Of a stretch of DNA of 64,000 nt, positions 1-64,000 are shown in pieces. Within the stretch, counting starts at the first letter, position 1; every line of letters begins with the position of its first letter. The stretch is from contig NZ_CP110680.1 of the NCBI RefSeq assembly GCF_028583725.1, positions 2,232,001 through 2,296,000 on the forward strand, given 5' to 3'. The position numbers and the translations under genes are program-made. A model generated the notes under the pieces. The model saw nothing but the letters and a program-made list of their open reading frames with translations, ran no database searches and was not told where the DNA came from. The stretch comes from Cellulomonas fimi. Lineage in GTDB: Bacteria; Actinomycetota; Actinomycetes; Actinomycetales; Cellulomonadaceae.

Positions 1-16
1 ACAGGAGCGGGACGCT

Positions 17-62
17 CGACGGCCCGCGCTCCCGTCCGTCACGGCGGAGGCGCGGGCCGTCG
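17..62 (-). terminator. Hairpin terminator for the small gene at 68-274
   Basis: A perfect 13-bp inverted repeat has arms at 17-29 and 50-62 with a 20-nt loop. It begins 5 nt past the stop codon of the leftward gene. No U-tract follows, which is usual for high-GC actinobacterial terminators. Confidence 0.6.
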
Positions 63-67
63 GCGCG

Positions 68-274
68 TCACAGGCGCTGGGGGTCGTCCCAGTCCTCGCT
101 GCTCGCGATCGCCTCGTCGTCGGCCTCGAGCTCGACCGCGTGCAGCGACCGCGGTGCCCGGCTCGGGTCCCCGCCCGACCGTGCGTCGGCGGCGGCGAGC
201 TCGGCCTCGGGCAGGGTGGGCTCGGCGAGGTGCTCGGCGGCGGGGTCGGACGTCAGGTCGCGGTCGCGGCTCAT
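68..274 (-). CDS. Small acidic hypothetical protein (68 aa)
   Basis: A 68-residue leftward reading frame that I do not recognise. The product is rich in Asp, Glu, Ala and Pro, begins MSRDRDL and ends in an acidic tail. It has no signal peptide, membrane segment or cysteine. The hairpin directly after its stop codon and the coding-like composition support a real gene. No Shine-Dalgarno sequence precedes the ATG, so translation may be leaderless or the frame may be spurious. It diverges from the GH74 gene across about 270 bp that holds the palindromic operator at 412-425. Confidence 0.5.
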   Translation of the reverse strand: MSRDRDLTSDPAAEHLAEPTLPEAELAAADARSGGDPSRAPRSLHAVELEADDEAIASSEDWDDPQRL

Positions 275-411
275 GGGAGGTTTCTACCGCCACGTCCGCC
301 CGGGTGCACCCGCGGACCAGCCCGTGACCCGGTCAACGCCACCCGTCGGACAGCGGTCCAGGACGCGGCGGTGCGCCGTCAGGGCTAAACGATTCGCCCT
401 CTCACCGGCAT

Positions 412-425
412 TCGAAGCGCTTCGA
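412..425. promoter_or_regulatory. Palindromic operator, LacI-family type
   Basis: The 14-bp perfect palindrome TCGAAGCGCTTCGA lies 118 bp upstream of the GH74 start. Its central CpG and GCGC core resemble operators of LacI-family sugar regulators, which control polysaccharide-degradation genes in actinobacteria. No regulator gene is in the window. Apart from this, 275-543 holds no gene I can support. Confidence 0.5.
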
Positions 426-543
426 TACCGTGCGGCCACCCGACGCCCCGGGGCCGCCTCGCGAGCCCCCGCGACGGGACGACCGGCCGGGCAACCCTCG
501 CCCGGCGGGCACACACCACCGCCTTCACGAAGGAGTGCAGCGG

Positions 544-3294
544 ATGCGCGTCCCTGCTCAGACCTCTCCCGGCAGACCCGGCCGCCGGTCACGACGCCTC
601 GCGGGCGCCGTCCTCGCGGCCGCGCTGGCCGCCGGCGCCGGCACGGCCGTCGCCCTCGGCTCCCCCGCCACCGCGGCAGCGCCCTCGTACACGTGGGGCA
701 ACGTCGAGGTCGTCGGGGGCGGCTTCGTCCCCGGGATCATCTACAACCAGTCGGAGAAGGGCCTCGTCTACGCCCGCACCGACATCGGCGGCGCCTACCG
801 CCTCGACCAGCGCACCCAGCGCTGGGTCCCGCTGCTCGACCACGTCGGCTGGGACGAGTGGAGCCACAGCGGCGTGCTCAGTCTCGCGACCGACCCGGTG
901 GACCCCGACAAGGTCTACGCGGCCGTCGGCACGTACACGAACAGCTGGGACCCGCAGAACGGTGCGATCCTGCGCTCGAGCGACCGCGGCGAGACGTGGC
1001 AGAAGACCATGCTGCCGTTCAAGGTCGGCGGCAACATGCCCGGCCGAGGCATGGGCGAGCGTCTCCAGGTCGACCCCAACGACAACCGCGTCCTCTACCT
1101 GGGGACCGAGAGCGGCAACGGGCTGTGGCGCAGCACCGACTCCGGCGTCACGTGGTCCAAGGTCAGCTCGTTCACCAACCCCGGCAACTACGTGCAGGAC
1201 CCGACGTCGACCAACGACTACCTGACCAGCAACCAGGGCGTCGTGTGGGTCACGTTCGACCCGTCGAGCGGCACGAAGGGATCGCCGACGAAGACCATCT
1301 ACGTCGGGGTCGCCGACAAGGAGAACACCGTCTACCGGTCGACCGACGCGGGCGCGACGTGGCAGCGGATCCCCGGTCAGCCCACGGGCTACATCGCGCA
1401 CAAGGGCGTCTACGACGCGAAGGGCAAGCAGCTCTACATCGCGACCAGCGACACGGGCGGCCCGTACGACGGCGGGCACGGCGACGTGTGGCGCCTCGAC
1501 GCCACGACCGGCACGTGGACGAGCATCTCCCCCGTGCCGTCGTCGAGCAGCGACCAGTACTTCGGCTACTCGGGCCTCACGATCGACCGGCAGGACCCGG
1601 ACACGCTCATGGTCGTCACGCAGATCTCCTGGTGGCCGGACATCATCGTGTTCCGCAGCACGGACCGCGGCGCGACGTGGAGCCGCATCTGGGACTGGGC
1701 GGGCTACCCGAACCGCGACCTGCGCTACGACCTCGACTACTCGGGCGCGCCGTGGCTCACGTTCGGCAAGACGTCCGCGCCCGTCGGCGAGCCGCTCGTC
1801 AAGCTCGGCTGGATGACGGAGTCCTTCGAGATCGACCCGTTCGACTCCGACACGTTCCTCTACGGCACCGGCGCGACGGTGTACGGCGGCAGCAACCTCA
1901 CCGCGTGGGACACGGGCGGGAAGGTCAAGATCGGCGTCAAGGCACAGGGCATCGAGGAGACCGCCGTGCTCGACCTCGCCGCTCCCCCGGGAGCCGTGCA
2001 GCTGGTCTCCGGGCTCGGCGACATCGGCGGCTTCGTGCACACCGACATCACGAAGGTGCCGTCGCAGATGTACACGCAGCCGTACCACGGCTCCGTCACG
2101 GGCGTGGACTTCGCGGAGGCGAAGCCCGCGACGATGGTCCGCGTCGGGCAGGCCGTCGACGGCACCGTCGAGTCGCACATCGGCGTCTCGACGTCGTCCG
2201 GGTCGTCGTGGTGGGCCGGCCAGCAGCCCGCCGGCGTGACCGGCGGCGGGACCGTCGCGATGTCCGCCGACGGCGGCACGATCGTGTGGAGCCCGGCCGG
2301 CACGGGCGTGCACCGGTCGACGACGCTCGGCTCGTCGTGGACCGCGTCGACGGGGGTCCCCGCCGGTGCTCGCGTCGAGGCCGACCGCGTGAACGCGTCG
2401 ACGTTCTACGCGTTCGGCGACGGTACGTTCTACCGCTCGACGGACGGTGGGGCTTCGTTCACGGCGTCCGCCGCGACCGGCTTCCCGACGACCGGGAACG
2501 TCCGGTTCGGTGCGGTGCCCGGCCACGCGGGTCACGTCTGGCTCGCGGGCGAGACCGGCCTGTGGCGCTCGACCGACGCGGGCGCGACGTTCACGAAGCT
2601 CGCCGGCTTCGAGGACGGCGGCGCGGTCGGCTTCGGCAAGGCCGCACCCGGTGCGTCCTACCCGGCGATCTACACGACGTCGAAGCTCAACGGGGTCCGC
2701 GGGTTCTTCCGCTCGACCGACGCGGGCGCGACGTGGGTGCGGATCAACGACGACGAGCACCAGTACGCGTGGACGGGTTCGGTCATCACGGGCGACCCGG
2801 ACGTCTTCGGGCGTGTGTACGTCGGCACCAACGGGCGCGGCATCGTGGTCGGGAACACCGCCGGCAACGAGCCCACGACGACGCCCACGCCGACGGTGAC
2901 CCCGACCGTCACACCTACGCCGACGGTCACGCCGACGGTGGCGCCGACGCCCACGGTCACGCCGACAGTCCAGCCGACGGGCTGCTCGGTGCGCTACACG
3001 ACGAACGACTGGAACACCGGTTTCACCGCCTCGGTCCGGATCAGCAACAACGGTGCCGCGGCGATGAACGGCTGGACGCTCGCGTTCACGTTCCCGTCGT
3101 CGCAGCAGGTGACGAACGGGTGGTCGGGCTCGTTCACGCAGACCGGGCAGTCGGTCGTCGTGACCAACGCACCGTGGAACGGCACGATCGCGGCGAAGGG
3201 CAGCGTCGACATCGGGTTCAACGGCTCGCACGCCGGGAGCAACCCGAAGCCGTCGGTGTTCACGCTCAACGGCACGGCCTGCTCGGCCGGCTGA
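544..3294 (+). CDS. Secreted GH74 xyloglucanase with C-terminal CBM2
   Basis: A 916-residue secreted endo-xyloglucanase-type enzyme predicted to cut xyloglucan outside the cell. The ATG at 544 was chosen because GAAGGAG lies just upstream and a signal peptide follows (twin arginines near residues 15-17, a hydrophobic Ala/Gly core, cleavage near ATAAA). The longer frame from 430 would spoil this. The body (about 45-770) is a double beta-propeller with at least seven Asp-box-like S-T-D-x-G-x-T-W repeats; the GH74 motif TDIGGAYR near the N-terminus holds the usual catalytic Asp. A Thr-Pro linker (about 776-811) joins a CBM2 cellulose-binding module (about 812-916) with flanking Cys residues and surface Trp. 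A palindromic operator lies upstream and a strong hairpin follows. Confidence 0.95.
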   Translation: MRVPAQTSPGRPGRRSRRLAGAVLAAALAAGAGTAVALGSPATAAAPSYTWGNVEVVGGGFVPGIIYNQSEKGLVYARTDIGGAYRLDQRTQRWVPLLDHVGWDEWSHSGVLSLATDPVDPDKVYAAVGTYTNSWDPQNGAILRSSDRGETWQKTMLPFKVGGNMPGRGMGERLQVDPNDNRVLYLGTESGNGLWRSTDSGVTWSKVSSFTNPGNYVQDPTSTNDYLTSNQGVVWVTFDPSSGTKGSPTKTIYVGVADKENTVYRSTDAGATWQRIPGQPTGYIAHKGVYDAKGKQLYIATSDTGGPYDGGHGDVWRLDATTGTWTSISPVPSSSSDQYFGYSGLTIDRQDPDTLMVVTQISWWPDIIVFRSTDRGATWSRIWDWAGYPNRDLRYDLDYSGAPWLTFGKTSAPVGEPLVKLGWMTESFEIDPFDSDTFLYGTGATVYGGSNLTAWDTGGKVKIGVKAQGIEETAVLDLAAPPGAVQLVSGLGDIGGFVHTDITKVPSQMYTQPYHGSVTGVDFAEAKPATMVRVGQAVDGTVESHIGVSTSSGSSWWAGQQPAGVTGGGTVAMSADGGTIVWSPAGTGVHRSTTLGSSWTASTGVPAGARVEADRVNASTFYAFGDGTFYRSTDGGASFTASAATGFPTTGNVRFGAVPGHAGHVWLAGETGLWRSTDAGATFTKLAGFEDGGAVGFGKAAPGASYPAIYTTSKLNGVRGFFRSTDAGATWVRINDDEHQYAWTGSVITGDPDVFGRVYVGTNGRGIVVGNTAGNEPTTTPTPTVTPTVTPTPTVTPTVAPTPTVTPTVQPTGCSVRYTTNDWNTGFTASVRISNNGAAAMNGWTLAFTFPSSQQVTNGWSGSFTQTGQSVVVTNAPWNGTIAAKGSVDIGFNGSHAGSNPKPSVFTLNGTACSAG

Positions 3295-3313
3295 GGCCGG
3301 CAGCCGGGTCACC

Positions 3314-3361
3314 CCGACGGGGTGGCGGACCGCTCCTCGCGGCGGTCCGCCACCCCGTCGG
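3314..3361 (+). terminator. 20-bp perfect hairpin terminator after GH74
   Basis: Arms at 3314-3333 and 3342-3361 are perfectly complementary over 20 bp with an 8-nt loop, 19 nt after the GH74 stop. No U-tract follows. It separates the GH74 transcript from mqo. Confidence 0.8.
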
Positions 3362-3443
3362 TCATCGGACGACTCCGCGAAGTCATGGGACGAGAGAGAC
3401 GAACGTCACACGTCCCTCGCTGTAGAGATTCTCGACGTCGACA

Positions 3444-3449
3444 TACGCT
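3444..3449 (+). promoter_or_regulatory. -10-like element of mqo (leaderless)
   Basis: TACGCT ends 6 nt before the GTG start of mqo and no Shine-Dalgarno sequence is present, so transcription would begin at or next to the start codon. Confidence 0.4.
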
Positions 3450-3455
3450 CGAATC

Positions 3456-4937
3456 GTGGCGCATCGCGAAGACACAGTGGACGTCGTCCTCGTCGGCGGC
3501 GGGATCATGAGCGCGACGCTGGCCGCGCTCATCACGACGCTCGAGCCGACGTGGACCGTCGAGATCCACGAGCGCCGCGCCGAGGTCGCGCAGGAGTCGT
3601 CGAACCCCTGGAACAACGCGGGCACCGGCCACGCCGCCCTCTGCGAGCTCAACTACACGCCGCAGCGCGCCGACGGCACGATCGACATCACCAAGGCCGT
3701 CGCGATCAACGAGCAGTTCGAGCTCTCGCGCGAGCTGTGGCACCACCTCGCGACCCACGGCCGCCTCCCCGAGGGCACCGGCTTCCTCTCCTCGACCCCG
3801 CACATGACCTTCGTGCGCGGCGAGGCGAACGTCGAGTACCTGCGCCGCCGCTGGGAGACCCTGCGGGCGCACCCCCTGTTCTCCGACCTGGAGTTCAGCG
3901 CGGACCCCGCGACGATCGCCGCCTGGGCGCCCCTGCTCGTCGCCGATCGCGACCCGGCCGAGCCCGTCGCTGCGACCCGCGCGTCCTCGGGCACGGACGT
4001 CGACTTCGGCGCGCTGACGCGCGCGATGCTCGACGACGCCCGGCGGCGCGGCGTCCGGCTGCACGTCGAGAGCGAGGTCACGCGCCTGCGCCAGGGACGC
4101 GACGGCGCCTGGACACTGCGCGTGAAGGACCGGCGCTGGAACGGCAACCGCAACGCCCGTCGCGTGCGTGCGCGCTTCGTGTTCATCGGCGCGGGCGGCG
4201 GCGCGCTGCCGCTGCTGCAGAAGTCGGGCATCCCCGAGGCCAAGGGCTTCGCGGGCTTCCCGATCAGCGGCCAGTTCCTGCGCACGACCAACCCCGAGAT
4301 CGTCGCGCAGCACCAGGCGAAGGTGTACGGCAAGGCCGACATCGGCGCCCCGCCCATGTCGGTCCCGCACCTCGACACGCGCGTCGTCGACGGCGGCACC
4401 GCGCTGATGTTCGGCCCCTACGCGGGCTGGAGCATGAAGTTCCTCAAGCACGGCTCGTGGCTCGACCTGCTGAAGTCGATCCGCCCGGACAACCTGGTCC
4501 CGATGCTCGCCGTCGGCGTGCGCAACCTCGACCTGCTGAAGTACCTCATCGGCGAGGTCACCGCGACCGACCTGGACCGCCTGCGCACGCTGCGCGCGTT
4601 CATGCCGACCGCGCACCCGCGCGACTGGGAGCTCATCACCGCCGGTCAGCGCGTGCAGGTCATCAAGCGCGACCGGAAGAAGGGCGGCGTGCTCGAGTTC
4701 GGCACCGAGCTCGTCACCTCGGCCGACGGCTCCATCGCCGGCCTGCTCGGCGCCTCGCCCGGGGCGTCGACGGCCGTCGCGACGATGCTCGACCTGCTCG
4801 ACCGGTGCTTCCCGGAGCGCGTCGAGGGCTGGCGCCCGCAGCTGCGTGCGATGATGCCGTCGCTCGGCGGCGCCCAGTGGGACGAGTCGTTCGAGCTCGA
4901 CCAGCTCGTCGACGAGCGGGTCGCCACCGACCACTGA
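3456..4937 (+). CDS. mqo: Malate:quinone oxidoreductase
   Basis: A 493-residue FAD-dependent, membrane-associated enzyme that oxidises malate to oxaloacetate and passes electrons to quinone in the TCA cycle and respiratory chain. The N-terminus carries the dinucleotide-binding glycine cluster [13 protein letters not shown] (about 10-22), followed by the family signature around [20 protein letters not shown]. The length is that of the Mqo family. The GTG start fits the position of the FAD motif. A small gene follows after 8 nt, probably in the same transcript. Confidence 0.96.
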
Positions 4938-4945
4938 GGAACGCC

Positions 4946-5254
4946 ATGACCGTCCACGACGCGGCGACGCCGGTCGTGCCGGTGAGCGCCGAGATGCGCC
5001 GCGCCAAGGTGCGCGCCGCGACCGACCACACCACCGTCGGGCTCGTCGACACCACGCCGGACGGGCGCGTGACCATCGCGTGCGCGTGCGGCATGCAGCT
5101 CACCAACGGCCCGACCTGGACGCTCGACGAGCACATCCGCCTGCACCGCGCCGAGGCGCGCTTCCTCGCGCTCTCCGCGGTCGCTCCCCCCGGCATCCCC
5201 CGGCTGGTGTCGGCGCACGTCGTCGCCGGCGAGGCGTCCGGACCCGTCGACTGA
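4946..5254 (+). CDS. Small hypothetical protein downstream of mqo (102 aa)
   Basis: Starts 8 nt after the mqo stop with a GAGGA ribosome site at the junction, so it is probably co-transcribed. The 102-residue product has a CACGM segment and a downstream LDEHIRLHRAEARF helix; two Cys and two His in this region could bind a metal, though I do not recognise the family. There is no signal peptide or membrane segment. Confidence 0.7.
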   Translation: MTVHDAATPVVPVSAEMRRAKVRAATDHTTVGLVDTTPDGRVTIACACGMQLTNGPTWTLDEHIRLHRAEARFLALSAVAPPGIPRLVSAHVVAGEASGPVD

Positions 5255-5315
5255 CCGGCCGCGCGGAGCGCGACGACCGCGGGGCCACCGTGTTCCGCCG
5301 CCGCGTCGGCGCGGC

Positions 5316-5693
5316 TCAGCGCGCGGTGGCGACCTCGTCGAGGTCGTCGTCCTCGTGCAGGTCGTCGTGCTCGTGCACGTGCGGCAGGCCGAGCTCGTGC
5401 GCCCGCTCGTGCTCCTCGCGCGCCGCGATCCGGGCCGCGATGCGCGCCTGCACCTCGGGCCGGCGCAGCGGCGGCACGGTCGCGGGCGGCTGACGGCGTG
5501 CGGGCAGCTCGTCGAGCAGCCGCGCGGTGATCGCCGCGATCTCGGCCACGGCCGCCTCGAACGGGTCGCGCGTCGCGTCGCTGACCGTCTGGACGCCCGT
5601 GACCTTCCGCACGTACTGGCGGGCGGCCGCCTCGATCTCCTCGGTGGTCGCGGGCGGCTCGAGCCCGCGCAGCGTCGTGATGTTCCGGCACAT
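5316..5693 (-). CDS. DUF2277 family protein
   Basis: A 125-residue protein. The first 65 residues match the conserved DUF2277 pattern: MCRNI start, PPAT, and an AARQYVRKVTG helix. The function of the family is unknown. The C-terminal half adds an Ala/Arg helix and a His/Asp/Glu-rich tail (HVHEHDDLHEDDD) that could bind metal and is not part of the family core. It lies 10 nt behind ogt on the same strand. A TAGCGT hexamer 7 nt before its ATG contains the ogt stop codon, so it may also have its own leaderless transcript. Confidence 0.85.
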   Translation of the reverse strand: MCRNITTLRGLEPPATTEEIEAAARQYVRKVTGVQTVSDATRDPFEAAVAEIAAITARLLDELPARRQPPATVPPLRRPEVQARIAARIAAREEHERAHELGLPHVHEHDDLHEDDDLDEVATAR

Positions 5694-5703
5694 GCGCCCG
5701 ACG

Positions 5704-6303
5704 CTACGCCGCGCGTCCGACGCGCGCCTCGAGGTCGAGCAGCGCCTGCTTCGCCGCGTCCCCGCCCGCGTACCGGCCGGGGCTCCCGTCGGACCGGACG
5801 ACCCGGTGGCACGGCACGACGAGCGGGACGGGGTTGAGTGCGCACGCCGTGCCGACCGCCCGGACCGCGCGAGGGCTGCCCGCCGACGCGGCGACCTGCG
5901 CGTACGACGCGGTCCGGCCGTACGGGATGTCGGGCAGGTGCTCGACGACGGACCGCCGGAACCCGGCGGTGAGCCGCAGGTCGACCGGGACGTCGAACGT
6001 GTGCCGGGCGCCCGTGAAGTACTCGTCGAGCTCGCGCGCGACGTCGTCGAGCGCGCCCGGCGCCTCCAGGACGCGCGGGCTGACCCGTGCGGCGAGGTCC
6101 TGCAGCACCGCGTCGTGGTCCTGCACGGCGAACGCCACCCGGACGACGCCCGCGGGCGTGCGTGCCAGCAGCAGCGGGCCGACCGGGCTGTCGACCGTCC
6201 GGTAGGCGACGTCGAGCAGGCCGTCCGCGGCCGCCCGGGCCACGAGCACGTCGTGCAGCCGCGACAGGTCCTCCCCCGTCGCCGTCCCCCGTGCGTGCGT
6301 CAT
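5704..6303 (-). CDS. ogt: Methylated-DNA--protein-cysteine methyltransferase
   Basis: A 199-residue suicide DNA-repair protein that takes the methyl group from O6-methylguanine onto its own cysteine. The active site PCHRVV and the preceding NPVPLV are intact, as are the upstream helix-turn-helix elements (IPYGRTASYAQVA). The N-terminal half is the ribonuclease-H-like domain of the family. The ATG at 6303 overlaps the stop of the sigma-factor gene by one base (TGATG), so the two are translationally coupled. The longer upstream frame lacks family similarity and was not used. Confidence 0.93.
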   Translation of the reverse strand: MTHARGTATGEDLSRLHDVLVARAAADGLLDVAYRTVDSPVGPLLLARTPAGVVRVAFAVQDHDAVLQDLAARVSPRVLEAPGALDDVARELDEYFTGARHTFDVPVDLRLTAGFRRSVVEHLPDIPYGRTASYAQVAASAGSPRAVRAVGTACALNPVPLVVPCHRVVRSDGSPGRYAGGDAAKQALLDLEARVGRAA

Positions 6304-6803
6304 CACGACTCTCCCTCCTCCGCGAAGCGCGGGTACGTCCGGCGCAGGGTCGCCACCCCGTCGGCGGCCGCGCGTCGTGCCGCGGCGGCCGTCCCGCCGA
6401 GGACGGCGGCGACCTCCTCGTAGGGCAGGCCGCCGAGGTGGTGGTAGGTCACCGACCGGCGCTGCTTGTCGGGAAGCGCCGCCAGCGCCGCCCACAGGTC
6501 GAGGTCACGGCCGCCGTCGGGCGCCGCGTGCTCGGGCAGGTCCGCGACCGGCACGGCCTGACGGGCGGTGCGCCGCACGACGTCGATCGAGCGCCGCCGC
6601 GCGATCGTCACCAGCCAGGCCTCGACGTTCGCGTCCGCCGGCAGGTCCGGGTAGGCGCGCAGCGCCGACAGGAACGTCTCGGACCACGCGTCGTCCGCGT
6701 CGACGGTGCCGAGCACCGCCCGGCACACGCGCAGCACCGTCGCGCCGTGCTCGACGACGACCCGCTCGAACGGTTGCTTCACGCCCACAGTGTGCAGACG
6801 CAC
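6303..6803 (-). CDS. ECF-type RNA polymerase sigma factor
   Basis: A 166-residue two-domain sigma-70-family protein. Region 2 spans about residues 12-80 (DADDAWSETFLSALRAY, then a recognisable 2.4 helix in ARRRSIDVVRR). Region 4 spans about 105-155, with LPDKQRRSVTYHHLGGLPYEEVAAVLGGT as its helix-turn-helix. It is coupled to ogt by a one-base overlap; sigma-factor/MGMT pairs are known in actinobacteria and suggest a DNA-alkylation or stress regulon. There is no anti-sigma factor beside it. A start at the GTG a few codons downstream is also possible. Confidence 0.88.
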   Translation of the reverse strand: MRLHTVGVKQPFERVVVEHGATVLRVCRAVLGTVDADDAWSETFLSALRAYPDLPADANVEAWLVTIARRRSIDVVRRTARQAVPVADLPEHAAPDGGRDLDLWAALAALPDKQRRSVTYHHLGGLPYEEVAAVLGGTAAAARRAAADGVATLRRTYPRFAEEGES

Positions 6804-6861
6804 GGGCGGTCGCGGGTGTGAGGTGTCCCCGGCAGGTCAGCGTGTCAGGCACAGTGGGGTC

Positions 6862-7839
6862 ATGACGAACCTCGAGGTGCGCCCGGAGGAGGCGCTGTGC
6901 GAGGCGCTCGGCATGCGCGGACCCGTCGCCGAGCTGCACGAGGCCCGGGAGGTCCCGCTCGGCGGCGTGCGGGCCATGCAGGTGCGCCGGACGCTCCCGC
7001 AGCGCGCGCTCCCGATGGTCGGCGCGTGGTGCTTCCTCGACGAGATGGGCCCGCAGGACGTCGACATGCGCGTGCTGCCGCACCCGCACACCGCGCTGCA
7101 GACCGTGACGTGGCCGCTCGTCGGCGACATCCTGCACCGGGACTCGGTCGGGTCCGAGGCCGTCGTCCGGCCCGGCCAGCTCAACCTCATGACCGCGGGC
7201 CACGGCGTCGCGCACTCCGAGTTCACGCTCGGCGACGCGGCACCGCTGCACGGCGTCCAGCTGTGGGTCGCGCTCCCCGACGCCGTCGCCGACGGTGCGC
7301 GGTCGTTCGAGCAGGTCACGGACCTGCCCGTGTGGGAGGCGCCCGGCACGCGCGCCACGGTCTTCGTCGGCGGGATCGACGGTGCGCGGTCACGTGCCCG
7401 CGTGCACACGCCGCTGCTCGGGGCCGACGTCGTCGTCGATCCCGGCCACGACGTCGTGCTGCCGCTCGAGCGCGGGTTCGAGCACGCCGTCCTGATGCTC
7501 GGCGGCCGGGCCGCCGTCGCGGGCGTGGACGTCGCACCGGGTCCCCTGCTCTACCTGGGCGACGGTCGCGACGAGGTCGCCGTGCGGGCCGGAGCCGACG
7601 GCGCGCGCCTCATGCTGCTCGGGGGCGAGCCGTTCGCGCACGACCTCGTCATGTGGTGGAACTTCGTCGGCCGCACGCACGCCGACGTCGCCGCGGCACG
7701 CGCCGCGTGGGAGTCGCCCGACGCCGCCGACCGGTTCGGCTCGGTCGTCGGGCACGGCCCGGAACGCATCCCCGCCCCCGCCCTGCCGAACGTGCGGCTG
7801 CAGCCGCGCCGTCGCCGACCCCGACCGGAGCGCCCGTGA
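6862..7839 (+). CDS. Pirin family protein
   Basis: A 325-residue bicupin of the pirin family. The N-terminal cupin carries the metal-binding pattern PHPHTALQTVTW (about 73-84) and HGVAHSE (about 115-121), both typical of pirin. Members act as nuclear-type cofactors, quercetinases or redox sensors; the role here cannot be told. The ATG at 6862 was chosen because the upstream extension lies in non-conserved sequence. The stop overlaps the start of the next gene by GTGA, showing coupling to the YbaK-type deacylase. Confidence 0.92.
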   Translation: MTNLEVRPEEALCEALGMRGPVAELHEAREVPLGGVRAMQVRRTLPQRALPMVGAWCFLDEMGPQDVDMRVLPHPHTALQTVTWPLVGDILHRDSVGSEAVVRPGQLNLMTAGHGVAHSEFTLGDAAPLHGVQLWVALPDAVADGARSFEQVTDLPVWEAPGTRATVFVGGIDGARSRARVHTPLLGADVVVDPGHDVVLPLERGFEHAVLMLGGRAAVAGVDVAPGPLLYLGDGRDEVAVRAGADGARLMLLGGEPFAHDLVMWWNFVGRTHADVAAARAAWESPDAADRFGSVVGHGPERIPAPALPNVRLQPRRRRPRPERP

Positions 7840-8333
7840 CCGAGACCCTGCCCCCGTCCGCCCGACGCGTCGCCGACGCCCTGCACGCCGCCGGCGTCAC
7901 CGGCCAGGTGACCGTGCTGCCGGACTCGGCACGGACCGCCGCCGAGGCGGCCGCCGCGCTCGGCTGCCCGGTCGGCGCGATCGCGAACAGCCTGGTGTTC
8001 CTCGCGGACGGCGCGCCGCTGCTCGTGCTGACCAGCGGCCGGCACCGCGTCGACACCGTCGGACTCGCCCGCCGTCTCGGGCGCGAGCGGATCACGCGTG
8101 CGACGCCCGAGCAGGTGCGCGCCGCGACCGGCCAGGCGATCGGGGGCGTCGCGCCCGTCGGCCACCCGGAGCCGGTCGAGACGGTCGTCGACGTCGCGCT
8201 CGCCGAGCACGCGCAGGTGTGGGCCGCGGGCGGCACGCCGCACTCCGTCTTCCCGACGACGTTCGACGAGCTCGTCACGATCACCGGCGGCACGCCGCAC
8301 GTCGTCGCCGACGACGAGGTCGCCGCCGGCTGA
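7836..8333 (+). CDS. YbaK/ProX-type aminoacyl-tRNA deacylase
   Basis: A 165-residue single-domain protein of the YbaK/EbsC/ProX superfamily, which hydrolyses mischarged aminoacyl-tRNAs in trans. Visible family features are the LGCPVGAIANSLVF segment, the GRHRVD loop with the conserved basic residues, IGGVAPVGH, and WAAGGTPHSVF near the C-terminus. The GTG start overlaps the pirin stop by 4 nt. Between its stop and the convergent anti-sigma gene is a short GC-rich imperfect hairpin. Confidence 0.9.
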   Translation: MTETLPPSARRVADALHAAGVTGQVTVLPDSARTAAEAAAALGCPVGAIANSLVFLADGAPLLVLTSGRHRVDTVGLARRLGRERITRATPEQVRAATGQAIGGVAPVGHPEPVETVVDVALAEHAQVWAAGGTPHSVFPTTFDELVTITGGTPHVVADDEVAAG

Positions 8334-8379
8334 CCCGCGCACCGACGCCGGGCCGCCGCCCGGTGGCGTCCGGCGCGCG

Positions 8380-9099
8380 TCAGGTCATCGCGGCGGCCAG
8401 CGCGTCGTCGGCGCCCTGCAGGCGGATCTCGACGCGCGCGATGTCGTCCGCCGGGATGCTCGACGACGCCCCGAGCCCGCGTGCCTCGCCGCTGTGCGAC
8501 GCCCAGGTCGCGACGACCGTCGCCGTCCCGTCGGCCTCGACCAGCACGAGCTCGTACACGAGCGGGTAGTCGACCGGCGGGGCCGGGTACTCGCACGACC
8601 AGTCGAGCCGCGTGCCCCAGTTCTTCTGCTGCAGCGTGAGGTCGGCAGTGACGTCGACGCCGCCGACCGGCCGCAGCGCGAGGTGCGCCGCCTGCGCGGT
8701 CACCGGAGCCGGCGCGACCGTGCGCGCCACCCACGCGCCCCCGACGGCCGCGACGAGCGCCACGGCGGCCGCGGAGACGAGCGTCGCGAGCCGGCGGCGA
8801 CGGCGCGTGGCACGCGCTCGCCCCGCGACCGTCGCGAGGTCGACGACCTCCGCCTCCGGAGGCTCGGCCGGCTCGGGCGCGAGGAGCGCGGCCGCCTGGT
8901 CCGCGGGCAGCGCGCGCAGCAGCCCGGGCATCCCGGCGAGCTCCGACACCCGGTCCTGGCACGCCTCGCAGCCTGCGAGGTGTTCCTCGAACCTCCGACG
9001 GTCCGACGGTCCGAGCGCCCCCAGCACGTACGCCGCGTCCCACTCCCGGAACTCGTCCGCGGGCAGGTCGGGCCGGTCGGCGCTGTCGCGGCCGGTCAT
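8380..9099 (-). CDS. Anti-sigma factor, RskA-like with zinc-binding motif
   Basis: A 239-residue membrane anti-sigma factor for the ECF sigma factor upstream. Residues 1-60 form an anti-sigma domain with the HxxxCxxC zinc signature (H40, C44, C47). A basic cluster (about 99-103) precedes one membrane segment (about 104-125). The extracytoplasmic C-terminal half (about 130-239) has the RskA-type beta fold with LTLQQKNWGTRL. Its ATG overlaps the sigma stop by ATGA. Release of the sigma factor by regulated proteolysis is the known mechanism of the family; the signal is unknown. Confidence 0.9.
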   Translation of the reverse strand: MTGRDSADRPDLPADEFREWDAAYVLGALGPSDRRRFEEHLAGCEACQDRVSELAGMPGLLRALPADQAAALLAPEPAEPPEAEVVDLATVAGRARATRRRRRLATLVSAAAVALVAAVGGAWVARTVAPAPVTAQAAHLALRPVGGVDVTADLTLQQKNWGTRLDWSCEYPAPPVDYPLVYELVLVEADGTATVVATWASHSGEARGLGASSSIPADDIARVEIRLQGADDALAAAMT

Positions 9100-9602
9100 G
9101 ACGTCACCCCTCTCTCCTGCAGCGCGAGCCGCAGCGCGCGCAGCCCGTAGTGCAGCCGCGACTTCACGGTGCCCTCCGGGATCTGGTTCTCGCGGGCGAG
9201 CTCCGCGACCGACCGCCCCCCGTAGTACGCCCCCACGACGACGGCCCGGTGCTCGGCCGACAGGCCCGTCAGCGCGTCGGCGACGAGCCACGCGTCCAGG
9301 ACCGCCTGCGTCCCGTCGGGCGTCGGGACGTCCGGCGCCTGGTCCGTGACGTGCTCGCGGACGTGCCGGGCGCTGCGACGGTCGTCGATCACGAGGTTGC
9401 GTGTGACGCGGTACAGCCAGGCACGTGCCGCGTCGTCGTCGCGGGCCATGACCTCGGGGTGCCGCCACGCGCGCACCATCGCCTCCTGCACCACGTCCTG
9501 CGCGAGCTCGTGGTCGCCCGTGAGCCGCACGACGTAGTGGTGCAGCGGCCGCGCGTACGTCGCGTGCAGGGCGCGCAGGAGCTCGTCCGCGTCGTCGTCC
9601 AC
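9096..9602 (-). CDS. ECF sigma factor partnered with the RskA-like protein
   Basis: A 168-residue ECF sigma factor. Region 2 (about 10-75) includes HELAQDVVQEAMVRAWRHP and LYRVTRNLVIDDRRSARH. Region 4 (about 105-160) includes LSAEHRAVVVGAYYGGRSVAELARENQIPEGTVKSRLHYGLRAL, but only the SigK/SigL-like general pattern can be claimed. The GTG at 9602 was chosen over upstream starts because AGGAGGTG sits 8 nt before it. The downstream anti-sigma gene overlaps by 4 nt. The divergent lipoprotein gene is a likely member of its regulon. Confidence 0.92.
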   Translation of the reverse strand: MDDDADELLRALHATYARPLHHYVVRLTGDHELAQDVVQEAMVRAWRHPEVMARDDDAARAWLYRVTRNLVIDDRRSARHVREHVTDQAPDVPTPDGTQAVLDAWLVADALTGLSAEHRAVVVGAYYGGRSVAELARENQIPEGTVKSRLHYGLRALRLALQERGVTS

Positions 9603-9610
9603 GCGCGCCC

Positions 9611-9618
9611 CACCTCCT
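9611..9618 (-). promoter_or_regulatory. Strong ribosome-binding site deciding the sigma start
   Basis: AGGAGGTG on the minus strand, 8 nt before the GTG at 9602, rejects the 38-residue longer version of the sigma factor. Confidence 0.75.
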
Positions 9619-9758
9619 GTCCTGTCACCCACACCACGGACCGCACCGGCTCCGGGTTCAGGTGAACCGCCAACCTCACCCGCCCGTGGACCCAGGGGGA
9701 GCCCGTGACGCCGCACCGCCCGGCGCGGGCCCGCTCCCCCGGGGGAAAGGGGACCACC

Positions 9759-10268
9759 GTGCGACGCACCATCCTGCTCACCACGCTCGGCCTCGTCGCG
9801 ACCGCCACGCTGGTCGGCTGCTCGGGCTCGGGCGACGACGACTCCGGCGCGCAGACCGAGGCCACGACCGACGAGATGACCGAGCCGACGCCCGCCGACG
9901 AGGGCTCCGCGGTCGCGGCCGACCTCATGACGGCCGACACGTCGCTCGGCTCCGTCGTCGTCGACAAGGACGGCATGACCGTCTACTACTTCCTCAAGGA
10001 CACGCCCGGGTCCGGGACGAGCGCGTGCACGGGCGACTGCCTCACCGCGTGGCCACCCGTCTACGCCGAGTCCGAGGACGTCGTCGTCGACGGCGTGACC
10101 GGCGAGGTCGGCACGATCGAGACGCCCGACGGCGAGTACCAGGTCACGATCGACGGGCGCCCCGTGTACCTGTTCGCGCAGGACACGGCCGCCGGGGACG
10201 TCAACGGGCAGGGCGTCAACGACGTCTGGTACGCCGTCGCGCCCGACGGGTCGCAGGTCGGCCCGTGA
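9759..10268 (+). CDS. Lipoprotein with two COG4315-type repeats
   Basis: A 169-residue predicted lipoprotein. The GTG at 9759 follows GGGGAAAGGGGA and starts a short basic signal peptide ending in the lipobox LVGC, with lipidated Cys21. An acidic Thr/Asp/Glu-rich spacer follows. The rest carries two copies of the secreted repeat seen in Lipoprotein_15/COG4315 proteins: LGSVVVDKDGMTVYYFLKD...CTGDCLTAWPPV, then EYQVTIDGRPVYLFAQDTAAGDVNGQGVNDVWYAVAP, of which the second half is degenerate. Function is unknown. It faces the ECF sigma/anti-sigma pair, a common arrangement. Confidence 0.9.
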   Translation: MRRTILLTTLGLVATATLVGCSGSGDDDSGAQTEATTDEMTEPTPADEGSAVAADLMTADTSLGSVVVDKDGMTVYYFLKDTPGSGTSACTGDCLTAWPPVYAESEDVVVDGVTGEVGTIETPDGEYQVTIDGRPVYLFAQDTAAGDVNGQGVNDVWYAVAPDGSQVGP

Positions 10269-10271
10269 CGC

Positions 10272-10658
10272 TCAGCCCTCCGCGCCGGTCTCCACGTTGA
10301 GGATGTTGCCGTCCGGGTCGGCGAACCACGCGGCCTTCATCTCGCCGGAGACCAGCACGCCGTCCTGCCACGTGCCCTCGGGCACCTCGAACGTCTGGAA
10401 GTCGACGCCGCGGCCGCGCAGGTCCGCGACCTCGGCGTCGAACCGGTCGGCCGACACCTGGAAGGAGATCGCGGTCGCCTGGTTCGTGCCCGCGTACCCC
10501 GACGGGTACACGAGGAACGAGCCGCTGCCCGAGCGGTACATCACGCCCTCCGCGGCGTCACCGACGCTGGAGAACCCCAACGTGGTCTCGTAGAACGCGC
10601 GCGCCTTGTCGAGGTCCGTGACCGCGAGGACGGGGATGGCGTCGAAGTCGGAGAGCAT
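10272..10658 (-). CDS. VOC (glyoxalase-like) family protein
   Basis: A 128-residue protein made of one vicinal-oxygen-chelate unit: IPVLAVTDLDKARAFYETTLGF at the start and AAWFADPDGNILNVE at the end. Some metal ligands of true glyoxalases are not obvious, so it may be a binding or resistance protein. The stop lies 3 nt from that of the convergent lipoprotein gene. Confidence 0.88.
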   Translation of the reverse strand: MLSDFDAIPVLAVTDLDKARAFYETTLGFSSVGDAAEGVMYRSGSGSFLVYPSGYAGTNQATAISFQVSADRFDAEVADLRGRGVDFQTFEVPEGTWQDGVLVSGEMKAAWFADPDGNILNVETGAEG

Positions 10659-10842
10659 GACGGCCTCCTGGGCGGGCCAGACGACCCTCGGCTGGCCGGC
10701 GGCTCGACGCTAGGACCGGGCCGTGACAGGGTCAATCGCCCTGCACGGACGTGCACGTTGTCGATCCCGGCACGTCTCGCCCGTCACGAGGTCGTCCGCC
10801 GGGCCACCGCCGCCCGGTACCTGCGAGCGACGGAGAACCACC

Positions 10843-11172
10843 ATGCGCTACATGCTGCTCATCTGCACCGACCCGACCGGCGAGCCCTACACGCCCGAGG
10901 GCGACACGATCGAGACCTGGCTCGCCGAGACCGGGTCCGCCCGCCTGCACGGCGACCGCCTCCGCCCCGTGTCCGACGCCCGCACCGTCCGCGTCCGCGG
11001 CTCCGAGACGCTCGTGACCGACGGACCCTTCGCCGAGACCGCCGAGCACATCGCCGGGTACGACGTCGTCGAGAGCGAGTCCCTCGACGATGCGCTGCGG
11101 ATCGCCGCCGGGCACCCCATGGCCCGCTTCGGGCGCGTCGAGGTGCGGCCGTTCTGGCCGTTCGAGGGCTGA
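10843..11172 (+). CDS. YCII-related (DGPF) domain protein
   Basis: A 109-residue protein of the YCII/DGPF family: MRYMLLICTD start, the family signature LVTDGPFAETAEHIAGYDVVE in the middle, and a C-terminal VEVRPFWPFEG. Related proteins are often encoded next to ECF sigma factors and other YCII genes, but here the nearest neighbours are a VOC gene and a tRNA. The ATG at 10843 follows GGAGAA. Function unknown. Confidence 0.9.
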   Translation: MRYMLLICTDPTGEPYTPEGDTIETWLAETGSARLHGDRLRPVSDARTVRVRGSETLVTDGPFAETAEHIAGYDVVESESLDDALRIAAGHPMARFGRVEVRPFWPFEG

Positions 11173-11257
11173 GGCGCACCGACGCGCTGCCCCGAAACGG
11201 GTGGACGGGCACCCCGCCCCGGTGAGGTAGAGTTTCCGAGGCCCCTGCGGGGGCCAT

Positions 11258-11331
<74 letters not shown>

Positions 11332-11335
11332 CAGA

Positions 11336-11370
11336 TCAGGCCTGGTGAGACGGTGTCTCACCAGGCCTGA
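11336..11370 (+). terminator. 16-bp hairpin terminator after tRNA-Pro
   Basis: Perfect 16-bp inverted repeat with arms 11336-11351 and 11355-11370 and a 3-nt loop, 4 nt after the tRNA. It also lies between the tRNA and the convergent large gene ending at 11411. Confidence 0.8.
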
Positions 11371-11410
11371 GTCGTCTCCGGAGAAGCCCGCCGCTCCGCC
11401 ACGTCGGCGA

Positions 11411-14400
11411 TCACGGTGGCGTGGAGCCCGGCCCACCCCCGGACGTCCCGCCGGGACCTTTCCCACCGCCGGCACGCGCAGCCGCGGCTGCGTCCGCCTC
11501 GATGCGCTTCTCGAGCCGGTGCAGCGCCTCCACGGCCTGCTCGTAACGGCGGAACGCCGTCGCCCGCGCGTCCGCGCGGGTGCCTCGTCCGACGCGGGAG
11601 ACGTTGAGGGACGCGCGGTCGGCGTCCTGGAAGGCGCGGTAGGCGGTGCGTGTGGCCTCGCGCAGGTGCGGGAGCATGCGGGCGTCGAGGAGCACGGCGG
11701 CGGCGACGTCCTGGCCGTGCGTGCGGGCGTCGATCTCCTCGATGAGCATCTCGTAGTCGTCGTGCGCCTTGCTCTGCGCCGCCACGGCCTCCCGGTAGCG
11801 GTCCCGTGCGTCGACGAAGCGCTGGTCGTTCTCCGGCAGGCGCAGCTGCTCGATGAGCCGCAGGCGCCGCAGAGCGACGTCGACCTCGTTCACACGCGTG
11901 TCGAGCATCGCGTAGACGTCGTCGCGGTGCGCCCGGTTGTGGCCGAACACGCTGTCGTAGAACGCCGACGCCTCCTGGTGGTGCAGCTGCCCCGCCGTGA
12001 ACGGCTCGGCTGCCCGGCCGCCGGTCTGCGCCTCCCACGCGGCCTTCACGGTCTGCGGGTCGAACCTGCTGAGCACCGGGTCCCCCTGGGCGGACGCGTG
12101 CTGCACCTGGGCGTACGTCGCTCCCGGCAGCGTGCGCTCGATGTGCAGCCGGGCCATGCGGAACCACTGGAGCGCGTGCCGCGTCTCATGCGCGATCGTG
12201 TCGCACGCGGCCGCGAACTCCAGCGGCGTCGGGCGCTTCTGCGAGACGAGGTTGAGGTTGATCTGCAGCTCCCACACCCTGGCGGGCTGCCGGCCGTGCT
12301 GCTCGGGCCTCGGGTTGTGGATGTGGCTCGGGATGAGAGGCGGCGCACCCGCCGCCACGAGCTGCCGGTTCGCGATCTCGAGCAGGACGTCGAACCGCGC
12401 ATGGGCATCCATCGTGAGGTAGCGGTCGTAGACGGCGACGAACTCCGCGGCGAGCGCTCGCGCCTCCGGGCTGAGCCGCTCGACGATCTGCGCGCTGTCC
12501 TTGGCACCCGGCCCGCTCGTCGTGGCCGTGGGCGCCTTGGTCGACGCCGGGTCGGCCACGAGCCGCACGTCGGTCTGCTGCGCCCACCCCGGCGACTTCG
12601 CGTCGAGGTACTCGGTCGCGTCCCGCACGTGCTGCGCGGCGTCGTCGCCCGCGAAGTGCACCTCGACCTGGCGACCGGCGCCGGTCTCGACGATCATGAC
12701 CGTGCCGTCGAACACCGTGCCCGCGTTGCGCGCGAGGCCCTCGCGATGCGCCTCGAACCGTGCGATGAGCGCCTGCCGTTCCGGGAGCGGCAGGGTCGCA
12801 CCGAGGCCCGTCCCGCCCCGCAGCTCGGCGTGCAGCCGCTGCCACCCGCCGGCCTCGGTCAGGAGTGAGCGCACGGCGACGTCGGAGAGCCTGCCGGCCG
12901 GGACCTTCCCGTCCCCCGTGCCGGCCGTGCCGGGGACGTCGACCCGGGGCGTGGCGTGCGCGGCGTCGCCCGCGGCGCCCCGGCCGGTCGGCGCGGGCAC
13001 CGTGACCGCGGGCCCGCGCGCGCCGCCCCGCCAGGCCTCGTACTCCTTCGCGACGCGGCTGTTCACGCGGGCCAGGCCGAGGTCCATGGCGACGTTCTCG
13101 ACGACGCCGTCGACGATGAGGTCGGCGAGCTGGCTCGCGTTCTTCGGCAGGGCCTTGCCCTCGACGACGGCCTTCAGTGCAGCCTCGGTCGCCGTCATGT
13201 AGACCGACGAGGTGCCGGCCGCCATCGCGCTCGCGGTGAGCTCAGCGAGCTTCGTGCCGGCGAGGTCGGGGATCCGGTCGATGCGTGCCTTGATCGCGAC
13301 CTGGAACCGGGCCTGCAGCGCTCCACCGAGGTAGGTCATGACGGCGCTGACGCCTGCGGCCTGCACGAGGCTCGCGAGCCCGAGGTCCTTGCGCTGGCCG
13401 TAGTGCATCTCCGCGGCCCGGCCCAGCCCCTCCTGCGTGAGGGTGTAACCGCCGGCGACGAGGGCCGACCCCGTCAGACCGAGCCCGCCGGAGGCGATCC
13501 CCGCGGCGATCGTCCCGGTCGTCTTGAGCCGGTTGAGCCACTTCACGGCTGTGCCCGCGCCGGTCATGACGCGGTTCTCGTACGCCGAGAACCGCGTGGC
13601 CGCGTCGGCGGTCGACTGCTCGGCCATGGCGATGAGCGGCACGACGAGCTCGTACTTGCGCTCACGCAGCAGCGGCCACGCCCGCTCGATGAGCTGACGC
13701 GGCTGGTCCCAGATGCGCAGCGACGGGTACGCCTGGCTGCCCTCCCCGAGCGCCTCGGAGATGTGCCGGACGGCCCCGAACCCGATCCTCCGCGCGTTGA
13801 TGGCGCTGCGCTCGACGTGCATCGGCTGCAGCTCGTGCCACACCTCGGTCGTCTCCTTGAGCGCCTCCCGCAGCTTCGCGAGCTCCTCCCGGTCCGAGAC
13901 GCGCCTCGCGTACTCCTCCGGGTAGTCGTTGCGCAGGTCGTCCGCCGTCACGAAGCCCTTCGTCTTGTAGACGATCCCCGGCATCGGGTGCTGCCCCAGC
14001 GCCTCACCGGGCGTCGGGCGCAGGTTCAGGCTGAGCGGCTGCTTCGTGATCTGCTCGACGGCCCACTGCCGGAACTCGGTCTCCGCCTTGACGTCCCACT
14101 CGGGCGGCTGCCGCACGTCGTCGGCGAACAGCAGCCGCACGTCGACCGCGAGGCGCTCGTCGGGCTTCGGCGGCACGGCACGCATCAGCCGGCGCCGCTC
14201 CTTCAGGTAGTCCGGGTGCTGCGCACGCACCGTCCCGTAGTAGGCGAAGTCGTCCCACAACCGCCGCAGCCGCGCGTCGACGTGCCACGCGATCGTGTAG
14301 TGGTCGACGACCTTCTGCCACTGCTCGAGCTGCTCGCCCGTCAGGGCGCCGAGCAGGGCCGGGTACCTGGCCTGCAGCGCGGGGCGGATGTCCGGTCCGC

Positions 14401-14659
14401 CCTTCGGGATCGGCTCACGCGCGTGCACGCCGGCGAGCGACTCGGGGTCGGGCTCCCGCTGGAGGTACGTCGCGACGGCGCGGTTGCCTGCGTCCTGCTG
14501 GAGGTCGATGACGTCCTCGGGGCGCAGCAACGACAGCGCCTTCGACGGCGCTCGCGGGCGTCGCGGCGCGCGCTTCGCCGTCGCGCCACCTGTGCGCTTC
14601 GCGCCCTGGTCACGGCGCTCGTGGACCGGCACTCGTCCTCCTGGGTCCTCGAGCACCAT
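11411..14659 (-). CDS. Large putative injected effector with HExxH protease-like C-terminus
   Basis: About 1,082 residues from the ATG at 14659; the start is uncertain because no ribosome site is visible. After a basic Pro/Arg leader comes LQQDAGNRAVATYLQRE (53-69), which fits the LQR-x-x-GN-x-AV-x-x-LQR motif that marks the N-terminus of many proteins associated with extracellular contractile injection systems. The middle (about 380-520) holds glycine/alanine-rich hydrophobic stretches that could insert into membrane. A Pro/Gly linker precedes the C-terminal region, where AHETRHALQW supplies HExxH (H824, E825, H828) and QEASAFYD gives a possible third zinc ligand (E896). This suggests a gluzincin-like peptidase toxin. 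Coiled helices and a Gly/Pro tail end it. No immunity or sheath/tube genes are nearby. Effector function is inference. Confidence 0.7.
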   Translation of the reverse strand: MVLEDPGGRVPVHERRDQGAKRTGGATAKRAPRRPRAPSKALSLLRPEDVIDLQQDAGNRAVATYLQREPDPESLAGVHAREPIPKGGPDIRPALQARYPALLGALTGEQLEQWQKVVDHYTIAWHVDARLRRLWDDFAYYGTVRAQHPDYLKERRRLMRAVPPKPDERLAVDVRLLFADDVRQPPEWDVKAETEFRQWAVEQITKQPLSLNLRPTPGEALGQHPMPGIVYKTKGFVTADDLRNDYPEEYARRVSDREELAKLREALKETTEVWHELQPMHVERSAINARRIGFGAVRHISEALGEGSQAYPSLRIWDQPRQLIERAWPLLRERKYELVVPLIAMAEQSTADAATRFSAYENRVMTGAGTAVKWLNRLKTTGTIAAGIASGGLGLTGSALVAGGYTLTQEGLGRAAEMHYGQRKDLGLASLVQAAGVSAVMTYLGGALQARFQVAIKARIDRIPDLAGTKLAELTASAMAAGTSSVYMTATEAALKAVVEGKALPKNASQLADLIVDGVVENVAMDLGLARVNSRVAKEYEAWRGGARGPAVTVPAPTGRGAAGDAAHATPRVDVPGTAGTGDGKVPAGRLSDVAVRSLLTEAGGWQRLHAELRGGTGLGATLPLPERQALIARFEAHREGLARNAGTVFDGTVMIVETGAGRQVEVHFAGDDAAQHVRDATEYLDAKSPGWAQQTDVRLVADPASTKAPTATTSGPGAKDSAQIVERLSPEARALAAEFVAVYDRYLTMDAHARFDVLLEIANRQLVAAGAPPLIPSHIHNPRPEQHGRQPARVWELQINLNLVSQKRPTPLEFAAACDTIAHETRHALQWFRMARLHIERTLPGATYAQVQHASAQGDPVLSRFDPQTVKAAWEAQTGGRAAEPFTAGQLHHQEASAFYDSVFGHNRAHRDDVYAMLDTRVNEVDVALRRLRLIEQLRLPENDQRFVDARDRYREAVAAQSKAHDDYEMLIEEIDARTHGQDVAAAVLLDARMLPHLREATRTAYRAFQDADRASLNVSRVGRGTRADARATAFRRYEQAVEALHRLEKRIEADAAAAARAGGGKGPGGTSGGGPGSTPP

Positions 14660-14912
14660 CACGGCGCGCGACAGCCCGGACGTCCACGCCGCACGCGCAG
14701 CGGATCGCGCACGGATGCTGCCCGAGCGGGCACGACCGGCGCCCGGGTGACGGCTGCGCGGCGGACATCTCTCGCTGACCGGCGCCGCTGGAGGGGCCAT
14801 GCCGACCGGTTCCGACCAGCTCGTCTTCGTGCTGCGGCACGCGGCGCGTCGTGGGCGTCGTGAGCGCAGTCTGCAGCAGCGACCGTTGCAGGGCGCGTCG
14901 CCGGTCGGGTGC

Positions 14913-15755
14913 TCAGCGGCGGGCGGCCGTGATGCGGTACACCACCCGGTGCGGCAGCGCGCGGACCATCGCCGCCGCGACGCGGGCGTCGCGTCCGACG
15001 ACGCGGCGTGGCGCCGGGTTGCGGTCGAGGAGCGCGCGCACGACGGCGTCCGCCACGCGCTCGGGCGGCGCGCCGCGCACCGCGCTCCGACGCGCGTTCG
15101 CCAGGGCACGGTCGATCTGGTCGCGGTAGCGCACGAGCGCCTCGGGCGGCATCGCGTCCGCGACGACCTGCCCCGCGGCCGCGCCGCGCGACCAGATCGG
15201 CGTCGCGATCGCACCCGGCTCGACCAGCAGCACGCGGATGCCCGACGGTGCGAGCTCCGCCCGCAGCGACCCCGTGAGGCCGACGAGGCCGAACTTCGCC
15301 GCGCTGTACGCGCCGAGCACGGGCCCCGCGATCCGGCCGCCGATCGACCCGATCATCACGATCCGCGCGTCCCGGCCGGCGTCCCGGCTCGCGCGCAGGG
15401 CGGGCAGCATCGCCTGCGTGACGGCGAGCTGAGCGACCAGGTTCACCTCGAGCTGGCGGCGGAGCACGTCGAGCGGCAGGTGCTCGAGCGGTCCCGGCAG
15501 GGCGGCGCCCGCGTTGTTGACCAACGCCGACAACGGTCCTGCCGCGAGCACCTGCTCCCCCGCGGCGCGCACGGCCGCGTCGTCGGTGATGTCCAGGAGG
15601 AGCGTGGTGACGGCGTCGCCGTGCTCGGCCTGCAGGCTCGCGGCGTCGTCGGGCCTCCGCACCGTCGCCCAGACGTGGAAGCGGGCGGCGACGAGCGCCG
15701 CCGTGGTGGCGCGTCCGATGCCGGTCGACGCGCCGGTCACGACCACGGATCGCAT
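14913..15755 (-). CDS. Short-chain dehydrogenase/reductase
   Basis: A 280-residue classical SDR. The NAD(P)-binding TGASTGIGRA lies at about 7-16, NNAG in the middle, and the catalytic Ser-Tyr-Lys triad reads IGSIGG... AYSAAKFGL. A basic residue after the third strand (ATVRRPDD) favours NADP. The substrate cannot be told. GGGAGGG precedes the ATG. The 253 bp between this gene and the large effector-like gene hold no gene I can support. Confidence 0.92.
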   Translation of the reverse strand: MRSVVVTGASTGIGRATTAALVAARFHVWATVRRPDDAASLQAEHGDAVTTLLLDITDDAAVRAAGEQVLAAGPLSALVNNAGAALPGPLEHLPLDVLRRQLEVNLVAQLAVTQAMLPALRASRDAGRDARIVMIGSIGGRIAGPVLGAYSAAKFGLVGLTGSLRAELAPSGIRVLLVEPGAIATPIWSRGAAAGQVVADAMPPEALVRYRDQIDRALANARRSAVRGAPPERVADAVVRALLDRNPAPRRVVGRDARVAAAMVRALPHRVVYRITAARR

Positions 15756-15824
15756 GGCGGGCCCTCCCGGTCGGCGTGCACCTGCGTGGTCACGCTAGCG
15801 GCGGCCCCGCAACCCGACCAGGGG

Positions 15825-15858
15825 CCGGAGCAGGCCCGCCACGACGGGCCTGCTCCGG
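15825..15858. promoter_or_regulatory. Hairpin in a divergent intergenic region
   Basis: Perfect 14-bp arms at 15825-15838 and 15845-15858 with a 6-nt loop. It sits between the diverging SDR and VOC genes and ends 17 nt before the VOC start, where a terminator makes little sense, so an operator or an upstream transcription block is possible. Confidence 0.45.
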
Positions 15859-15875
15859 GGCCCTAGGGTGCCGAG

Positions 15876-16274
15876 GTGGCCACTCACTGGACCCTCGGCG
15901 GCGACGCCGCCGACCCGCACCGTCTCGCCGCGTTCTGGGCGCTCGCGCTCGGCTACGTTCCCGAGCCCGGGTACGACGAGCCGGACGGCGCCTCGATCGT
16001 CGACCCCGACGGCGTCGGGCCGGCGATCGGCTGGCTGCGGGTGCCCGAGCCGAAGACCGCGAAGAACCGGCTGCACATCGACATCCGCGTGCTCGGCGAG
16101 CCGCCGTGGGACTGGCACGAGCGCGAGACGGCCATCCGGGCCAAGGTCGCGGAGCTCGTCGCCGCCGGTGCGACGTCGGTGCGCGAGGAGCGGTACGCGG
16201 ACGACACCGGGCGCACCGTGCTGGGGCACGTCGTGATGCTGGACCCCGAGGGCAACGAGTTCTGCGTGGCATGA
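15876..16274 (+). CDS. VOC (glyoxalase-like) family protein
   Basis: A 132-residue protein of the Glyoxalase_6-type VOC group: an early H-T/W-LGGDAADPHRLAAFW helix, RLHIDIRV and a C-terminal VVMLDPEGNEFCV. The substrate is unknown. The GTG start has TAGGGT 6 nt before it and no ribosome site, so the message is probably leaderless. Confidence 0.88.
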   Translation: MATHWTLGGDAADPHRLAAFWALALGYVPEPGYDEPDGASIVDPDGVGPAIGWLRVPEPKTAKNRLHIDIRVLGEPPWDWHERETAIRAKVAELVAAGATSVREERYADDTGRTVLGHVVMLDPEGNEFCVA

Positions 16275-16370
16275 CCGACCGACCCCGGACCAGAGCACGC
16301 TCGATGCGTCGGGGGCGACGCCGCACGCCCCGCGCAGCCGGATGCGGACGAGGTCGACACCGGCGCCCGG

Positions 16371-18152
16371 TCAGCGGTAGGCCGCCGCCTGCAGCTCGAA
16401 CAGCTCGGCGTACAGGCCGCCTCGCTCCATGAGCTCGGTGTGACTCCCCTGCTCGGCCACCCGGCCGTCGGCAACCACCAGGATGACGTCGGCCATCCGT
16501 ACGGTCGAGAACCGGTGCGACACCAGGACGGTGATCGCGCCGGACGTCGCCGCCACCCGACGGGCGTTGTGCGCGTACTGCTCGAACAGGTCGTGCTCGG
16601 CCTGCGCGTCAAGAGCCGACGTCGGCTCGTCGAGCACGAGCAGGAGCGGCGACTCTCGCATCATCGCCCGCCCGAGAGCGAGCTTCTGCCACTGACCACC
16701 CGACAGCTGTGCACCGTCTCCGTGCTGGATCCCGAGCAGCGTGTCGAGCCCGCGCTCCAGGCGATCCAGCACCACGGACGCCCGCGCCCGGTCGAGCGCG
16801 GCCAGGACCGCGTCGTCCGACGAGACGTCGGGCAGGTTGCCCACGCCCACGGACTCGCGCGCGACGAGCTCGAACCGGCAGAAGTCCTGGAAGCCGGCTG
16901 ACACATGCGCACGCCAGCTCGCCACGTCCAGCGTCGTGAGGTCGACGCCGTCGACGAGCACCGTCCCGCTCGTCGGGTCGTAGAACCGGCAGAGGAGCTT
17001 CACGAGGCTCGACTTCCCGGCGCCGTTCTCGCCGACCACCGCGACGGTCGTGCCCGCGCGGAGCTCGAGATCGACCCCCTCCAGCACGAACCGGTCGGTG
17101 CCGGGGTAGGCGAATCCGACGTCGACGAAGCTGATGCCGGTGCGGAGCCGATCCGGCGCCGGCGTCGTCCCTGCCTCCGGAGCGCGCACGACCGTCCCGA
17201 TCCACCGGAGATCGGCGAGCGTGCGCCCTGTGCGCTGCAGCTGCTGGTGGATCGTCACCGCAGACGCCACCTGCGCGTTGACCTGCGCAGCCAGGGTGAT
17301 GACCAGGATGACGTCGCCGACGGTCCTCTCCCCCGAGACCGCGGCCCGCACGACGAGCAGCGTCGCCGCGACGTACGCGACGGCGAAGACGAGCTGCCCT
17401 ACGACCCGGAGGCCGCTCGCTCGGAGCTCGCCCCGGACCAGCTGCTTCGTCGCCGCGGACCACGCCATCGCGTGGCGTGCGCGCAGCTCGTCCCCGAGCC
17501 CGACGACACGCAGCTCCTTGGCAGGTCCTGGGTCGGTCGCGATCGAGAACAGGTGTCGAGCCCGCCGACCGTCCGTCGCCGCGAGGTCGCGCGCCTTGCC
17601 CGCACCTTCCTCCGCCAGCCGGCCCAGGATCAACGGCGGCACGGCCGCGACGGGGAGCGCGAGGAGCCACGGACTCAGGCCGGCCAAGAGGAACGCCGTC
17701 ACCGCGATGGCGAGCGTCAGCCCGAGCGCCGAGAGCAGCGCTTGCATCGACTCCCAACCCGACCGGTGCAGCTGGGTCCGGAGCACCTGGAGCTTGTCGG
17801 CGTAGTCCTGCCGCTCGTGGTGCGCGATGCCGGGCGACGCGTTCGCGAGCTCCACGAGCTCACGTTCCAGCGTCATGACGGCGAGGTCGCCGAGCTCGAA
17901 GTAGTACACGTGCGCGAAGTGCCCGGCGGTCAGGGACGCGATCAGCATGAGCGCCGCGACCGTAGCCGCCACCGTGGCACCCGCGACGTCCCCCGCGACC
18001 GCGGCGTCGGTGAGCGCACCGAGCGCCGGCGCCGCGAGCGGCATCGACACCGACTGCAGGAGCATCAGGGCGAGGGCGACCAGCAGCCGCTTCCGGTCGA
18101 CGCGGTACGCGAGCCGGAGGAGCTGGTACGCACCTGCGATGGTCTGCCTCAC
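16371..18152 (-). CDS. ABC exporter, fused membrane and ATPase domains (second half)
   Basis: A 593-residue half-transporter of the ABC exporter class. Residues 1-320 form the membrane domain with about six hydrophobic segments; residues 350-590 form the ATPase with Walker A GENGAGKSS, signature LSGGQ, Walker B LLLVLDEPTSALD and the H-loop LVSHRFS. The GTG start overlaps the stop of the preceding ABC gene by GTGA, so the two probably form a heterodimer that exports the product of the surrounding biosynthetic cluster. It is the last gene of the leftward operon; the convergent gap to the VOC gene is about 96 bp. Confidence 0.93.
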   Translation of the reverse strand: MRQTIAGAYQLLRLAYRVDRKRLLVALALMLLQSVSMPLAAPALGALTDAAVAGDVAGATVAATVAALMLIASLTAGHFAHVYYFELGDLAVMTLERELVELANASPGIAHHERQDYADKLQVLRTQLHRSGWESMQALLSALGLTLAIAVTAFLLAGLSPWLLALPVAAVPPLILGRLAEEGAGKARDLAATDGRRARHLFSIATDPGPAKELRVVGLGDELRARHAMAWSAATKQLVRGELRASGLRVVGQLVFAVAYVAATLLVVRAAVSGERTVGDVILVITLAAQVNAQVASAVTIHQQLQRTGRTLADLRWIGTVVRAPEAGTTPAPDRLRTGISFVDVGFAYPGTDRFVLEGVDLELRAGTTVAVVGENGAGKSSLVKLLCRFYDPTSGTVLVDGVDLTTLDVASWRAHVSAGFQDFCRFELVARESVGVGNLPDVSSDDAVLAALDRARASVVLDRLERGLDTLLGIQHGDGAQLSGGQWQKLALGRAMMRESPLLLVLDEPTSALDAQAEHDLFEQYAHNARRVAATSGAITVLVSHRFSTVRMADVILVVADGRVAEQGSHTELMERGGLYAELFELQAAAYR

Positions 18153-20038
18153 GCCGGGCCTCCTGTGGACGAGGTGGTCGGTCCGCCTGCGGTGGCGTCC
18201 ACATCGACGAAACGGTCTGCCTGCAGCCGGAACATCCGGGCGTACTCCCCGCCGGCGGCCACGAGCTCGTCGTGCGTCCCGCGCTCGACGACCCGCCCCG
18301 CGTCCAGCACGACGATGTGGTCGGCCCGGCGGACGCTCGAGAAGCGGTGCGAGACGAGGATCGACGTGACGCCGCGCGTGAGCTCGACGAACTGGTCGAA
18401 GAACGCCACCTCCGCCCGGACGTCGAGCGCGGACGTGGGCTCGTCGAGCACGAGGACCGTCGCCCCCGCCTGGAGGGCGTAGAGCGAGCGAGCGATCGCG
18501 ACACGCTGCCACTGCCCGCCCGACAGGTCGGCACCACCCGGGTACGCGCGCGAGAGCGGCGAGTCCAGACCCAGCGGCAGCTGCTCCAGGACGTCGAGGA
18601 TCCCGGCGCGCCGTGCGGCCTCGCGGACCGCGGTGCCGTCGCGCGGCGCGTGCACGGCACCCAGCGCGATGTTGTCGGCCGCGGACAGCTCGAACCGCAC
18701 GAAGTCCTGGAAGATCACCGAGACCTGCCGCCGCCATGCGGCGACGTCGAACGTGCCGATGTCCGTGCCGTCCGCGGTGATGCGTCCCTCGTCGGGCTCG
18801 TGCAGCCGGGTCAGCAGCTTGACGAGAGTCGTCTTGCCCGCGCCGTTCACACCGACGACCGCGGTGCAGAGACCGGCCGGGATGTCGAGGTCGAGACCGT
18901 CGAGGACCGGGACCGAACCGGGGTAGGCGAAGTGCACGTCCGCGAACCGGAGCGCGACGGACGGCACGTGGGCAGGCACGGGTGCTCCCGGCCCGGCCTG
19001 CTCGGTGGTCGCGCCGACGCGCTCCTCGAACTCCTCGAGCGCCGTCATCGCCTGCATGCCGTACTGCGTCGCTACGTCCGCCTCGGGATAGAAGACGCCG
19101 AGCATGAGGGCGGCCACCACGGACTGCACGCCCAGGGCGAGCGACGTGAGGTCGAGGTCGCCGGACGCCGAGGCGCGCCCCAGGTGCACCAGGACCCCGG
19201 CCGCGATGACGAGGCCGACCGAGGTGAACACCAGGAACGGCTTGAGGAAGATCAGCCGACGGCGCGCCGTGACCGGCGCGAGCATCCGTCGTGTCGCGTC
19301 TTCGTACCGGTCGGCGAACCACTCCGCGAGCCCGAAGACGCGTAGCTCCTTGGCGGCCGCGCTTCCCATCGCCACCTCACGCAGGTACTCCGAGAGACGA
19401 CGGAAGCCGACGACCTCCGACCACGCAGTCGAGTACTTCCGCAGACCGCCGCGCTGGCCGTAGCGGAACACCAGGGTCGCCGCGACGACCGCGAGGCCCG
19501 TCCACCACGAGGACACCACCGTGACGACGACCGCGTAGCCGGTGAGGGCGGTGTACCGGGCGATCAGCGCGAGCAGGCCGGCGCACGCGTCGCCCGGCGT
19601 GAGGTCGTCCGAGTCGATCTCACGCGTCGCCTCGCTCAGCGCCTCGAGCGTCGCGTGGTCCTCCATCGGACCGATCCCCGGAGAGCGGAACGCACCCTCC
19701 ATGATCCGGTCGCGCAGCCGCTCGTCGACCCGCCGCTTCAGGACCACGCCCAGCGCCGCCTGCACGGGAGTCAGCACCTGGAGGCTGCAGAACGCGAGCG
19801 CCGCGAGCGCGAAGCCCACCACGAGCTCGTCCCACGCCGCCGAGTCGACGCCGTCCGCCACAGCCGTGGGGACGCGCCCGACCAGCACGCTCGTGGCGAC
19901 CACGAATGCGACGGGGAGCAGCCCGAGCACGAGGTTGAGCACCGTGAGCCCGGCGAGGAGCGGCAGCCCGGCACCGGGCAGCAGCCGCGCGGCCGCGATG
20001 CGCGGCGCCACCGCGGCGGTTCGCCAGCGGCGTATCAC
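18149..20038 (-). CDS. ABC exporter, fused membrane and ATPase domains (first half)
   Basis: A 629-residue half-transporter, partner of the next gene. Membrane domain about 1-340 with six hydrophobic segments, ATPase about 370-610 with Walker A GVNGAGKTT, signature LSGGQ, Walker B TVLVLDEPTSALD and H-loop LVSHRFS. Both halves keep the Walker B glutamate, so both sites may hydrolyse ATP. The GTG at 20038 was chosen because it overlaps the MoeZ-like stop (GTGA), like every neighbouring junction. Likely product exporter. Confidence 0.93.
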   Translation of the reverse strand: MIRRWRTAAVAPRIAAARLLPGAGLPLLAGLTVLNLVLGLLPVAFVVATSVLVGRVPTAVADGVDSAAWDELVVGFALAALAFCSLQVLTPVQAALGVVLKRRVDERLRDRIMEGAFRSPGIGPMEDHATLEALSEATREIDSDDLTPGDACAGLLALIARYTALTGYAVVVTVVSSWWTGLAVVAATLVFRYGQRGGLRKYSTAWSEVVGFRRLSEYLREVAMGSAAAKELRVFGLAEWFADRYEDATRRMLAPVTARRRLIFLKPFLVFTSVGLVIAAGVLVHLGRASASGDLDLTSLALGVQSVVAALMLGVFYPEADVATQYGMQAMTALEEFEERVGATTEQAGPGAPVPAHVPSVALRFADVHFAYPGSVPVLDGLDLDIPAGLCTAVVGVNGAGKTTLVKLLTRLHEPDEGRITADGTDIGTFDVAAWRRQVSVIFQDFVRFELSAADNIALGAVHAPRDGTAVREAARRAGILDVLEQLPLGLDSPLSRAYPGGADLSGGQWQRVAIARSLYALQAGATVLVLDEPTSALDVRAEVAFFDQFVELTRGVTSILVSHRFSSVRRADHIVVLDAGRVVERGTHDELVAAGGEYARMFRLQADRFVDVDATAGGPTTSSTGGPA

Positions 20039-21234
20039 CGCACGTCCCCCGGTGCCGCCCCGACGACGTCCCGGGCGCGGTCGAAGGCGTCGAACCCGCC
20101 GGTGAGATGGCGGACGTCCGGATGGCCGTCGCGGCGCAGGAGGTCGAGGCACGTGCTCGAGCGTGCGCCGGACTTGCAGTAGAGCACGACGCGCTCGTGC
20201 TCGAGCAGCCGTGCCCGGGTCTCGGCCGCCGCGAACCGTCCGCTCGGGACGAGCACGCTGCCGGGAACCGAGCCCAGGGCGTGCTCGAACGGCTCGCGGA
20301 CGTCGACGACGTGGACGGTGCGGCCCACCTCGCCGCGCGCCACCAGGTCACGGAGCTCCGCGACGCTGATCGCGGCGCCGCCGGGGACGGCCGACGGCAG
20401 GGCACACCGCTCCTCGTACGGCCACTCCTGCAAGGTCCGCACGCGCAGCGTGTCCTCCTGGACCGGGATCGCGAAGCTGCGCCACCGCATCGAGAGGGCG
20501 TCGAGCGTCAGCAGACGGCCGACGAGCGACTCACCGATGCCGAGCACGAGCTTGACGGCCTCGGTCGCCATCGTGGCGCCGACGACCGCGCAGAGCGCCC
20601 CGAGCACTCCGCCCTCGGCACACGACGGGACCAGCCCCGGCGGCGGTGGCTCGCTGTAGAGGTCGCGGTACTGCGGACCGTACCGGGCCCAGAAGATGCT
20701 GACCTGACCCTCGAAGCGGAAGACCGAACCCCAGACGTACGGCAGGTCGAGGATGACGCACGCGTCGTTCACGAGGTACCGGGTCGCGAAGTTGTCCGTC
20801 CCGTCGATCACCAGGTCGTACCCGCGGAACAGGTCGAGCGCGTTCTCGGGCGACACCCTGGTCCGGTGGGTCAGCACCCGGACGTGCGGGTTGATCCGGC
20901 GCAGGCGCTCGGCGGTGACGTCGACCTTGGCGCGGCCGACGTCGTCCGTGCCGAAGAGCACCTGCCGGTGGAGGTTGGAGTGGTCGACCACGTCGTCGTC
21001 GACCACCGCGATGGTCCCGACACCGGCGGCGGCGAGGTACGTGAGGACCGGGGCGCCCAGCCCTCCCGCGCCGACCACGAACACCTTCGCGCCTGCCAGC
21101 CGCCGTTGACCGTCGAGACCGACCTCGGGCAGGAGAAGGTGCCGGCTGTAGCGCGCCACCTCGTCCGCCGTGAGGTCGTGCCGTGGCTCCACGAGCGGCC
21201 CGGGGAGGCTGCCGCCCACGCCTGCCGCGCTCAT
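20035..21234 (-). CDS. MoeZ-type sulfur-carrier activating enzyme with rhodanese domain
   Basis: A 399-residue E1-like adenylyltransferase plus sulfurtransferase. The ThiF/MoeB domain (about 20-260) has the ATP-binding GAGGLGAPV (56-64), VVDDDVVDHSNLHRQ and the MoeZ signature PPPPGLVPSCAEGGVLG. The rhodanese domain (about 290-395) has the active-site loop YCKSGARSS with Cys353. Such proteins adenylate the C-terminal Gly-Gly of ThiS/MoaD carriers and load sulfur as thiocarboxylate. Its partner is the carrier encoded directly upstream (ATGA overlap). Clustered with a ThiG-like gene but without other thiamin or molybdopterin genes, it is probably dedicated to sulfur insertion into a metabolite. 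Confidence 0.93.
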   Translation of the reverse strand: MSAAGVGGSLPGPLVEPRHDLTADEVARYSRHLLLPEVGLDGQRRLAGAKVFVVGAGGLGAPVLTYLAAAGVGTIAVVDDDVVDHSNLHRQVLFGTDDVGRAKVDVTAERLRRINPHVRVLTHRTRVSPENALDLFRGYDLVIDGTDNFATRYLVNDACVILDLPYVWGSVFRFEGQVSIFWARYGPQYRDLYSEPPPPGLVPSCAEGGVLGALCAVVGATMATEAVKLVLGIGESLVGRLLTLDALSMRWRSFAIPVQEDTLRVRTLQEWPYEERCALPSAVPGGAAISVAELRDLVARGEVGRTVHVVDVREPFEHALGSVPGSVLVPSGRFAAAETRARLLEHERVVLYCKSGARSSTCLDLLRRDGHPDVRHLTGGFDAFDRARDVVGAAPGDVR

Positions 21235-21503
21235 CCTCCGGCCACCGCGGGGATCACGGTGATCTCGGCGCCGTCGGTCACCGGCGTGTCCAGCCCTCCG
21301 GTGACGCGCACGTCGACGGCGTCGACGTAGACGTTGACGAACCGGGACAGCTCCCCGTGCCCCTGGATCACGTCCACGACGGCGGGCTGCGCCTGTGCCG
21401 CGTCGGCGAGCACCTCCCGGAGCGTTCCTCCCGTTGCGTGCAGCGTGCGGGCGCCTCCCGCGCGCGCTGCGAGCACCGCGGGCAGGACGATGGTTGCGGT
21501 CAC
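21231..21503 (-). CDS. ThiS/MoaD-type sulfur carrier protein
   Basis: A 90-residue beta-grasp protein ending in the Gly-Gly needed for thiocarboxylation (AVAGG). Other MoaD-like features are the FVNVYVDAVDVR strand and the DGAEITVIP turn before the C-terminus. It would receive sulfur from the MoeZ-like enzyme downstream and deliver it to the ThiG-like synthase. The GTG start overlaps the HAD stop and its own stop overlaps the MoeZ-like start, both by 4 nt. Confidence 0.92.
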   Translation of the reverse strand: MTATIVLPAVLAARAGGARTLHATGGTLREVLADAAQAQPAVVDVIQGHGELSRFVNVYVDAVDVRVTGGLDTPVTDGAEITVIPAVAGG

Positions 21504-22177
21504 GTCGTTCCTCTCGTCGTCGTCTCCCGCCGGGTGGCGGTCGCCGCCACGCCCAGCGCGGCAGCGATGTCATGGAGGTGCGGGTAGGTCTCGTCGGCGC
21601 CCGCGTCGCGCAACGCTCGCGCCGCGTCGGGGCCCCCGCGCGCGAGCCCGAGGCACCGCGCGCCGGCCGCGACGGCTGACCGGACACCGTGCGTCGAGTC
21701 CTCGACCACGACGCAGCTGTCGGCCGGGACGGCGAGCCGCGCGGCGGCGAGCAGGTAGGGCGCGGGATCGGGCTTTCCTGCCGCCTCGCCCCAGGTGACG
21801 GTCGCGGCGACCGAGTCGCGCAGCCCGAGCTCGTCGACGACGCGTGTCAGCCGTCGGCTCGAGGCGCCCGTCACGAGTGCGACGGGGACGCCTGCACCCG
21901 CGAGGCCCCGGACGAGATCCGCGCCACCGGGCACGGCGACGACCGGGAGCGACGGCTCCGACTCGGCGACGCGCGCGGCGACGACCCGCGGGTCGACGTC
22001 CGGCAGCAGGTGCCGGCTGGTGTGCTCCACGCTGCAGCCGATGACGTGCCGACGTGCCTCGACGCCGGGTCGCGACGACCCGAAGTGCTCGCACACGTCG
22101 GCCCACAGCGCGACCACGGCCTCGTCGGTGTCGACGAGGACTCCGTCGACGTCGACGAGTGCGGCCGCGTACCTCAT
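21500..22177 (-). CDS. HAD-family phosphatase/phosphoglucomutase-like
   Basis: A 225-residue HAD hydrolase, subfamily IA. Motif I is DVDGVLVDT at the N-terminus, motif II VTGASS, motif III the K in GKPDP, and motif IV VVVEDSTHG. A helical cap lies between motifs I and II. In this setting, between a ThiG-like synthase and its sulfur carrier, a sugar-phosphate phosphatase role is plausible (inference). Overlaps of 4 nt on both sides show tight coupling. Confidence 0.9.
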   Translation of the reverse strand: MRYAAALVDVDGVLVDTDEAVVALWADVCEHFGSSRPGVEARRHVIGCSVEHTSRHLLPDVDPRVVAARVAESEPSLPVVAVPGGADLVRGLAGAGVPVALVTGASSRRLTRVVDELGLRDSVAATVTWGEAAGKPDPAPYLLAAARLAVPADSCVVVEDSTHGVRSAVAAGARCLGLARGGPDAARALRDAGADETYPHLHDIAAALGVAATATRRETTTRGTT

Positions 22178-22929
22178 GCGGGCGTGTCCAGCTGTCCCGC
22201 GGCGAAGCCGCCGGCGAGGGCGGCGTGCCGGACCGCGCGGGCCATGCGTCCGGGGTCCGGCGCGCGCGCGACCATCGTGTTGACGAGGACCGCGTCCGCG
22301 CCGATCTCGAAGGCACGTGAGACGTGTGCGGTGCTGCCGAGCCCGCCCTCGACGACGGTCGGGACGCCGACGGCGTCGATGCAGGAGCGAAGCGCCGCTT
22401 CGTCGACGAGACCGCGGTAGCTCGCGACCGGGCTGGCCATGAGGCGGAGCGCGGAGCAGCCCATGCCTTCCAGGACCCGCGCTGTCGCGGGGTCGGGCAG
22501 GATGAACGGCAGGAGGCTGAAGCCGTCGTTGAGCAGCTCCTTCGCGGCGACGACCGTGGCGGCCGCGTCCGGCATGTTGGAGTCGTCGCGCACGTCGAGC
22601 TTGATGACGTCGAGGCCGAGCGAGTCGCGCAGCCGGCGGGACGTCTCGACCGCGTCGTTCGCGGAGTGCGCGAACGACGTCGTGCCGATCCACGCGAACC
22701 GCGCGAGATCGACCTCCCGGTCGAGGTCCGAGAGCAGGAGGCTGCTCCGCGTCCGCTCGAGGTCGTACGTCGTGATGAAGACGTCGGCACCGCTGGCGTC
22801 GAGCACGTCACGCACGACCGCGGGGTCGGTGTACTGCTCCACGCCCAGGAGCAGTCGCGAGCGGAACGTCAGCTCTCCGAGCCGCAGCCACGGCTCAGGT
22901 CCGAACGGGTCCAGGTCGGCGTCAGGCAC
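22174..22929 (-). CDS. ThiG-like sulfur-inserting synthase
   Basis: A 251-residue TIM-barrel relative of thiazole synthase. The catalytic-lysine strand VIKLDV is kept (K110), as are GFSLLPFILPDP (137-148) and VVEGGLGST...GADAVLVNT (192-218). The loop that in ThiG reads about GAPIGSGLG is replaced here by ASPVASYRGL (165-174), so the substrate may not be deoxyxylulose phosphate. ThiG homologues such as BexX make 2-thiosugars in secondary metabolism using ThiS/MoaD and MoeZ. With those partners encoded alongside, a thiosugar-forming role is the best inference. The GTG start overlaps the upstream stop by 8 nt. Confidence 0.85.
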   Translation of the reverse strand: MPDADLDPFGPEPWLRLGELTFRSRLLLGVEQYTDPAVVRDVLDASGADVFITTYDLERTRSSLLLSDLDREVDLARFAWIGTTSFAHSANDAVETSRRLRDSLGLDVIKLDVRDDSNMPDAAATVVAAKELLNDGFSLLPFILPDPATARVLEGMGCSALRLMASPVASYRGLVDEAALRSCIDAVGVPTVVEGGLGSTAHVSRAFEIGADAVLVNTMVARAPDPGRMARAVRHAALAGGFAAGQLDTPA

Positions 22930-23884
22930 GGGCGCTCCTTCTCATCGGGTTCGACAACATGGCGTGCAGGAGCTCCGTCACCTCGGGTCGGTCGGCCACG
23001 CCGTCGAGGTGGAAGACGCACACCCCGTCGGACGTCTCGGGCGCCGCGGCGTCGAGCATCCGCCGCAGCTCGTCCACGTCGAGAGCCGCGTCGTCGTCCG
23101 CCGAGGCGGCCTGGACCCACGGCACGACCGGGCGCCCCGTGGAGCGCCGGATCTCGTCGTGCAGCTTCCGCACGTGGTGGGCCGGGCGGCCGATCATGGC
23201 GCTGTACGACATGGGCATGAGCACGTCGACGCAGGAGGCGAGCGCTTCGAGGTCCTGCCCGCAGGCCCAGCGGCGCGCGCCCGCGTAGTCGTCGGCGAGC
23301 CACGGCACGACCTTCACGCCCACGGTCGTGTCCGTGGACGTCGCCCGCACGACGTCCACGGCGTCGCGGACGCGTGCCGTCACCGCCTCGACGGCGTTCC
23401 GGCCCAGCTGCTCGCGGTCGACCGGCGTCGGGAGGCCGTCGACGCACCGAGCGCACCAGCAGCCGTGCTCGATGTCGGCGGCGGACGCGTCGGCGGGAAC
23501 GCGCTCCCACATCACGAAGGTGCGTGCGAAGTCGAGGCACACCAGGTCGGGCTGCAGCACCTCGAGCGCACCGGCCAGCGCGCGTCGGCGTGCGTCCCAG
23601 AACTCGTCGGAGCGGGGACATGCCATGTGCAGCCAGCGGTCCACGGCGCGTCGGCCCGCACTGGTCACGGCGTAGGTGTCCGGCATCTGCGCCAGGAGGA
23701 CGGGATCGAAGAAGAGGGGGAAGTTGAGCGCCACTCCGAGGTCGCCGTCCCGCAGCCACGAGAGCAGCTCCTCGTTCTCCTGTGCGCGGTCGCCGACGAC
23801 GACCGCGTCCAGGCCGCAGCGGCGCACGACCTCCTCGACGTGATGCGGGGCGACATCCGGGTCGAGGCAGTAGAGCGCTCTCAC
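22922..23884 (-). CDS. Putative TIM-barrel glycosidase-like protein
   Basis: A 320-residue protein that I can place only loosely. Features such as VVRRCGLDAVVVG, HMACPRSDEFWDARRRAL, PDLVCLDFARTFVMWE and the cysteine cluster HGCWCARC, followed by PVVPWVQA and LDGV near the end, resemble uncharacterised glycoside-hydrolase-like TIM barrels. The CxxC-type cluster may bind a metal or stabilise a loop. No signal peptide. The GTG at 23884 overlaps the glycosyltransferase stop (GTGA). Its role in the cluster is unknown; processing of a glycosylated intermediate is possible. Confidence 0.7.
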   Translation of the reverse strand: MRALYCLDPDVAPHHVEEVVRRCGLDAVVVGDRAQENEELLSWLRDGDLGVALNFPLFFDPVLLAQMPDTYAVTSAGRRAVDRWLHMACPRSDEFWDARRRALAGALEVLQPDLVCLDFARTFVMWERVPADASAADIEHGCWCARCVDGLPTPVDREQLGRNAVEAVTARVRDAVDVVRATSTDTTVGVKVVPWLADDYAGARRWACGQDLEALASCVDVLMPMSYSAMIGRPAHHVRKLHDEIRRSTGRPVVPWVQAASADDDAALDVDELRRMLDAAAPETSDGVCVFHLDGVADRPEVTELLHAMLSNPMRRSARA

Positions 23885-25167
23885 GAGCCCTCGGGAGTCT
23901 CGTCCACGCGCTCGATGAGCCCGGCCAGGTCGTCGTCGCTCGACGTCGCGGGTCCGGCGAGCTGCCCGACGGGACCCTGGGGGCTCCACGAGAGGAGGCG
24001 GCGCCCCGCGTAGAACCGACGCCCGTCGACCTGGGTCAGCGGCCGCTCGTGGTAGAGGTGCAGCAAGGGGTCGTCGTACCGGTCGACCGAGCCGACGACG
24101 TCGAGCCGGAACACGAAGTCGAGGTCCTCGCCCCCCCAGCCCTCGAATCGCTCGTCGAAGCCGCCGACGCGGTCGAACAGGCCACGGCGGACCCAGACGC
24201 AGTGCCCGGGCGGGCGACGCAGCACCGCGCCGCGCAGGACGTCGAGCGGCACCCCCGGGCGGCCGAGGACGACCCGCTCACGTGCCGCGCGGTGCGACGA
24301 GGCGGCGTCGAGGCACAACGCGTCCCGGAAGGGCAGGTGCGCCTGCGCGCCGCGCGCACGGAACCGGCCGACGTTGCGCCTGACGAAGCCCCGGTCGACC
24401 AGGACGTCGGCGTCGAGGACGCACACGAGCTCGGCACCCGCACCGCGCTGCACGACGCCGACGTTCACGGCCCATGCCTTGTTGAAGTGGCCGCCGGACC
24501 GCACGTGCACGTAGTCGTCGGCCGCGTGCTCGAGGACGCCCGCCCAGCGGGGCTCCTCGTCGGCCTCGACCACCACCACGCGGTAGTCGCCGCGGGGCAC
24601 GTCCTGGTCGTCGAGCGCCCGGAGGCATGCCAGCAGGTTGCGCAGGCGGCCGCGGTCCGCGGTGCGGTCCCGGAAGGGCACCACGATGCAGGCTCGGCCC
24701 GCGCCCACAGGTCGGTCGGAGGCCGCGGTGTGCTCGGGCACCAGGTCGTCGACCGTGACGGGCTCGACGTCCGCGTCGTGGCCGTCACCGACGTGCGCGG
24801 CCAGTCGGCCCAGGGCGTCGGCAGCGAGCGCGCAGTCGGCCGCGGCGACCCACCGCGGGTCGCCGGAGTCCAGGAGCGACTCCACCGCGTGGCGCAGCGT
24901 CCCTGCGGCCCGTGCGTCGTCGGGCCTCCGGCAGAGTGCCTCGAGCGCGTCGCGCGTCTCGGCCGACGCTGCGGCACGCGCTCGGGCGACGACCTCCCGG
25001 TGCAGGGCCGACGACATGTCCCAGTAGTCGACCGCCGCTTCCTGCAGGAGAGGGTCTGCGCTGAGGACGACGCTGCTGACGACAGCCGCCGAGCGGTCCG
25101 ACGTCGGCCAGCAGGCGCGGTCGAGACCGTCGACCTGCCGGCGCTGCAGGGCGTCGAGCTGCTTCAC
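23881..25167 (-). CDS. GT-A glycosyltransferase with GT7-type C-terminal motif
   Basis: A 428-residue cytoplasmic transferase. Residues 1-150 are an Ala/Asp-rich helical region I do not recognise. The GT-A domain begins at ACIVVPFRDR (159-168) and carries DxD (D252-D254 in VLDADVLVD) for metal/nucleotide-sugar binding. GWGGEDLDF further on matches the galactosyltransferase family 7 C-terminal motif. The GTG at 25167 was chosen for the GGAGA just upstream; the longer frame runs through the promoter. First gene of the leftward operon. Confidence 0.85.
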   Translation of the reverse strand: MKQLDALQRRQVDGLDRACWPTSDRSAAVVSSVVLSADPLLQEAAVDYWDMSSALHREVVARARAAASAETRDALEALCRRPDDARAAGTLRHAVESLLDSGDPRWVAAADCALAADALGRLAAHVGDGHDADVEPVTVDDLVPEHTAASDRPVGAGRACIVVPFRDRTADRGRLRNLLACLRALDDQDVPRGDYRVVVVEADEEPRWAGVLEHAADDYVHVRSGGHFNKAWAVNVGVVQRGAGAELVCVLDADVLVDRGFVRRNVGRFRARGAQAHLPFRDALCLDAASSHRAARERVVLGRPGVPLDVLRGAVLRRPPGHCVWVRRGLFDRVGGFDERFEGWGGEDLDFVFRLDVVGSVDRYDDPLLHLYHERPLTQVDGRRFYAGRRLLSWSPQGPVGQLAGPATSSDDDLAGLIERVDETPEGS

Positions 25168-25236
25168 GGGGTCTCCATCGACAAGGTGCCTGGTCAGCGG
25201 CGCACCTGGCGAGAGCCCGGGGCGAGCGCGGCTGCG

Positions 25237-25265
25237 ACGGTACACGGGGCGCTCAAACCGGTCAA
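25237..25265 (-). promoter_or_regulatory. Promoter of the leftward sulfur/export operon
   Basis: On the minus strand, -35 TTGACC (25260-25265) and -10 TACCGT (25237-25242) are 17 bp apart, close to the housekeeping sigma consensus. It is about 70 bp before the glycosyltransferase start. Confidence 0.6.
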
Positions 25266-25349
25266 AGGTGTCGATCGCGGCATGTCGCACCTCCGGAGCA
25301 GGGACAGCTCGGTGCATCCCGGCGCTGGTGCCGGTCCCCGTAGCCGGTC

Positions 25350-25378
25350 TGGCGAACCGGTCCGGATGTCGCTATCGT
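25350..25378 (+). promoter_or_regulatory. Candidate promoter of the nucleotide-sugar dehydrogenase operon
   Basis: TGGCGA (25350-25355), 17-bp spacer, TATCGT (25373-25378). The segment shares GGAT..GTCGCTA and the CTGGCG block with the promoter-like region at 29288-29317. Confidence 0.5.
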
Positions 25379-25542
25379 CCCGTTCCGCCCACGACCCCGG
25401 GCTCGCCTGCTGGCACGCCGCCCTCCGTCGTGGGAGCGCGTGCACTCGTGCTCCGGTGTCCGGCTCGGGTCGTCGACGTCGCCCTCCGTCCGGCGCGGCC
25501 GTCCGACAGACCCACCCGACGACCCCGGAGAAAGAAGGCGTC

Positions 25543-26883
25543 ATGCTCAGCACGCGAACGACGGGCTCAGAGGTCGTCGACGTCACTCCGTCGCCGCCCG
25601 CCGTCGCACGCTCGTCCGGCGAGCACACGGCGGCGTCAGGGCGGGCCGGGGCGCGACGGGTCGCGGTGGTCGGGTTGGGCTACGTCGGCCTGCCGCTCGT
25701 GGTCGACCTCCTCGCCGCCGGGTTCGTGGTGCGAGGTGTCGACGTCGACCCCGCTCGCCTGCGGCACGTCGCGCAGGAGCCGGTGCTGGAGTCGGCGGTT
25801 CGCGAGCGGCGGCTGACGCTCGCGGGGGACGCCGGGAACGTGGGTGCGCACGCCGACGTCGTCGTCGTGTGCGTGCCGACGCCGTGGGACCACGAGGTCC
25901 GGGCGCCCGACCTGCGAGCGGTCCTCTCCGCGGCGTCCGAGATCGCGAGGGGGCTGCAGCCCGGCACGCTCGTGGTCCTCGAGTCGACCACGTACCCGGG
26001 GACGACCGAAGGCGTCTTCGCGCGTGCCCTCGAGGAGGGCTCCGGCCTGCGCGCCGGGGTCGACTTCCACCTCGCCTACTCCCCCGAGCGCGTGGACCCG
26101 GGCAACGTCGACTTCGGCATCGCGAACACCCCCAAGGTGGTCGGGGGCGTGACGCCCGCGTGCACCCGGCAGGCCGTCGCGTTCTACGAGCGCTTCGTCG
26201 GTCGGGTGGTGGCCGCCGCGGGGACGCGCGAGGCGGAGCTCGCGAAGCTCATCGAGAACACCTACCGGCTCGTGAACGTCGCCCTGGTCAACGAGATCGC
26301 GGTCGCGTGCCACGAGCTGCAGATCGACGTCTGGGACGCGCTCGAGTGCGCGGCGACGAAGCCGTTCGGCTACGCCCCGTTCAGACCCGGACCGGGTGTG
26401 GGCGGCCACTGCATCCCCATCGACCCGCTCTACCTGTCGCACCTCACCGAGACCGAGCTCGGGCGCCCGGTCGCGATGGTGGAGACCGCGACGCGGATCA
26501 ACCGGTCGATGCCCCTGCATCTCGCCGCCCGCGCCGCGAAGATGCTCGGCGGGGACGTGGCCGGCCGCAGCGTGCTGCTCGTCGGCGTGGCCTACAAGGC
26601 GGACGTGCACGACACGCGCGAGACCCCCGCCGAACCGCTCGCGGCCGAGCTGCGTGCCGCCGGAGCCGACGTCGCGTACCTCGACCCCCTGGTGGAGGCG
26701 CTCGACGTCGGCGGTCGACGCGTGCCACGCGCGCACGCGGACGAGATCGCGACCGCCGGGTTCGACCTCGTGATCCTGCTCCAGCACCACAGCAGCGTCG
26801 ACATCGACGCGCTCTGCGGTCTCGGCGTCCCGGTCCTCGATGCGCGAGGGCAGCAGCGGGGCGCCAACGTGGAGCGACTCTGA
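25543..26883 (+). CDS. Nucleotide-sugar 6-dehydrogenase
   Basis: A 446-residue UDP-sugar dehydrogenase of the UDP-glucose/UDP-N-acetylhexosamine type, oxidising a nucleotide sugar to its uronate with two NAD+. Residues 1-38 are an unconserved leader; the NAD site VVGLGYVGLPLV lies at about 42-53. ENTYRLVNVALVNE and the active-site GPGVGGHCIPIDP with the catalytic Cys are intact, and GVAYKADVHDTRETPA marks the C-terminal domain. The motif pattern is closer to WbpA/TviB-type UDP-HexNAc dehydrogenases than to Ugd (judgement). AGAAAGAAGG precedes the ATG. Followed 1 nt later by the YqcI/YcgG gene. Confidence 0.92.
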   Translation: MLSTRTTGSEVVDVTPSPPAVARSSGEHTAASGRAGARRVAVVGLGYVGLPLVVDLLAAGFVVRGVDVDPARLRHVAQEPVLESAVRERRLTLAGDAGNVGAHADVVVVCVPTPWDHEVRAPDLRAVLSAASEIARGLQPGTLVVLESTTYPGTTEGVFARALEEGSGLRAGVDFHLAYSPERVDPGNVDFGIANTPKVVGGVTPACTRQAVAFYERFVGRVVAAAGTREAELAKLIENTYRLVNVALVNEIAVACHELQIDVWDALECAATKPFGYAPFRPGPGVGGHCIPIDPLYLSHLTETELGRPVAMVETATRINRSMPLHLAARAAKMLGGDVAGRSVLLVGVAYKADVHDTRETPAEPLAAELRAAGADVAYLDPLVEALDVGGRRVPRAHADEIATAGFDLVILLQHHSSVDIDALCGLGVPVLDARGQQRGANVERL

Positions 26884-26884
26884 C

Positions 26885-27589
26885 ATGGGCGCACCGTCGG
26901 GCTCTGCGCCGGACGCGGCGGGCCCACGGCGCGAGGACGAGCTGCGCGCCTGGATCGCGGGTCCTGCCTTCACCTGCCTCGGCGGCCGTGCTGCCGCGCG
27001 ACGCGGTGGGCTGCGCACGGTCGCACTGGGCGACATGCACGCGCCGGCCACCGCGTCACGTCTGCACGCGGAGCTGGAGCAGTTCGTGCTCGACACGCGC
27101 GACCAGGACTTCGTGACGTTCGTCGCGCTGTTCGACGGCCCCGACCACGCGACCGAGCTCGAGTTCGAGGAGTCGATGTGGCGGCTGCTCCGCGAGCTGC
27201 ACGCGGTGGACGGCACGTCGTACGGCTGGTCACCCGACGCGAGCCCCGACCCCTCCGCGCCGTCGTTCGCCTACTCCGTCGCGGGCGAGGCGTTCTTCCT
27301 CGTCGGCATGCACCCACGAGCATCCCGCACGGCGCGCAGGTTCACCGTGCCGGCGATCGCGTTCAACCCGCACGCGCAGTTCACACGGATGAAGAGGACC
27401 GGCGTCTACGCGGGCCTCCAGGAGCGCATCCGTGCCCTCGAGCTGCGCCTGCAGGGTTCGACGAACCCCATGCTCGCGGAGTTCGGCGAGGCGTCCGAGG
27501 CCCGTCAGTACTCGGGGCGGGAGGTCACGGATGCGTGGCGGTGCCCCTTCCCGCTCCCGCCTCCGCCCTCCGGTGGGGACACGTCGTAG
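26885..27589 (+). CDS. YqcI/YcgG family heme-dependent N-hydroxylase (GntA/DcsA-like)
   Basis: A 234-residue protein of the YqcI/YcgG family. Recognisable features are FTCLGGRAAARRG (about 29-41), GTSYGWSPD, FFLVGMHPRASR, the highly conserved FNPHAQFTRMK, NPMLAEFG and a C-terminal WRCPF. Characterised members are heme proteins that N-hydroxylate guanidino groups: DcsA acts on L-arginine and GntA in guanitoxin synthesis. An amidinotransferase is encoded in the same cluster, so an N-hydroxyguanidine product is plausible. It starts 1 nt after the dehydrogenase stop. Its last 85 nt overlap the 3' end of the convergent NHL gene. Confidence 0.87.
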   Translation: MGAPSGSAPDAAGPRREDELRAWIAGPAFTCLGGRAAARRGGLRTVALGDMHAPATASRLHAELEQFVLDTRDQDFVTFVALFDGPDHATELEFEESMWRLLRELHAVDGTSYGWSPDASPDPSAPSFAYSVAGEAFFLVGMHPRASRTARRFTVPAIAFNPHAQFTRMKRTGVYAGLQERIRALELRLQGSTNPMLAEFGEASEARQYSGREVTDAWRCPFPLPPPPSGGDTS

Positions 27590-29235
27590 ACCACGCCTCG
27601 CTGCCAGTCGGCGACGAGCACCCGTCCCGCGTGGGCGACCATCGACCGCGGCGGGTCACCCATGTCGACGTGCTCGGCCTGCCCCTCCGGCCGGAGCACG
27701 TACGCGCCGAGCCTCTGCCATCCCTCGTCGAACGCGACGATGTGTCCTGAGTGCTCGGCCACGAGCCAGCCGCCCGACGTCCGCACCGCGCACCGCGGGC
27801 GCCGGACGTCGTCGACGACGACCTCGACCGCGTCGAGGCCGGCCGACGCCACGAGGACCCGGTCGTTGTTCGTGTCCAGGACCACCAGTGACCCGTCGTG
27901 CTGCTGCACGACCTGATGCGGGTCGCGCAGCCGGGTCGCGCCGGCCGGCGACGTCGTCCACCTGGCCGTGACGCACCCGTCGGGACCGACGTGCAGGACG
28001 TCGTCGAGCTCGCTGTCGACGAGCCAGAACCCGCCCGCACCGTCCGACTCGAGGTGGTGAGGATCGTCCAGGTCGACCGGCTCGCCGTCGGCGGTGGTCA
28101 CGCGCTGCTCGACGACGTCGGCGTCCTCGAGGCCGTCGTCGCCGAACGTCAGCCGGAGCACGCGGCTCCCGAGGCCGTCCGCCACCAGCAGCCCGCCGGG
28201 GCACGTCGCGAGCGCACGCGGCCAGCCGCCGACGCGCACCTCCCCGGTGATGCGGCCCGCGCCGTGCTCGACGGCGACGACCCGTCCGTTCGCGGTGTCC
28301 GCGACGGCGAACCCGTCACCCAGGGGCAGCAGCGCACGGGGGAAGGCGAGCGGGCCACGCGTGCTGGCGGTGCGACCTGTCGCGAGCTCGCGCGCACGCC
28401 ACCCGTCGGTGGTCCGGGTCAGCAGGTGCACGGAGCCGCCGTGCGGGTCGGCGACCACGACGCGGTCCTCCCCGACCGCTGACACCGAGGTCGGCGTGCG
28501 GGGCCACCCCGGGCCTGCGCCCGGTCCCCCGTGGACGGCACGGAGAGCTCCGTCGAGACCGAGCACGGTGAGCCGACCCGACATCTCGCTCACCACGAGC
28601 ACGTCGTCGCCCAGCACGGTGCACGCCGCGGGCGAGGACAGCCGGTCGTCGGCGTCCCCCGGGGACCGGTCGACGCCGAAGCTCCACACCGGCGTGCCGT
28701 CCGAGGTCAGCCGCCGGGCCACGTGGAAGTACGCGTCGACGAGGACCCAGCCGCCGGGGACCGCGACGACGCCGTCGACGCACCGCACCACGTCCATGTC
28801 GAGGACGGTGACCCCCACGACGTCCGGCCCGCGACCCGACACGAGGCGGCACGGCCCCGAGTCGGTCGCATGGTTGACGGCGACCGTCCACTGCTCGCCG
28901 TCGACCGCGACAGCGCCCACGACAGGGCGCTCCTCGCGTCGGGCCAGGATCTCCCGGAGTGCGACGGGCGCAGGTCGACCGAGTGCGACCTCCCACCACG
29001 GCACGTCCCGGGCGACCTCGCGCAGCGCCAGCGCGGTCACGTCGGACCCGCCGGGCACGTCGGCCTCGACGACCGCCGAGGCCGCGACGTCGTGCACCCG
29101 GACGGTGCCGCCGCGGACCCACACGTGCCACGGCGACCACGCCGGTTCGGTCGTGCCCGCGGGGACGAGTCGCGCCCTGACCAGGGCGGACGAGTGGGCG
29201 TGCGGGGACGACGACGGGCGGACCATGGCGTGCAT
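27505..29235 (-). CDS. NHL-repeat beta-propeller protein
   Basis: A 576-residue protein with no signal peptide or membrane segment. From about residue 150 on it is built of repeated propeller blades with patterns such as VVAVPGGWVLVDAYFHVARRL, GDGFAVADTANGRVVAV, PGGLLVADGLGSRVLRL, DGSLVVLDTNNDRVLVA and GRVLVADWQRGVVYDV, each D-x-x-N/G-x-R-V. NHL propellers bind ligands or proteins, and some are lyases or sugar-binding. Its role is unknown. The 3' end overlaps the N-hydroxylase gene for 85 nt. Its own promoter faces that of the rightward ten-kb operon. Confidence 0.85.
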   Translation of the reverse strand: MHAMVRPSSSPHAHSSALVRARLVPAGTTEPAWSPWHVWVRGGTVRVHDVAASAVVEADVPGGSDVTALALREVARDVPWWEVALGRPAPVALREILARREERPVVGAVAVDGEQWTVAVNHATDSGPCRLVSGRGPDVVGVTVLDMDVVRCVDGVVAVPGGWVLVDAYFHVARRLTSDGTPVWSFGVDRSPGDADDRLSSPAACTVLGDDVLVVSEMSGRLTVLGLDGALRAVHGGPGAGPGWPRTPTSVSAVGEDRVVVADPHGGSVHLLTRTTDGWRARELATGRTASTRGPLAFPRALLPLGDGFAVADTANGRVVAVEHGAGRITGEVRVGGWPRALATCPGGLLVADGLGSRVLRLTFGDDGLEDADVVEQRVTTADGEPVDLDDPHHLESDGAGGFWLVDSELDDVLHVGPDGCVTARWTTSPAGATRLRDPHQVVQQHDGSLVVLDTNNDRVLVASAGLDAVEVVVDDVRRPRCAVRTSGGWLVAEHSGHIVAFDEGWQRLGAYVLRPEGQAEHVDMGDPPRSMVAHAGRVLVADWQRGVVYDVSPPEGGGGSGKGHRHASVTSRPEY

Positions 29236-29287
29236 GCTGCCACAGCGGCGGACGTCCGCCGGGCCTCCCGGGACGGCGCGAGACGCC

Positions 29288-29317
29288 TGGCGGTCTGTGC
29301 GGATATGTCGCTAGTGT
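29288..29317 (+). promoter_or_regulatory. Candidate promoter of the main rightward operon
   Basis: TGGCGG (29288-29293), 18-bp spacer, TAGTGT (29312-29317), 98 bp before the GTG at 29416. The block CTGGCG...GGAT..GTCGCTA resembles 25349-25378, so the two operons may share a regulator. Confidence 0.5.
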
Positions 29318-29415
29318 GCCGCCCGCACGTCGCGGTCCGACGCCGTCGTCGATCCGTACGGCGCCCGGCAAGGCCGCCGCGTACGCACCCGTGACCCGAG
29401 AGAGATGAGGCCCCT

Positions 29416-30978
29416 GTGACCCGGACCGAGCGCGTCCTTCACGCCCTGCTCTGGGCGACCGGCGCTCCGGGTGAGCTCGTGGTCGAGGACGGCGACGAGC
29501 CGCTCCTGCTGGAGGCGCTCGCCGAGCACCGACTCGACGCGCGGCTCATCGGGCGCGCGCGGCGCGACGGCATCCGGCTCGCACCCTCGCTCGAGGCGGC
29601 GGTCGTCGCGCGCGACGCAGACAACCTGGACCGGGTCCACGAGCAGATCGCACTCTTCCGGGCGGTTCGCGGACGTCTCGACCAGGCCGACCCCCGGGTG
29701 AGGCTCCTGCCGATGAAGGGCTTCGGCCTGTACGCCCTCACAGGTGACCGGGAGCACGCCCCGTTCAGCTGGGACGTCGACGTCATCGGCGCGGACCCTC
29801 GTGCGGTCGCGGCGGCCGTCGAGGAGACGGACGGCTCGGGATACCACTTCCACGGCGAGGAGCACCCGTACGTCTTCGCGCACATGGACGACCTCGAGGT
29901 GCACATGCACTACGTGGTGACGTCCATCGACCGCGGGTTGCGCGCCGAGGACGTGGACGTGGTCGCCACGACGGGCGTGTTCGAGGTGCGGACCCCGTTC
30001 TCCGTCTCCCTCATCACGCACGACGAGATGCTCCAGCACACGCGGGCGGGCGTCGGCGCGGCCGCCGGGCTCGAGGTCCTCGCCCCGGAGATGGCCGTCC
30101 TCGTGCGCCTCGCGCACCTCTACGTCGGCTACGCGATGAGTCCGCAGCCCCTACCGGTCGCGACCATCCGCCTCGAGGAGCTCGCCCAGCTCCGCGACTA
30201 CCTCGCGCTGCCGTCGTTCGACGCGGCTCGCTTCCTCGAGCTGTACGAGCGCCACGACGCGTGGCTCGTCACAGGCTTCGCGCGCAGGCTCATGCTCGAC
30301 CTGCTCGACGTCGACCCCTTCGCGCCGATCGTCGACGCCGAGGTGCCGGCATGGTTCCCGTCCAACCTGTGGTGGGACGGCAGCGGTGCCGGCTTCCCCC
30401 TGCAGATCCCGTGGAACGCGCACGACCTGGTGCTCTGCCCGGCGACCCACCCCGACCTCGTCGACGTGCTCGGACCCTCGGTCGTGCGGGTCCCCGCGGA
30501 CGGCGGCGCGGTGACGGTGAGCATGCTGGAAGCCGACGCGGCGGACGCCGCCCCTCGCTACGTGCACCACGCGTACCACGGCGGTCTCGCGGGCGTACGG
30601 GTGACGCTGTGCGAGGACGGCGACGGCGTCGATGCCGTGGCCACGTTCCCACCGGTCGACGACGACCAGATGGTGGCCGTGGGCTGGGCCTCGGGCGACT
30701 ACCGCTACGAGGTGTTCTTCCGCCCGGCTGGGGGCACGCACGAGCTCGAGGACTACTCGGCCGTGCCCGCGCCCGAGGGACAGCGCCCGACCGTCCGCAG
30801 CTGCCGCTCCGGGCCGGAGGGGGTGGAGATCGCCGTCCGCCTGCCGTGGGCGTCGCTCGCTGGTGGGCAGCCGTCAGGCCAGGACGCGACGCGGCTGCTG
30901 TTCCGGGGCCGTGTCCAGAGGCGCCCGTGGGGCGAGGTGGCAGGCGGAGTCGTCCTCCCCCTCCACCTGACGCGATGA
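29416..30978 (+). CDS. Uncharacterised nucleotidyltransferase-like protein with extra C-terminal domain
   Basis: A 520-residue protein. The N-terminal 310 residues resemble the NTP_transf_5 family: LLPMKGFGLYALTGDREHAPFSWDVDVIGAD (about 96-126) has the conserved Lys and the Asp-x-Asp of the nucleotidyltransferase fold, and LEVHMHYV and LLITHDEMLQH-like segments follow. The C-terminal 200 residues (PSNLWWDGSGAGFPLQIPW onward, ending VEIAVRLPWASLAGG...RRPWGEV) look like a beta-sandwich similar to CBM9-like domains, so sugar binding is possible. GTG start at 29416; stop overlaps the next gene by ATGA. A role in activating or tagging a sugar intermediate is inferred. Confidence 0.78.
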   Translation: MTRTERVLHALLWATGAPGELVVEDGDEPLLLEALAEHRLDARLIGRARRDGIRLAPSLEAAVVARDADNLDRVHEQIALFRAVRGRLDQADPRVRLLPMKGFGLYALTGDREHAPFSWDVDVIGADPRAVAAAVEETDGSGYHFHGEEHPYVFAHMDDLEVHMHYVVTSIDRGLRAEDVDVVATTGVFEVRTPFSVSLITHDEMLQHTRAGVGAAAGLEVLAPEMAVLVRLAHLYVGYAMSPQPLPVATIRLEELAQLRDYLALPSFDAARFLELYERHDAWLVTGFARRLMLDLLDVDPFAPIVDAEVPAWFPSNLWWDGSGAGFPLQIPWNAHDLVLCPATHPDLVDVLGPSVVRVPADGGAVTVSMLEADAADAAPRYVHHAYHGGLAGVRVTLCEDGDGVDAVATFPPVDDDQMVAVGWASGDYRYEVFFRPAGGTHELEDYSAVPAPEGQRPTVRSCRSGPEGVEIAVRLPWASLAGGQPSGQDATRLLFRGRVQRRPWGEVAGGVVLPLHLTR

Positions 30979-33155
30979 CGGCGGGCGCCGTCGCGCTCGC
31001 GGGAGCGACGAGCCCCGTCTGCGACGACCTTCTCGACTGGGAGGCCGCACGGGCGTTCGCGCTGCAAGAGCTCACGACGTACCCCGCCAAGGCGGACTTC
31101 TACGCGCGGGAGCCCACGTTCCGGGAGGCGCTGCACGAGGCGGCCGTCCGGACGGCCGCGACGGACTGGTCGACGCTCGGCACCGCCCTGCGCGCTCGCG
31201 GTCTCGCGGTCGTGCGGCCGGACGCCGTCTGGGCCGACAAGGGGCAGCAGGTCCTCGACTACCTCGAGCGGCTGCGGCTCCGCCCGGTCTGGGCGACCCG
31301 GACGACCGTCGGGAGGCACCACGTCCGCGAGGTGTGGCGGTACCAGCTCAACGCCGCGTCGCTCGCGCGTCTGCGGCTCATGGACCTCCTGTTCAGCCAG
31401 GGGGACAGCGTCGTCGTCCTGTTCGACGACCCGGACGGTTTCTGGCCCGTCCCGGGCAGCGCGGTGCTCGCCGACGCCAAGGGCGAGGCCGACCCCGACG
31501 CGCGTGCCGGGTGGGAGCTGCGGAGCGCGCTCGGCAGCCCGCATCGCCTGCTGTCGTTCCTGCACACCGCCGACGAGCCCGTGGACGCGGTCCGCGACGG
31601 CTCCCTGCTCCTGTCGCCGCGTGCGTTCGCGGAGGCCGTCGTCGCGCCGCCCGCGCGACCGGAGGACGTCCGCGCGGAGGTCTCCCGCGCCGCCCTCCGC
31701 CAGGACGCGCGTGCAGCGGCGAGCCTCGACGCCGCGGTCGAGGCGCTCGGCCTGCCCCCGGAGGAGGCCGACGCCTGGCGGATCCTCGAGACCGAGCCGC
31801 CCCGCCGTCCGATGACCGCAGGCGCGGACGCCGACAACCTCATCAACCACCCCGGCACCGACGCGTGGTGGGAGCGCGTCGGGGCGCTCGGGCACCGCGA
31901 GATGCTGCTCCGTACCGCGGTCGCCGGCGACGTGCCGGACGGGACCGGGGCAGCCCTCGACCTCGTACCCGGGCGCGAGCTCACCCCCGTCCAGCGTCCG
32001 ACTCCGCACACCGACGTCGTCCCGGTGAGCCGCCCCACGCCCGCGGGCGGTGAGGCGGACGCCGTCCGGCGGGTCCTGGACTCCGGCTGGTGGACGGGTG
32101 GTTCCACGGTCGCGGCCCTCGAGCGCGACCTCGCCGACGTGACCGGCGCGCGCCACGCCGTGGCCGTCTCCAGCGGCACCGCGGCGTTGCACGCGATCCT
32201 CGTCGCGCTCGGGTGCGACTCCACGACCCTCGTCGTGACCAGCTCGCTGAACTTCGTCGCCGTCGCCGCTGCCGCGCTGCAGCTCGGCGCCGATCTCGCG
32301 CTCACGGACGTCGACCCGGAGTCGCTGGCGATGTGCCCCGACTCCCTCGACCAGGTCCTGACGGCGGCATCGGGGACACGGGCGATCGTGGTCCCCGTGC
32401 ACTATGCCGGGCGGGCGGCCGACATGGCCGCGCTCGGCGCGGTGGCGTCCCGGCACGGGGCGACGGTCGCGGAGGACGCGGCCCACGTCATGGGGTCGCA
32501 CTACCGCTCGTCCGACGTGGTCGTCGGCGCGTGGCCCGACTCCGCAGCGGCGGCCTTCAGCTTCCACCCCAACAAGCCCGTGGCCGCGGGCGAGGGCGGC
32601 GCCGTCGTCACGTCGGACGACGAGCTCGCGGAACGGGTGCGACGGTTCAGGAACCACAACATCGTGCGCGGCGACGACCCCTGCTCGTACGAGGTGCACC
32701 AGCCCGGTCTCAACCTGCGACTGTCGGAGCTCGCCGCCGCCGTCGCCCGCGTGCAGCTGGCCGCCGCCCCCGAACGGTCCGACGAGCGTGCACGACGCGC
32801 GGACCGGTACGACGAGCTCCTGGCACCTCTGCCGTGGCTGCGCCCGCTACCCCACCCCGCGTCGGAGTCGAGCCACCACCTCTATCCCGTGCTCCTGGAC
32901 ACCGTGGCGTCAGGCCTCACCCGCTCCGCGCTCGTCGACCACTGCGCGCGGCGCGGCGTGACGCTGCAGGTGCACTACCAGCCCCTGCACCGGCAGCCGC
33001 TGTGCGCACGGCTGCCCCGCGTCCGTGACGCGCGCTTCCCGGTGCTCGACTCGCTGGCCGAGCGGCTCGTGAGCCTGCCCCTCTACGCGGGCATGGGCCG
33101 TGAACGCCAGGACCGCGTGCGCGACGCCCTCGCCTCGGCACCGCTCGCCCGATGA
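30975..33155 (+). CDS. NDK-like/DegT aminotransferase fusion
   Basis: A 726-residue two-part enzyme. Residues 75-215 resemble nucleoside-diphosphate kinase: LAVVRPDAVW at the place of the KPDAV strand and SFLHTADEPVDAVRDG around the position of the phosphohistidine loop (H197). Residues 350-720 are a DegT/DnrJ/EryC1 PLP-dependent aminotransferase with SSGTAAL (399-405), EDAAHVMGS (500-508) and the PLP lysine in FSFHPNKPVAAGEGG (K534). Such enzymes aminate keto-sugars or inososes. The region between (220-345) is helical and unknown. I know of no standard family with this arrangement. ATGA overlaps at both ends. Confidence 0.85.
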   Translation: MTAGAVALAGATSPVCDDLLDWEAARAFALQELTTYPAKADFYAREPTFREALHEAAVRTAATDWSTLGTALRARGLAVVRPDAVWADKGQQVLDYLERLRLRPVWATRTTVGRHHVREVWRYQLNAASLARLRLMDLLFSQGDSVVVLFDDPDGFWPVPGSAVLADAKGEADPDARAGWELRSALGSPHRLLSFLHTADEPVDAVRDGSLLLSPRAFAEAVVAPPARPEDVRAEVSRAALRQDARAAASLDAAVEALGLPPEEADAWRILETEPPRRPMTAGADADNLINHPGTDAWWERVGALGHREMLLRTAVAGDVPDGTGAALDLVPGRELTPVQRPTPHTDVVPVSRPTPAGGEADAVRRVLDSGWWTGGSTVAALERDLADVTGARHAVAVSSGTAALHAILVALGCDSTTLVVTSSLNFVAVAAAALQLGADLALTDVDPESLAMCPDSLDQVLTAASGTRAIVVPVHYAGRAADMAALGAVASRHGATVAEDAAHVMGSHYRSSDVVVGAWPDSAAAAFSFHPNKPVAAGEGGAVVTSDDELAERVRRFRNHNIVRGDDPCSYEVHQPGLNLRLSELAAAVARVQLAAAPERSDERARRADRYDELLAPLPWLRPLPHPASESSHHLYPVLLDTVASGLTRSALVDHCARRGVTLQVHYQPLHRQPLCARLPRVRDARFPVLDSLAERLVSLPLYAGMGRERQDRVRDALASAPLAR

Positions 33156-34075
33156 TCCTGTCGATCCCGTTTCTCGCCACGGACGTGGCGCAGCTCGACC
33201 GGGGCCTGCTGGCCGAGGGCCACGGTGTCGAGGCCACGCTCTTCCGTGGCGAGGACGTCATGGACGACGACCGTTGGGCCCTCGTGCGCCGGAACCTGCG
33301 AGCCGTGGCCGCGCTGTCACCGCCGTCCCTGACGTTCCACTTCCCCGTCGAGGACGCCGACTGGGTGGCGGATGCCGCGGTGCGCGACCGCCTGCTGGAG
33401 GCGCTCGACGTCGTGGGCGAGCTCGGATTCCACGGGGTCGTGCTGCACAGCAACCGCATCGCCTCCCACGAGGTGTGGCGTGCACGGGACCTCGAGCGGG
33501 AACGGGACGCTCTCGGCGGCGCGCTCGCTGCGCTGGCCCGCCGGGTCGAGTCGTCATCGCTGTGGGTCGGCCTCGAGAACATGCCCGTCACGGGTAACGA
33601 CGCGGTGGACCTCGACCCGCTCCTCGTGTACCCGGAGGACTTCGCGGGTCTCTGCGGGGGGCCCGTGGGCGTCACGTGGGACGTCTGCCACTACGCGTAC
33701 ACCACGTACGTCGGCGAGTCGATCGCCGCGGGCAGCCTCGACCACGCGGACGACTACCCGCACCTGCGCCTCCCGGTCCGTGCCACCGGTGCGACGCAGC
33801 TCGTGCCGTCCACGCTGCACGGGCAGCTGCGCCACGCGCACCTGTCCGCCTTCACCGGGATCGCGGATCGTCGCCGGCGCACGACGTGCACCGAGGGTGA
33901 GCTGCCGGGGGCCGGTCCCGTCGGCGAACAGCGCTACGCCGACGCGCTCCTCGCGCTGAGGGCGGCCGGCGTCCGCGCGGTCACGCTCGAAGTCCAGGAG
34001 GTGGACTACACGCGGCGCAGGCGCGCACCCGAGATGGTCGCGTGGTGTCGCTCGGTCCTGGGGGCGGCTCGGTGA
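33152..34075 (+). CDS. Sugar isomerase/epimerase-like TIM barrel
   Basis: A 307-residue protein of the xylose-isomerase-like/AP-endonuclease-2 barrel group. The motifs SLTFHFPVED, GFHGVVLHSNR, LWVGLENMPV and GVTWDVCHYAY run along the barrel strands and contain the acidic and His residues that usually bind two metals. RHAHLSAF and VTLEVQEVDY complete it. It could interconvert a keto/aldo sugar or epimerise a cyclitol intermediate. Start overlaps the fusion-gene stop (ATGA); stop overlaps the M20 start (GTGA). Confidence 0.85.
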   Translation: MILSIPFLATDVAQLDRGLLAEGHGVEATLFRGEDVMDDDRWALVRRNLRAVAALSPPSLTFHFPVEDADWVADAAVRDRLLEALDVVGELGFHGVVLHSNRIASHEVWRARDLERERDALGGALAALARRVESSSLWVGLENMPVTGNDAVDLDPLLVYPEDFAGLCGGPVGVTWDVCHYAYTTYVGESIAAGSLDHADDYPHLRLPVRATGATQLVPSTLHGQLRHAHLSAFTGIADRRRRTTCTEGELPGAGPVGEQRYADALLALRAAGVRAVTLEVQEVDYTRRRRAPEMVAWCRSVLGAAR

Positions 34076-35340
34076 CCGGGACCTGGACGGGAGCGGTCGA
34101 GCACAGCCGGGCGGTCGACCGCTGCTGGCGACTTCTCGCGGACCTCGTCTCGACGCACCCCGTCGCGGGCGCGCCGGGGCAGCGGGACGCGCTGCGGCAC
34201 GCCGAGGCGGCTCTCCGCGCCGCGGGCGCCCGGGCCGCGCGCGTGAGCCGCAGCCGTGCCGCGCTCCGCCTCCACCCCGACCACGTCGACGTCGCCGCCT
34301 TCGGCGCGCCGTTCGAGGACTACTGGCGTCGTGGCCCGCTCGAGAGCGTCGTGGCCGAAGAGACGTTCGGTGACGGCGGGCCGACCGTCCTGATCAACGC
34401 ACACCTCGACGTGGATGTGGTCTCCGACCCGGCGGGCTGGGCCCGACCGGGGTCGTGGCGGACACCGTACGAGGTCGACGGGCGGATGTACGGGCGCGGG
34501 ACCAGCGACGCGCTCGGCGGTGTCGCGTCCGTCGTCGCGGCGCTCGAGATCGCGCTGCCCGCGCTGCGCGACGCCGGCCACGGTCGCCTTCTCGTCCAGC
34601 TCGTCCTCGACGAGGAGATCGGCGGGAACGGCACCGTGAGCCTGCTCGACGGCCTCGGCGTCCCGCCGGACGTCGCGGTCGTCGTCGAGCCGAGCGGCGG
34701 CGTGGTGGGGACGACGACCCGTGGGTTCGAGCAGCTCACGGTCGTCCTCCACGGCCGACCCCGGCACATGGTCGCGAGCTCGTTCGAGGACAACGCGGTG
34801 AACGGGCTGCCCGTGCTGCTCGACGTGCTCGGCGGTCTGGACGCGGAGCTGCGCGGTGGCACGGGGCACGCCGTCGTCCTGCCGGGCCGGGTCGAGGCAG
34901 GCGAGGACGCCTCGTTGCCCGCTGCCCGCGCCGTCTGCGAGGTGACGCTGGCGCTGCCCGCCGGTGTGTCGTCCGACGACGTCCAGCGACGGCTCGAGGC
35001 GCGGCTCGCCGAGCGGCTCTCGCCATGGCGACCGGCGCTCTCCCGGAGCGGCATCCGGATCCCCGCCGGGGGCGAGGTCCGGGGTGCTGACGCGTGGGCC
35101 GAGCGGTTCGTCGCGAGTGCAGCGCGCGTCGGCGTCCGGTCACGGCCTGGCGAGTTCCCGAGCGCGTGCGACGCGCGGCTGCTCAGCCTGCGCGGCATTC
35201 CCACCCTGGTGACGGGCCCGGGCGACCTCGGCAGAGCGCACGGAACCGACGAGTTCGTCGAGCGCGCGGAGGTCGACCGCCACGCCCGGGCGCTCGCCGC
35301 CTTCCTCGTGGACACCCTCACCCGGCGAGCGCCCCGGTGA
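34072..35340 (+). CDS. M20-family metallohydrolase
   Basis: A 422-residue member of the M20/ArgE/DapE family. Zinc ligands are visible: NAHLDVDV (H111, with D113 nearby), YGRGTSDALGG (D146) and the general-base pair DEE (E181/E182) in LVLDEEIGGNGT. The last ligand His lies in the C-terminal GRAHGTDEFV segment. The dimerisation domain lies between. In a biosynthetic operon it may remove an acyl or aminoacyl protecting group. GTG start chosen by the GTGA overlap with the previous stop; an upstream ATG at 34042 is in frame but would lie inside the TIM-barrel gene. Confidence 0.9.
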   Translation: MTGTWTGAVEHSRAVDRCWRLLADLVSTHPVAGAPGQRDALRHAEAALRAAGARAARVSRSRAALRLHPDHVDVAAFGAPFEDYWRRGPLESVVAEETFGDGGPTVLINAHLDVDVVSDPAGWARPGSWRTPYEVDGRMYGRGTSDALGGVASVVAALEIALPALRDAGHGRLLVQLVLDEEIGGNGTVSLLDGLGVPPDVAVVVEPSGGVVGTTTRGFEQLTVVLHGRPRHMVASSFEDNAVNGLPVLLDVLGGLDAELRGGTGHAVVLPGRVEAGEDASLPAARAVCEVTLALPAGVSSDDVQRRLEARLAERLSPWRPALSRSGIRIPAGGEVRGADAWAERFVASAARVGVRSRPGEFPSACDARLLSLRGIPTLVTGPGDLGRAHGTDEFVERAEVDRHARALAAFLVDTLTRRAPR

Positions 35341-36500
35341 TCATGACCACGGCCGAGCTCGAGCGCTACAACCCGCTCCCACGCGCGATCAGGGTGCCGT
35401 TGCACCCGGCGGCGCCGCGGCTGCGCGCGACGCCCGGGAACACCGCGCGCGACGTGCTCGCACGCGTCCTCGACGTCGACCCGCGCCGTGTCGTCGTCAC
35501 GAGCAGCGGGACGGCGGCGCTCCGGCTCGCGTTGCGAGGGCTGGGTGAGGACGGCGGCAGCGGTGGCGAGGTCGTCGTCCCGACGTTCGCGTGCGGGCAG
35601 GTCGTGCAGGCGGTGCTGGACGAGGGCCTGCGACCGGTGCTCGCGGACGTCGGCGACGACCTGTGCCTCACGGTCTCGTCGGTCGCTCGGGCGACGACGC
35701 GGCGCACGCGGGCAGTCGTCGCCGTCCGCGCGTTCGGCGTCGCACCCGACGTGCTCGGGCACTGTCGGGAGGCAGGGCTCGCCGTCGTCGACGACGCCGC
35801 GCAGTCGCTCCCCACCGTCCGCACCGGTGCGGCATCCACCGTGCTCAGCTTCGGGCCGCAGAAGCCCGTGCCTGCGGGCGTCGGTGGGGCGCTCGTCCTC
35901 GGGGAAGGTGCGACCGTCGCGTCGCACGTCCCCGTCGGGGACTGGCGGTCCACGCGGGTCCGCGACGCCGCCGTGCGTGGCGTCCGCCGGGTGTGGGCCC
36001 GTGGGCCCGCCGCCGTGCGTCTCGCGCCGGCACTGCTCGACCGCGTGCCCGACGCGATCGAGCGCGCGGACTACTCGCGCGCCTGCACCCTGCTGCCCCG
36101 TGCGGCCGACCCTGTCGTCGCGCGTGCGCTCGCGGCCACGTCGAGCGTCGCCACCGAGGAGCGCGCGCTCGTCCACGCCCGCTTCGCGGACGCGCTCAGC
36201 GGGTCCACGACCACTCGTCTGCACGCACGCTCCGCCCAGCACCTGCGGCACGGATACTGCGTGCTGCTCACGGACGACCGCCCCCGCGTGGCGGCCGAGC
36301 TCGCGGCCGCGGGCGTGGAGACGAGCTGGCTCTACTACCCCCTGCACCGCACGTCGCGGTACGGCCGCTGGGCGTCGGCCGGCCCGTGGCCGGCGTACGC
36401 GGACGACGTGTGGCGCCGTACTCTCCTCGTGCCGTGCCGCCCCGGCCTGACGGCACGCCAGCTCGACCGTGTCGCGACCGCACTCCGGCGGCTCCCGTGA
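35337..36500 (+). CDS. Second DegT/DnrJ/EryC1 aminotransferase
   Basis: A 387-residue PLP-dependent enzyme (starts at GTG 35337 or ATG 35343). The fold motifs are SSGTAALRLAL (56-66), VPTFACGQ (81-88), DDAAQS (152-157) and the PLP Lys in SFGPQKPVPAGVGGAL (K176). It is more divergent than the domain in the NDK fusion, with a long Arg/Ala-rich insert after residue 200. Two aminotransferases imply a product with two amination steps, unless this one reduces or dehydrates instead. Overlaps both neighbours by 4 nt. Confidence 0.87.
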   Translation: MIMTTAELERYNPLPRAIRVPLHPAAPRLRATPGNTARDVLARVLDVDPRRVVVTSSGTAALRLALRGLGEDGGSGGEVVVPTFACGQVVQAVLDEGLRPVLADVGDDLCLTVSSVARATTRRTRAVVAVRAFGVAPDVLGHCREAGLAVVDDAAQSLPTVRTGAASTVLSFGPQKPVPAGVGGALVLGEGATVASHVPVGDWRSTRVRDAAVRGVRRVWARGPAAVRLAPALLDRVPDAIERADYSRACTLLPRAADPVVARALAATSSVATEERALVHARFADALSGSTTTRLHARSAQHLRHGYCVLLTDDRPRVAAELAAAGVETSWLYYPLHRTSRYGRWASAGPWPAYADDVWRRTLLVPCRPGLTARQLDRVATALRRLP

Positions 36501-37411
36501 CGCGCGGGCCCGCCCGCCGGGCACTCGACTGGGACGCCTTGGAGGCACGCGAGCACGTGCGGCCGACGTCGACGCGGTGGTGGGGGGCGCACACGGTCGC
36601 CGCGTTCGGCGGCACCGTGCTCGAGGTCGAGGTCACGGACGGCGCCGGGCCGCTCGCCGCGCTCGTCCTCGCCGGGGGCGCGCTCGCGCCCGGCGGCTTC
36701 GTGCTCGGCGGCATCGGGCACGGTGCGCTGCACGCGGTGGACGACCCGCGTCCGCTGAGCCTGCTCCGGCAGGTCGACGCGGTCCCCGTGCTCGAGCGTC
36801 ATCTCGGGATGCGGTGCCTGCGCCTCGTGACCGGACCGGTCGACCCAGCGCCTCCCGATGCTGCCGTCGGCGCGCTGCGCTCGTGCACCGTGATGGAGCT
36901 CGACAACGGGACCGGTGACACGTGGGACACGGTCGCCGGCAACGTGCGCACCGCGGTCCGTGCGAGCCGCCGTCGCGGCCTGGCGGTCGTCGACCTCACG
37001 GTGTCGGACCTTCCGGACGCGATCGCGCTCGTGCACGCGACCCAGGAGCGGGTCGGTGCGGCCTACCGCACGCCCCCCGTGCTCCTCGAACGGCTTCTCG
37101 AGGACGCTCCGCACGCGTGCGCCGTCGGCATCCGGCACGAGGGCCGGCTCGTGTGCGCCTCGTTCTTCCTCCGGCACGGCCCGCACGCGACGTATCTCGT
37201 CAACGGGTACACCGCGGTGCCCGGCAAGCCGTCGCCCACGTACCTCACCGTCTGGGAGGCGGCGACCCGCCTCGCCGCCTCCGGGTGCCGCTGGCTCGAC
37301 CTCGGTCACTCGCCGTCCGCGTCGCTCGCGCGGCACAAGGCGCAGTGGTCACCACGCCTGGAGCACCACCTGGCCATCACGCCGTCCGCAACCCGATCGG
37401 AGCACGAATGA
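36497..37411 (+). CDS. FemAB/GNAT-like acyl or aminoacyl transferase
   Basis: A 304-residue protein of the acetyltransferase_6/FemAB-like group. The conserved segment NVRTAVRASRRRGLAVVDL (about 153-171) matches the R-x-x-RR-R-x-G core, followed by VGAAYRTPPVLLERLL, an acceptor-fold strand RLVCASFFLRHGPHATYLVNGY, and WEAATRLAASGCRWLDLGHSP. FemAB-type enzymes add amino acids from aminoacyl-tRNA; others use acyl-CoA. GTG start and both junctions overlap by 4 nt. Likely adds an aminoacyl or acyl group that the M20 enzyme may later act on (inference). Confidence 0.78.
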   Translation: MTRGPARRALDWDALEAREHVRPTSTRWWGAHTVAAFGGTVLEVEVTDGAGPLAALVLAGGALAPGGFVLGGIGHGALHAVDDPRPLSLLRQVDAVPVLERHLGMRCLRLVTGPVDPAPPDAAVGALRSCTVMELDNGTGDTWDTVAGNVRTAVRASRRRGLAVVDLTVSDLPDAIALVHATQERVGAAYRTPPVLLERLLEDAPHACAVGIRHEGRLVCASFFLRHGPHATYLVNGYTAVPGKPSPTYLTVWEAATRLAASGCRWLDLGHSPSASLARHKAQWSPRLEHHLAITPSATRSEHE

Positions 37412-38418
37412 ACCGCCTGGAGTCGTGGGCCACTCCCGACACCTCAGCCGTGACCGCGCTCGCTCGTCGCGCCGGTCTCGGAGAGAACGCGACGGTCACC
37501 CGCCTGGAGGGCGGACTCGTCACGACGAACTTCCGCGTCTCCGACGGCACGAGAGACGTCGTCGTGCGCGTGTACCCGCCGTCACGTGACCCCGACGAGG
37601 TGACCTTCGAGCTGTCGGTCCTCCAGCACCTGCGTGCCGCGGACGTCCCGGTCCCGGGCCCGCTGCCGTCCGACGCACCGGTGCGCGCGACGTGGGACGG
37701 ACGTCAGGTCGCCGTGCTCGAGTACCTCCCCGGTCGCACGGTCCGTCCCGACGAGCTCTCGACCTCGGTCGCCGCGCAGGCGGGCGCGCTGTACGCGCAG
37801 ATGCAGGACGCTCTGCGGGACGCGCGTCCGGTCGGCACCAAGGGCGCCACGGACGGCGCGGCGCTCGACGAGCTCGTGGCGCAGACGCACGCCGCGCTGG
37901 TGCCGCAGGACGCCGACGCCGCGGAGAGCCTGCGCCACGCCTGGGACCACGCTCGACGAGGTCTCGCGCAGCGCGCACCGTCGGGAACGGCAGTGGTGCA
38001 CGGCGACTTCTGGTGCGCGAACGTGCTGGCCGAGGACACCCCTTCCGGGCCGGTGCTCACGGGCGTGATCGACTTCGACGACTGCTACGTCGGCGACCTC
38101 GGGCTCGACCTCGCGCTCGCCGCGACGGAGTTCGCGTACGACGAGCAGGACCACCTGCACGGTGACCGGCTCGACGCCTTCCTCGCCGGTTACAGCCGGA
38201 CGTCACGGCGCCCGGTCGCGACCGACACGGACACGTTCCTGCTGTGGATGACCGCGGTGTTCTGCAAGTTCGCCTGCTACACGCTGCCGCTAGCCGAGCC
38301 GCCCATCGACGGACCCGTGCAGAACCCCTACCTGACGAGGCTGCGTGCGGTGGGTGCACCGCGGGTGCGGGAAGCCGTCGAGAACGCGGTCACGGGCGCC
38401 GAGGCGGTGCACGCGTGA
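37408..38418 (+). CDS. APH-type phosphotransferase (choline/homoserine-kinase-like)
   Basis: A 336-residue aminoglycoside-phosphotransferase-fold kinase. It has a glycine loop LEGGLVTTNFRV (34-45), VVVRVYP as the ATP-lysine equivalent region, the catalytic loop VVHGDFWCANVL with HxDxxxxN, and IDFDDCYVGDLGLDLA. The substrate may be an amino-sugar or cyclitol intermediate. It is less similar to the other two kinases of the cluster than they are to each other. ATG overlaps the FemAB stop (ATGA). Confidence 0.9.
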   Translation: MNRLESWATPDTSAVTALARRAGLGENATVTRLEGGLVTTNFRVSDGTRDVVVRVYPPSRDPDEVTFELSVLQHLRAADVPVPGPLPSDAPVRATWDGRQVAVLEYLPGRTVRPDELSTSVAAQAGALYAQMQDALRDARPVGTKGATDGAALDELVAQTHAALVPQDADAAESLRHAWDHARRGLAQRAPSGTAVVHGDFWCANVLAEDTPSGPVLTGVIDFDDCYVGDLGLDLALAATEFAYDEQDHLHGDRLDAFLAGYSRTSRRPVATDTDTFLLWMTAVFCKFACYTLPLAEPPIDGPVQNPYLTRLRAVGAPRVREAVENAVTGAEAVHA

Positions 38419-39422
38419 TGGCCGGCACGCACCGCGGGCGGCTCCTGCTGACAGGCGGGTGCGGCTTCATCGGCACCGCTCAGGCGCAGACGGCACTCGC
38501 GTCGGGCTGGCGCGTGGTCCTCCTCGACGCGCGGACCTCCGGGACGATCGCTGACGACGCCGGCCTTCTCGACCACGAGGGGGTCGAGGTCGTCGAGGGT
38601 GACGTCACGGACCCCAGCGTGTACGACCGGGTGGGGTCGGTCGACGCCGTCGTCCACGCCGCGGGTTTCCTCGGGGTCCAGGCGGTCACGGACGACCCGT
38701 TGCGCACGCTCGACGTCAACATCCTCGGCAGCCGCGAGGTGGCGCGCTTCGCCTCTCGGCGACCGGGTACCCATCTCGTCCTCCTCAGCACGAGCGAGGT
38801 CTACGGGACGCACGCCGTGGCCGTGGACGAGCGGGCGGCTGCCGTCGTGCCCGCCGGGGCCGGCCGTTGGTCCTACGCGGCGAGCAAGATCGCGGCCGAG
38901 CAGTACGCGCATGCGTATGCCCGGGCCGCCGCGACGCCCGTGACGGTCGTCCGTCCTTTCAACGTCTACGGCCCGGGCCGGCGCGGCTCGTACGCTGTCG
39001 GCGAGTTCGTCCGTCGCGCGCTCGCCGGGGAGGACCTGATCGTCCACGGGTCCGGTGAGCACGTCCGCTCGTGGTGCCACGTGCGCGACTTCTGCGCGGG
39101 AGTCGCGGCCGTGCTCGACACCCCCGCGGCCCGGGGCCGCACGTTCAACATCGGGAACCCGGCCGAGCCGCTGTCCGTGCGCGCGCTCGCGGAGCTCGTC
39201 GTGCGCAGGTCGGGCTCGCGCTCGCGCATCGTCACCGTGCCCGGCAGCGACGACGTCGTCGAACGCTCGCCGGACATCAGCGCCGCCCGCGAGGTGCTCG
39301 GCTTCGAGCCGCAGATCGGGCTCGAGGTCGGTCTCGACGACGTGATCGCCGCCGCCGGCGGCGACGACCGGTCAGCCTCGCGCGGCGTGCAGGAGACGGC
39401 GGAGCCACCGCGCCTCGGGTGA
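38418..39422 (+). CDS. NAD-dependent sugar epimerase/dehydratase
   Basis: A 334-residue extended SDR. The NAD site TGGCGFIGT lies at 12-20, the catalytic residues in LLSTSEVYG and YAASKIAAE, and PFNVYGPGRRG and HVRDFCAGVAAVLD are typical of nucleotide-sugar epimerases. The ATG at 38418 overlaps the kinase stop (TGATG); the in-frame GTG at 38415 is an alternative. Last gene of the rightward operon; its last 51 nt overlap the convergent kinase gene. Confidence 0.93.
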   Translation: MAGTHRGRLLLTGGCGFIGTAQAQTALASGWRVVLLDARTSGTIADDAGLLDHEGVEVVEGDVTDPSVYDRVGSVDAVVHAAGFLGVQAVTDDPLRTLDVNILGSREVARFASRRPGTHLVLLSTSEVYGTHAVAVDERAAAVVPAGAGRWSYAASKIAAEQYAHAYARAAATPVTVVRPFNVYGPGRRGSYAVGEFVRRALAGEDLIVHGSGEHVRSWCHVRDFCAGVAAVLDTPAARGRTFNIGNPAEPLSVRALAELVVRRSGSRSRIVTVPGSDDVVERSPDISAAREVLGFEPQIGLEVGLDDVIAAAGGDDRSASRGVQETAEPPRLG

Positions 39423-40376
39423 GGCGTAGTAGTCGTTCAGAGCCGTGCGCTCACAGGCGCCGAGCGCACGGCTCCACGACAGCGCCTTCGAGACGCACGC
39501 GACGCGCAGCGCGAGCACCTGGGCCCGACGCAGCGCATCGGCGTCGACGTCGCGTGCCCACGCTCCGCAGTAGGCATCGACCACACGCTCCACCGCCTCG
39601 GGGGACGCGCCGAGCTCGTCGAGCTCGCGCAGCGGGAACAGCAGGCTCCCGAACGGGTGCCCGACGTGGGCGTCGGCCCAGTCGATGACGACGACGCGGC
39701 CGTCCGCTCGCCGGCACACGTTCCCGCCCGACAGGTCGTCGTGCTGGAGCGTGTCCGGGATGCCGAACGAGGCGAGCTCCTCGCACCATCGGCTGTACCG
39801 CGGGAGCAGCGCCGCCACGTCCCGCAGCTCGGCGCGCGACAGGCCACGGGGGTCGTCGACGAGGAGCCGCGGGTCGCGCAGGAGCTCGTCGAGCCGCTCC
39901 GGCAGCGCCCGTGGTGGCAGGTGCGGCACACCCATCGCGACGAGCTCGTCCGTCCGCTGCTCGACAGCGCGCTGCACCGCTGCATACCTCTCCAGCGCGC
40001 CACCCCAGGCTGCCGCCTCCTCTCCGCGGGCCGGACGCAACGGGGACCCGGCGTGCTGCATGACCCACCAGCCGCGTTCCGGGCGGCTCGCGACGACGCG
40101 GGGCACGGCGGGATCGCCGACGCCGACGCCGCTCAGCCACGAGGTCAGGCGCCCTTCGAAGCCGGCCGGGTCCTCGGCCTTGAACCACAGGAGGTCGGGT
40201 CCCGTGCCGACCTTCCACACCGCGCCCCACGGTCGTGCGCGTTCGGGTGCGATCCGGACGTCGCCGCCGTGGGCGCGCACCACGGGCAGGTCGGCGAGCC
40301 ACGCACGTGCGTGGGCGACCCACGGACCCGAGACCCACGCGTCCGCCGCCCCGTCGAGCGTCTCCGCTGTCGCCAT
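39372..40376 (-). CDS. APH-type phosphotransferase, paralogue A
   Basis: A 334-residue kinase with the APH catalytic loop LQHDDLSGGNVC and VIDWADAHVGHPFGSLLFPLREL. These segments closely resemble those of the kinase at 42523-43485 (VQHDDLHPGNVV, IIDWADASVAHPWASLLYPLDL), so the two are paralogues. It follows the amidinotransferase gene by 19 nt. Possible roles are biosynthetic phosphorylation, as in streptomycin-type pathways, or self-resistance. Confidence 0.88.
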   Translation of the reverse strand: MATAETLDGAADAWVSGPWVAHARAWLADLPVVRAHGGDVRIAPERARPWGAVWKVGTGPDLLWFKAEDPAGFEGRLTSWLSGVGVGDPAVPRVVASRPERGWWVMQHAGSPLRPARGEEAAAWGGALERYAAVQRAVEQRTDELVAMGVPHLPPRALPERLDELLRDPRLLVDDPRGLSRAELRDVAALLPRYSRWCEELASFGIPDTLQHDDLSGGNVCRRADGRVVVIDWADAHVGHPFGSLLFPLRELDELGASPEAVERVVDAYCGAWARDVDADALRRAQVLALRVACVSKALSWSRALGACERTALNDYYASPEARWLRRLLHAARG

Positions 40377-40395
40377 GCGTCCGCCTCGGTGCCGG

Positions 40396-41436
40396 TCAGG
40401 CGTACGTCTCGAGCGTGCCGCGACGGCGCACGTCGAGCGTCACGCAGTGGAAGCCGCCGCCGAAGGTGCGCGAGTGGGTCAGACGCGCCGGCAGCACGTC
40501 GATCCCGTGCGACTCCAGCTGCTTGACGAGCGACGTCTGGCGCTCGTCGGCGACGACCAGGTCAGGGCTGACGCTCAGCAGGTTCATCCCGACCCAGACC
40601 GAGCCGTTGGGCCGGCGGTCCGGCGGGTGGGTGTCGACGGGCTCCTCGGCCCAGATCAGGTCCCACCCGCGGAAGATCTCGGGAAGGTTGTCCTCCGTGA
40701 CGCGTGCCGAGTTCAGGAGCACGAGCCCCGGGCGCAGCGGGACGAAGGTCGTGTCGATGTGAGTGGAGGCGTACACGTCGCGCACGGGGTGGACCTTGTA
40801 CTGGGAGCCCAGCGTCGACTGGAGCCACCGGAGGCCGAGCTCCGTCCCGCTGTCGGAGACGAGGTACAGCAGGTCCGTGCCGATCCGCAGGACGTTGGCG
40901 GCGTCGAACGTCGGCTCGTCGTCGAGCACCCGCCGACCGACGGGTGCCGTCGGGTCGAACAGGTCGTCCGCGAGCCGCGGCTTCGGTGCGCTGATCCACC
41001 GGCTGCCGCTGCGGAGGTACTCGATGAACAGGTCCTTGTACGCGAGGTACTCGAAGAAGCGGGAGCGCAGGGACATCGGCGTCTCGATCACCGTGTCGCC
41101 CACCGTGAGGAAGCCGTCGCGCGGGCACACGTCGGGGAACGAGTCGGTCGACCAGTGCGGCGAGGACGCGACGACGGCGTGGTCGCGCGGCTGGGGTCGC
41201 CGCACCGTGATCCCGAGGGCCCGCAGGCTGTCGGCGAGAGCGTCGAGCTCGACCTGGGCTTCCTCGACGGCCCTCCGGTCGTACGGGCCCGACGGGATGT
41301 CCTGCGGTCCCTCGACGTCCGGGAACTCGATCGACATCATCGACCTGTCCCCCACGGGCACGCGGGCGCCGACGGTCGTCCCGACGATGACCTCCTCGAG
41401 GGGGTCCCACTCGTTGTGGACGCTGACCAGGCTCAT
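40396..41436 (-). CDS. StrB1-like amidinotransferase
   Basis: A 346-residue amidinotransferase that moves the amidino group of L-arginine to an amine, forming a guanidino group and ornithine. Its sequence resembles StrB1, inosamine-phosphate amidinotransferase of streptomycin synthesis: the start (MSLVSVHNEWDPLEEVIVGT), CPRDGFLTVGDTVIETPM, YLVSDSGTELG and the end (THSRTFGGGFHCVTLDVRR) look alike from memory. The catalytic triad fits FDAANV (D178), HIDTTF (H226) and FHC (C331). The acceptor may be an inosamine, an amino sugar or another amine. ATGA overlap with the aminotransferase stop. Confidence 0.93.
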   Translation of the reverse strand: MSLVSVHNEWDPLEEVIVGTTVGARVPVGDRSMMSIEFPDVEGPQDIPSGPYDRRAVEEAQVELDALADSLRALGITVRRPQPRDHAVVASSPHWSTDSFPDVCPRDGFLTVGDTVIETPMSLRSRFFEYLAYKDLFIEYLRSGSRWISAPKPRLADDLFDPTAPVGRRVLDDEPTFDAANVLRIGTDLLYLVSDSGTELGLRWLQSTLGSQYKVHPVRDVYASTHIDTTFVPLRPGLVLLNSARVTEDNLPEIFRGWDLIWAEEPVDTHPPDRRPNGSVWVGMNLLSVSPDLVVADERQTSLVKQLESHGIDVLPARLTHSRTFGGGFHCVTLDVRRRGTLETYA

Positions 41437-42311
41437 CGTGCTCCTTCAGGTTCGGTCGGATGGTGGACGCCGACGTGCAGCGGCTGCCACGGCTCGTGCG
41501 CGAGCGCCTCGCGCACACGTGCGAGGAGGGCGAGGTCCACCGCGATCGCGGTGTCGTCGACCTGGCCGACCGGCGCCACGCCCCGGGAGTTGACGACGAC
41601 CACCGACGAGGCGCCGTCGATCGACGCGAGCGGGAGGCGCTCGCGCAGGGAACCCAGGCCGACGGCGGCGAGACGCCGCTCGAGCAGCTGCATCGTCACG
41701 CCCTCGAGCAGCTCCCCGGCCGGCCATACCAGAGCGTCGTCCCGCACGAGCGCGACGTTGGCCGTCGCCGTCTCCAGGACGTCGCCCGCGGGGCTCACGA
41801 GGAGCGCCGTGTCGTATCCCGCCTGTCGAGCCTGTCGCTCGTGCCAGCGCTTCACGAACGTGCCCGTGTGCTTGAGGTCCGCGAACGGACGCTGGTACCG
41901 CACCGTGCGCAGGCGCCGGGGCACGTCACCGGCGGGCGCCGGAGGCTCCACCACGACCAGGAGCGCAGGCTCGAGAGGCTCGGGCGACGCCATCACGTAC
42001 ACCTTGACGGTCGCGTCCTCGGTGTCGGCGAGCGCCTCGACGACACGGCGCAGGACGAGCGCGGGATCCAGCTCGTGCGACAGGATCCTGCGGGACCCTG
42101 AGACCAGCCGTGCGAGGTGCAGATCGAGCCCTTGGACGGAGCTCCCCCGGACCTGCATCGCCGTGGAGTGACCCAGGTTCGTCGACATCAGGTCGACCAG
42201 GCGCGCCGCGTCGACGGCCGCGCCGTCGAGCAGGAGCCGCCGCTGCGTCGCGTGCGACAGCAGGCCCCGGGCACCGCCGTCCACGCCATCACCTGCCTGC
42301 TCGCCGGGCAT
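41433..42311 (-). CDS. Class IV PLP-dependent aminotransferase/lyase
   Basis: A 292-residue member of the BCAT/D-amino-acid aminotransferase/ADC-lyase fold (fold type IV). PLP lysine candidate is in RPFADLKHTGTFVKRW; GDVLETATANVALV matches the E-x-x-x-N-x-F signature region and VTMQLLERRL the following helix. Start taken at the ATG at 42311; a TTG at about 42341 is possible. The reaction may be amino-donor supply or lyase chemistry. First gene of the leftward three-gene operon; a TACGAT hexamer (42353-42358, minus strand) is a likely -10 element. Confidence 0.85.
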   Translation of the reverse strand: MPGEQAGDGVDGGARGLLSHATQRRLLLDGAAVDAARLVDLMSTNLGHSTAMQVRGSSVQGLDLHLARLVSGSRRILSHELDPALVLRRVVEALADTEDATVKVYVMASPEPLEPALLVVVEPPAPAGDVPRRLRTVRYQRPFADLKHTGTFVKRWHERQARQAGYDTALLVSPAGDVLETATANVALVRDDALVWPAGELLEGVTMQLLERRLAAVGLGSLRERLPLASIDGASSVVVVNSRGVAPVGQVDDTAIAVDLALLARVREALAHEPWQPLHVGVHHPTEPEGAR

Positions 42312-42352
42312 GACAGCCGCGCTGCCTGCGATCGTCTCCAAAGGGCTCGCGG

Positions 42353-42358
42353 ATCGTA
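42353..42358 (-). promoter_or_regulatory. -10-like element of the amidinotransferase operon
   Basis: TACGAT on the minus strand, 41 nt before the aminotransferase start at 42311. No convincing -35 element accompanies it. Confidence 0.35.
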
Positions 42359-42417
42359 GCGCAACGCGGACACCTCGGGACGAGCCCGCCCTCACCGGAC
42401 AGAACGGACCCGGTCCG

Positions 42418-42447
42418 TTGACGGTCGCGGCCGTGCCTCACTAGCGT
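42418..42447 (+). promoter_or_regulatory. Promoter of the kinase gene at 42523
   Basis: TTGACG (42418-42423), 18-bp spacer, TAGCGT (42442-42447), 75 bp before the TTG start. The best-matching -35 on the plus strand of the cluster. Confidence 0.55.
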
Positions 42448-42522
42448 CCTCGCGTCCCGGGCGTCGGGGGCGCCGGCCCGGACGCACAGCCGCCGGACGC
42501 CGCACGAACGGGAGCCCGCTGC

Positions 42523-43485
42523 TTGCCGACCACCGATCTCACGGACCTGACCGCCCCGCCGACGGCGGTCGACGCCTGGATCCGGGGCGTCTGCGACGAG
42601 CTGTCGTGGCCCGGCCCCGCCCTCGAGCTCGTGCACGACCGACCGTGGGCGCGCGTCTGGCGGGTCCGCACGGCGTCCGGCACCGGGTGGCTCAAGCTCG
42701 ACCTGACGCGCCGTGGTGTCGAGGCGCCGCTGCTCGACGCGCTCGTGCCGCTCGCCCCCGGTCACGTCCCGCAGCTGCTCGCCGCGGAGAGGACGCTCTC
42801 GGCGTTGTTGGTGCGGGACGCCGGTGCCGTCCTCCCGCTCGGCCACCAGGACTGGTGCTCGGTGCTCGAGCAGTACGGGCGGCTGCAGCGCCTCGTCGAG
42901 CCGCACGTGGACGCGCTCGTCGCACGCGGCGTCCCCGACCTCCGTCCCGCGGCCCTGGAGCGCGAGTTCCGCGGCGTCGTCGACCGCGCCGAGGCGGACC
43001 GGGCGGTGGACGGCGACACGGCGACCCGGCTGCGTGCACGCCAGGGTCAGGTCGCGCGCTGGGCCGCCGTCCTCGCGAGCCACCACGCCGCGCCCTCGGT
43101 GCAGCACGACGACCTGCACCCGGGCAACGTCGTCCGCGGCGCGGACGGGCGCCGTCGCATCATCGACTGGGCGGACGCGTCGGTCGCGCACCCCTGGGCC
43201 AGCCTGCTCTACCCGCTGGATCTCGCGGACCGGGGCGCCGTCGACCTCCGTTCGGCCGGGGACGCCGACCGCCGGGACCTCATCCGGGCCTATCTCGCGG
43301 GCCGCGAGGAGCACCTCGACCAGGAGGCGCTCGACGTCGTGCACCTCGCGTGCCGGACCGCGGCCGTCGGTCGTGCGCTGGTGTGGGAGTCGTGCCGCCG
43401 GCTACCCGGGGCCGCGGCGATGAAGGAGTACTACCGCACCGGGGTCGACCGTTGGCTCGACAGGCTGCTGGACGTGCGGACCTGA
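42523..43485 (+). CDS. APH-type phosphotransferase, paralogue B
   Basis: A 320-residue kinase of the APH fold with catalytic VQHDDLHPGNVV (HDD...N) and IIDWADASVAHPWASLLYP. Sequence and layout mark it as a paralogue of the kinase at 39372-40376. It starts at a TTG with GGAG upstream. It is transcribed alone at the edge of the cluster from a housekeeping-type promoter, which would suit a resistance kinase more than a core biosynthetic enzyme (inference). Confidence 0.86.
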   Translation: MPTTDLTDLTAPPTAVDAWIRGVCDELSWPGPALELVHDRPWARVWRVRTASGTGWLKLDLTRRGVEAPLLDALVPLAPGHVPQLLAAERTLSALLVRDAGAVLPLGHQDWCSVLEQYGRLQRLVEPHVDALVARGVPDLRPAALEREFRGVVDRAEADRAVDGDTATRLRARQGQVARWAAVLASHHAAPSVQHDDLHPGNVVRGADGRRRIIDWADASVAHPWASLLYPLDLADRGAVDLRSAGDADRRDLIRAYLAGREEHLDQEALDVVHLACRTAAVGRALVWESCRRLPGAAAMKEYYRTGVDRWLDRLLDVRT

Positions 43486-43713
43486 GCGTCCGGCGCGGCC
43501 GCACGGCGTCGGGATCGTCAGGCGCGACGGTGCGCACCGGCGCCCGGCTGGCGGTGGGCACGAGGTGCGCACACCGAGGTCGAGGCCCTCGGGAGGGCGG
43601 AACCGCGCCGTCACCCCCGCACGACAGCCGGCACCACGGCACCACCTCCCCGTGGCGACGCCCCGGACGCCTAGTCTGCGCGGTGGACGTTCGCGCGACG
43701 GAGGGAGCCGCCC

Positions 43714-44625
43714 GTGTCCCAGAGCACGCTCGACGCGCTGGGCGGCAACGCCGCACGCCCCGCGCAGTACGGGCACGACGCGCTCGTCGTCTGCGACAAC
43801 CTCGTGCGGATCTACCAGTCCGGCAGCGTCGAGGTGCAGGCGCTGCAGGGGCTCGACCTGCTGGTGCACGAGGGCGAGATGGTCGCCGTCGTCGGCGCGA
43901 GCGGGTCCGGCAAGTCGACGCTGCTCGGCGTCCTGTCCGGGATGGACGCGCCGACCGCCGGCCGCGTCCGCGTGGGCGGCTGGGACCTGATGGCCATGCC
44001 GGCCCGGGACCGCGTCACGTACCGCCGACGCATGGTCGGGTTCGTGTGGCAGCAGACGTCCCGCAACCTGCTCCCCTACCTCACCGCGCGGCAGAACGTC
44101 GCGCTGCCCGTCACCACGGTCCCCCGCCGGCAGCGACGCCGGCGCGCCGACGAGCTGCTCGACCTCGTCGGCGTCGCGCACGTCGCCGACCGGCAGCCCC
44201 ACGAGATGTCCGGCGGCGAGCAGCAGCGCGTCGCCATCGCGACCGCGCTCGCCAACGGCCCCCGGTTGCTCCTCGCCGACGAACCCACCGGCGAGCTCGA
44301 CACCACCACGACGCAGGAGGTCTTCGAGACGCTGCGCACCGTCAACCGCGACGCCGGCACGACCGTCGTCGTCGTCACGCACGACCCGGCCGTCAGCTCC
44401 CTCGTCGAGCGCACCGTCGCGATCCGCGACGGACGCACCAGCAGCGAGGTGCTGCGCCGCGAGACCGACGGCGACGTCGTGCACGAGGAGTACGCCGTGA
44501 TGGACCGCGCGGGCCGGCTCCAGGTCCCCCGCGAGTACCGGGAGGCGCTCGCCCTCACCAGCCGCGTCCGGCTCGTCCTCGAGGCCGACCACCTCGCCGT
44601 CTGGCGCGACGGCGGGCCCCGGTGA
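43714..44625 (+). CDS. ABC transporter ATPase (LolD/MacB type)
   Basis: A 303-residue ATPase with Walker A GASGSGKST, Q-loop FVWQQTSRNLL, signature MSGGEQQ, Walker B RLLLADEPTGELD and H-loop VVTHD. The 60-residue C-terminal extension (MDRAGRLQVPREYREALAL onward) is a known addition in actinobacterial ATPases of this type. GTG start after CGGAGGG. It begins a four-gene exporter operon. Confidence 0.93.
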   Translation: MSQSTLDALGGNAARPAQYGHDALVVCDNLVRIYQSGSVEVQALQGLDLLVHEGEMVAVVGASGSGKSTLLGVLSGMDAPTAGRVRVGGWDLMAMPARDRVTYRRRMVGFVWQQTSRNLLPYLTARQNVALPVTTVPRRQRRRRADELLDLVGVAHVADRQPHEMSGGEQQRVAIATALANGPRLLLADEPTGELDTTTTQEVFETLRTVNRDAGTTVVVVTHDPAVSSLVERTVAIRDGRTSSEVLRRETDGDVVHEEYAVMDRAGRLQVPREYREALALTSRVRLVLEADHLAVWRDGGPR

Positions 44626-45323
44626 GCCGCGAGCCCGGCGCCGCGGTCCGCGTCCGCGGCGTGCACCGCACGTTCGGCACCGGCCGGGCCGCCGTGCACG
44701 CGCTGCGCGGCGTCGACCTCGACGTCGCCCCCGGCGAGCTCCTCGCGCTCGTCGGTCGGTCCGGCTCCGGCAAGACCACGCTGCTCAACCTCGTCGGCGG
44801 CCTCGACCGGCCCGACGAGGGCACCGTGCACGTCGACGGCGTCGACGTCGCCGCGCTCGACGACGACGGCCAGGCGACCCTGCGCCGCGACCGCGTCGCG
44901 TTCGTCTTCCAGACGTTCGGCCTCATGCCCGCGCTCACCGCGGCCGAGAACGTCGGCGTCCCCCTGCGCCTCCACGAGGCCCCCGTCGACGTGCGCGAGC
45001 GCCGGGTCGAGACGCTCCTCGAGCTCGTCGGCCTCACGCCCCACGCCCAGCAGCGCCCGGACGCGCTGTCGGGCGGTCAGCAGCAGCGCGTCGCCATCGC
45101 CCGCGCGCTCGCGTCGTCGCCGCGGCTCCTCGTCGCCGACGAGCCGACGGGACAGCTCGACAGCGAGACAGGGCTCGCCGTCATGGCCCTCATCCGCGGC
45201 GTCGTCGAGGCCGAGGGCATGACGGCCGTCGTCTCCACGCACGACCCCGTGATGATCGCGCTCGCGGACCGCGCGCTGCACCTCGTGGACGGCCGGGTGG
45301 TCGAGACGGTCGCCCGTGGGTGA
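44622..45323 (+). CDS. ABC transporter ATPase (LolD/MacB type), second
   Basis: A 233-residue ATPase: Walker A GRSGSGKTT, signature LSGGQQQ, Walker B RLLVADEPTGQLD and H-loop VSTHD. GTG start overlapping the previous stop (GTGA). With the preceding ATPase it would power the two FtsX-type permeases, perhaps as a heterodimer. Confidence 0.93.
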   Translation: MSREPGAAVRVRGVHRTFGTGRAAVHALRGVDLDVAPGELLALVGRSGSGKTTLLNLVGGLDRPDEGTVHVDGVDVAALDDDGQATLRRDRVAFVFQTFGLMPALTAAENVGVPLRLHEAPVDVRERRVETLLELVGLTPHAQQRPDALSGGQQQRVAIARALASSPRLLVADEPTGQLDSETGLAVMALIRGVVEAEGMTAVVSTHDPVMIALADRALHLVDGRVVETVARG

Positions 45324-48300
45324 GCACGTCTGGCGCCGGGGCCGCGCGCAGGCGGGGGTGCTCGCCGCCGTCCTCGCCGTCATGGTCGTCGGGTCGGCGC
45401 TCGTCGGGGTGTGCGTGCTGCTCACGACCGCTGCGCCGCAGCGCGCCCTGCAGCTCGCGCTCGCGGACGCACCCGCCGCCGACGTCGAGGTCCGTGCCGC
45501 GCTCGGCTTCCCCGAGAACCCGGACGACCCCGACGTCGACCCGCTCGTCGCCGCGACCGCACAAGACCCGTCCGACGCCGTCGCCGCCGCGACCAGCCTG
45601 CTGACCGCGCCGTTCGGCGACCTCCCCACGACGCGGACCATCTGGACGTCGAGCGTCCTGCGGTACCTGCCGAGCGACGGCGGGCCCGTCCGCCTCGGGT
45701 ACCTCGCCGAGCTCGACGACCCCGACGCCCGCGCGACGCTCGTCACGGGCCGCTGGCCGGCCGCGACCGACGAGGTCGCGCTCCCCACGACCGCCGCCGG
45801 GGCGCTGGGGCTCGACGTCGGCAGCACGACCACCCTCTCCGCCGACGTGGGCGGTCCGGGCGTCGGTCTCACCGTCGTCGGGACGTTCGCGCCGCGGGCC
45901 GGCGCCGTGTGGCAGGAGGACCCGCTGCGCGGCGCCGGCGTCGCCCCCGACGTCCGCGGCCACATCGCCGGGTACGGCCCGTTCGTCGTACCGCCCGGGG
46001 GCGTGGCCGCCGCCGACGTGCCCGTGCGACGGGTCACGCTCGTCGTGCGGCCCGACCTCACGCACGCCTCCCCCGCCGACCTCGCACGCGCCGGCGCCGC
46101 CGTCGACGCCCTCCGCGGCGACCTCGACGCCGCGCTCCAGGACCACGCCCAGAACGTCGTCGTCGACCGACCGTTCGCGGCGACGCTCGACGCGGCCCGC
46201 GAGCAGACGCGCGTCACGGGCTCCGGGGTGCTCGCCGTCGCACTGCTCGGCGGCGCGCTCGCGGCGACCACGGTCGCCCTGGCCGCCCGGCTCGTCGCCG
46301 GCAGGCGTTCCCCCGAGGCCGCGCTGCTCGGCGCGCGCGGGATGGGGCGTGGACGCCTCGTCGGGCAGGCGGCCGTCGAGGCCGGGGCGCTCGCGCTGCT
46401 GAGCGTCGTCCCCGCGACCGCGCTCGCCGTCGGGCTGTACCGCGCGCTGGCCGACGCCGTCGGGCTCGGACCGGCCGCCGACGTCCCGGGCGGGCTCGCC
46501 CCTGTCGGGGGGGCCGTCGCCGCCGTGACGCTCGTGCTGAGCGTCCTGCTCGTGCTGCCCTGGCTGCGGCCCGCGGCGCCCCGGGGTGCGCGCGACGACC
46601 GGCTCGGTGTCGTGGCGCGGTCGGGCGCCGACCTGCTGCTCCTCGTGCTCGCTGCGCTCGCGTACCTGCAGCTGCGCGCGCACCGCGTGTCGACCGGCGA
46701 CCTCGTCGACCCGGTCCTCGTCTCGGCGCCCGTCGTGTGCCTGCTGGCCGGGGCCGTCCTCGTGCTGCGTCCGCTCACCCTGCTCGCGACACGGCTGGAC
46801 GCACGTGCCGCGTCGACGCGCACCCTGACGCTGCCCCTCGCCGCCTGGTCCGTGGCCCGACGGCGGCAGGGCGGCGCCGCGGCGTTCCTGCTCGTCCTCG
46901 CGACCGCGTCGGCGACGTTCGGGGTCGGCTTCGCCGCGACCTGGACGCAGTCCCAGCGGGACCAGGCGGCCGCGCTCGTCGGCGCGGACCTGTCGGTCCC
47001 CGCACCCGCGGACGCACTGGCAGCCGGCGCACACGTGCGGGCCGCGACGGGTGCCCGCGTCAGCCCGGTCACGACGCGCCCCACGGTGCTCGGCTCGCGC
47101 GCGAGCAGCGGCGACGCGCCCGTGCAGCTCGTCGCGGTCGACACGCGGGACGCCGACGGCCTGCTGCGCGGCCGGCTGCGGTCGGGCGGCTGGGACGACG
47201 CCACCGCCGGGCTCGCACCCGCCGCACCGGTCGACGGCGTCCTGCTGCCGGACGAGCGCACGGACCTCACGGTGACCGGTCGCGTCGAGGACGGCGTGGG
47301 CGTCGACGCTGTCGTGAGCCTCGTCGTGCAGGACGGCGACGGCGCCCGGACCGCGCTCCCGGTCGGCACCGTCGCCCTCGACGGCACCACGACGGACCTC
47401 ACGGTGACGGTGCCGCCGGGCGCCCGGGTCGTCGCGGTCGACGCCCGGCTGTCCGCGACGGGCGCCGACCCCGACCAGCAGGGCTCGCCCGACTTCGCCC
47501 TCGACGTGACCCTCGACGGCGCGACCGCGGCGCAGGCCGGTGCGTGGTCCGTCGCGAGCCCGCGACGCGACGACGTCGTCGTCGCCACGCTCGACGACGT
47601 CACGGCACGCGACGTGCCCGGCGGCGTGCGCCTCGAGCTCCGGGGGGACGTCGAGCTCCCGGCACTGTTCTGGACGGAGGGCCCGCTCACCGCGCTCGCG
47701 TTCGACCCGGTGGAACTGGTCCCCGTCGTGGTGTCGGCACCGCTCGCCGACGAGCTGGGCCTCGACCCCGGCGACAGCGTGCAGCTCTCGCTCGGGCTGA
47801 CCCGCGTGGAGGCGACGGTGCTGCGCGTCGTCCCCTACGTCCCGTCCCAGCCCCGCGGACCCGCAGTGGTCACGGACGTGGACACCCTGTCCCGCGCGAC
47901 CCTGACCGCGGGCGACCTCGCACCCCTCACGGACGCGTGGTGGGCGAGCGGGCAGGTCCGTGCCGACGCCGCCCCCACGTTGGAGGCCACCGGCGTCGGG
48001 CCCGTCACCACGCGCACCGCCGTCGCACACGAGGCCGTCGACGGGCCGCTGCGCGCCGCGCAGCGCGCGGCCGCCGCGCTGCTCGTGGTCGCGGCCGTCG
48101 TGCTCGCCCTCGCCGGGACCGCCCTGCACGCCACCTCCGCTCTGGAGGCGCGCGAGCTCGACGTCGCCCGCCTGCGCGGCCTCGGGGCACCCCGACGGTC
48201 GGTGCTCACGACCGTGCTCGCCGAGCAGGGGATCCTCGTCACCGCGCCCGTGCTCCTCGGCGGCCTGCTGGGGGCGCTCGCGTGCTGGGCCGTCGGGCCG

Positions 48301-48486
48301 CTCCTCGCGGTGTCCCCCCAGGGTCTCCCGCCGGTGCCCGCCGCCGTCCCGCACTGGCCGTGGCCGGCCCAGGCGGCGGCGCTCGCGGTGCTGCTGCTGG
48401 GCTGTGCGGTGATCGTCGTCCCGCTCGCGGCCCGCGCGGTCCGCCGGTCCACGATCGCGCGCCTGCGGACGGACGCGCTCACGTGA
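45316..48486 (+). CDS. Large FtsX-type ABC permease
   Basis: A 1,056-residue membrane protein. One N-terminal membrane segment (about 12-35) precedes a large extracytoplasmic MacB-like periplasmic-core region (about 45-290). Hydrophobic segments recur around 295-420, 435-480 and 530-545. A second extracytoplasmic region follows, and three or four segments near the C-terminus form the second FtsX unit. GTG start overlapping the ATPase stop by 8 nt. Probably transports a lipid, peptide or antibiotic outward. Confidence 0.88.
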   Translation: MGEHVWRRGRAQAGVLAAVLAVMVVGSALVGVCVLLTTAAPQRALQLALADAPAADVEVRAALGFPENPDDPDVDPLVAATAQDPSDAVAAATSLLTAPFGDLPTTRTIWTSSVLRYLPSDGGPVRLGYLAELDDPDARATLVTGRWPAATDEVALPTTAAGALGLDVGSTTTLSADVGGPGVGLTVVGTFAPRAGAVWQEDPLRGAGVAPDVRGHIAGYGPFVVPPGGVAAADVPVRRVTLVVRPDLTHASPADLARAGAAVDALRGDLDAALQDHAQNVVVDRPFAATLDAAREQTRVTGSGVLAVALLGGALAATTVALAARLVAGRRSPEAALLGARGMGRGRLVGQAAVEAGALALLSVVPATALAVGLYRALADAVGLGPAADVPGGLAPVGGAVAAVTLVLSVLLVLPWLRPAAPRGARDDRLGVVARSGADLLLLVLAALAYLQLRAHRVSTGDLVDPVLVSAPVVCLLAGAVLVLRPLTLLATRLDARAASTRTLTLPLAAWSVARRRQGGAAAFLLVLATASATFGVGFAATWTQSQRDQAAALVGADLSVPAPADALAAGAHVRAATGARVSPVTTRPTVLGSRASSGDAPVQLVAVDTRDADGLLRGRLRSGGWDDATAGLAPAAPVDGVLLPDERTDLTVTGRVEDGVGVDAVVSLVVQDGDGARTALPVGTVALDGTTTDLTVTVPPGARVVAVDARLSATGADPDQQGSPDFALDVTLDGATAAQAGAWSVASPRRDDVVVATLDDVTARDVPGGVRLELRGDVELPALFWTEGPLTALAFDPVELVPVVVSAPLADELGLDPGDSVQLSLGLTRVEATVLRVVPYVPSQPRGPAVVTDVDTLSRATLTAGDLAPLTDAWWASGQVRADAAPTLEATGVGPVTTRTAVAHEAVDGPLRAAQRAAAALLVVAAVVLALAGTALHATSALEARELDVARLRGLGAPRRSVLTTVLAEQGILVTAPVLLGGLLGALACWAVGPLLAVSPQGLPPVPAAVPHWPWPAQAAALAVLLLGCAVIVVPLAARAVRRSTIARLRTDALT

Positions 48487-51218
48487 GCGCCGCCTGGCGC
48501 CGGGCCCGCGCCGACCTCTGGCCCCTGCTCGTGACGGCGTTCGTCGTCGCGCTCATGGTCGGCCTCACGGACGCCGTGCCGCGGCTGCTCGCGCGGCAGG
48601 CCGACACCGCCGTGCGGACCGCCGTGGCGCAGGCCGACCCGGCCGCCGACCTCGTCGTCACCAGCCGGTACGGCGCGGGCGCGTCGGACGCCTCGGCCGG
48701 ACCCACGGACACGACGGTCGGCGTCGACGACGTCGCACGCCAGATCGACGACGCGCTCCCGCCCGCGCTCGACGCGGTGCTCGGGCCCCCGGTCGCGACG
48801 TCCGGCAGCGCCCAGCTGCGGGTCAGCACCCCGGGTGTGCCGACCGGCGGGCTCCTCGCGATGACCTACGTGTGGGCCGGGGGCGAGCCGGACGTCCGGT
48901 GGCTCGACGGCGTCGCGCCCGGGCGACCCGGGCCGGACGGCGCGGTGCAGGTCGCGCTCTCCGACGCCGTCGCGCGCACCCTGGCGATCGGTGCCGGCGA
49001 CCCGGTCGAGGTGCGCACGGCCGACGGTGGCACCGTCCCCGTGCGCGTCACCGGCGTGTTCGTCGCGACGGACCCCCTGGACCCGGCGTGGACAGGACGG
49101 CCGGAGCTCCTGCAGCCGCGCGTCTACGGCCCGAGCCGCGACCGGACGACGGTCGTGGGCGGTCTGCTCTCGGCCGCGTCGCTCCCCGCGGCACGCGCCG
49201 CCCTCGAGCCCGACGGCGTGACCCGCACGTTCCGGCTGCCGGTCGACCCGCAGGCCCTCGACCACGCCGGGGTCACGGACGTGCAGCGGCTCGTCGCCGC
49301 GCTCGAGGCGTCGCCCGAGGTCCTCGTCGTGCCGGGGTCCGACGTCCGGGTGACCTCCCGGCTCGACCTCCTGCTCACGCAGGTCGGCGAACGCGTCTCG
49401 GCGACGTGGGCGCAGGCCGTCGTCGTGCTCACCGGCCTCGCGTGCGGTGCCGCGCTGGTGCTGCTCGTCGGCGCCGACCTGCTCGCCCGTCGGCGCACCA
49501 CGGCCCTGCGGACGGTCCGCGCGCGCGGCACGTCGCTCGCCGGCGTCGGCGCCACGGCGGCGGCCGAGTCCGCGGTCGTCGTGGCCGTCGGGGCCGCGGA
49601 GGGCCTGACGGCCGGCGCCCTCGTCGTGCCCGGCCCCGTGACGTGGCCCTGGGTCGTCGCCGTCGTCGTGGTCGGCGTGCTCGCACCGCCCGTGTCCGCG
49701 ATCGTCACGGCCCGCGGCGGCGACCCGCGCCGCGTCCCGACCGACCGTCACCGGCGCCGCCTCGCCCAGCGCGTCCGCACCGTGCGGAGGGTGTCGCTCG
49801 AGGCGGCGCTGCTCCTCGTCGCGGCCGGCGCGACGGCCGCGCTGCTGCGACGCGGGGTGGCCTCGTCGTCCGGCGCGGCGGACCTGCTGCTCGCCGCCGC
49901 GCCCGTGCTGGTCGCGGCCGCGGTCGGGCTGCTGCTGTGGCGCGCGGTCCCGCCGCTCGTCGGCGCGGCCCTGGGCGTCGCACGACGGTCCCGCACGGCG
50001 GGCCCGCTGCTCGCGATGGCGCGCGCCCGCACCTCCGACGCCGTCCTGCCGTTCGTCGCGCTCGTCGTCCTCACCTCGCTCGTCGCGCTGTGCGCCGCGC
50101 TGGCCGGCACCGCGCGCTCGGGTCAGGACGACGGCGCGTGGGACGCCGTCGGCGCCGACGTCGTGGTGCGCACGACGGCACCGGACGCGTCCCTGGAGGA
50201 CGTCGCCGGGACGCTCGCCTCCGCCGACGGGGTCGACGCGGTCGCCGTCGGCCGCGCCCAGGACGACAGCCAGGTCTTCGGGGTGCGTGGCGTCGACACG
50301 GTGCGCGTGCTCGCGGTCGACCCCGGCCCCTACGGGGACCTGCTCGCGCGCACCCCGTTCGGCGCCGCTCCCTCCCTCGCGCTCCTCGACGACGCGTCCG
50401 CCGCGGCGCGGACCCGCACGACCCCCGGCCCGCTGCCGGCGCTCGTCCCGGCCGCGCTGCTCGGCACCGACGCCTCGCTCCGGTGGGGCGACGTCACCCT
50501 CGACCTCGACCCGGTCGGCGAGACCCCCGCGCTCCCGGCCCGGGACGCCGGGAGCACCGACCTCACCGTCGTGGTCGACCGTGCGGCGCTCGCCGCGGTC
50601 GCCGAGGCCCTCGCGCACGTGCGGTCGGAGCGGACCGGCTCCCGGCAGGTCGACGCCGTCCTCGTGGCCGCCGACCCCGACACCGTGTGGGCCGTCGGAC
50701 CGGGCGCAGCGACCGCCGCTCGTACGGCCGCGACGACCGCCGGTGCGGACACGCTCACGCGCGCGCAGTGGCTCGCCGACCGGCGGTCGGACCCGCTCAC
50801 CGGCGGGCTCCTGGCGCTCGTCGTGCTCGTGGCCGTCGTGGGCGCCGGCCTCGCGTCGACGGTCGTCGTCCTCGACGCCGCCGCGACCGCACCCGCCCGG
50901 GCCCGGTCGCTCGCCACCGCCCGTGTCCTGGGCCTGCGGGGCCGGTCGGCCGCGCGCGTCGCGGCCGGGGAGCTGCTGCCGTCCACGCTGGTCGGCGCGC
51001 TCGGCGGCGCGGTGCTCGGCGTCCTGCTCGTCGGCGCGCTGGTCGGTCCGCTCGCGCTGCGCCTCGTCACCGGGCAGGCGACCGACCCCGACGTCGCACC
51101 GGCGTGGTGGGCGGCCGTGCCGGTCGCGCTGCTCGCCGCGACCGTCCTGGCGGTCGTGGCGGTCGAGTCGTCGACCCGGCGTCGTGAACGCCTCGGCCAG
51201 GTGCTGCGCGTGCGCTGA
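48483..51218 (+). CDS. Large FtsX-type ABC permease, second
   Basis: A 911-residue partner of the preceding permease with the same plan: an N-terminal membrane segment (about 12-35), a large extracytoplasmic region, a central cluster of membrane segments (about 310-530), a second extracytoplasmic domain, and C-terminal segments (about 770-900). GTG start overlapping the previous stop by GTGA. Substrate unknown. Confidence 0.87.
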   Translation: MSAAWRRARADLWPLLVTAFVVALMVGLTDAVPRLLARQADTAVRTAVAQADPAADLVVTSRYGAGASDASAGPTDTTVGVDDVARQIDDALPPALDAVLGPPVATSGSAQLRVSTPGVPTGGLLAMTYVWAGGEPDVRWLDGVAPGRPGPDGAVQVALSDAVARTLAIGAGDPVEVRTADGGTVPVRVTGVFVATDPLDPAWTGRPELLQPRVYGPSRDRTTVVGGLLSAASLPAARAALEPDGVTRTFRLPVDPQALDHAGVTDVQRLVAALEASPEVLVVPGSDVRVTSRLDLLLTQVGERVSATWAQAVVVLTGLACGAALVLLVGADLLARRRTTALRTVRARGTSLAGVGATAAAESAVVVAVGAAEGLTAGALVVPGPVTWPWVVAVVVVGVLAPPVSAIVTARGGDPRRVPTDRHRRRLAQRVRTVRRVSLEAALLLVAAGATAALLRRGVASSSGAADLLLAAAPVLVAAAVGLLLWRAVPPLVGAALGVARRSRTAGPLLAMARARTSDAVLPFVALVVLTSLVALCAALAGTARSGQDDGAWDAVGADVVVRTTAPDASLEDVAGTLASADGVDAVAVGRAQDDSQVFGVRGVDTVRVLAVDPGPYGDLLARTPFGAAPSLALLDDASAAARTRTTPGPLPALVPAALLGTDASLRWGDVTLDLDPVGETPALPARDAGSTDLTVVVDRAALAAVAEALAHVRSERTGSRQVDAVLVAADPDTVWAVGPGAATAARTAATTAGADTLTRAQWLADRRSDPLTGGLLALVVLVAVVGAGLASTVVVLDAAATAPARARSLATARVLGLRGRSAARVAAGELLPSTLVGALGGAVLGVLLVGALVGPLALRLVTGQATDPDVAPAWWAAVPVALLAATVLAVVAVESSTRRRERLGQVLRVR

Positions 51219-51282
51219 GCAGGACGCACCGTCGTCGCGTCGCGGGGCGAGCTCGTGCTGACCGGGCCGGAAGACCAGGACG

Positions 51283-51846
51283 TCAGTGCGGGGCTCGGCG
51301 CACCCCTCGGAACGGGGGGATCGGGAACGGGATCGTGAACGGTGGGCGCAGGAACCCGAAGGAGCCCGTCGGGTGGAACGTCACGATCATGATGGCGCGC
51401 GGGGATCCGGCGCCCGCGCCGGGGACGTGGAACAGGAGCTGCTGAGTCTCCTCGTCGAACAGGAAGCTCCTGACCTCGAAGTTCGAGTTCCACGTGAGCA
51501 GGTCGACCCGCAGCTTCACCTGGTCGCTGCCGTCGCGGGTGAACGTGAGCGTCGCCCGGTCCCGGTCCCGGGCAGAGAACTGCTGGTAGTCCGGCGGTGA
51601 CGCGGACCGGTTGGTGATCCGGTCGCTGAACCACTGGAGCACCCCGATCTTGATCCCGATCGGGTCGTTGTTCGAGCTCGTCACGATGGTGCCGTTGATG
51701 CCCCAGCCGAAGCCGCTCAGGCCCGGGCTCCAGCGACGGACACCCTCTCGCTGCGAGCTGCGCTGCAGGGTCGCGGTCGTGACGCTCGGCGCGTTGGTCC
51801 TTGCGCGGACGACGATGTCGGCGAGAAAGCTGCTTGCCGTGGCCAT
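51283..51846 (-). CDS. Hypothetical protein (187 aa)
   Basis: I do not recognise this protein. From the ATG at 51846 (GGGGGGAG upstream) it starts with an Ala/Arg-rich helix, then has a Ser/Thr-rich middle with SGFGWGINGTIVTSSNNDPIGIKIGVLQWF, RDRATLTFTRDGSDQVKLRVDLLTWN, and a C-terminal proline-rich segment IPFPIPPF. The alternating pattern suggests a beta-sandwich. No signal peptide or membrane segment. It lies 116 bp after the beta-propeller gene on the same strand. Confidence 0.75.
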   Translation of the reverse strand: MATASSFLADIVVRARTNAPSVTTATLQRSSQREGVRRWSPGLSGFGWGINGTIVTSSNNDPIGIKIGVLQWFSDRITNRSASPPDYQQFSARDRDRATLTFTRDGSDQVKLRVDLLTWNSNFEVRSFLFDEETQQLLFHVPGAGAGSPRAIMIVTFHPTGSFGFLRPPFTIPFPIPPFRGVRRAPH

Positions 51847-51962
51847 CTCGGACTCCCCCCCGTGCCGGTGTACGGCCACGGTGGCGAGGCGGTGCCGGGC
51901 GCGGCAAGCGTCTCTCGGGCATCCGATCGGGCACGGTCGTCCTCGCCGCAAGTGCGCGCGTC

Positions 51963-54344
51963 TCACGGCCCGACGTCGATCCACTCCTCGTTGCTCGACA
52001 GGACTGATCCGTCGGCCGCGCGAACGGTCGCCCTCAGGGGCGCGTAGACCTCGTACGCCGCCTTGAACTGCAAGGGGACCGAGGTGCTGCCGACGATCCC
52101 GTCCCGCTGGCAGGTGATGACGCCCTGCACGTCGTCGCCCTCCCAGCTGCAGCGGTCGAACGGCTGGTCGATCGCCAAGGCGTTGGGCAGGCTGAGCTCC
52201 ATCGTGTAGGACATCGCCACGTTCATCTGCACGTCGACGGTGACCGTGACTGAGGCCCCCGGCGACACGACGGCCGGGACGACCCGAAGATCGACCCTGC
52301 TGAGGGTCGGCGGGGCGACGACGGTGATCGCCGCGGGCTTCGTCGTCGACAGCTCGTTGTCAGGGCCGAGGCGGAGGTCGACCTGCACGGTGGCCTGCCC
52401 GGCGGCGACGGCGGTGAAGGGCAGGTCGAGGTCCGCGTGCGGCACCTCGACGTCGCAGACGACCGTCGTGTTCTGGGCGCATCCGGCGGGTAGCGGGAGC
52501 AGCGGACGCAGGCCCGGGGGGACGGTGGCCACCACTCGGCCCGGGAGTGCGGAGGCGTCGAAGTCGACGGTGACGAGCAGGTGCGCGACGTCCTGCAGCA
52601 GCACGTCGCTCGTGGTGAACTGCGCGGCGAGCGTTGCCGCCCGGGGAGCCGGAGGGGACGCGAAGGTAGCGGCCACCGTGCGGGTGCCGGCGACGACGGC
52701 GCACGTCGACCCGTCCGCCCCGGACGACTGCTCGTCGCACCCTTCCCACGCCAGCAGCTCCGGTTCACCGGCGTCCTGCGACGCGACGAGCTGCACGGGC
52801 GCCCCGGTGGGCACCGTGACGGGGCAGGTGGCGTCCGGGCCGCAGGTCGTGGCGCCCGGGAGGGCCGGCGAGGCGAGCGTCACGACCCCGGGCCCGCGGA
52901 CGACGACCGTCACCACGACCGGCACCGGCGGAGGGCTCTCGGTCGGGCTCTGCGGGGCGGTGCGAGGGTTGCCGTCGGTGACGGGTCCGCGCGGGACGCG
53001 GTCCGCCCGAGGGCCGGGCTGGTCGTCCTGCTCCTTCTCCGGGGCGCCCGGGGTGGGCGAGGGGGTCGCGGTCGGGGGCGGTGCGCTGAGGGGAGGTGCG
53101 ACCGCCTCCTGCCCTTCGGGCGTCACCGCCGGCGGGACGTCCCTGCCGGGCTCGAAGAGGCCTTCGTCGGGTGCGTCCGTCGAGTACTTCGCGACGCGCC
53201 GGACCTCGCCGTCGAGGTCGATGACACCCGCGTGCTCGCTCGCGGGGTCGTTGTAGAACGCGAACCCGTCGCGTCCGGCCAGCTCGAACTGCGTCTCGGG
53301 GTCGAGCACCTCGGGGCGGGCGACGATCGCGCCGGTGCCCAGGTCGACGACCACGACCTCGCCCGTGGAGTAGTTCGGGACGAACGCGCGCCCGAACACC
53401 TCGACGGGCGCACCGAGGCGCTGACCGGGTGCACCGACGCCCGGGACCACGTCGACGCAACGCCCGTCCTCCACGTCGGCGATCCGCAGCACGCCGCGGC
53501 GCCCCGAGGCCGCGAGGACCACCGCGCTGGTCCCGGACCCGCCGACCTGCACGGTGTCGTCATCCGTGTCCACACCGAGGCAGACCGGTCGGGACGGTCC
53601 GCCGCGCCGTAGCACGCGCACGGTGTCGGTGACCCGGTCGACGACCGCGGCCGCACCGTCGACGAGCACGAGCCGGCCCGTCCCGGGGCGTGCGACGCCG
53701 TCCCACGAGCGCGGCTCGCCGTCGGTGTACCGGACGAGGTCCCCCGTCGTCTCGTCGAGCAGCCACAGCGCTCCGTCGTCGTCGACGACCGACGCCCCCT
53801 CGGTGACCGAGCCGACGAGACCGATGGGCCGCCCGCGAGGTTCGAGCGTCGCGGGGTCCGCCTCGACGACGGTGCCCCCACGCCCGTCGACCGCGAAGAC
53901 GGCGTCACGTCCGGCCGTGAGCCCGAGGCCTTCGCCCGCGCCCTCGAGCGGCCGCTTCTCGGTCTTCTGCCACGACACGGGGTCCACGCGCACGACGGTG
54001 CCGGTGGTCCTGTTGAGCGCGTACCCGGTCTCGCCCGCCTGGACGGCGAGGAGGTCCTGCCTCGCGTCGGCCACCTTGACCCGCACCGCCAGCGCCCCGG
54101 ACGGCCCGCTGAGCAGCGCGAGCTGGCCCACGGTCGGCGACGCCACCCACACGGTGCCGCCACCGACGTCGACCGCGGCCGTCGGGAAGCCCTCGTCGCG
54201 GGCGACAGCCGTCAGCCCGACCAGGACGAGGGCGCCCGCGAGCACAGCCACGACGTGTCGGCGGTTCCAGCCGGCCAGCGCTCGTGCCCGAGCCCCCACC
54301 GCGGTACGCCACGCCATGGCGCCATGGTGCGGACGCGACGCCAT
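51963..54344 (-). CDS. Membrane-anchored beta-propeller protein with C-terminal Ig-like region
   Basis: A 793-residue protein. A short cytoplasmic basic part leads to one membrane segment (about 31-48, VVAVLAGALVLVGLTAV). The outer part has a seven-bladed-propeller-like region (about 55-390) with repeated VVDDDGALWLLDETTGDLVRY and VVVDLGTGAIVARPE units, a Pro/Thr/Ser-rich linker (about 400-475), and two beta-rich Ig-like regions with paired Cys residues (about 480-600 and 600-793). It resembles actinobacterial YncE-like surface proteins. Start at 54344 or 54317 is not decided by a ribosome site. Confidence 0.82.
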   Translation of the reverse strand: MASRPHHGAMAWRTAVGARARALAGWNRRHVVAVLAGALVLVGLTAVARDEGFPTAAVDVGGGTVWVASPTVGQLALLSGPSGALAVRVKVADARQDLLAVQAGETGYALNRTTGTVVRVDPVSWQKTEKRPLEGAGEGLGLTAGRDAVFAVDGRGGTVVEADPATLEPRGRPIGLVGSVTEGASVVDDDGALWLLDETTGDLVRYTDGEPRSWDGVARPGTGRLVLVDGAAAVVDRVTDTVRVLRRGGPSRPVCLGVDTDDDTVQVGGSGTSAVVLAASGRRGVLRIADVEDGRCVDVVPGVGAPGQRLGAPVEVFGRAFVPNYSTGEVVVVDLGTGAIVARPEVLDPETQFELAGRDGFAFYNDPASEHAGVIDLDGEVRRVAKYSTDAPDEGLFEPGRDVPPAVTPEGQEAVAPPLSAPPPTATPSPTPGAPEKEQDDQPGPRADRVPRGPVTDGNPRTAPQSPTESPPPVPVVVTVVVRGPGVVTLASPALPGATTCGPDATCPVTVPTGAPVQLVASQDAGEPELLAWEGCDEQSSGADGSTCAVVAGTRTVAATFASPPAPRAATLAAQFTTSDVLLQDVAHLLVTVDFDASALPGRVVATVPPGLRPLLPLPAGCAQNTTVVCDVEVPHADLDLPFTAVAAGQATVQVDLRLGPDNELSTTKPAAITVVAPPTLSRVDLRVVPAVVSPGASVTVTVDVQMNVAMSYTMELSLPNALAIDQPFDRCSWEGDDVQGVITCQRDGIVGSTSVPLQFKAAYEVYAPLRATVRAADGSVLSSNEEWIDVGP

Positions 54345-54480
54345 GCACGATCCCGAAGGTCGGTCTCCCCTGGCTTGCGACGATACGCGCGGACGTACGC
54401 CGCCGGAACGGGCGCGCGTCCCTTTCCTCCCTTTCGTGCAACCCGGGATGCGACCCCACCGGCGCTGCGATGCGGGCGCG

Positions 54481-55515
54481 TCACCGCTCGGCGGCGCGAC
54501 GCAGCACCTCGAGCTCGGCGCTCACGACGCCGAGCACGAGCAGGTCGACCAGCAGCCCCCAGCTCGCGTCCCACTCGGAGAGCCGGAACAGGAAGAACTG
54601 CGTGACGAGCAGACTGACGAGGACGGCCCGCTGGAACCACCGATACCCCTCGATCGCGTCCCGGCGGACGCGCACGAGCCCGACCACGGCGAACGCCGCG
54701 CTCACCGCTCCGCTCAGCACGACGCCCGCCGCGACCCACCACAGCCCGCCGAGGTCGCCCCAGGCGAGCAGCCCGCGCGTCACGGTGACGGCCGCGGTGG
54801 TCACGAGCACCGCCACGGCGAGCCACGGCACGAACCGTGCCCGCACCAGCACGTGGAGGACCCGCACGGTGCGCCGCGCGAGCACGTCGACGAGGTCGGG
54901 CAGCTCGTCGTGGTCGTCCACCACGGTCCGCAGCAGCGCCGCCGTCTCGGCTGCGCCCGCGACGTCACCCGCCTCGGCGAGCCGTGCCTCCGCACGCGCG
55001 CGCGCCGGTCGGGAGAAACCGCCGACCACACCCGCGACGGCCTCGTCGACCGCGGCGGCGAGCGCCTCGCGCGGGTCGCGCGGCCGCCGCCCGTGCAGCG
55101 CCTCGGCGACGAGGCCGAGCGCCACGACGGTGGCGTAGATGATCGCCGCCGTCGGCTCGTAGAAGTAGTCGTTGTCGGACGTGACGAACTTGCCGACCTC
55201 GTCGACGAACAGGCCGAAGCCGATCCCACCGATGATCGCCCCGAACGGGCGCAGGACCGGCCCGAGGAACGACAGCAGCAGCACGAAGGCGAGTGCCATC
55301 AGCAGCCCACCCCACAGCACGTGAGCCACGTGCAGCCCGCCGCCGCCGAGCTGCGGGTACCCCGCCGCGGCCAGCAGCGCGCGGGTGACGAGCACCGTCA
55401 CCGCCGTCACGACGAGGAACGTGCCGAGGTGCCGCGTCGCGAGGGGGTCGCGCGGCAGCCCGAGCCGCAGCATCAGGTGCACCGGCGACCCGCTCGGCCG
55501 CGAGGCGGCGCTCAC
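54481..55515 (-). CDS. Integral membrane protein
   Basis: A 344-residue protein with about seven hydrophobic segments: near 30-50, 64-84, 90-110 (with GAIIGGIGFGLFVDEVGKF), 130-145, 225-245, 250-275 and 290-330. A hydrophilic helical loop (about 150-215) holds LLRTVVDDHDELPDLVDVL. It is not of a known transporter family that I can name. The GTG at 55515 overlaps the DUF885 stop (GTGA), so the two are coupled. Confidence 0.82.
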   Translation of the reverse strand: MSAASRPSGSPVHLMLRLGLPRDPLATRHLGTFLVVTAVTVLVTRALLAAAGYPQLGGGGLHVAHVLWGGLLMALAFVLLLSFLGPVLRPFGAIIGGIGFGLFVDEVGKFVTSDNDYFYEPTAAIIYATVVALGLVAEALHGRRPRDPREALAAAVDEAVAGVVGGFSRPARARAEARLAEAGDVAGAAETAALLRTVVDDHDELPDLVDVLARRTVRVLHVLVRARFVPWLAVAVLVTTAAVTVTRGLLAWGDLGGLWWVAAGVVLSGAVSAAFAVVGLVRVRRDAIEGYRWFQRAVLVSLLVTQFFLFRLSEWDASWGLLVDLLVLGVVSAELEVLRRAAER

Positions 55516-57233
55516 AGTGCCGCGAGCTCCCGCTCGAGGTCGTCCAGCCCGAGCGAGCCCAGCCCGAGCGCCGCGGTGTGCCACGCCCGCAGGTCGAATG
55601 TCTGCCCCGCCGCCTCACGACGCTCGCGTGCGCGGGCGCGCCCGGACAGCCAGGCACGCTCGCCGAGCTTGTAGCTGATCGCCTGCCCCGGCCAGCCGAG
55701 GTACCGCTCGATCTCGCTGTGCACGAACGCGGCGGGCGACCCGCTGCGCTGCCCGAAGAACTCCTCCGCCAGGTCGGCTGTCCACCGCTCCCCCGGGTGG
55801 AACACGTGCGACGACGGGATCGGCAGCCCCAGGTGCATGCCGATGTCCATCACCACCCGGACCGCCCGCATCCGCTGCCCGTCGAGGTAGCCGAGCCGCG
55901 CACCTGGCGTGCGCAGGTAGCCGAGCTCGTCCATCAGCCGCTCCGCGTACAGCGCCCACCCCTCGGTCGTCGCCGGCACCGACCCGACCGACGTCTGGAA
56001 CACCGACAGGTCCCCCGCGCGGTACGCCCACTGCCCGAGCTGCAGGTGGTGCCCCGGGACACCCTCGTGGTACCAGGTGCTGATCAGGTCCCACGTCGGG
56101 AACCGGTCACGGCCCAGCGTCGGCAGCCACGTGCGTCCCGGGCGCGAGAAGTCCAGCGACGGACGCGTGTAGTACGGCGCGGCCGCCGCACCGGGCGGCG
56201 CGATCATCGCCTCGACCCGGCGCACCGGCTCCGCGACGTCGACGACCGTGCCGTCGAGCTCGGCGATCGCGTCGTCCATCATCCGCTGGAGCCACGCCCG
56301 CACCTCCTCGACGCCCTCGACCGCCTCGCCGTGCTCGTCGAGGTGCGCGAGCGCCTCCTGCGCGGACGCCCCCGGCAGCACCCGGCCCGCCTCCTCCGCC
56401 ATGTCCGCCTCGATCCGCGCGAGCTCCTCCCAGCCCCACGCGTACGCCTCCTGCGGGTCGAGGTCGGCACCCGTGTGCAGGCGCGCGGACAGCAGGTAGC
56501 GCTCGCGGCCGACCGCGTCGGGGACGTCGTCGACGGCGGGGCGGTACGCGTCGGCGATCCACCGGCGCAGCCGGTCGACCCCCTCGGCGGCGGCGCGGGC
56601 GGCCGCGTCGAGCTCGGCACGCAGCGACGCGGGCACACCGCTCGCGTCGGCCCGCGCGACGAAGCCCGCGTGCCACCCGCGCCCGTCGTCGGCCGCCAGC
56701 CACTCGGCGAGCTGCCCGGCCACGGCCTCCGCCTGGCGGGGTGCGCTGCGCACGTCGCGCCGCAGTCCCTCCTCGAGGGTCGCGCGGAACCCGTCGGCGG
56801 CGGCCGGCACCTGCGCGAGGCGGGCCGCGACGACCTCCCAGTCGTGCGCGGTCGTGGTGGGCATGAGCAGGAAGATCGACTGGAGCGTGTGCACGGGGGA
56901 CGCGATCGGGCGCAGCGCGGCGAGGTCCTCGCCGGTGTCGTGCTCGGCGAGGCGTGCCGTGAGGCGTTCGCGCAGCAGCGTGGCGCAGCGCCGGTCGTCG
57001 TCGTCGAGGACCTGTGCGACGTCGAGGTCGGCCAGCACGCGGCGGGCCGCGTCCGCACGCTCCTGCGCGCCGTCCGGTGACAGGTCGGGCATGCGGCGGT
57101 CGTCGGGCCGGGTCCCGAGCGCGGTGCCGACGGACGGGTCGAGGTCGGCGAGCGTGTCGACCCACCGGTCGGCGACCTGCCGGGCGGTCGGTGCAGGTGG
57201 GGCGGGCGACGGGGACGGCTGCGCGGGGACCAT
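55512..57233 (-). CDS. DUF885 family metallopeptidase-like protein
   Basis: A 573-residue protein of the DUF885 family, thought to be zinc metallohydrolases. The HEGVPGHHLQ motif contains HExxx-H type ligands, and the region GWALYAERLMDELGY supplies the typical downstream E. PSSHVFHPGERWT and GWPGQAISYKLG are also conserved in the family. The ATG at 57233 is supported by TAACGT 6 nt before it (leaderless). Divergent from phzF over 37 bp; coupled to the membrane protein downstream. Confidence 0.9.
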   Translation of the reverse strand: MVPAQPSPSPAPPAPTARQVADRWVDTLADLDPSVGTALGTRPDDRRMPDLSPDGAQERADAARRVLADLDVAQVLDDDDRRCATLLRERLTARLAEHDTGEDLAALRPIASPVHTLQSIFLLMPTTTAHDWEVVAARLAQVPAAADGFRATLEEGLRRDVRSAPRQAEAVAGQLAEWLAADDGRGWHAGFVARADASGVPASLRAELDAAARAAAEGVDRLRRWIADAYRPAVDDVPDAVGRERYLLSARLHTGADLDPQEAYAWGWEELARIEADMAEEAGRVLPGASAQEALAHLDEHGEAVEGVEEVRAWLQRMMDDAIAELDGTVVDVAEPVRRVEAMIAPPGAAAAPYYTRPSLDFSRPGRTWLPTLGRDRFPTWDLISTWYHEGVPGHHLQLGQWAYRAGDLSVFQTSVGSVPATTEGWALYAERLMDELGYLRTPGARLGYLDGQRMRAVRVVMDIGMHLGLPIPSSHVFHPGERWTADLAEEFFGQRSGSPAAFVHSEIERYLGWPGQAISYKLGERAWLSGRARARERREAAGQTFDLRAWHTAALGLGSLGLDDLERELAAL

Positions 57234-57239
57234 CCCTGC

Positions 57240-57263
57240 ACGTTAACCCGGCCGTCGTAGCCT
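57240..57263. promoter_or_regulatory. Overlapping divergent leaderless promoters
   Basis: On the minus strand TAACGT (57240-57245) lies 6 nt before the DUF885 ATG; on the plus strand TAGCCT (57258-57263) lies 7 nt before the PhzF ATG. Only 37 bp separate the two start codons, so the -35 elements must lie close to or within the opposite transcription unit. Confidence 0.5.
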
Positions 57264-57270
57264 GACGGCC

Positions 57271-58122
57271 ATGGCCGCCCGCTCACTCCGGTTCTCGCAG
57301 GTCGACGTGTTCACGACGGAGCCGCTGCGCGGCAACCCGGTCGCGGTGGTCCATGACGCCGACGCCCTGACCGACGACCGGATGGCGGCCTTCGCACGCT
57401 GGACCAACCTGTCCGAGACGACGTTCCTGCTGCGGCCGACGACGCGCGGCGCGGACTACCGGGTGCGGATCTTCACGCCGGGCGGCGAGCTGCCGTTCGC
57501 GGGGCACCCGACGCTCGGCACGTGTCACGCATGGCTCGCCGCGTCGGGTGCTCCCGCGGGCGGCGACCGCGTCGTGCAGGAGTGCGGCGTCGGGCTGGTC
57601 ACGATCCGGCGCGCGGCCGGGTCGCTCGCGTTCGCGGCACCGCCGCCGCGCGAGGACCGGCCGCTCGACGACACCGAGCTCGCGGCGTGCGTCGCAGCGG
57701 CGGGCGTCCCGCGGGAGGCCGTCGTCGACCACCGGCTGCTCGACAACGGGCCCGCGTGGGCGGTGCTGCTCGTCGACTCGGCGGACCGTGTGCTCGGCGC
57801 ACGGCCCGACTTCGCGGGCTCGCCCGTCGGGAAGCTCGGCCTGGTCGGCCCGTACCCGGAAGGCGCGGCGGCGGCGTTCGAGGTGCGCGGGTTCGCGCCG
57901 GGCATCGGCGTGCCGGAGGACCCGGTGACGGGCAGCCTCAACGCGTCCGTCGGGCAGTGGCTGACGCGCACGGGCCGGGCGCCGGAGCGGTACGTCGCCG
58001 CGCAGGGCACGGTGCTGGGCCGGGCGGGCCGCGTGCACGTCGAGCGGGACGCGGACGGTCAGGTGTGGGTCGGCGGCGCGACCGTCACGGTCCTCGACGG
58101 CGACGCGGCACTCACGGCGTGA
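57271..58122 (+). CDS. PhzF family isomerase/epimerase
   Basis: A 283-residue member of the PhzF family, a diaminopimelate-epimerase-like fold. Early SQVDVFTTEPLRGNPVAVV, the catalytic Glu in NLSETTFLL, and FTPGGELPFAGHPTLGT are characteristic, and GIGVPEDPVTGSLNASVG contains the second conserved block. The substrate is unknown. A TAGCCT hexamer 7 nt before the ATG suggests a leaderless message. It overlaps the convergent sigma gene by 11 nt. Confidence 0.93.
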   Translation: MAARSLRFSQVDVFTTEPLRGNPVAVVHDADALTDDRMAAFARWTNLSETTFLLRPTTRGADYRVRIFTPGGELPFAGHPTLGTCHAWLAASGAPAGGDRVVQECGVGLVTIRRAAGSLAFAAPPPREDRPLDDTELAACVAAAGVPREAVVDHRLLDNGPAWAVLLVDSADRVLGARPDFAGSPVGKLGLVGPYPEGAAAAFEVRGFAPGIGVPEDPVTGSLNASVGQWLTRTGRAPERYVAAQGTVLGRAGRVHVERDADGQVWVGGATVTVLDGDAALTA

Positions 58123-59038
58123 CGTCGGCGCGACCGTAGCGGCGGAGCTTGTCGGGGTTGAGCACGAGCATGACCTGCTCGATGCCGCGGTCGGACGTCT
58201 CGAGCAGGACGACCGCACCGACCTCGCCGCCGGCGCGGTGCACCAGCACGCCGGCGCCGCCGTTGACGTCGACGACCGAGAACAGCACGTCGCGCCAGTA
58301 CTTGCGCAGCACGTTGTCGAGCAGCGTGACGACGCGATCGTGCCCGACCAGCTCGACCTTCGCCGCGTGCACGACGCCGCCGCCGTCGGAGCGCGCGTGC
58401 ACGTCGTCGGCGAGGAGCCGCTCGAGGTCCGCGACGCTCCCGGCACGGGCGGCGGCGAGGAACGCGGCGACGAGCTCGCGCTGGCGCACCGGGTCGGCGG
58501 GTGCGCGCCGTCCGGACCCCAGCGCGGTGCGCGCCCGGCGGACCAGCTGCCGCGCGTGCGCCTCGGTCACGTCGAGCACCTCCCCGACGCGCCGGTAGGA
58601 GTAGTCGAACGCCTCCCGCAGCACGTACGCGGCGCGCTCGGTGGGGGTGAGCCGCTCGAGCAGCACGAGGACGGCCGCGTCGAGCGCCTCGGCCCGCACC
58701 GCACCGAGCAGCGGGTCGGCGCTCGTGTCGACCGGCTCCGGGAGCCACGGGCCGACGTAGGTCTCGCGGCGTGCCCGCGCGGAGGTCGCGGCGTTGATCG
58801 CGAGCCGGGTCGTGGTGGTCGTGAGGAACGCGGCCGGGTTCTGCACGCCGCGCCGGTCGGTGTTCTGCCACCGGATCCACGCGTCCTGCACGACGTCCTC
58901 GGCCTCCTCGACGGAACCGAGCATCCGGTACGCGATGCCGAACAGCTGTGGCCTGACCTGGAGGAAGTCGGTGACGTCGTCGTCCGCGACGGACGGGGGT
59001 CCCGGCTGCGGGCGCGGCGGCGCGGCGTCGTGCGTCAC
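58112..59038 (-). CDS. ECF41/SigJ-type sigma factor with SnoaL-like C-terminus
   Basis: A 308-residue sigma factor. Region 2 holds EEAEDVVQDAWIRWQ; region 4 holds LTPTERAAYVLREAFDYSYRRVGEVL. The conserved ECF41 marks are present: WLPEP in the linker, SDGGG in the C-terminal SnoaL-like domain and NPDKL at the end. That C-terminal domain acts as an internal regulator in place of an anti-sigma factor. The GTG start has TAGGGT 7 nt upstream (59046-59051 on the minus strand). The adjacent NAD(P)-binding protein fits the known habit of ECF41 genes to sit by oxidoreductases. Confidence 0.92.
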   Translation of the reverse strand: MTHDAAPPRPQPGPPSVADDDVTDFLQVRPQLFGIAYRMLGSVEEAEDVVQDAWIRWQNTDRRGVQNPAAFLTTTTTRLAINAATSARARRETYVGPWLPEPVDTSADPLLGAVRAEALDAAVLVLLERLTPTERAAYVLREAFDYSYRRVGEVLDVTEAHARQLVRRARTALGSGRRAPADPVRQRELVAAFLAAARAGSVADLERLLADDVHARSDGGGVVHAAKVELVGHDRVVTLLDNVLRKYWRDVLFSVVDVNGGAGVLVHRAGGEVGAVVLLETSDRGIEQVMLVLNPDKLRRYGRADVTP

Positions 59039-59070
59039 GACCCTCACCCTAGGACCGGGACCCCCGGCGG

Positions 59071-59829
59071 TCAGCGGGCCACCGCCTGCGCGGTCCTCCA
59101 CGCGGCGAGCGTCGTGCTGCCGAGCCGCGCGTCGTCGCCGAGCGGCACGATCGTCGTGCCGTCCAGCAGCGTGCCGAAGTAGCGGGCCTCGGGGTCCGAC
59201 ACGACCTCGCGCGGGTCGCCCGCCGCGGCCAGCTCGGCGCGCAGCAGCTCGTCCATCCGGAACCGCTCGGGCCCGGCGACCTCGACGACCCCGCCCACCG
59301 GCTCGGCGAGCGTCACGTCGACGACGGCCGCGACGACGTCCTGCGCGGCGATCGGCTGGATCGCCCCTGTCGTCGCGTGCACGACACCGTCCTGCGTCGC
59401 GCCGTCCGCGATCGCGGCGAGGAACTCGAAGAACTGCGTGGCGCGCAGGATCGTGAACGGCACGGGCGACGCCGAGACGAGCGCCTCCTGCGCGACCTTC
59501 GCCCGCAGGTAGCCGCTGTCGGGCGCGCGGTCCGCGCCGACGATCGACAGGACGACGTGGTGCCGCACGCCCGCGGCCTGCTCCGCCGCGAGCAGCGTGC
59601 GGGTCGACGTGGTGAAGAACGCGAGCACGTCGTCGGGTGCGAACGACGGCGAGTTCGACACGTCGACGACGACGTCCGCGCCGGCGACGGCCTCGGCGAC
59701 GCCCGCGCCCGTGAGGGTGTCGACGCCGGTGCTGGGCGCGGCGGGCACGGTGTCGTGGCCGCGCTCGCGCAGCTGCGCGACGACCTGCGAGCCGATCCGG
59801 CCGGTGCCGCCGATGACGACGATCTTCAT
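59071..59829 (-). CDS. NAD(P)-binding NmrA/SDR-like oxidoreductase
   Basis: A 252-residue atypical SDR. NAD(P) site VVIGGTGRIGSQ at 4-15; DVVVDVSNSPSF and PFTILRATQFFEF follow. No clear catalytic Tyr-Lys pair, so it may be a quinone- or ligand-sensing protein. AGGAGGT precedes the ATG at 59829. It overlaps ndh-like upstream by ATGA and is followed 32 nt later by the sigma factor. Confidence 0.9.
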   Translation of the reverse strand: MKIVVIGGTGRIGSQVVAQLRERGHDTVPAAPSTGVDTLTGAGVAEAVAGADVVVDVSNSPSFAPDDVLAFFTTSTRTLLAAEQAAGVRHHVVLSIVGADRAPDSGYLRAKVAQEALVSASPVPFTILRATQFFEFLAAIADGATQDGVVHATTGAIQPIAAQDVVAAVVDVTLAEPVGGVVEVAGPERFRMDELLRAELAAAGDPREVVSDPEARYFGTLLDGTTIVPLGDDARLGSTTLAAWRTAQAVAR

Positions 59830-61289
59830 GCTGACCTCCTGTGGCTGGGTGGTGCGGTGGGTGATGCGGTCTGTGGTGCGGTCGAGCGGGCGGCGACGCG
59901 CGACGACGGCCGCCCGCACGTCGCGACGAGCGTCGACCGGGACCGGTCGCCGCCGGGTCGCGGCGGCACGAGCGCGTCCGGGTCGCCGCCGGCGACGAAC
60001 GCGGCGCGCGGGTGCCCGACGCCGGGCAGCGAGACGACGTCCCGCCCGAACAGCCCGGCGGACGCCCACAGCAGCGCGACGCGGACCTTGCGCTCCCACG
60101 TGGGCACCGCGAGCACGTGGTACCCCCGGTGGAACGCCCACGCGAGCCACCCGGTGAGCACGACGCGCCGGTACTGGAAGACGCCGTGGTGCCGGCCGAG
60201 CGTCGCGACGACGCCGAGGCTGCGGTGCCGGTACCGCCGGACTCGACGCCCGCGCAGGTCGGCGAGCACGTTGTCCGCGAGCAGCCGCCCCTGCCGCACG
60301 GCGTGCTGCGCGTTCGGGACGGTCCGTGCGCCGGGCACGTCCGACGTCAGGTCGGGCACGGCTGCGTTGTCGCCCGCGGCCCACGCGTCGGGCACGGGTG
60401 CGTCGTCGGTGCCGACCCGCAGGTCGCCGCGCACGACCACGAGGCCGCGCTCGCCGACCGGCAGGTCGGTGTGGTTCGCGACGACCGGGTGCGAGCCGTT
60501 GCCCGCCGTCCACACGAGCAGCCCGGTGTCCCACTCCTCGCCGGTCGACAGCACGACGTGCCCGCCGGTCGCGGACAGCACCTGCGCGTCGAGGTGCACC
60601 CGGCCCCCGCGACGGGTCAGCTCACGCACCACTGCGCGGCCCGGGCGGTCGGTGACCTCGGGCAGGACCCGGTCACGGGCCTCGACGAGGTGGAACCGCG
60701 GCTCGTCGCCGCGGAGCTCCGGGTAGTGGCGCAGCAGGTCCCGCGACAGGGCCAGGAGCTCGCCGAACAGCTCGACGCCCGTGAACCCCCCACCGACGAC
60801 CGTCACGGTCAGGTGCCGCTCCCGCTCGGGACCCGGCGGCAGGCTCGCCGCCGCGTCGAACGACGTGAGCACCCGGTCGCGCACGGCGACGGCCTCCTCG
60901 ACGTGCTTGAGGCCGATCCCCTCGTCGCGCAGCCCCGGTACGGGGAACGTGCGCGTGACCGCACCGGCGGTCACGACGAGCACGTCGTACCGGACGGCGC
61001 GCTCGTGGCCGTCACCCGTCCGGACGGTCGCCGTCCGGTGCGCGTGGTCGACCGCCGTCACGTGCCCGGTGACCACCCGGGTCCGCCGCAGGTGCGCGCG
61101 CAGCGAGACCGCCACGTGCCGCGCCTCGACCGACCCGGCGGCCACCTCGGGCAGGAACGGCTGGTACGTCATGAAGCCGCGCGGGTCGACGAGCGTGACC
61201 TCCGCCTCGCCCCGCCGCAGCCGCTTCTCCAGGCGCCACGCCGCGTAGAAGCCCGCGTAACCGCCTCCGACGATGAGGATCCGTCGCAC
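59826..61289 (-). CDS. Type II NADH dehydrogenase-like FAD oxidoreductase
   Basis: A 487-residue single-subunit NADH:quinone oxidoreductase-like enzyme. FAD site ILIVGGGYAGFYAAWRL at 4-20, NAD site VTVVGGGFTGVEL in the middle, and GTDDAPVPDAWAAGDNA for the FAD C-terminal motif. The C-terminal region (VVLTGWLAWAFHRGYHVLAVPTWERK) fits membrane association. The last 60 residues are an Arg/Ser/Thr-rich tail. The GTG at 61289 follows GGAGG. It is the first gene of the ndh-SDR-sigma operon. Confidence 0.9.
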   Translation of the reverse strand: MRRILIVGGGYAGFYAAWRLEKRLRRGEAEVTLVDPRGFMTYQPFLPEVAAGSVEARHVAVSLRAHLRRTRVVTGHVTAVDHAHRTATVRTGDGHERAVRYDVLVVTAGAVTRTFPVPGLRDEGIGLKHVEEAVAVRDRVLTSFDAAASLPPGPERERHLTVTVVGGGFTGVELFGELLALSRDLLRHYPELRGDEPRFHLVEARDRVLPEVTDRPGRAVVRELTRRGGRVHLDAQVLSATGGHVVLSTGEEWDTGLLVWTAGNGSHPVVANHTDLPVGERGLVVVRGDLRVGTDDAPVPDAWAAGDNAAVPDLTSDVPGARTVPNAQHAVRQGRLLADNVLADLRGRRVRRYRHRSLGVVATLGRHHGVFQYRRVVLTGWLAWAFHRGYHVLAVPTWERKVRVALLWASAGLFGRDVVSLPGVGHPRAAFVAGGDPDALVPPRPGGDRSRSTLVATCGRPSSRVAARSTAPQTASPTAPPSHRRSA

Positions 61290-61384
61290 AGCAACCTCCG
61301 ATCGCTCTCGGTAGGTCGACCGCGCCGCGTCACCGTTCGTGACGTGACGTGCACCACACCCGACGCGACCTCCCGGCGTGCCCG

Positions 61385-62145
61385 CTAGGCCGCGGACGCC
61401 TCCGCCCACGCCCGCTCGACCGCGTGCGCCGCGTCCCGCGCCGTCACGCCCAACCTCGTCTGGTGCCCGAGCTGGTCCTGCCAGTCGCGCTCGCTCGGCA
61501 CCGACGCGAAGATCCACGACCCCGGCGGTCGAGCCGACGGCCCGAACCGCGTCCACACCTCGACCGCGTCCGCGTCGACCAGCCCGCGGCGCTGGAGCTC
61601 CCACAGGTCGTACAGGTCGCGCGCCGCCCGCCGGTCGGCCCACGCCGCGAGCTTCATCGCAGCCGCCGCCGGGCGGGTCGGCACGTGCAGCCGCGCGGGC
61701 CGTGCGTCCCCGTACCGCTGCACCACGTCGACGAGCTGCGTCGGCCACGCCGGCCGGCCCGCCGCACCCACGAGCTGGAACTTGATCGTCACGTCGTCCC
61801 CCACCGACAGGAACACCGCCTCGGCGTCGCGCGCCTCACCCGGCGGCCGCGACCACGACAACGACGCCACGTGCGGGCCGACGTCCGCCGCCAGCGCGCC
61901 GCGGCCAGCGCGCGCCCGGCCTCCGCCCGCGACCCCCGCACCAGCAGATCCACGTCCTCGCTCAGCCGCGCGTCCGGCGTCCACGTGCGCGACAGCGCCG
62001 TGCCGCCGTAGAACACGAACCGGTCGCGCTCGCGGTGCGCGATCGACGCCAGCACGTGCGAGATCACGTGGTCGCGCCGCACCTGGTCGAGGTCGACGCC
62101 GAACGCGTCGGCGACGTCGTACAGCTCGCCCGGGTCGAGCCTCAT
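61385..62145 (-). pseudogene. Frameshifted AbiEii/AbiGii-type toxin (nucleotidyltransferase)
   Basis: The N-terminal frame from ATG 62145 gives FYGGTALSRTWTPDARLSEDVDLLV, the nucleotidyltransferase signature of AbiEii. It runs out of similarity near 61900, and the C-terminal part continues in another frame: DVGPHVASLSW, FLSVGDDVTIKFQL, AARDLYDLWELQRRGLV. The shift is explained by a 14-bp tandem duplication (61886-61913). Without one copy the protein would be a 248-residue intact AbiEii. The toxin is therefore probably inactive, unless the duplication is a sequencing error. ATGA overlap with the antitoxin gene. Confidence 0.85.
61886..61913. repeat. 14-bp tandem duplication inside the toxin gene
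   Basis: Two adjacent 14-bp copies (61886-61899 CGCCGCCAGCGCGC and 61900-61913 CGCGGCCAGCGCGC) differ at one base. Removing one copy restores the reading frame. Confidence 0.85.
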
Positions 62146-62783
62146 GCGGCCACGGCGTCCGGCACCGCACGACGCAGCCGGGCCAGGGCCGTCGGACCGC
62201 CTCGCTGCGTGCGCGCGAGCTCCGCGACGACCGCCCAGTCGACCCGGGGCGCGAGGTTCGTGATGGCCTCGGCGACCGCGCCGGGATCCGCCTTCGTGCG
62301 GTTGAGCGCGAGGTCGAGCACCGTCTGCTCGGGCGTCGTGACGAGGACCTCGCCGAGCTCGGTGCGCACCGTCGTCGTCGGCAGCGCCGCCACGTCACGC
62401 CGCACGAAGCCCACGACGCCGTGCGGGCGGTCGACGAGGCGCACGTCCGCGTGCCGCGCCGGGACGGCGTAGGTCGTACGCGCGTGCGCCCGCGGCAGCG
62501 CGCGCAGCAGCCGCGCCGCCGTCAGCCCCACCGCCACCGGGCGCGCACGGGTCGCGGTGGTGGCGACCGCAGCGCCCGCCGCCTCCAGCGCCGGTCGCCA
62601 CCGGTGCGGGTCGTAGGCGTCGTCTGGCACCGCGACGTACACGCCGTGCGCGACCTTGTGCACCTCGCCCCGACGGGCCTTCTGCGCGAGGACCGCGCGC
62701 GGGTTCACGTAGTGGTCCGTGAGGTCCGCCGGCGTGACGGCGCGCAGGGGCCACGTGGCGAGTCGCGGACGCTCTCGTGTCAT
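62142..62783 (-). CDS. AbiEi-type antitoxin
   Basis: A 213-residue transcriptional regulator/antitoxin. The N-terminal part (about 1-70) is a winged-helix-like AbiEi_4-type domain (WPLRAVTPADLTDHYVNPRAVLAQKARRGEVHKVAHGVYVAV). The C-terminal part has LGEVLVTTPEQTVLDLAL typical of AbiEi. The ATG at 62783 was chosen since a TACAAT -10 element lies 6 nt upstream. The gene overlaps the toxin gene by ATGA. AbiEi proteins repress their own promoter by binding inverted repeats. Confidence 0.9.
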   Translation of the reverse strand: MTRERPRLATWPLRAVTPADLTDHYVNPRAVLAQKARRGEVHKVAHGVYVAVPDDAYDPHRWRPALEAAGAAVATTATRARPVAVGLTAARLLRALPRAHARTTYAVPARHADVRLVDRPHGVVGFVRRDVAALPTTTVRTELGEVLVTTPEQTVLDLALNRTKADPGAVAEAITNLAPRVDWAVVAELARTQRGGPTALARLRRAVPDAVAA

Positions 62784-62789
62784 GTCGTC

Positions 62790-62810
62790 ATTGTAGCCTG
62801 CCAGGCTACA
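62790..62810 (-). promoter_or_regulatory. AbiE promoter with palindromic operator
   Basis: The 19-bp palindrome 62792-62810 (9-bp arms around one base) overlaps TACAAT (62790-62795, minus strand), the -10 element 6 nt before the antitoxin ATG. Bound antitoxin would block RNA polymerase. Confidence 0.7.
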
Positions 62811-62960
62811 GATCCGACACATGATGTTCGGCTGCGGCACGAGCTCGCAGGTCACCCGCCGTCCGGTTGCCACCGCCCCCGAACCGCCCAAGGATCGGGA
62901 CAGTCGAGGTCAAGTGCGCGCCGCCGACGACGGCGGACGGCCTCGCACGGGAGGTCCGAG

Positions 62961-64000
62961 ATGCCGTCGCCCGTCGCCCTGCAGGACTTCGACGCGGTCC
63001 TCTTCGACCTCGACGGCGTCCTCACCACCACCCGCACCGTCCACGCCGCCGCCTGGAAGCGCGCCTTCGACGACTTCCTCGACGGCTGGGACCGCGCGCA
63101 CGGGACCCACACCCCCCGCTTCGACGACCGCGTCGACTACGCCGCCCACGTCGACGGCAAGACCCGCGAGGAAGGCGTCCGCGACTTCCTCGCGTCCCGC
63201 GGCATCACCCTCCCGCCCGGCGGGCCCGACTCCCCACCCGAGGAGGACTCCTGGTGGGGCCTCGGCAACCGCAAGCAGCTCCTCGTCGAGGAGGAGCTCG
63301 AACGCTCCGGAGTCGAGGCGTTCCCCGGCTCGGTCGCCTGGGTCCGCGAGATCCGCGAGGCCGGCCTGCGCACCGCCGTCGTCTCCTCCAGCCGCAACTG
63401 CGCCGCCGTCCTCCAGCACGCCGGCATCGCCAAGCTCTTCGACGCCCGCGTCGACGGCGAGACCATCCTCGAGCTCGGCCTGCCCGGCAAACCCGCACCC
63501 GACGGGTTCCTCGAGGGCGCACGCCGCGTCGGCGTCGACCCCCGCCGCGCCGTCGTCGTCGAGGACGCGCTCGCCGGCGTCGAGGCGGGACGCGCCGGCG
63601 GCTTCGGGCTCGTCGTCGGCGTCGACCGCGACGGACACGCCGAAGCCCTCGCCGCGCACGGCGCCGACGTCGTCGTCCAGGACCTCGCCGAGCTGCTCGC
63701 CGACCCCGACGAGGACGTGCACCGCGCCGGCCCCCGGACCCACCGCCTGCGCGACGCCGCCCGCCGCATCGTCGCGACCTCCACCGACGTCCCGCCCGAC
63801 CCGTGGCGCATGGTCGAGCACGCGTTCACCCCCGAGCGCACCGAGCAGACCGAGACGCTCTTCGCGCTCTCCAACGGCTACCTCGGCATCCGCGGCGCCT
63901 TCGAGGAAGGCGCACCCGCCCGGTCCCCCGCAACCCTCCTCAACGGGTTCCACGAGACGTGGCCCATCGTCTACCCCGAGGCCGCCCACGGGTTCGCCAC
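62961..64000 (+). CDS. HAD beta-phosphoglucomutase-GH65 phosphorylase fusion (partial)
   Basis: Runs off the right edge; 346 codons are visible. GGGAGGT precedes the ATG. Residues 1-245 form a HAD beta-phosphoglucomutase-like domain with motif I FDLDGVLTTT, motif II VVSSSRN, the K in GKPAPDGF and VVVEDALAGV. After a linker, residues 270-346 start a glycoside hydrolase family 65 domain: ETLFALSNGYLGIRGAFEEG and LLNGFHETWPIVYPEAAHGF match the N-terminal part of trehalose/maltose/kojibiose phosphorylases. A fusion would split a disaccharide with phosphate and convert the beta-glucose-1-phosphate to glucose-6-phosphate. 62784-62960 contains no other gene. Confidence 0.92.
   Translation, partial: MPSPVALQDFDAVLFDLDGVLTTTRTVHAAAWKRAFDDFLDGWDRAHGTHTPRFDDRVDYAAHVDGKTREEGVRDFLASRGITLPPGGPDSPPEEDSWWGLGNRKQLLVEEELERSGVEAFPGSVAWVREIREAGLRTAVVSSSRNCAAVLQHAGIAKLFDARVDGETILELGLPGKPAPDGFLEGARRVGVDPRRAVVVEDALAGVEAGRAGGFGLVVGVDRDGHAEALAAHGADVVVQDLAELLADPDEDVHRAGPRTHRLRDAARRIVATSTDVPPDPWRMVEHAFTPERTEQTETLFALSNGYLGIRGAFEEGAPARSPATLLNGFHETWPIVYPEAAHGFA

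Follow-up and report, generated by a model that had tools for sequence, protein, structure and literature searches.

Gene content and layout of the block

The window, a stretch of 64,000 nucleotides from Cellulomonas fimi, contains a block of 23 genes (positions 16371-43485, ~27 kb). Its operons are tightly coupled and are arranged about three divergent intergenic regions (25168-25542, 375 bp; 29236-29415, 180 bp; 42312-42522, 211 bp). A codon-model gene caller predicted 22 of these genes, and the 23rd (26840-27589) was taken from the ORF list and is counted because a family match backs it. Seventeen of the 22 neighbour junctions are same-strand, forming four runs, and comprise 14 four-base overlaps, one 8-base overlap, one 44-base overlap and one 19-base gap. 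Of the remaining junctions, two are convergent, with overlaps of 85 and 51 bases, and three are the divergent regions. This count bears out the initial annotation, which described about 23 adjacent genes in overlapping operons radiating from three divergent regions.

Every enzyme class named in that annotation was recovered by Pfam or NCBIfam matches, or by a PDB match for the amidinotransferase. These are ThiG, ThiS, ThiF plus rhodanese (MoeZ), two DegT and one class IV aminotransferase, a YqcI/YcgG heme oxygenase, a UDP-sugar dehydrogenase, an epimerase/dehydratase, a glycosyltransferase, three APH kinases, a FemAB-like acyltransferase (PF13480), an M20 hydrolase and an ABC pair. The absence of PKS and NRPS genes was likewise confirmed, with no such Pfam domain above cut-off in the 23 proteins; a KR match in the epimerase falls below it (19.6 versus 22.6 bits). 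Six features had not been listed before: two TIM barrels (one glycoside-hydrolase-like, the other xylose-isomerase-like), a HAD phosphatase, an NTP_transf_5-like protein, a 576-aa protein that matches no family, and the NDK-like region to which the first DegT is fused. No Rfam element or tRNA was found inside the block, the only tRNA being tRNA-Pro at 11258, and defence families, searched for 10 of the 23 proteins, gave only generic E1 matches to the MoeZ-like protein.

The sulfur-sugar genes and the BexX-type synthase

The genes from 16371 to 25167 all lie on the minus strand. Two ABC exporter half-transporters (16371-18152 and 18149-20038, both PF00005) have homologs of 73% and 72% identity, respectively, in the Root485 locus. 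They are followed by a MoeZ-like sulfur-carrier activator (20035-21234; PF00899, PF00581), which combines ThiF and rhodanese domains and retains the rhodanese loop CKSGARS with its active Cys, and by a ThiS/SAMP1-like dedicated sulfur carrier (21231-21503, PF02597) with a C-terminal GG. This GG end is found in all four aligned Cellulomonas carrier homologs, including that of the window, and the two proteins together carry the features of a ThiS and MoeZ sulfur-carrier system. Another MoeZ-like protein, 54% identical, is encoded elsewhere in the genome; the presence of an additional copy within the operon was counted in favour of the pathway proposed below.

A HAD phosphatase (21500-22177, PF13419, motif DVDG) adjoins the BexX-like gene (22174-22929) in the window and in five relatives. 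The best PDB match of the BexX-like protein is 4n6e (BexX), at 279 bits and 59.8% identity, compared with 118 bits for ThiG. Lys110, the catalytic residue of BexX-type synthases, is present and is aligned to a Lys of 4n6e. We built a tree from 14 of a set of 28 loci, 4 of 7 ThiG-like loci, 2 of 4 plasmid matches and 10 of 120 listed proteins. The window protein falls on the BexX side, apart from 12 rows labelled ThiG-like by similarity (support 100/100). Within the tree it sits in a different clade from BexX, one linked to HAD and family 2 glycosyltransferase genes, while two plasmid loci grouping with BexX carry a gene annotated as trehalose-6-phosphate synthase, one of them also having type II PKS genes. 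By sequence, the protein is a BexX-type 2-thiosugar synthase and not merely ThiG-like, and is predicted to convert hexose 6-phosphate into 2-thiohexose 6-phosphate.

The run is completed by a putative glycoside-hydrolase-like TIM barrel (22922-23884) and a family 2/GT7C-like glycosyltransferase (23881-25167; PF00535, PF02709), a homolog of which lies near BexX in five relatives. The barrel has no Pfam match, and its likeness to GH-type barrels comes from an AlphaFold model of middling confidence (mean pLDDT 74.6), with matches spread over many such barrels.

Amino-sugar and guanidine genes

On the plus strand, a nucleotide-sugar 6-dehydrogenase (25543-26883, TIGR03026 above cut-off) has its best PDB matches in Cap5O and in a UDP-ManNAcA dehydrogenase. 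Because it resembles UDP-ManNAc/GalNAc-type enzymes more closely than CalS8 of calicheamicin, an aminopentose reading of its role is one of several. The next gene (26840-27589, plus strand) encodes a GntA/AglA-family heme N-oxygenase (PF08892), which matches NF041366 with 240 bits against a cut-off of 145. The heme-ligand Cys of the GntA/YqcI-YcgG family is represented by Cys46, which a weak alignment pairs with a Cys of AglA; AglA matches the protein at 25.8 bits, and PMC10849742 gives Cys47 as the heme ligand of ChmN. Background on BexX and the YqcI/YcgG family came from PMC4784017, PMC5321127, PMC6225789 and PMC10849742. On the opposite strand, the 576-aa protein (27505-29235, minus) has no Pfam or NCBIfam match and, judged by eye, looks like a beta-propeller.

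The amino-sugar operon (29416-39422) is encoded on the plus strand. Its first gene, which overlaps the second by 4 bp, encodes the NTP_transf_5-like protein (29416-30978), named from a weak PF14907 match (20.5 bits, gathering score 31.2) and without a PDB match at 0.001; its homologs adjoin the BexX cassette in Root485, cellasea and SID9727. The second encodes the NDK-like region fused to an ArnB-like DegT aminotransferase (30975-33155, PF01041), with the ArnB-type 8sng as best PDB match and ArnB closer to it than scyllo-inositol transaminase. Residues 81-230 match a C. cellasea protein carrying PF00334 (NDK), and one other homolog was found for residues 1-345. The C. cellasea NDK-type protein shares 27% over 154 aa with a Streptomyces plasmid bearing a StrB1 locus, to which the window protein gave no match at 1e-4. 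The operon continues with the xylose-isomerase-like TIM barrel (33152-34075, PF01261), which has no relatives in the 395 other phylum genomes at 1e-25 and no PDB match at 0.01, and an M20 (ArgE/DapE-like) amidohydrolase (34072-35340, PF01546) with motif-like stretches HLDV, GRGTSD and EEIGG. A divergent DegT aminotransferase (35337-36500, PF01041) contains a SFGPQK motif with the candidate PLP Lys. The remaining genes encode the FemAB/GNAT-like acyltransferase (36497-37411, PF13480), an APH-type, homoserine-kinase-like kinase (37408-38418, PF01636; NCBIfam homoserine kinase below cut-off) and an NAD-dependent epimerase/dehydratase near UDP-xylose synthases (38415-39422, PF01370). The last matches PDB 8vr2 and UDP-glucuronate decarboxylases; a literature search returned nothing relevant naming 8vr2.

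The guanidine genes close the block. Two paralogous APH-type kinases (39372-40376, minus, and 42523-43485, plus; both PF01636, 36% identical) enclose a StrB1-type amidinotransferase (40396-41436, minus) and a class IV aminotransferase (41433-42311, minus, PF01063). The amidinotransferase matches PDB 1bwd over its full length with 501 bits, the next chain scoring 232 bits, shares 63% with the S. griseus enzyme and retains the catalytic Cys331. StrB1 is its closest match and its substrate is a matter of prediction; its Pfam match (ADI) is below cut-off. No second amidinotransferase appears in the genome at E 1e-40, and none of the 395 other phylum genomes has a StrB1 match at 1e-120. Around weaker amidinotransferases in three genomes (G009, G069 and G035), the retrieved stretches contain no other island gene except generic ABC ATPase matches. 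In the order, the 39372 kinase has a match in 2 of 395 other genomes, with only generic ABC and kinase matches in the surrounding 13.8 and 14.0 kb.

Comparison with relatives indicates how the block arrived. Both flanks are present without it in two relatives, where 2.4 kb (G066) and 1.3 kb (G008) of other DNA lie between them, and neither genome has BexX at 1e-50 or StrB1 at 1e-40 anywhere. Three more relatives have the right flank with other genes to its left, and therefore only two of the five show both flanks. DNA homology resumes at 43659-43671 in all five fetched relatives with this flank, defining the right boundary. The left edge is marked by one copy (16290-16337) of a 49-column imperfect direct repeat, whose right-flank copy (43719-43767) is the start of the flanking ABC-ATPase gene; the local alignment scores 71, whereas 200 mononucleotide shuffles reached at most 40. 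GC3 (0.920 versus 0.951, P=8e-7) was also counted for a single insertion. It is similar across the island apart from the StrB1 gene, at 0.960 compared with 0.884-0.938 for the remaining island genes encoding 100 aa or more, and this gene may therefore have a separate history. Taken together, the block looks like one insertion. Since it coincides with an insertion between conserved flanks, and catalytic residues are present where checked, the gene grouping is not chance.

We compared 6 of the 28 loci from which the tree sample was drawn. The BexX-HAD-glycosyltransferase cassette recurs in five other genomes with different partner genes, including adjoining sugar, nucleotide or peptide-type genes. 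No amidinotransferase was detected at E 1e-10 in any of the six other BexX-bearing genomes tested (these five plus Spongiactinospora), and no further complete copy of the block was found. The BexX type occurs in 3 of 81 genus genomes, including its own. Thus, the cluster is modular, a property the initial annotation had missed, and a cluster fixed across relatives was rejected. That annotation had named separation of the operons in relatives as evidence against a single pathway. The cassette with other partners provides part of this, whereas gene 29416, a cassette gene at the head of the amino-sugar operon, and the apparent single insertion speak against full separation. What stands is an acquired cluster with BexX-type sulfur transfer, nucleotide- and amino-sugar enzymes and a StrB1-type amidinotransferase; a gene set fixed across relatives does not.

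Proposed pathway, alternatives and known systems

From the families, the catalytic residues where checked, the operon coupling, the insertion and the cassette recurrence, all of which are observed, we infer an undescribed, horizontally acquired single cluster for an exported product bearing a 2-thiosugar, an amino sugar and an (N-hydroxy)guanidino group, with a probability of roughly 60%. No paper joining these features was found in the open-licence PMC literature, in agreement with the earlier statement that no described cluster has this combination. In the proposed pathway each substrate, the step order, the linkage (sulfur, amine and guanidine on one sugar or cyclitol) and the product are predictions. 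The MoeZ-like protein would activate and thiocarboxylate the cluster's own ThiS-like carrier, from which the BexX-type synthase would place sulfur at C2 of a hexose 6-phosphate. Next, the thiosugar would lose its phosphate to the HAD enzyme and be linked to a partner by the family 2 glycosyltransferase. Together with the ArnB-like DegT, the UDP-sugar dehydrogenase and the UDP-xylose-synthase-like enzyme could supply a UDP-4-amino-pentose or related UDP-amino sugar. In the guanidine branch, one or both paralogous kinases may phosphorylate an amino sugar or aminocyclitol. StrB1 would move an amidino group from arginine onto the amine of this phosphorylated compound, and N-hydroxylation of the guanidine may fall to the GntA-family enzyme. 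Acyl groups would be removed by the M20 hydrolase and added by the FemAB-like enzyme, and the ABC pair would export the product.

It is unlikely, in our estimate, that the insertion site houses two independent pathways, with 16371-25167 and 29416 forming a thiosugar glycosylation cassette and the remaining genes a guanidino amino-sugar pathway. The cassette with other partners in five genomes, the six BexX-bearing genomes without an amidinotransferase match and the raised GC3 of StrB1 speak for this division, but the 4-bp overlap that ties gene 29416 into the amino-sugar operon and the single insertion, with similar GC3 except in StrB1, speak for one unit. Moreover, the sugar, nucleotide or peptide-type genes adjoining other cassette loci are expected of a shared donor module. 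We consider it less probable still that the nucleotide-sugar enzymes, the glycosyltransferase and the ABC pair work for the envelope, decorating a cell-surface polysaccharide or glycolipid instead of making a diffusible small molecule. The UDP-uronate dehydrogenase and PseC/ArnB-like aminotransferase do resemble envelope-sugar enzymes, and MsbA models give the ABC proteins their best matches, albeit with scores under the family cut-off. Yet only one glycosyltransferase is recognisable, the 23 proteins include neither a polysaccharide polymerase nor a flippase family, and the BexX type is patchily distributed in the genus, while StrB1, GntA-type and APH families are typically found in antibiotic pathways. 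That the genes serve thiamine synthesis or another primary sulfur pathway is highly improbable. ThiG, ThiS and MoeZ families are present and the genome has no further ThiG match at E 1e-20, but bit scores and tree both favour BexX, and ThiO, ThiH, ThiC and ThiE are absent among the matches listed for the 23 proteins; thiamine biosynthesis was rejected.

Thiosugars are rare in natural products, and an operon that brings along its own carrier and activator would provide a ready kit for adding sulfur to sugars. The recurrence of the cassette beside different partners indicates a family of undescribed thiosugar compounds, which a search for the BexX-HAD-glycosyltransferase trio could uncover. Should the BexX-type synthase, the StrB1-type amidinotransferase and the guanidine N-oxygenase all serve one product, their combination would be new chemistry. 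More tentatively, a portable thiosugar cassette with its own carrier pair, joined to a StrB1-type guanidine pathway, might yield the first thiosugar-bearing, possibly N-hydroxyguanidino, aminoglycoside-like antibiotic class; in other actinobacteria the same cassette would decorate other scaffolds, some of them accompanied by nucleotide-type genes.

We compared the block to known systems. An OtsA-like thiosugar transferase belongs to BE-7585A-type clusters, and such a gene together with type II PKS genes was seen beside BexX in one plasmid locus; among the 23 proteins there is neither a type II PKS nor an OtsA-like transferase. BexX of BE-7585A (Amycolatopsis orientalis) is a 2-thiosugar synthase of the same family as the window protein (59.8% identity, Lys110 in the window protein). 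Its carrier chemistry is MoeZ-dependent (PMC5321127). BE-7585A is an angucycline whose cluster lacks a carrier (PMC6225789), with carrier and activator reportedly borrowed from primary metabolism. Unlike this system, the window has ThiS and MoeZ in the operon and no PKS domain above cut-off.

Streptomycin-type clusters share the StrB1-type amidinotransferase with catalytic Cys, and DegT aminotransferases and APH-type kinases also occur in them. They additionally contain an inositol dehydrogenase, an inosose aminotransferase and a second amidinotransferase. None of the 23 proteins matches GFO_IDH_MocA, the inositol dehydrogenase family, so an inosamine substrate is doubtful; with the DegT nearest ArnB and a single amidinotransferase in the genome (one further DegT lies elsewhere), a streptomycin-type cluster was rejected. 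The guanidine N-oxygenases of guanitoxin (GntA), argolaphos (AglA) and chalkophomycin (ChmN) belong to the same family as that of the window, which has Cys46 and, unlike them, StrB1 and sugar enzymes as neighbours; the AglA match is weak. Finally, in the aminopentose pathways of calicheamicin (CalS8) and ArnA/ArnB, a dehydrogenase, a UDP-glucuronate-decarboxylase-like enzyme and an ArnB-like aminotransferase come together as they do here, whereas the window dehydrogenase is nearer the UDP-ManNAc type and the ArnB-like DegT of the block carries an NDK-like N-terminal region.

Layout and borders of the inserted block

The window lies in a complete genome of 4.49 Mb and has a GC content of 74.7%. 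A gene caller trained on it placed 22 genes at 16371-43485, and a further gene (26840-27589) was taken from the ORF list because its family match is far above the cut-off, giving 23. Operon 1 comprises eight minus-strand genes (25167 to 16371) with overlaps of 4 or 8 bases, and the amino-sugar run eight plus-strand genes (29416-39422) with seven 4-base overlaps. A two-gene run (25543-27589), a three-gene run (42311-39372) and two single genes (27505-29235 and 42523-43485) make up the remainder. At the two convergent junctions the genes overlap by 85 and 51 bases, and their ends there are as called and not proven. With mostly 4-base overlaps and three divergent regions of 375, 180 and 211 bp, the tight operons of about 23 genes described in the initial annotation were recovered.

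We compared the block to G008 and G066, two genomes of the same genus that have both flanks. Their nearest left-flank genes are 88–92% identical and their right-flank genes 93–94%; other DNA fills the space between the flanks, 2.4 kb in G066 and about 1.3 kb in G008. No block gene lies between these flanks, where only the block ABC ATPases cross-match flanking ABC genes, and the whole genomes contain no BexX at 1e-50 and no StrB1 at 1e-40. DNA homology starts again at 43659-43671 in all five relatives fetched, drawn from 15 with the right-flank neighbour intact at 64% identity or more; three of the five have other genes on the left side. On the left, homology stops at 15810 (G066) and 14740 (G008). 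An imperfect 49-column copy of the right-flank gene start is located at 16290-16337 (score 71; the maximum over 200 mononucleotide shuffles was 40). This copy places the left edge no more than some 80 bp from 16371, the start originally proposed, with the glyoxalase gene (15876-16274) outside the block.

GC3 is 0.920 in the island (22 genes of 100 residues or more) and 0.951 for 32 flanking genes (Mann-Whitney P=8e-7, a guide only as island genes are not independent). This length limit excluded the carrier gene and a short gene of the flank. The StrB1 gene is the exception in the island (0.960). No integrase was seen among the 23 proteins. In G066, other genes lie between two conserved left-flank genes (L060:7533-14893), and the site may therefore be a repeated insertion point. 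The flanks also encode a 1073-residue left-flank protein with no Pfam match (11411-14632; 88–91% identical in G008 and G066) and, in three neighbouring genes (51963-57233), proteins with no NCBIfam match, of which 51963-54245 has no Pfam match either.

The thiosugar cassette and its partners

The ThiG-like protein (22174-22929) scores 279 bits against PDB 4n6e, named a putative thiosugar synthase, which we take to be BexX, and 118 bits against ThiG. It is 59.8% identical over 229 columns to the 4n6e residues printed in the PDB match, and in a tree of 32 proteins it groups with BexX, apart from 12 ThiG-like rows (100/100). Its nearest named BexX relatives are from Cellulomonas (~80% identity), and the host is taken to belong to this genus. 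A ThiS-like carrier with a GG end and a MoeZ-like activator share operon 1 with this gene; the three sulfur-transfer genes are encoded together, as first read, the ThiG-like one being of BexX type. A further MoeZ-like protein in the same genome is 54% identical to that of the block.

Searching with the BexX-like protein gave 28 loci, of which we compared the six with at least 53% identity; the others have at most 38%, one short match excepted. BexX adjoins a HAD gene, with the same glycosyltransferase at most five genes away, in the window and in five of the six (Cellulomonas sp. Root485, C. algicola, C. cellasea, Streptomyces sp. SID9727 and Plantactinospora), and neither gene was found in 20.7 kb of Spongiactinospora. 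The six loci with both genes form one clade, which also holds two proteins whose context is unknown (100/99). Two plasmid loci that group with BexX instead have a gene annotated as trehalose-6-phosphate synthase, one also with type II PKS genes. An NTP_transf_5-like protein is encoded near BexX in the window (29416-30978), Root485, C. cellasea and SID9727; the Plantactinospora stretch yielded no homolog, and absence from C. algicola is uninformative as that contig begins within the glycosyltransferase gene. Within the fetched sequence, homologs of ThiS and MoeZ occur with BexX only in the four Cellulomonas loci, including the window.

The partner genes differ from locus to locus, as judged from 40 scanned proteins, part of the genes in the fetched stretches. 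Root485 and C. algicola share OMP-decarboxylase-like, thymidylate-kinase-like, SDR and GTP cyclohydrolase II genes, as if suited to a nucleotide-derived product, with an additional dCTP-deaminase/PPDK fusion in Root485 and a DegT aminotransferase and GFO_IDH_MocA oxidoreductase in C. algicola. This shared set, which also includes CYTH genes, lies near the cassette (L048:11626-15695 and L015:5427-12566). The C. cellasea partners are GlmS-like, formyltransferase, class III aminotransferase and NDK genes; those of SID9727 are dihydroorotate-dehydrogenase, amidohydrolase (dihydroorotase-like), OMP-decarboxylase and M20 genes, and those of Plantactinospora are AMP-binding, condensation-domain and methionyl-tRNA-synthetase-like genes. 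In SID9727 (L054:883-9734), the dihydroorotate-dehydrogenase, OMP-decarboxylase and a BtpA gene form a pyrimidine-like set near the cassette; in Plantactinospora (L018:3-9832), YdjC, radical SAM and methyltransferase genes accompany the AMP-binding and methionyl-tRNA-synthetase-like genes. No amidinotransferase was found at E 1e-10 in these five genomes or Spongiactinospora, a search with no control within the six, the query matching its own genome and three genus members at 37–45% identity.

Amino-sugar and guanidine genes

The amidinotransferase (40396-41436) is StrB1-like as annotated, with 501 bits to StrB1 (PDB 1bwd; next chain 232). Among the best 120 of 3250 matches, its identity is 63% to the S. 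griseus protein and reaches 71% to other entries in the database; none of 395 other phylum genomes has a match at 1e-120. The proposed heme N-hydroxylase (26840-27589) scores 240 bits with the GntA model, above its cut-off of 145, and has Cys at residue 46. Characterized members of this family are heme-dependent guanidine N-oxygenases, ChmN having a Cys ligand (PMC10849742).

Taken together, the dehydrogenase, the UDP-xylose-synthase-like enzyme and the ArnB-like DegT suggest a UDP-4-amino-pentose. The dehydrogenase is closest to UDP-ManNAc-type enzymes, and an acetamido-uronate is therefore also possible, from which the M20 hydrolase could remove the acetyl group. At its N terminus, the first DegT protein has a region of homology (35% over 150 residues) to a C. 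cellasea protein with an NDK domain, and its residues 1-345 have only one other match at 1e-10 among 7996 candidates scored. A StrB1-bearing Streptomyces plasmid stretch (L077:17586-31812) has annotated DegT, nucleoside-diphosphate kinase, APH, nucleotidyltransferase and PqqD genes.

Operons that separate in relatives were named in the initial annotation as a sign of unrelated pathways. The cassette does occur elsewhere with other partners, and the GC3 of the StrB1 gene deviates from the island. However, the NTP_transf_5-like gene, which belongs to the cassette in three other loci, here comes first in the amino-sugar operon and overlaps the next gene by 4 bases, and a single insertion holds both halves. 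We favor the reading that the thiosugar cassette and the amino-sugar/guanidine genes form one pathway, with a probability of about 0.6, and consider two separate pathways unlikely.

Comparison with described systems

Open-licence PMC papers joining a 2-thiosugar with an amidinotransferase, or describing a Cellulomonas aminoglycoside gene cluster with an amidinotransferase, were not found; those on thiosugar, guanidine and gene cluster were broad reviews only, and no such cluster is named in the listed titles and abstracts of open-licence papers on thiosugars and sulfur carriers. The original statement that no described cluster with this combination is known agrees with these open-licence results, by which absence from print is only suggested. 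Each enzyme class has been described before; neither the combination nor the self-contained cassette has, as far as could be seen.

A Streptomyces plasmid stretch with BexX-type, trehalose-6-phosphate-synthase-like and type II PKS genes (L078:1-18521) resembles a BE-7585A-type cluster. According to reviews (PMC4784017, PMC5321127 and PMC6225789), BexX forms the BE-7585A 2-thiosugar from glucose 6-phosphate, using MoeZ and sulfur carriers of primary metabolism, and no carrier is encoded in its cluster. Pathway-specific ThiS paralogs are already known from siderophore clusters (PMC6225789), thus the novelty lies in their pairing with BexX. Whereas BE-7585A borrows its carriers from primary metabolism, the window has its own ThiS-like carrier and MoeZ-like activator in the operon.
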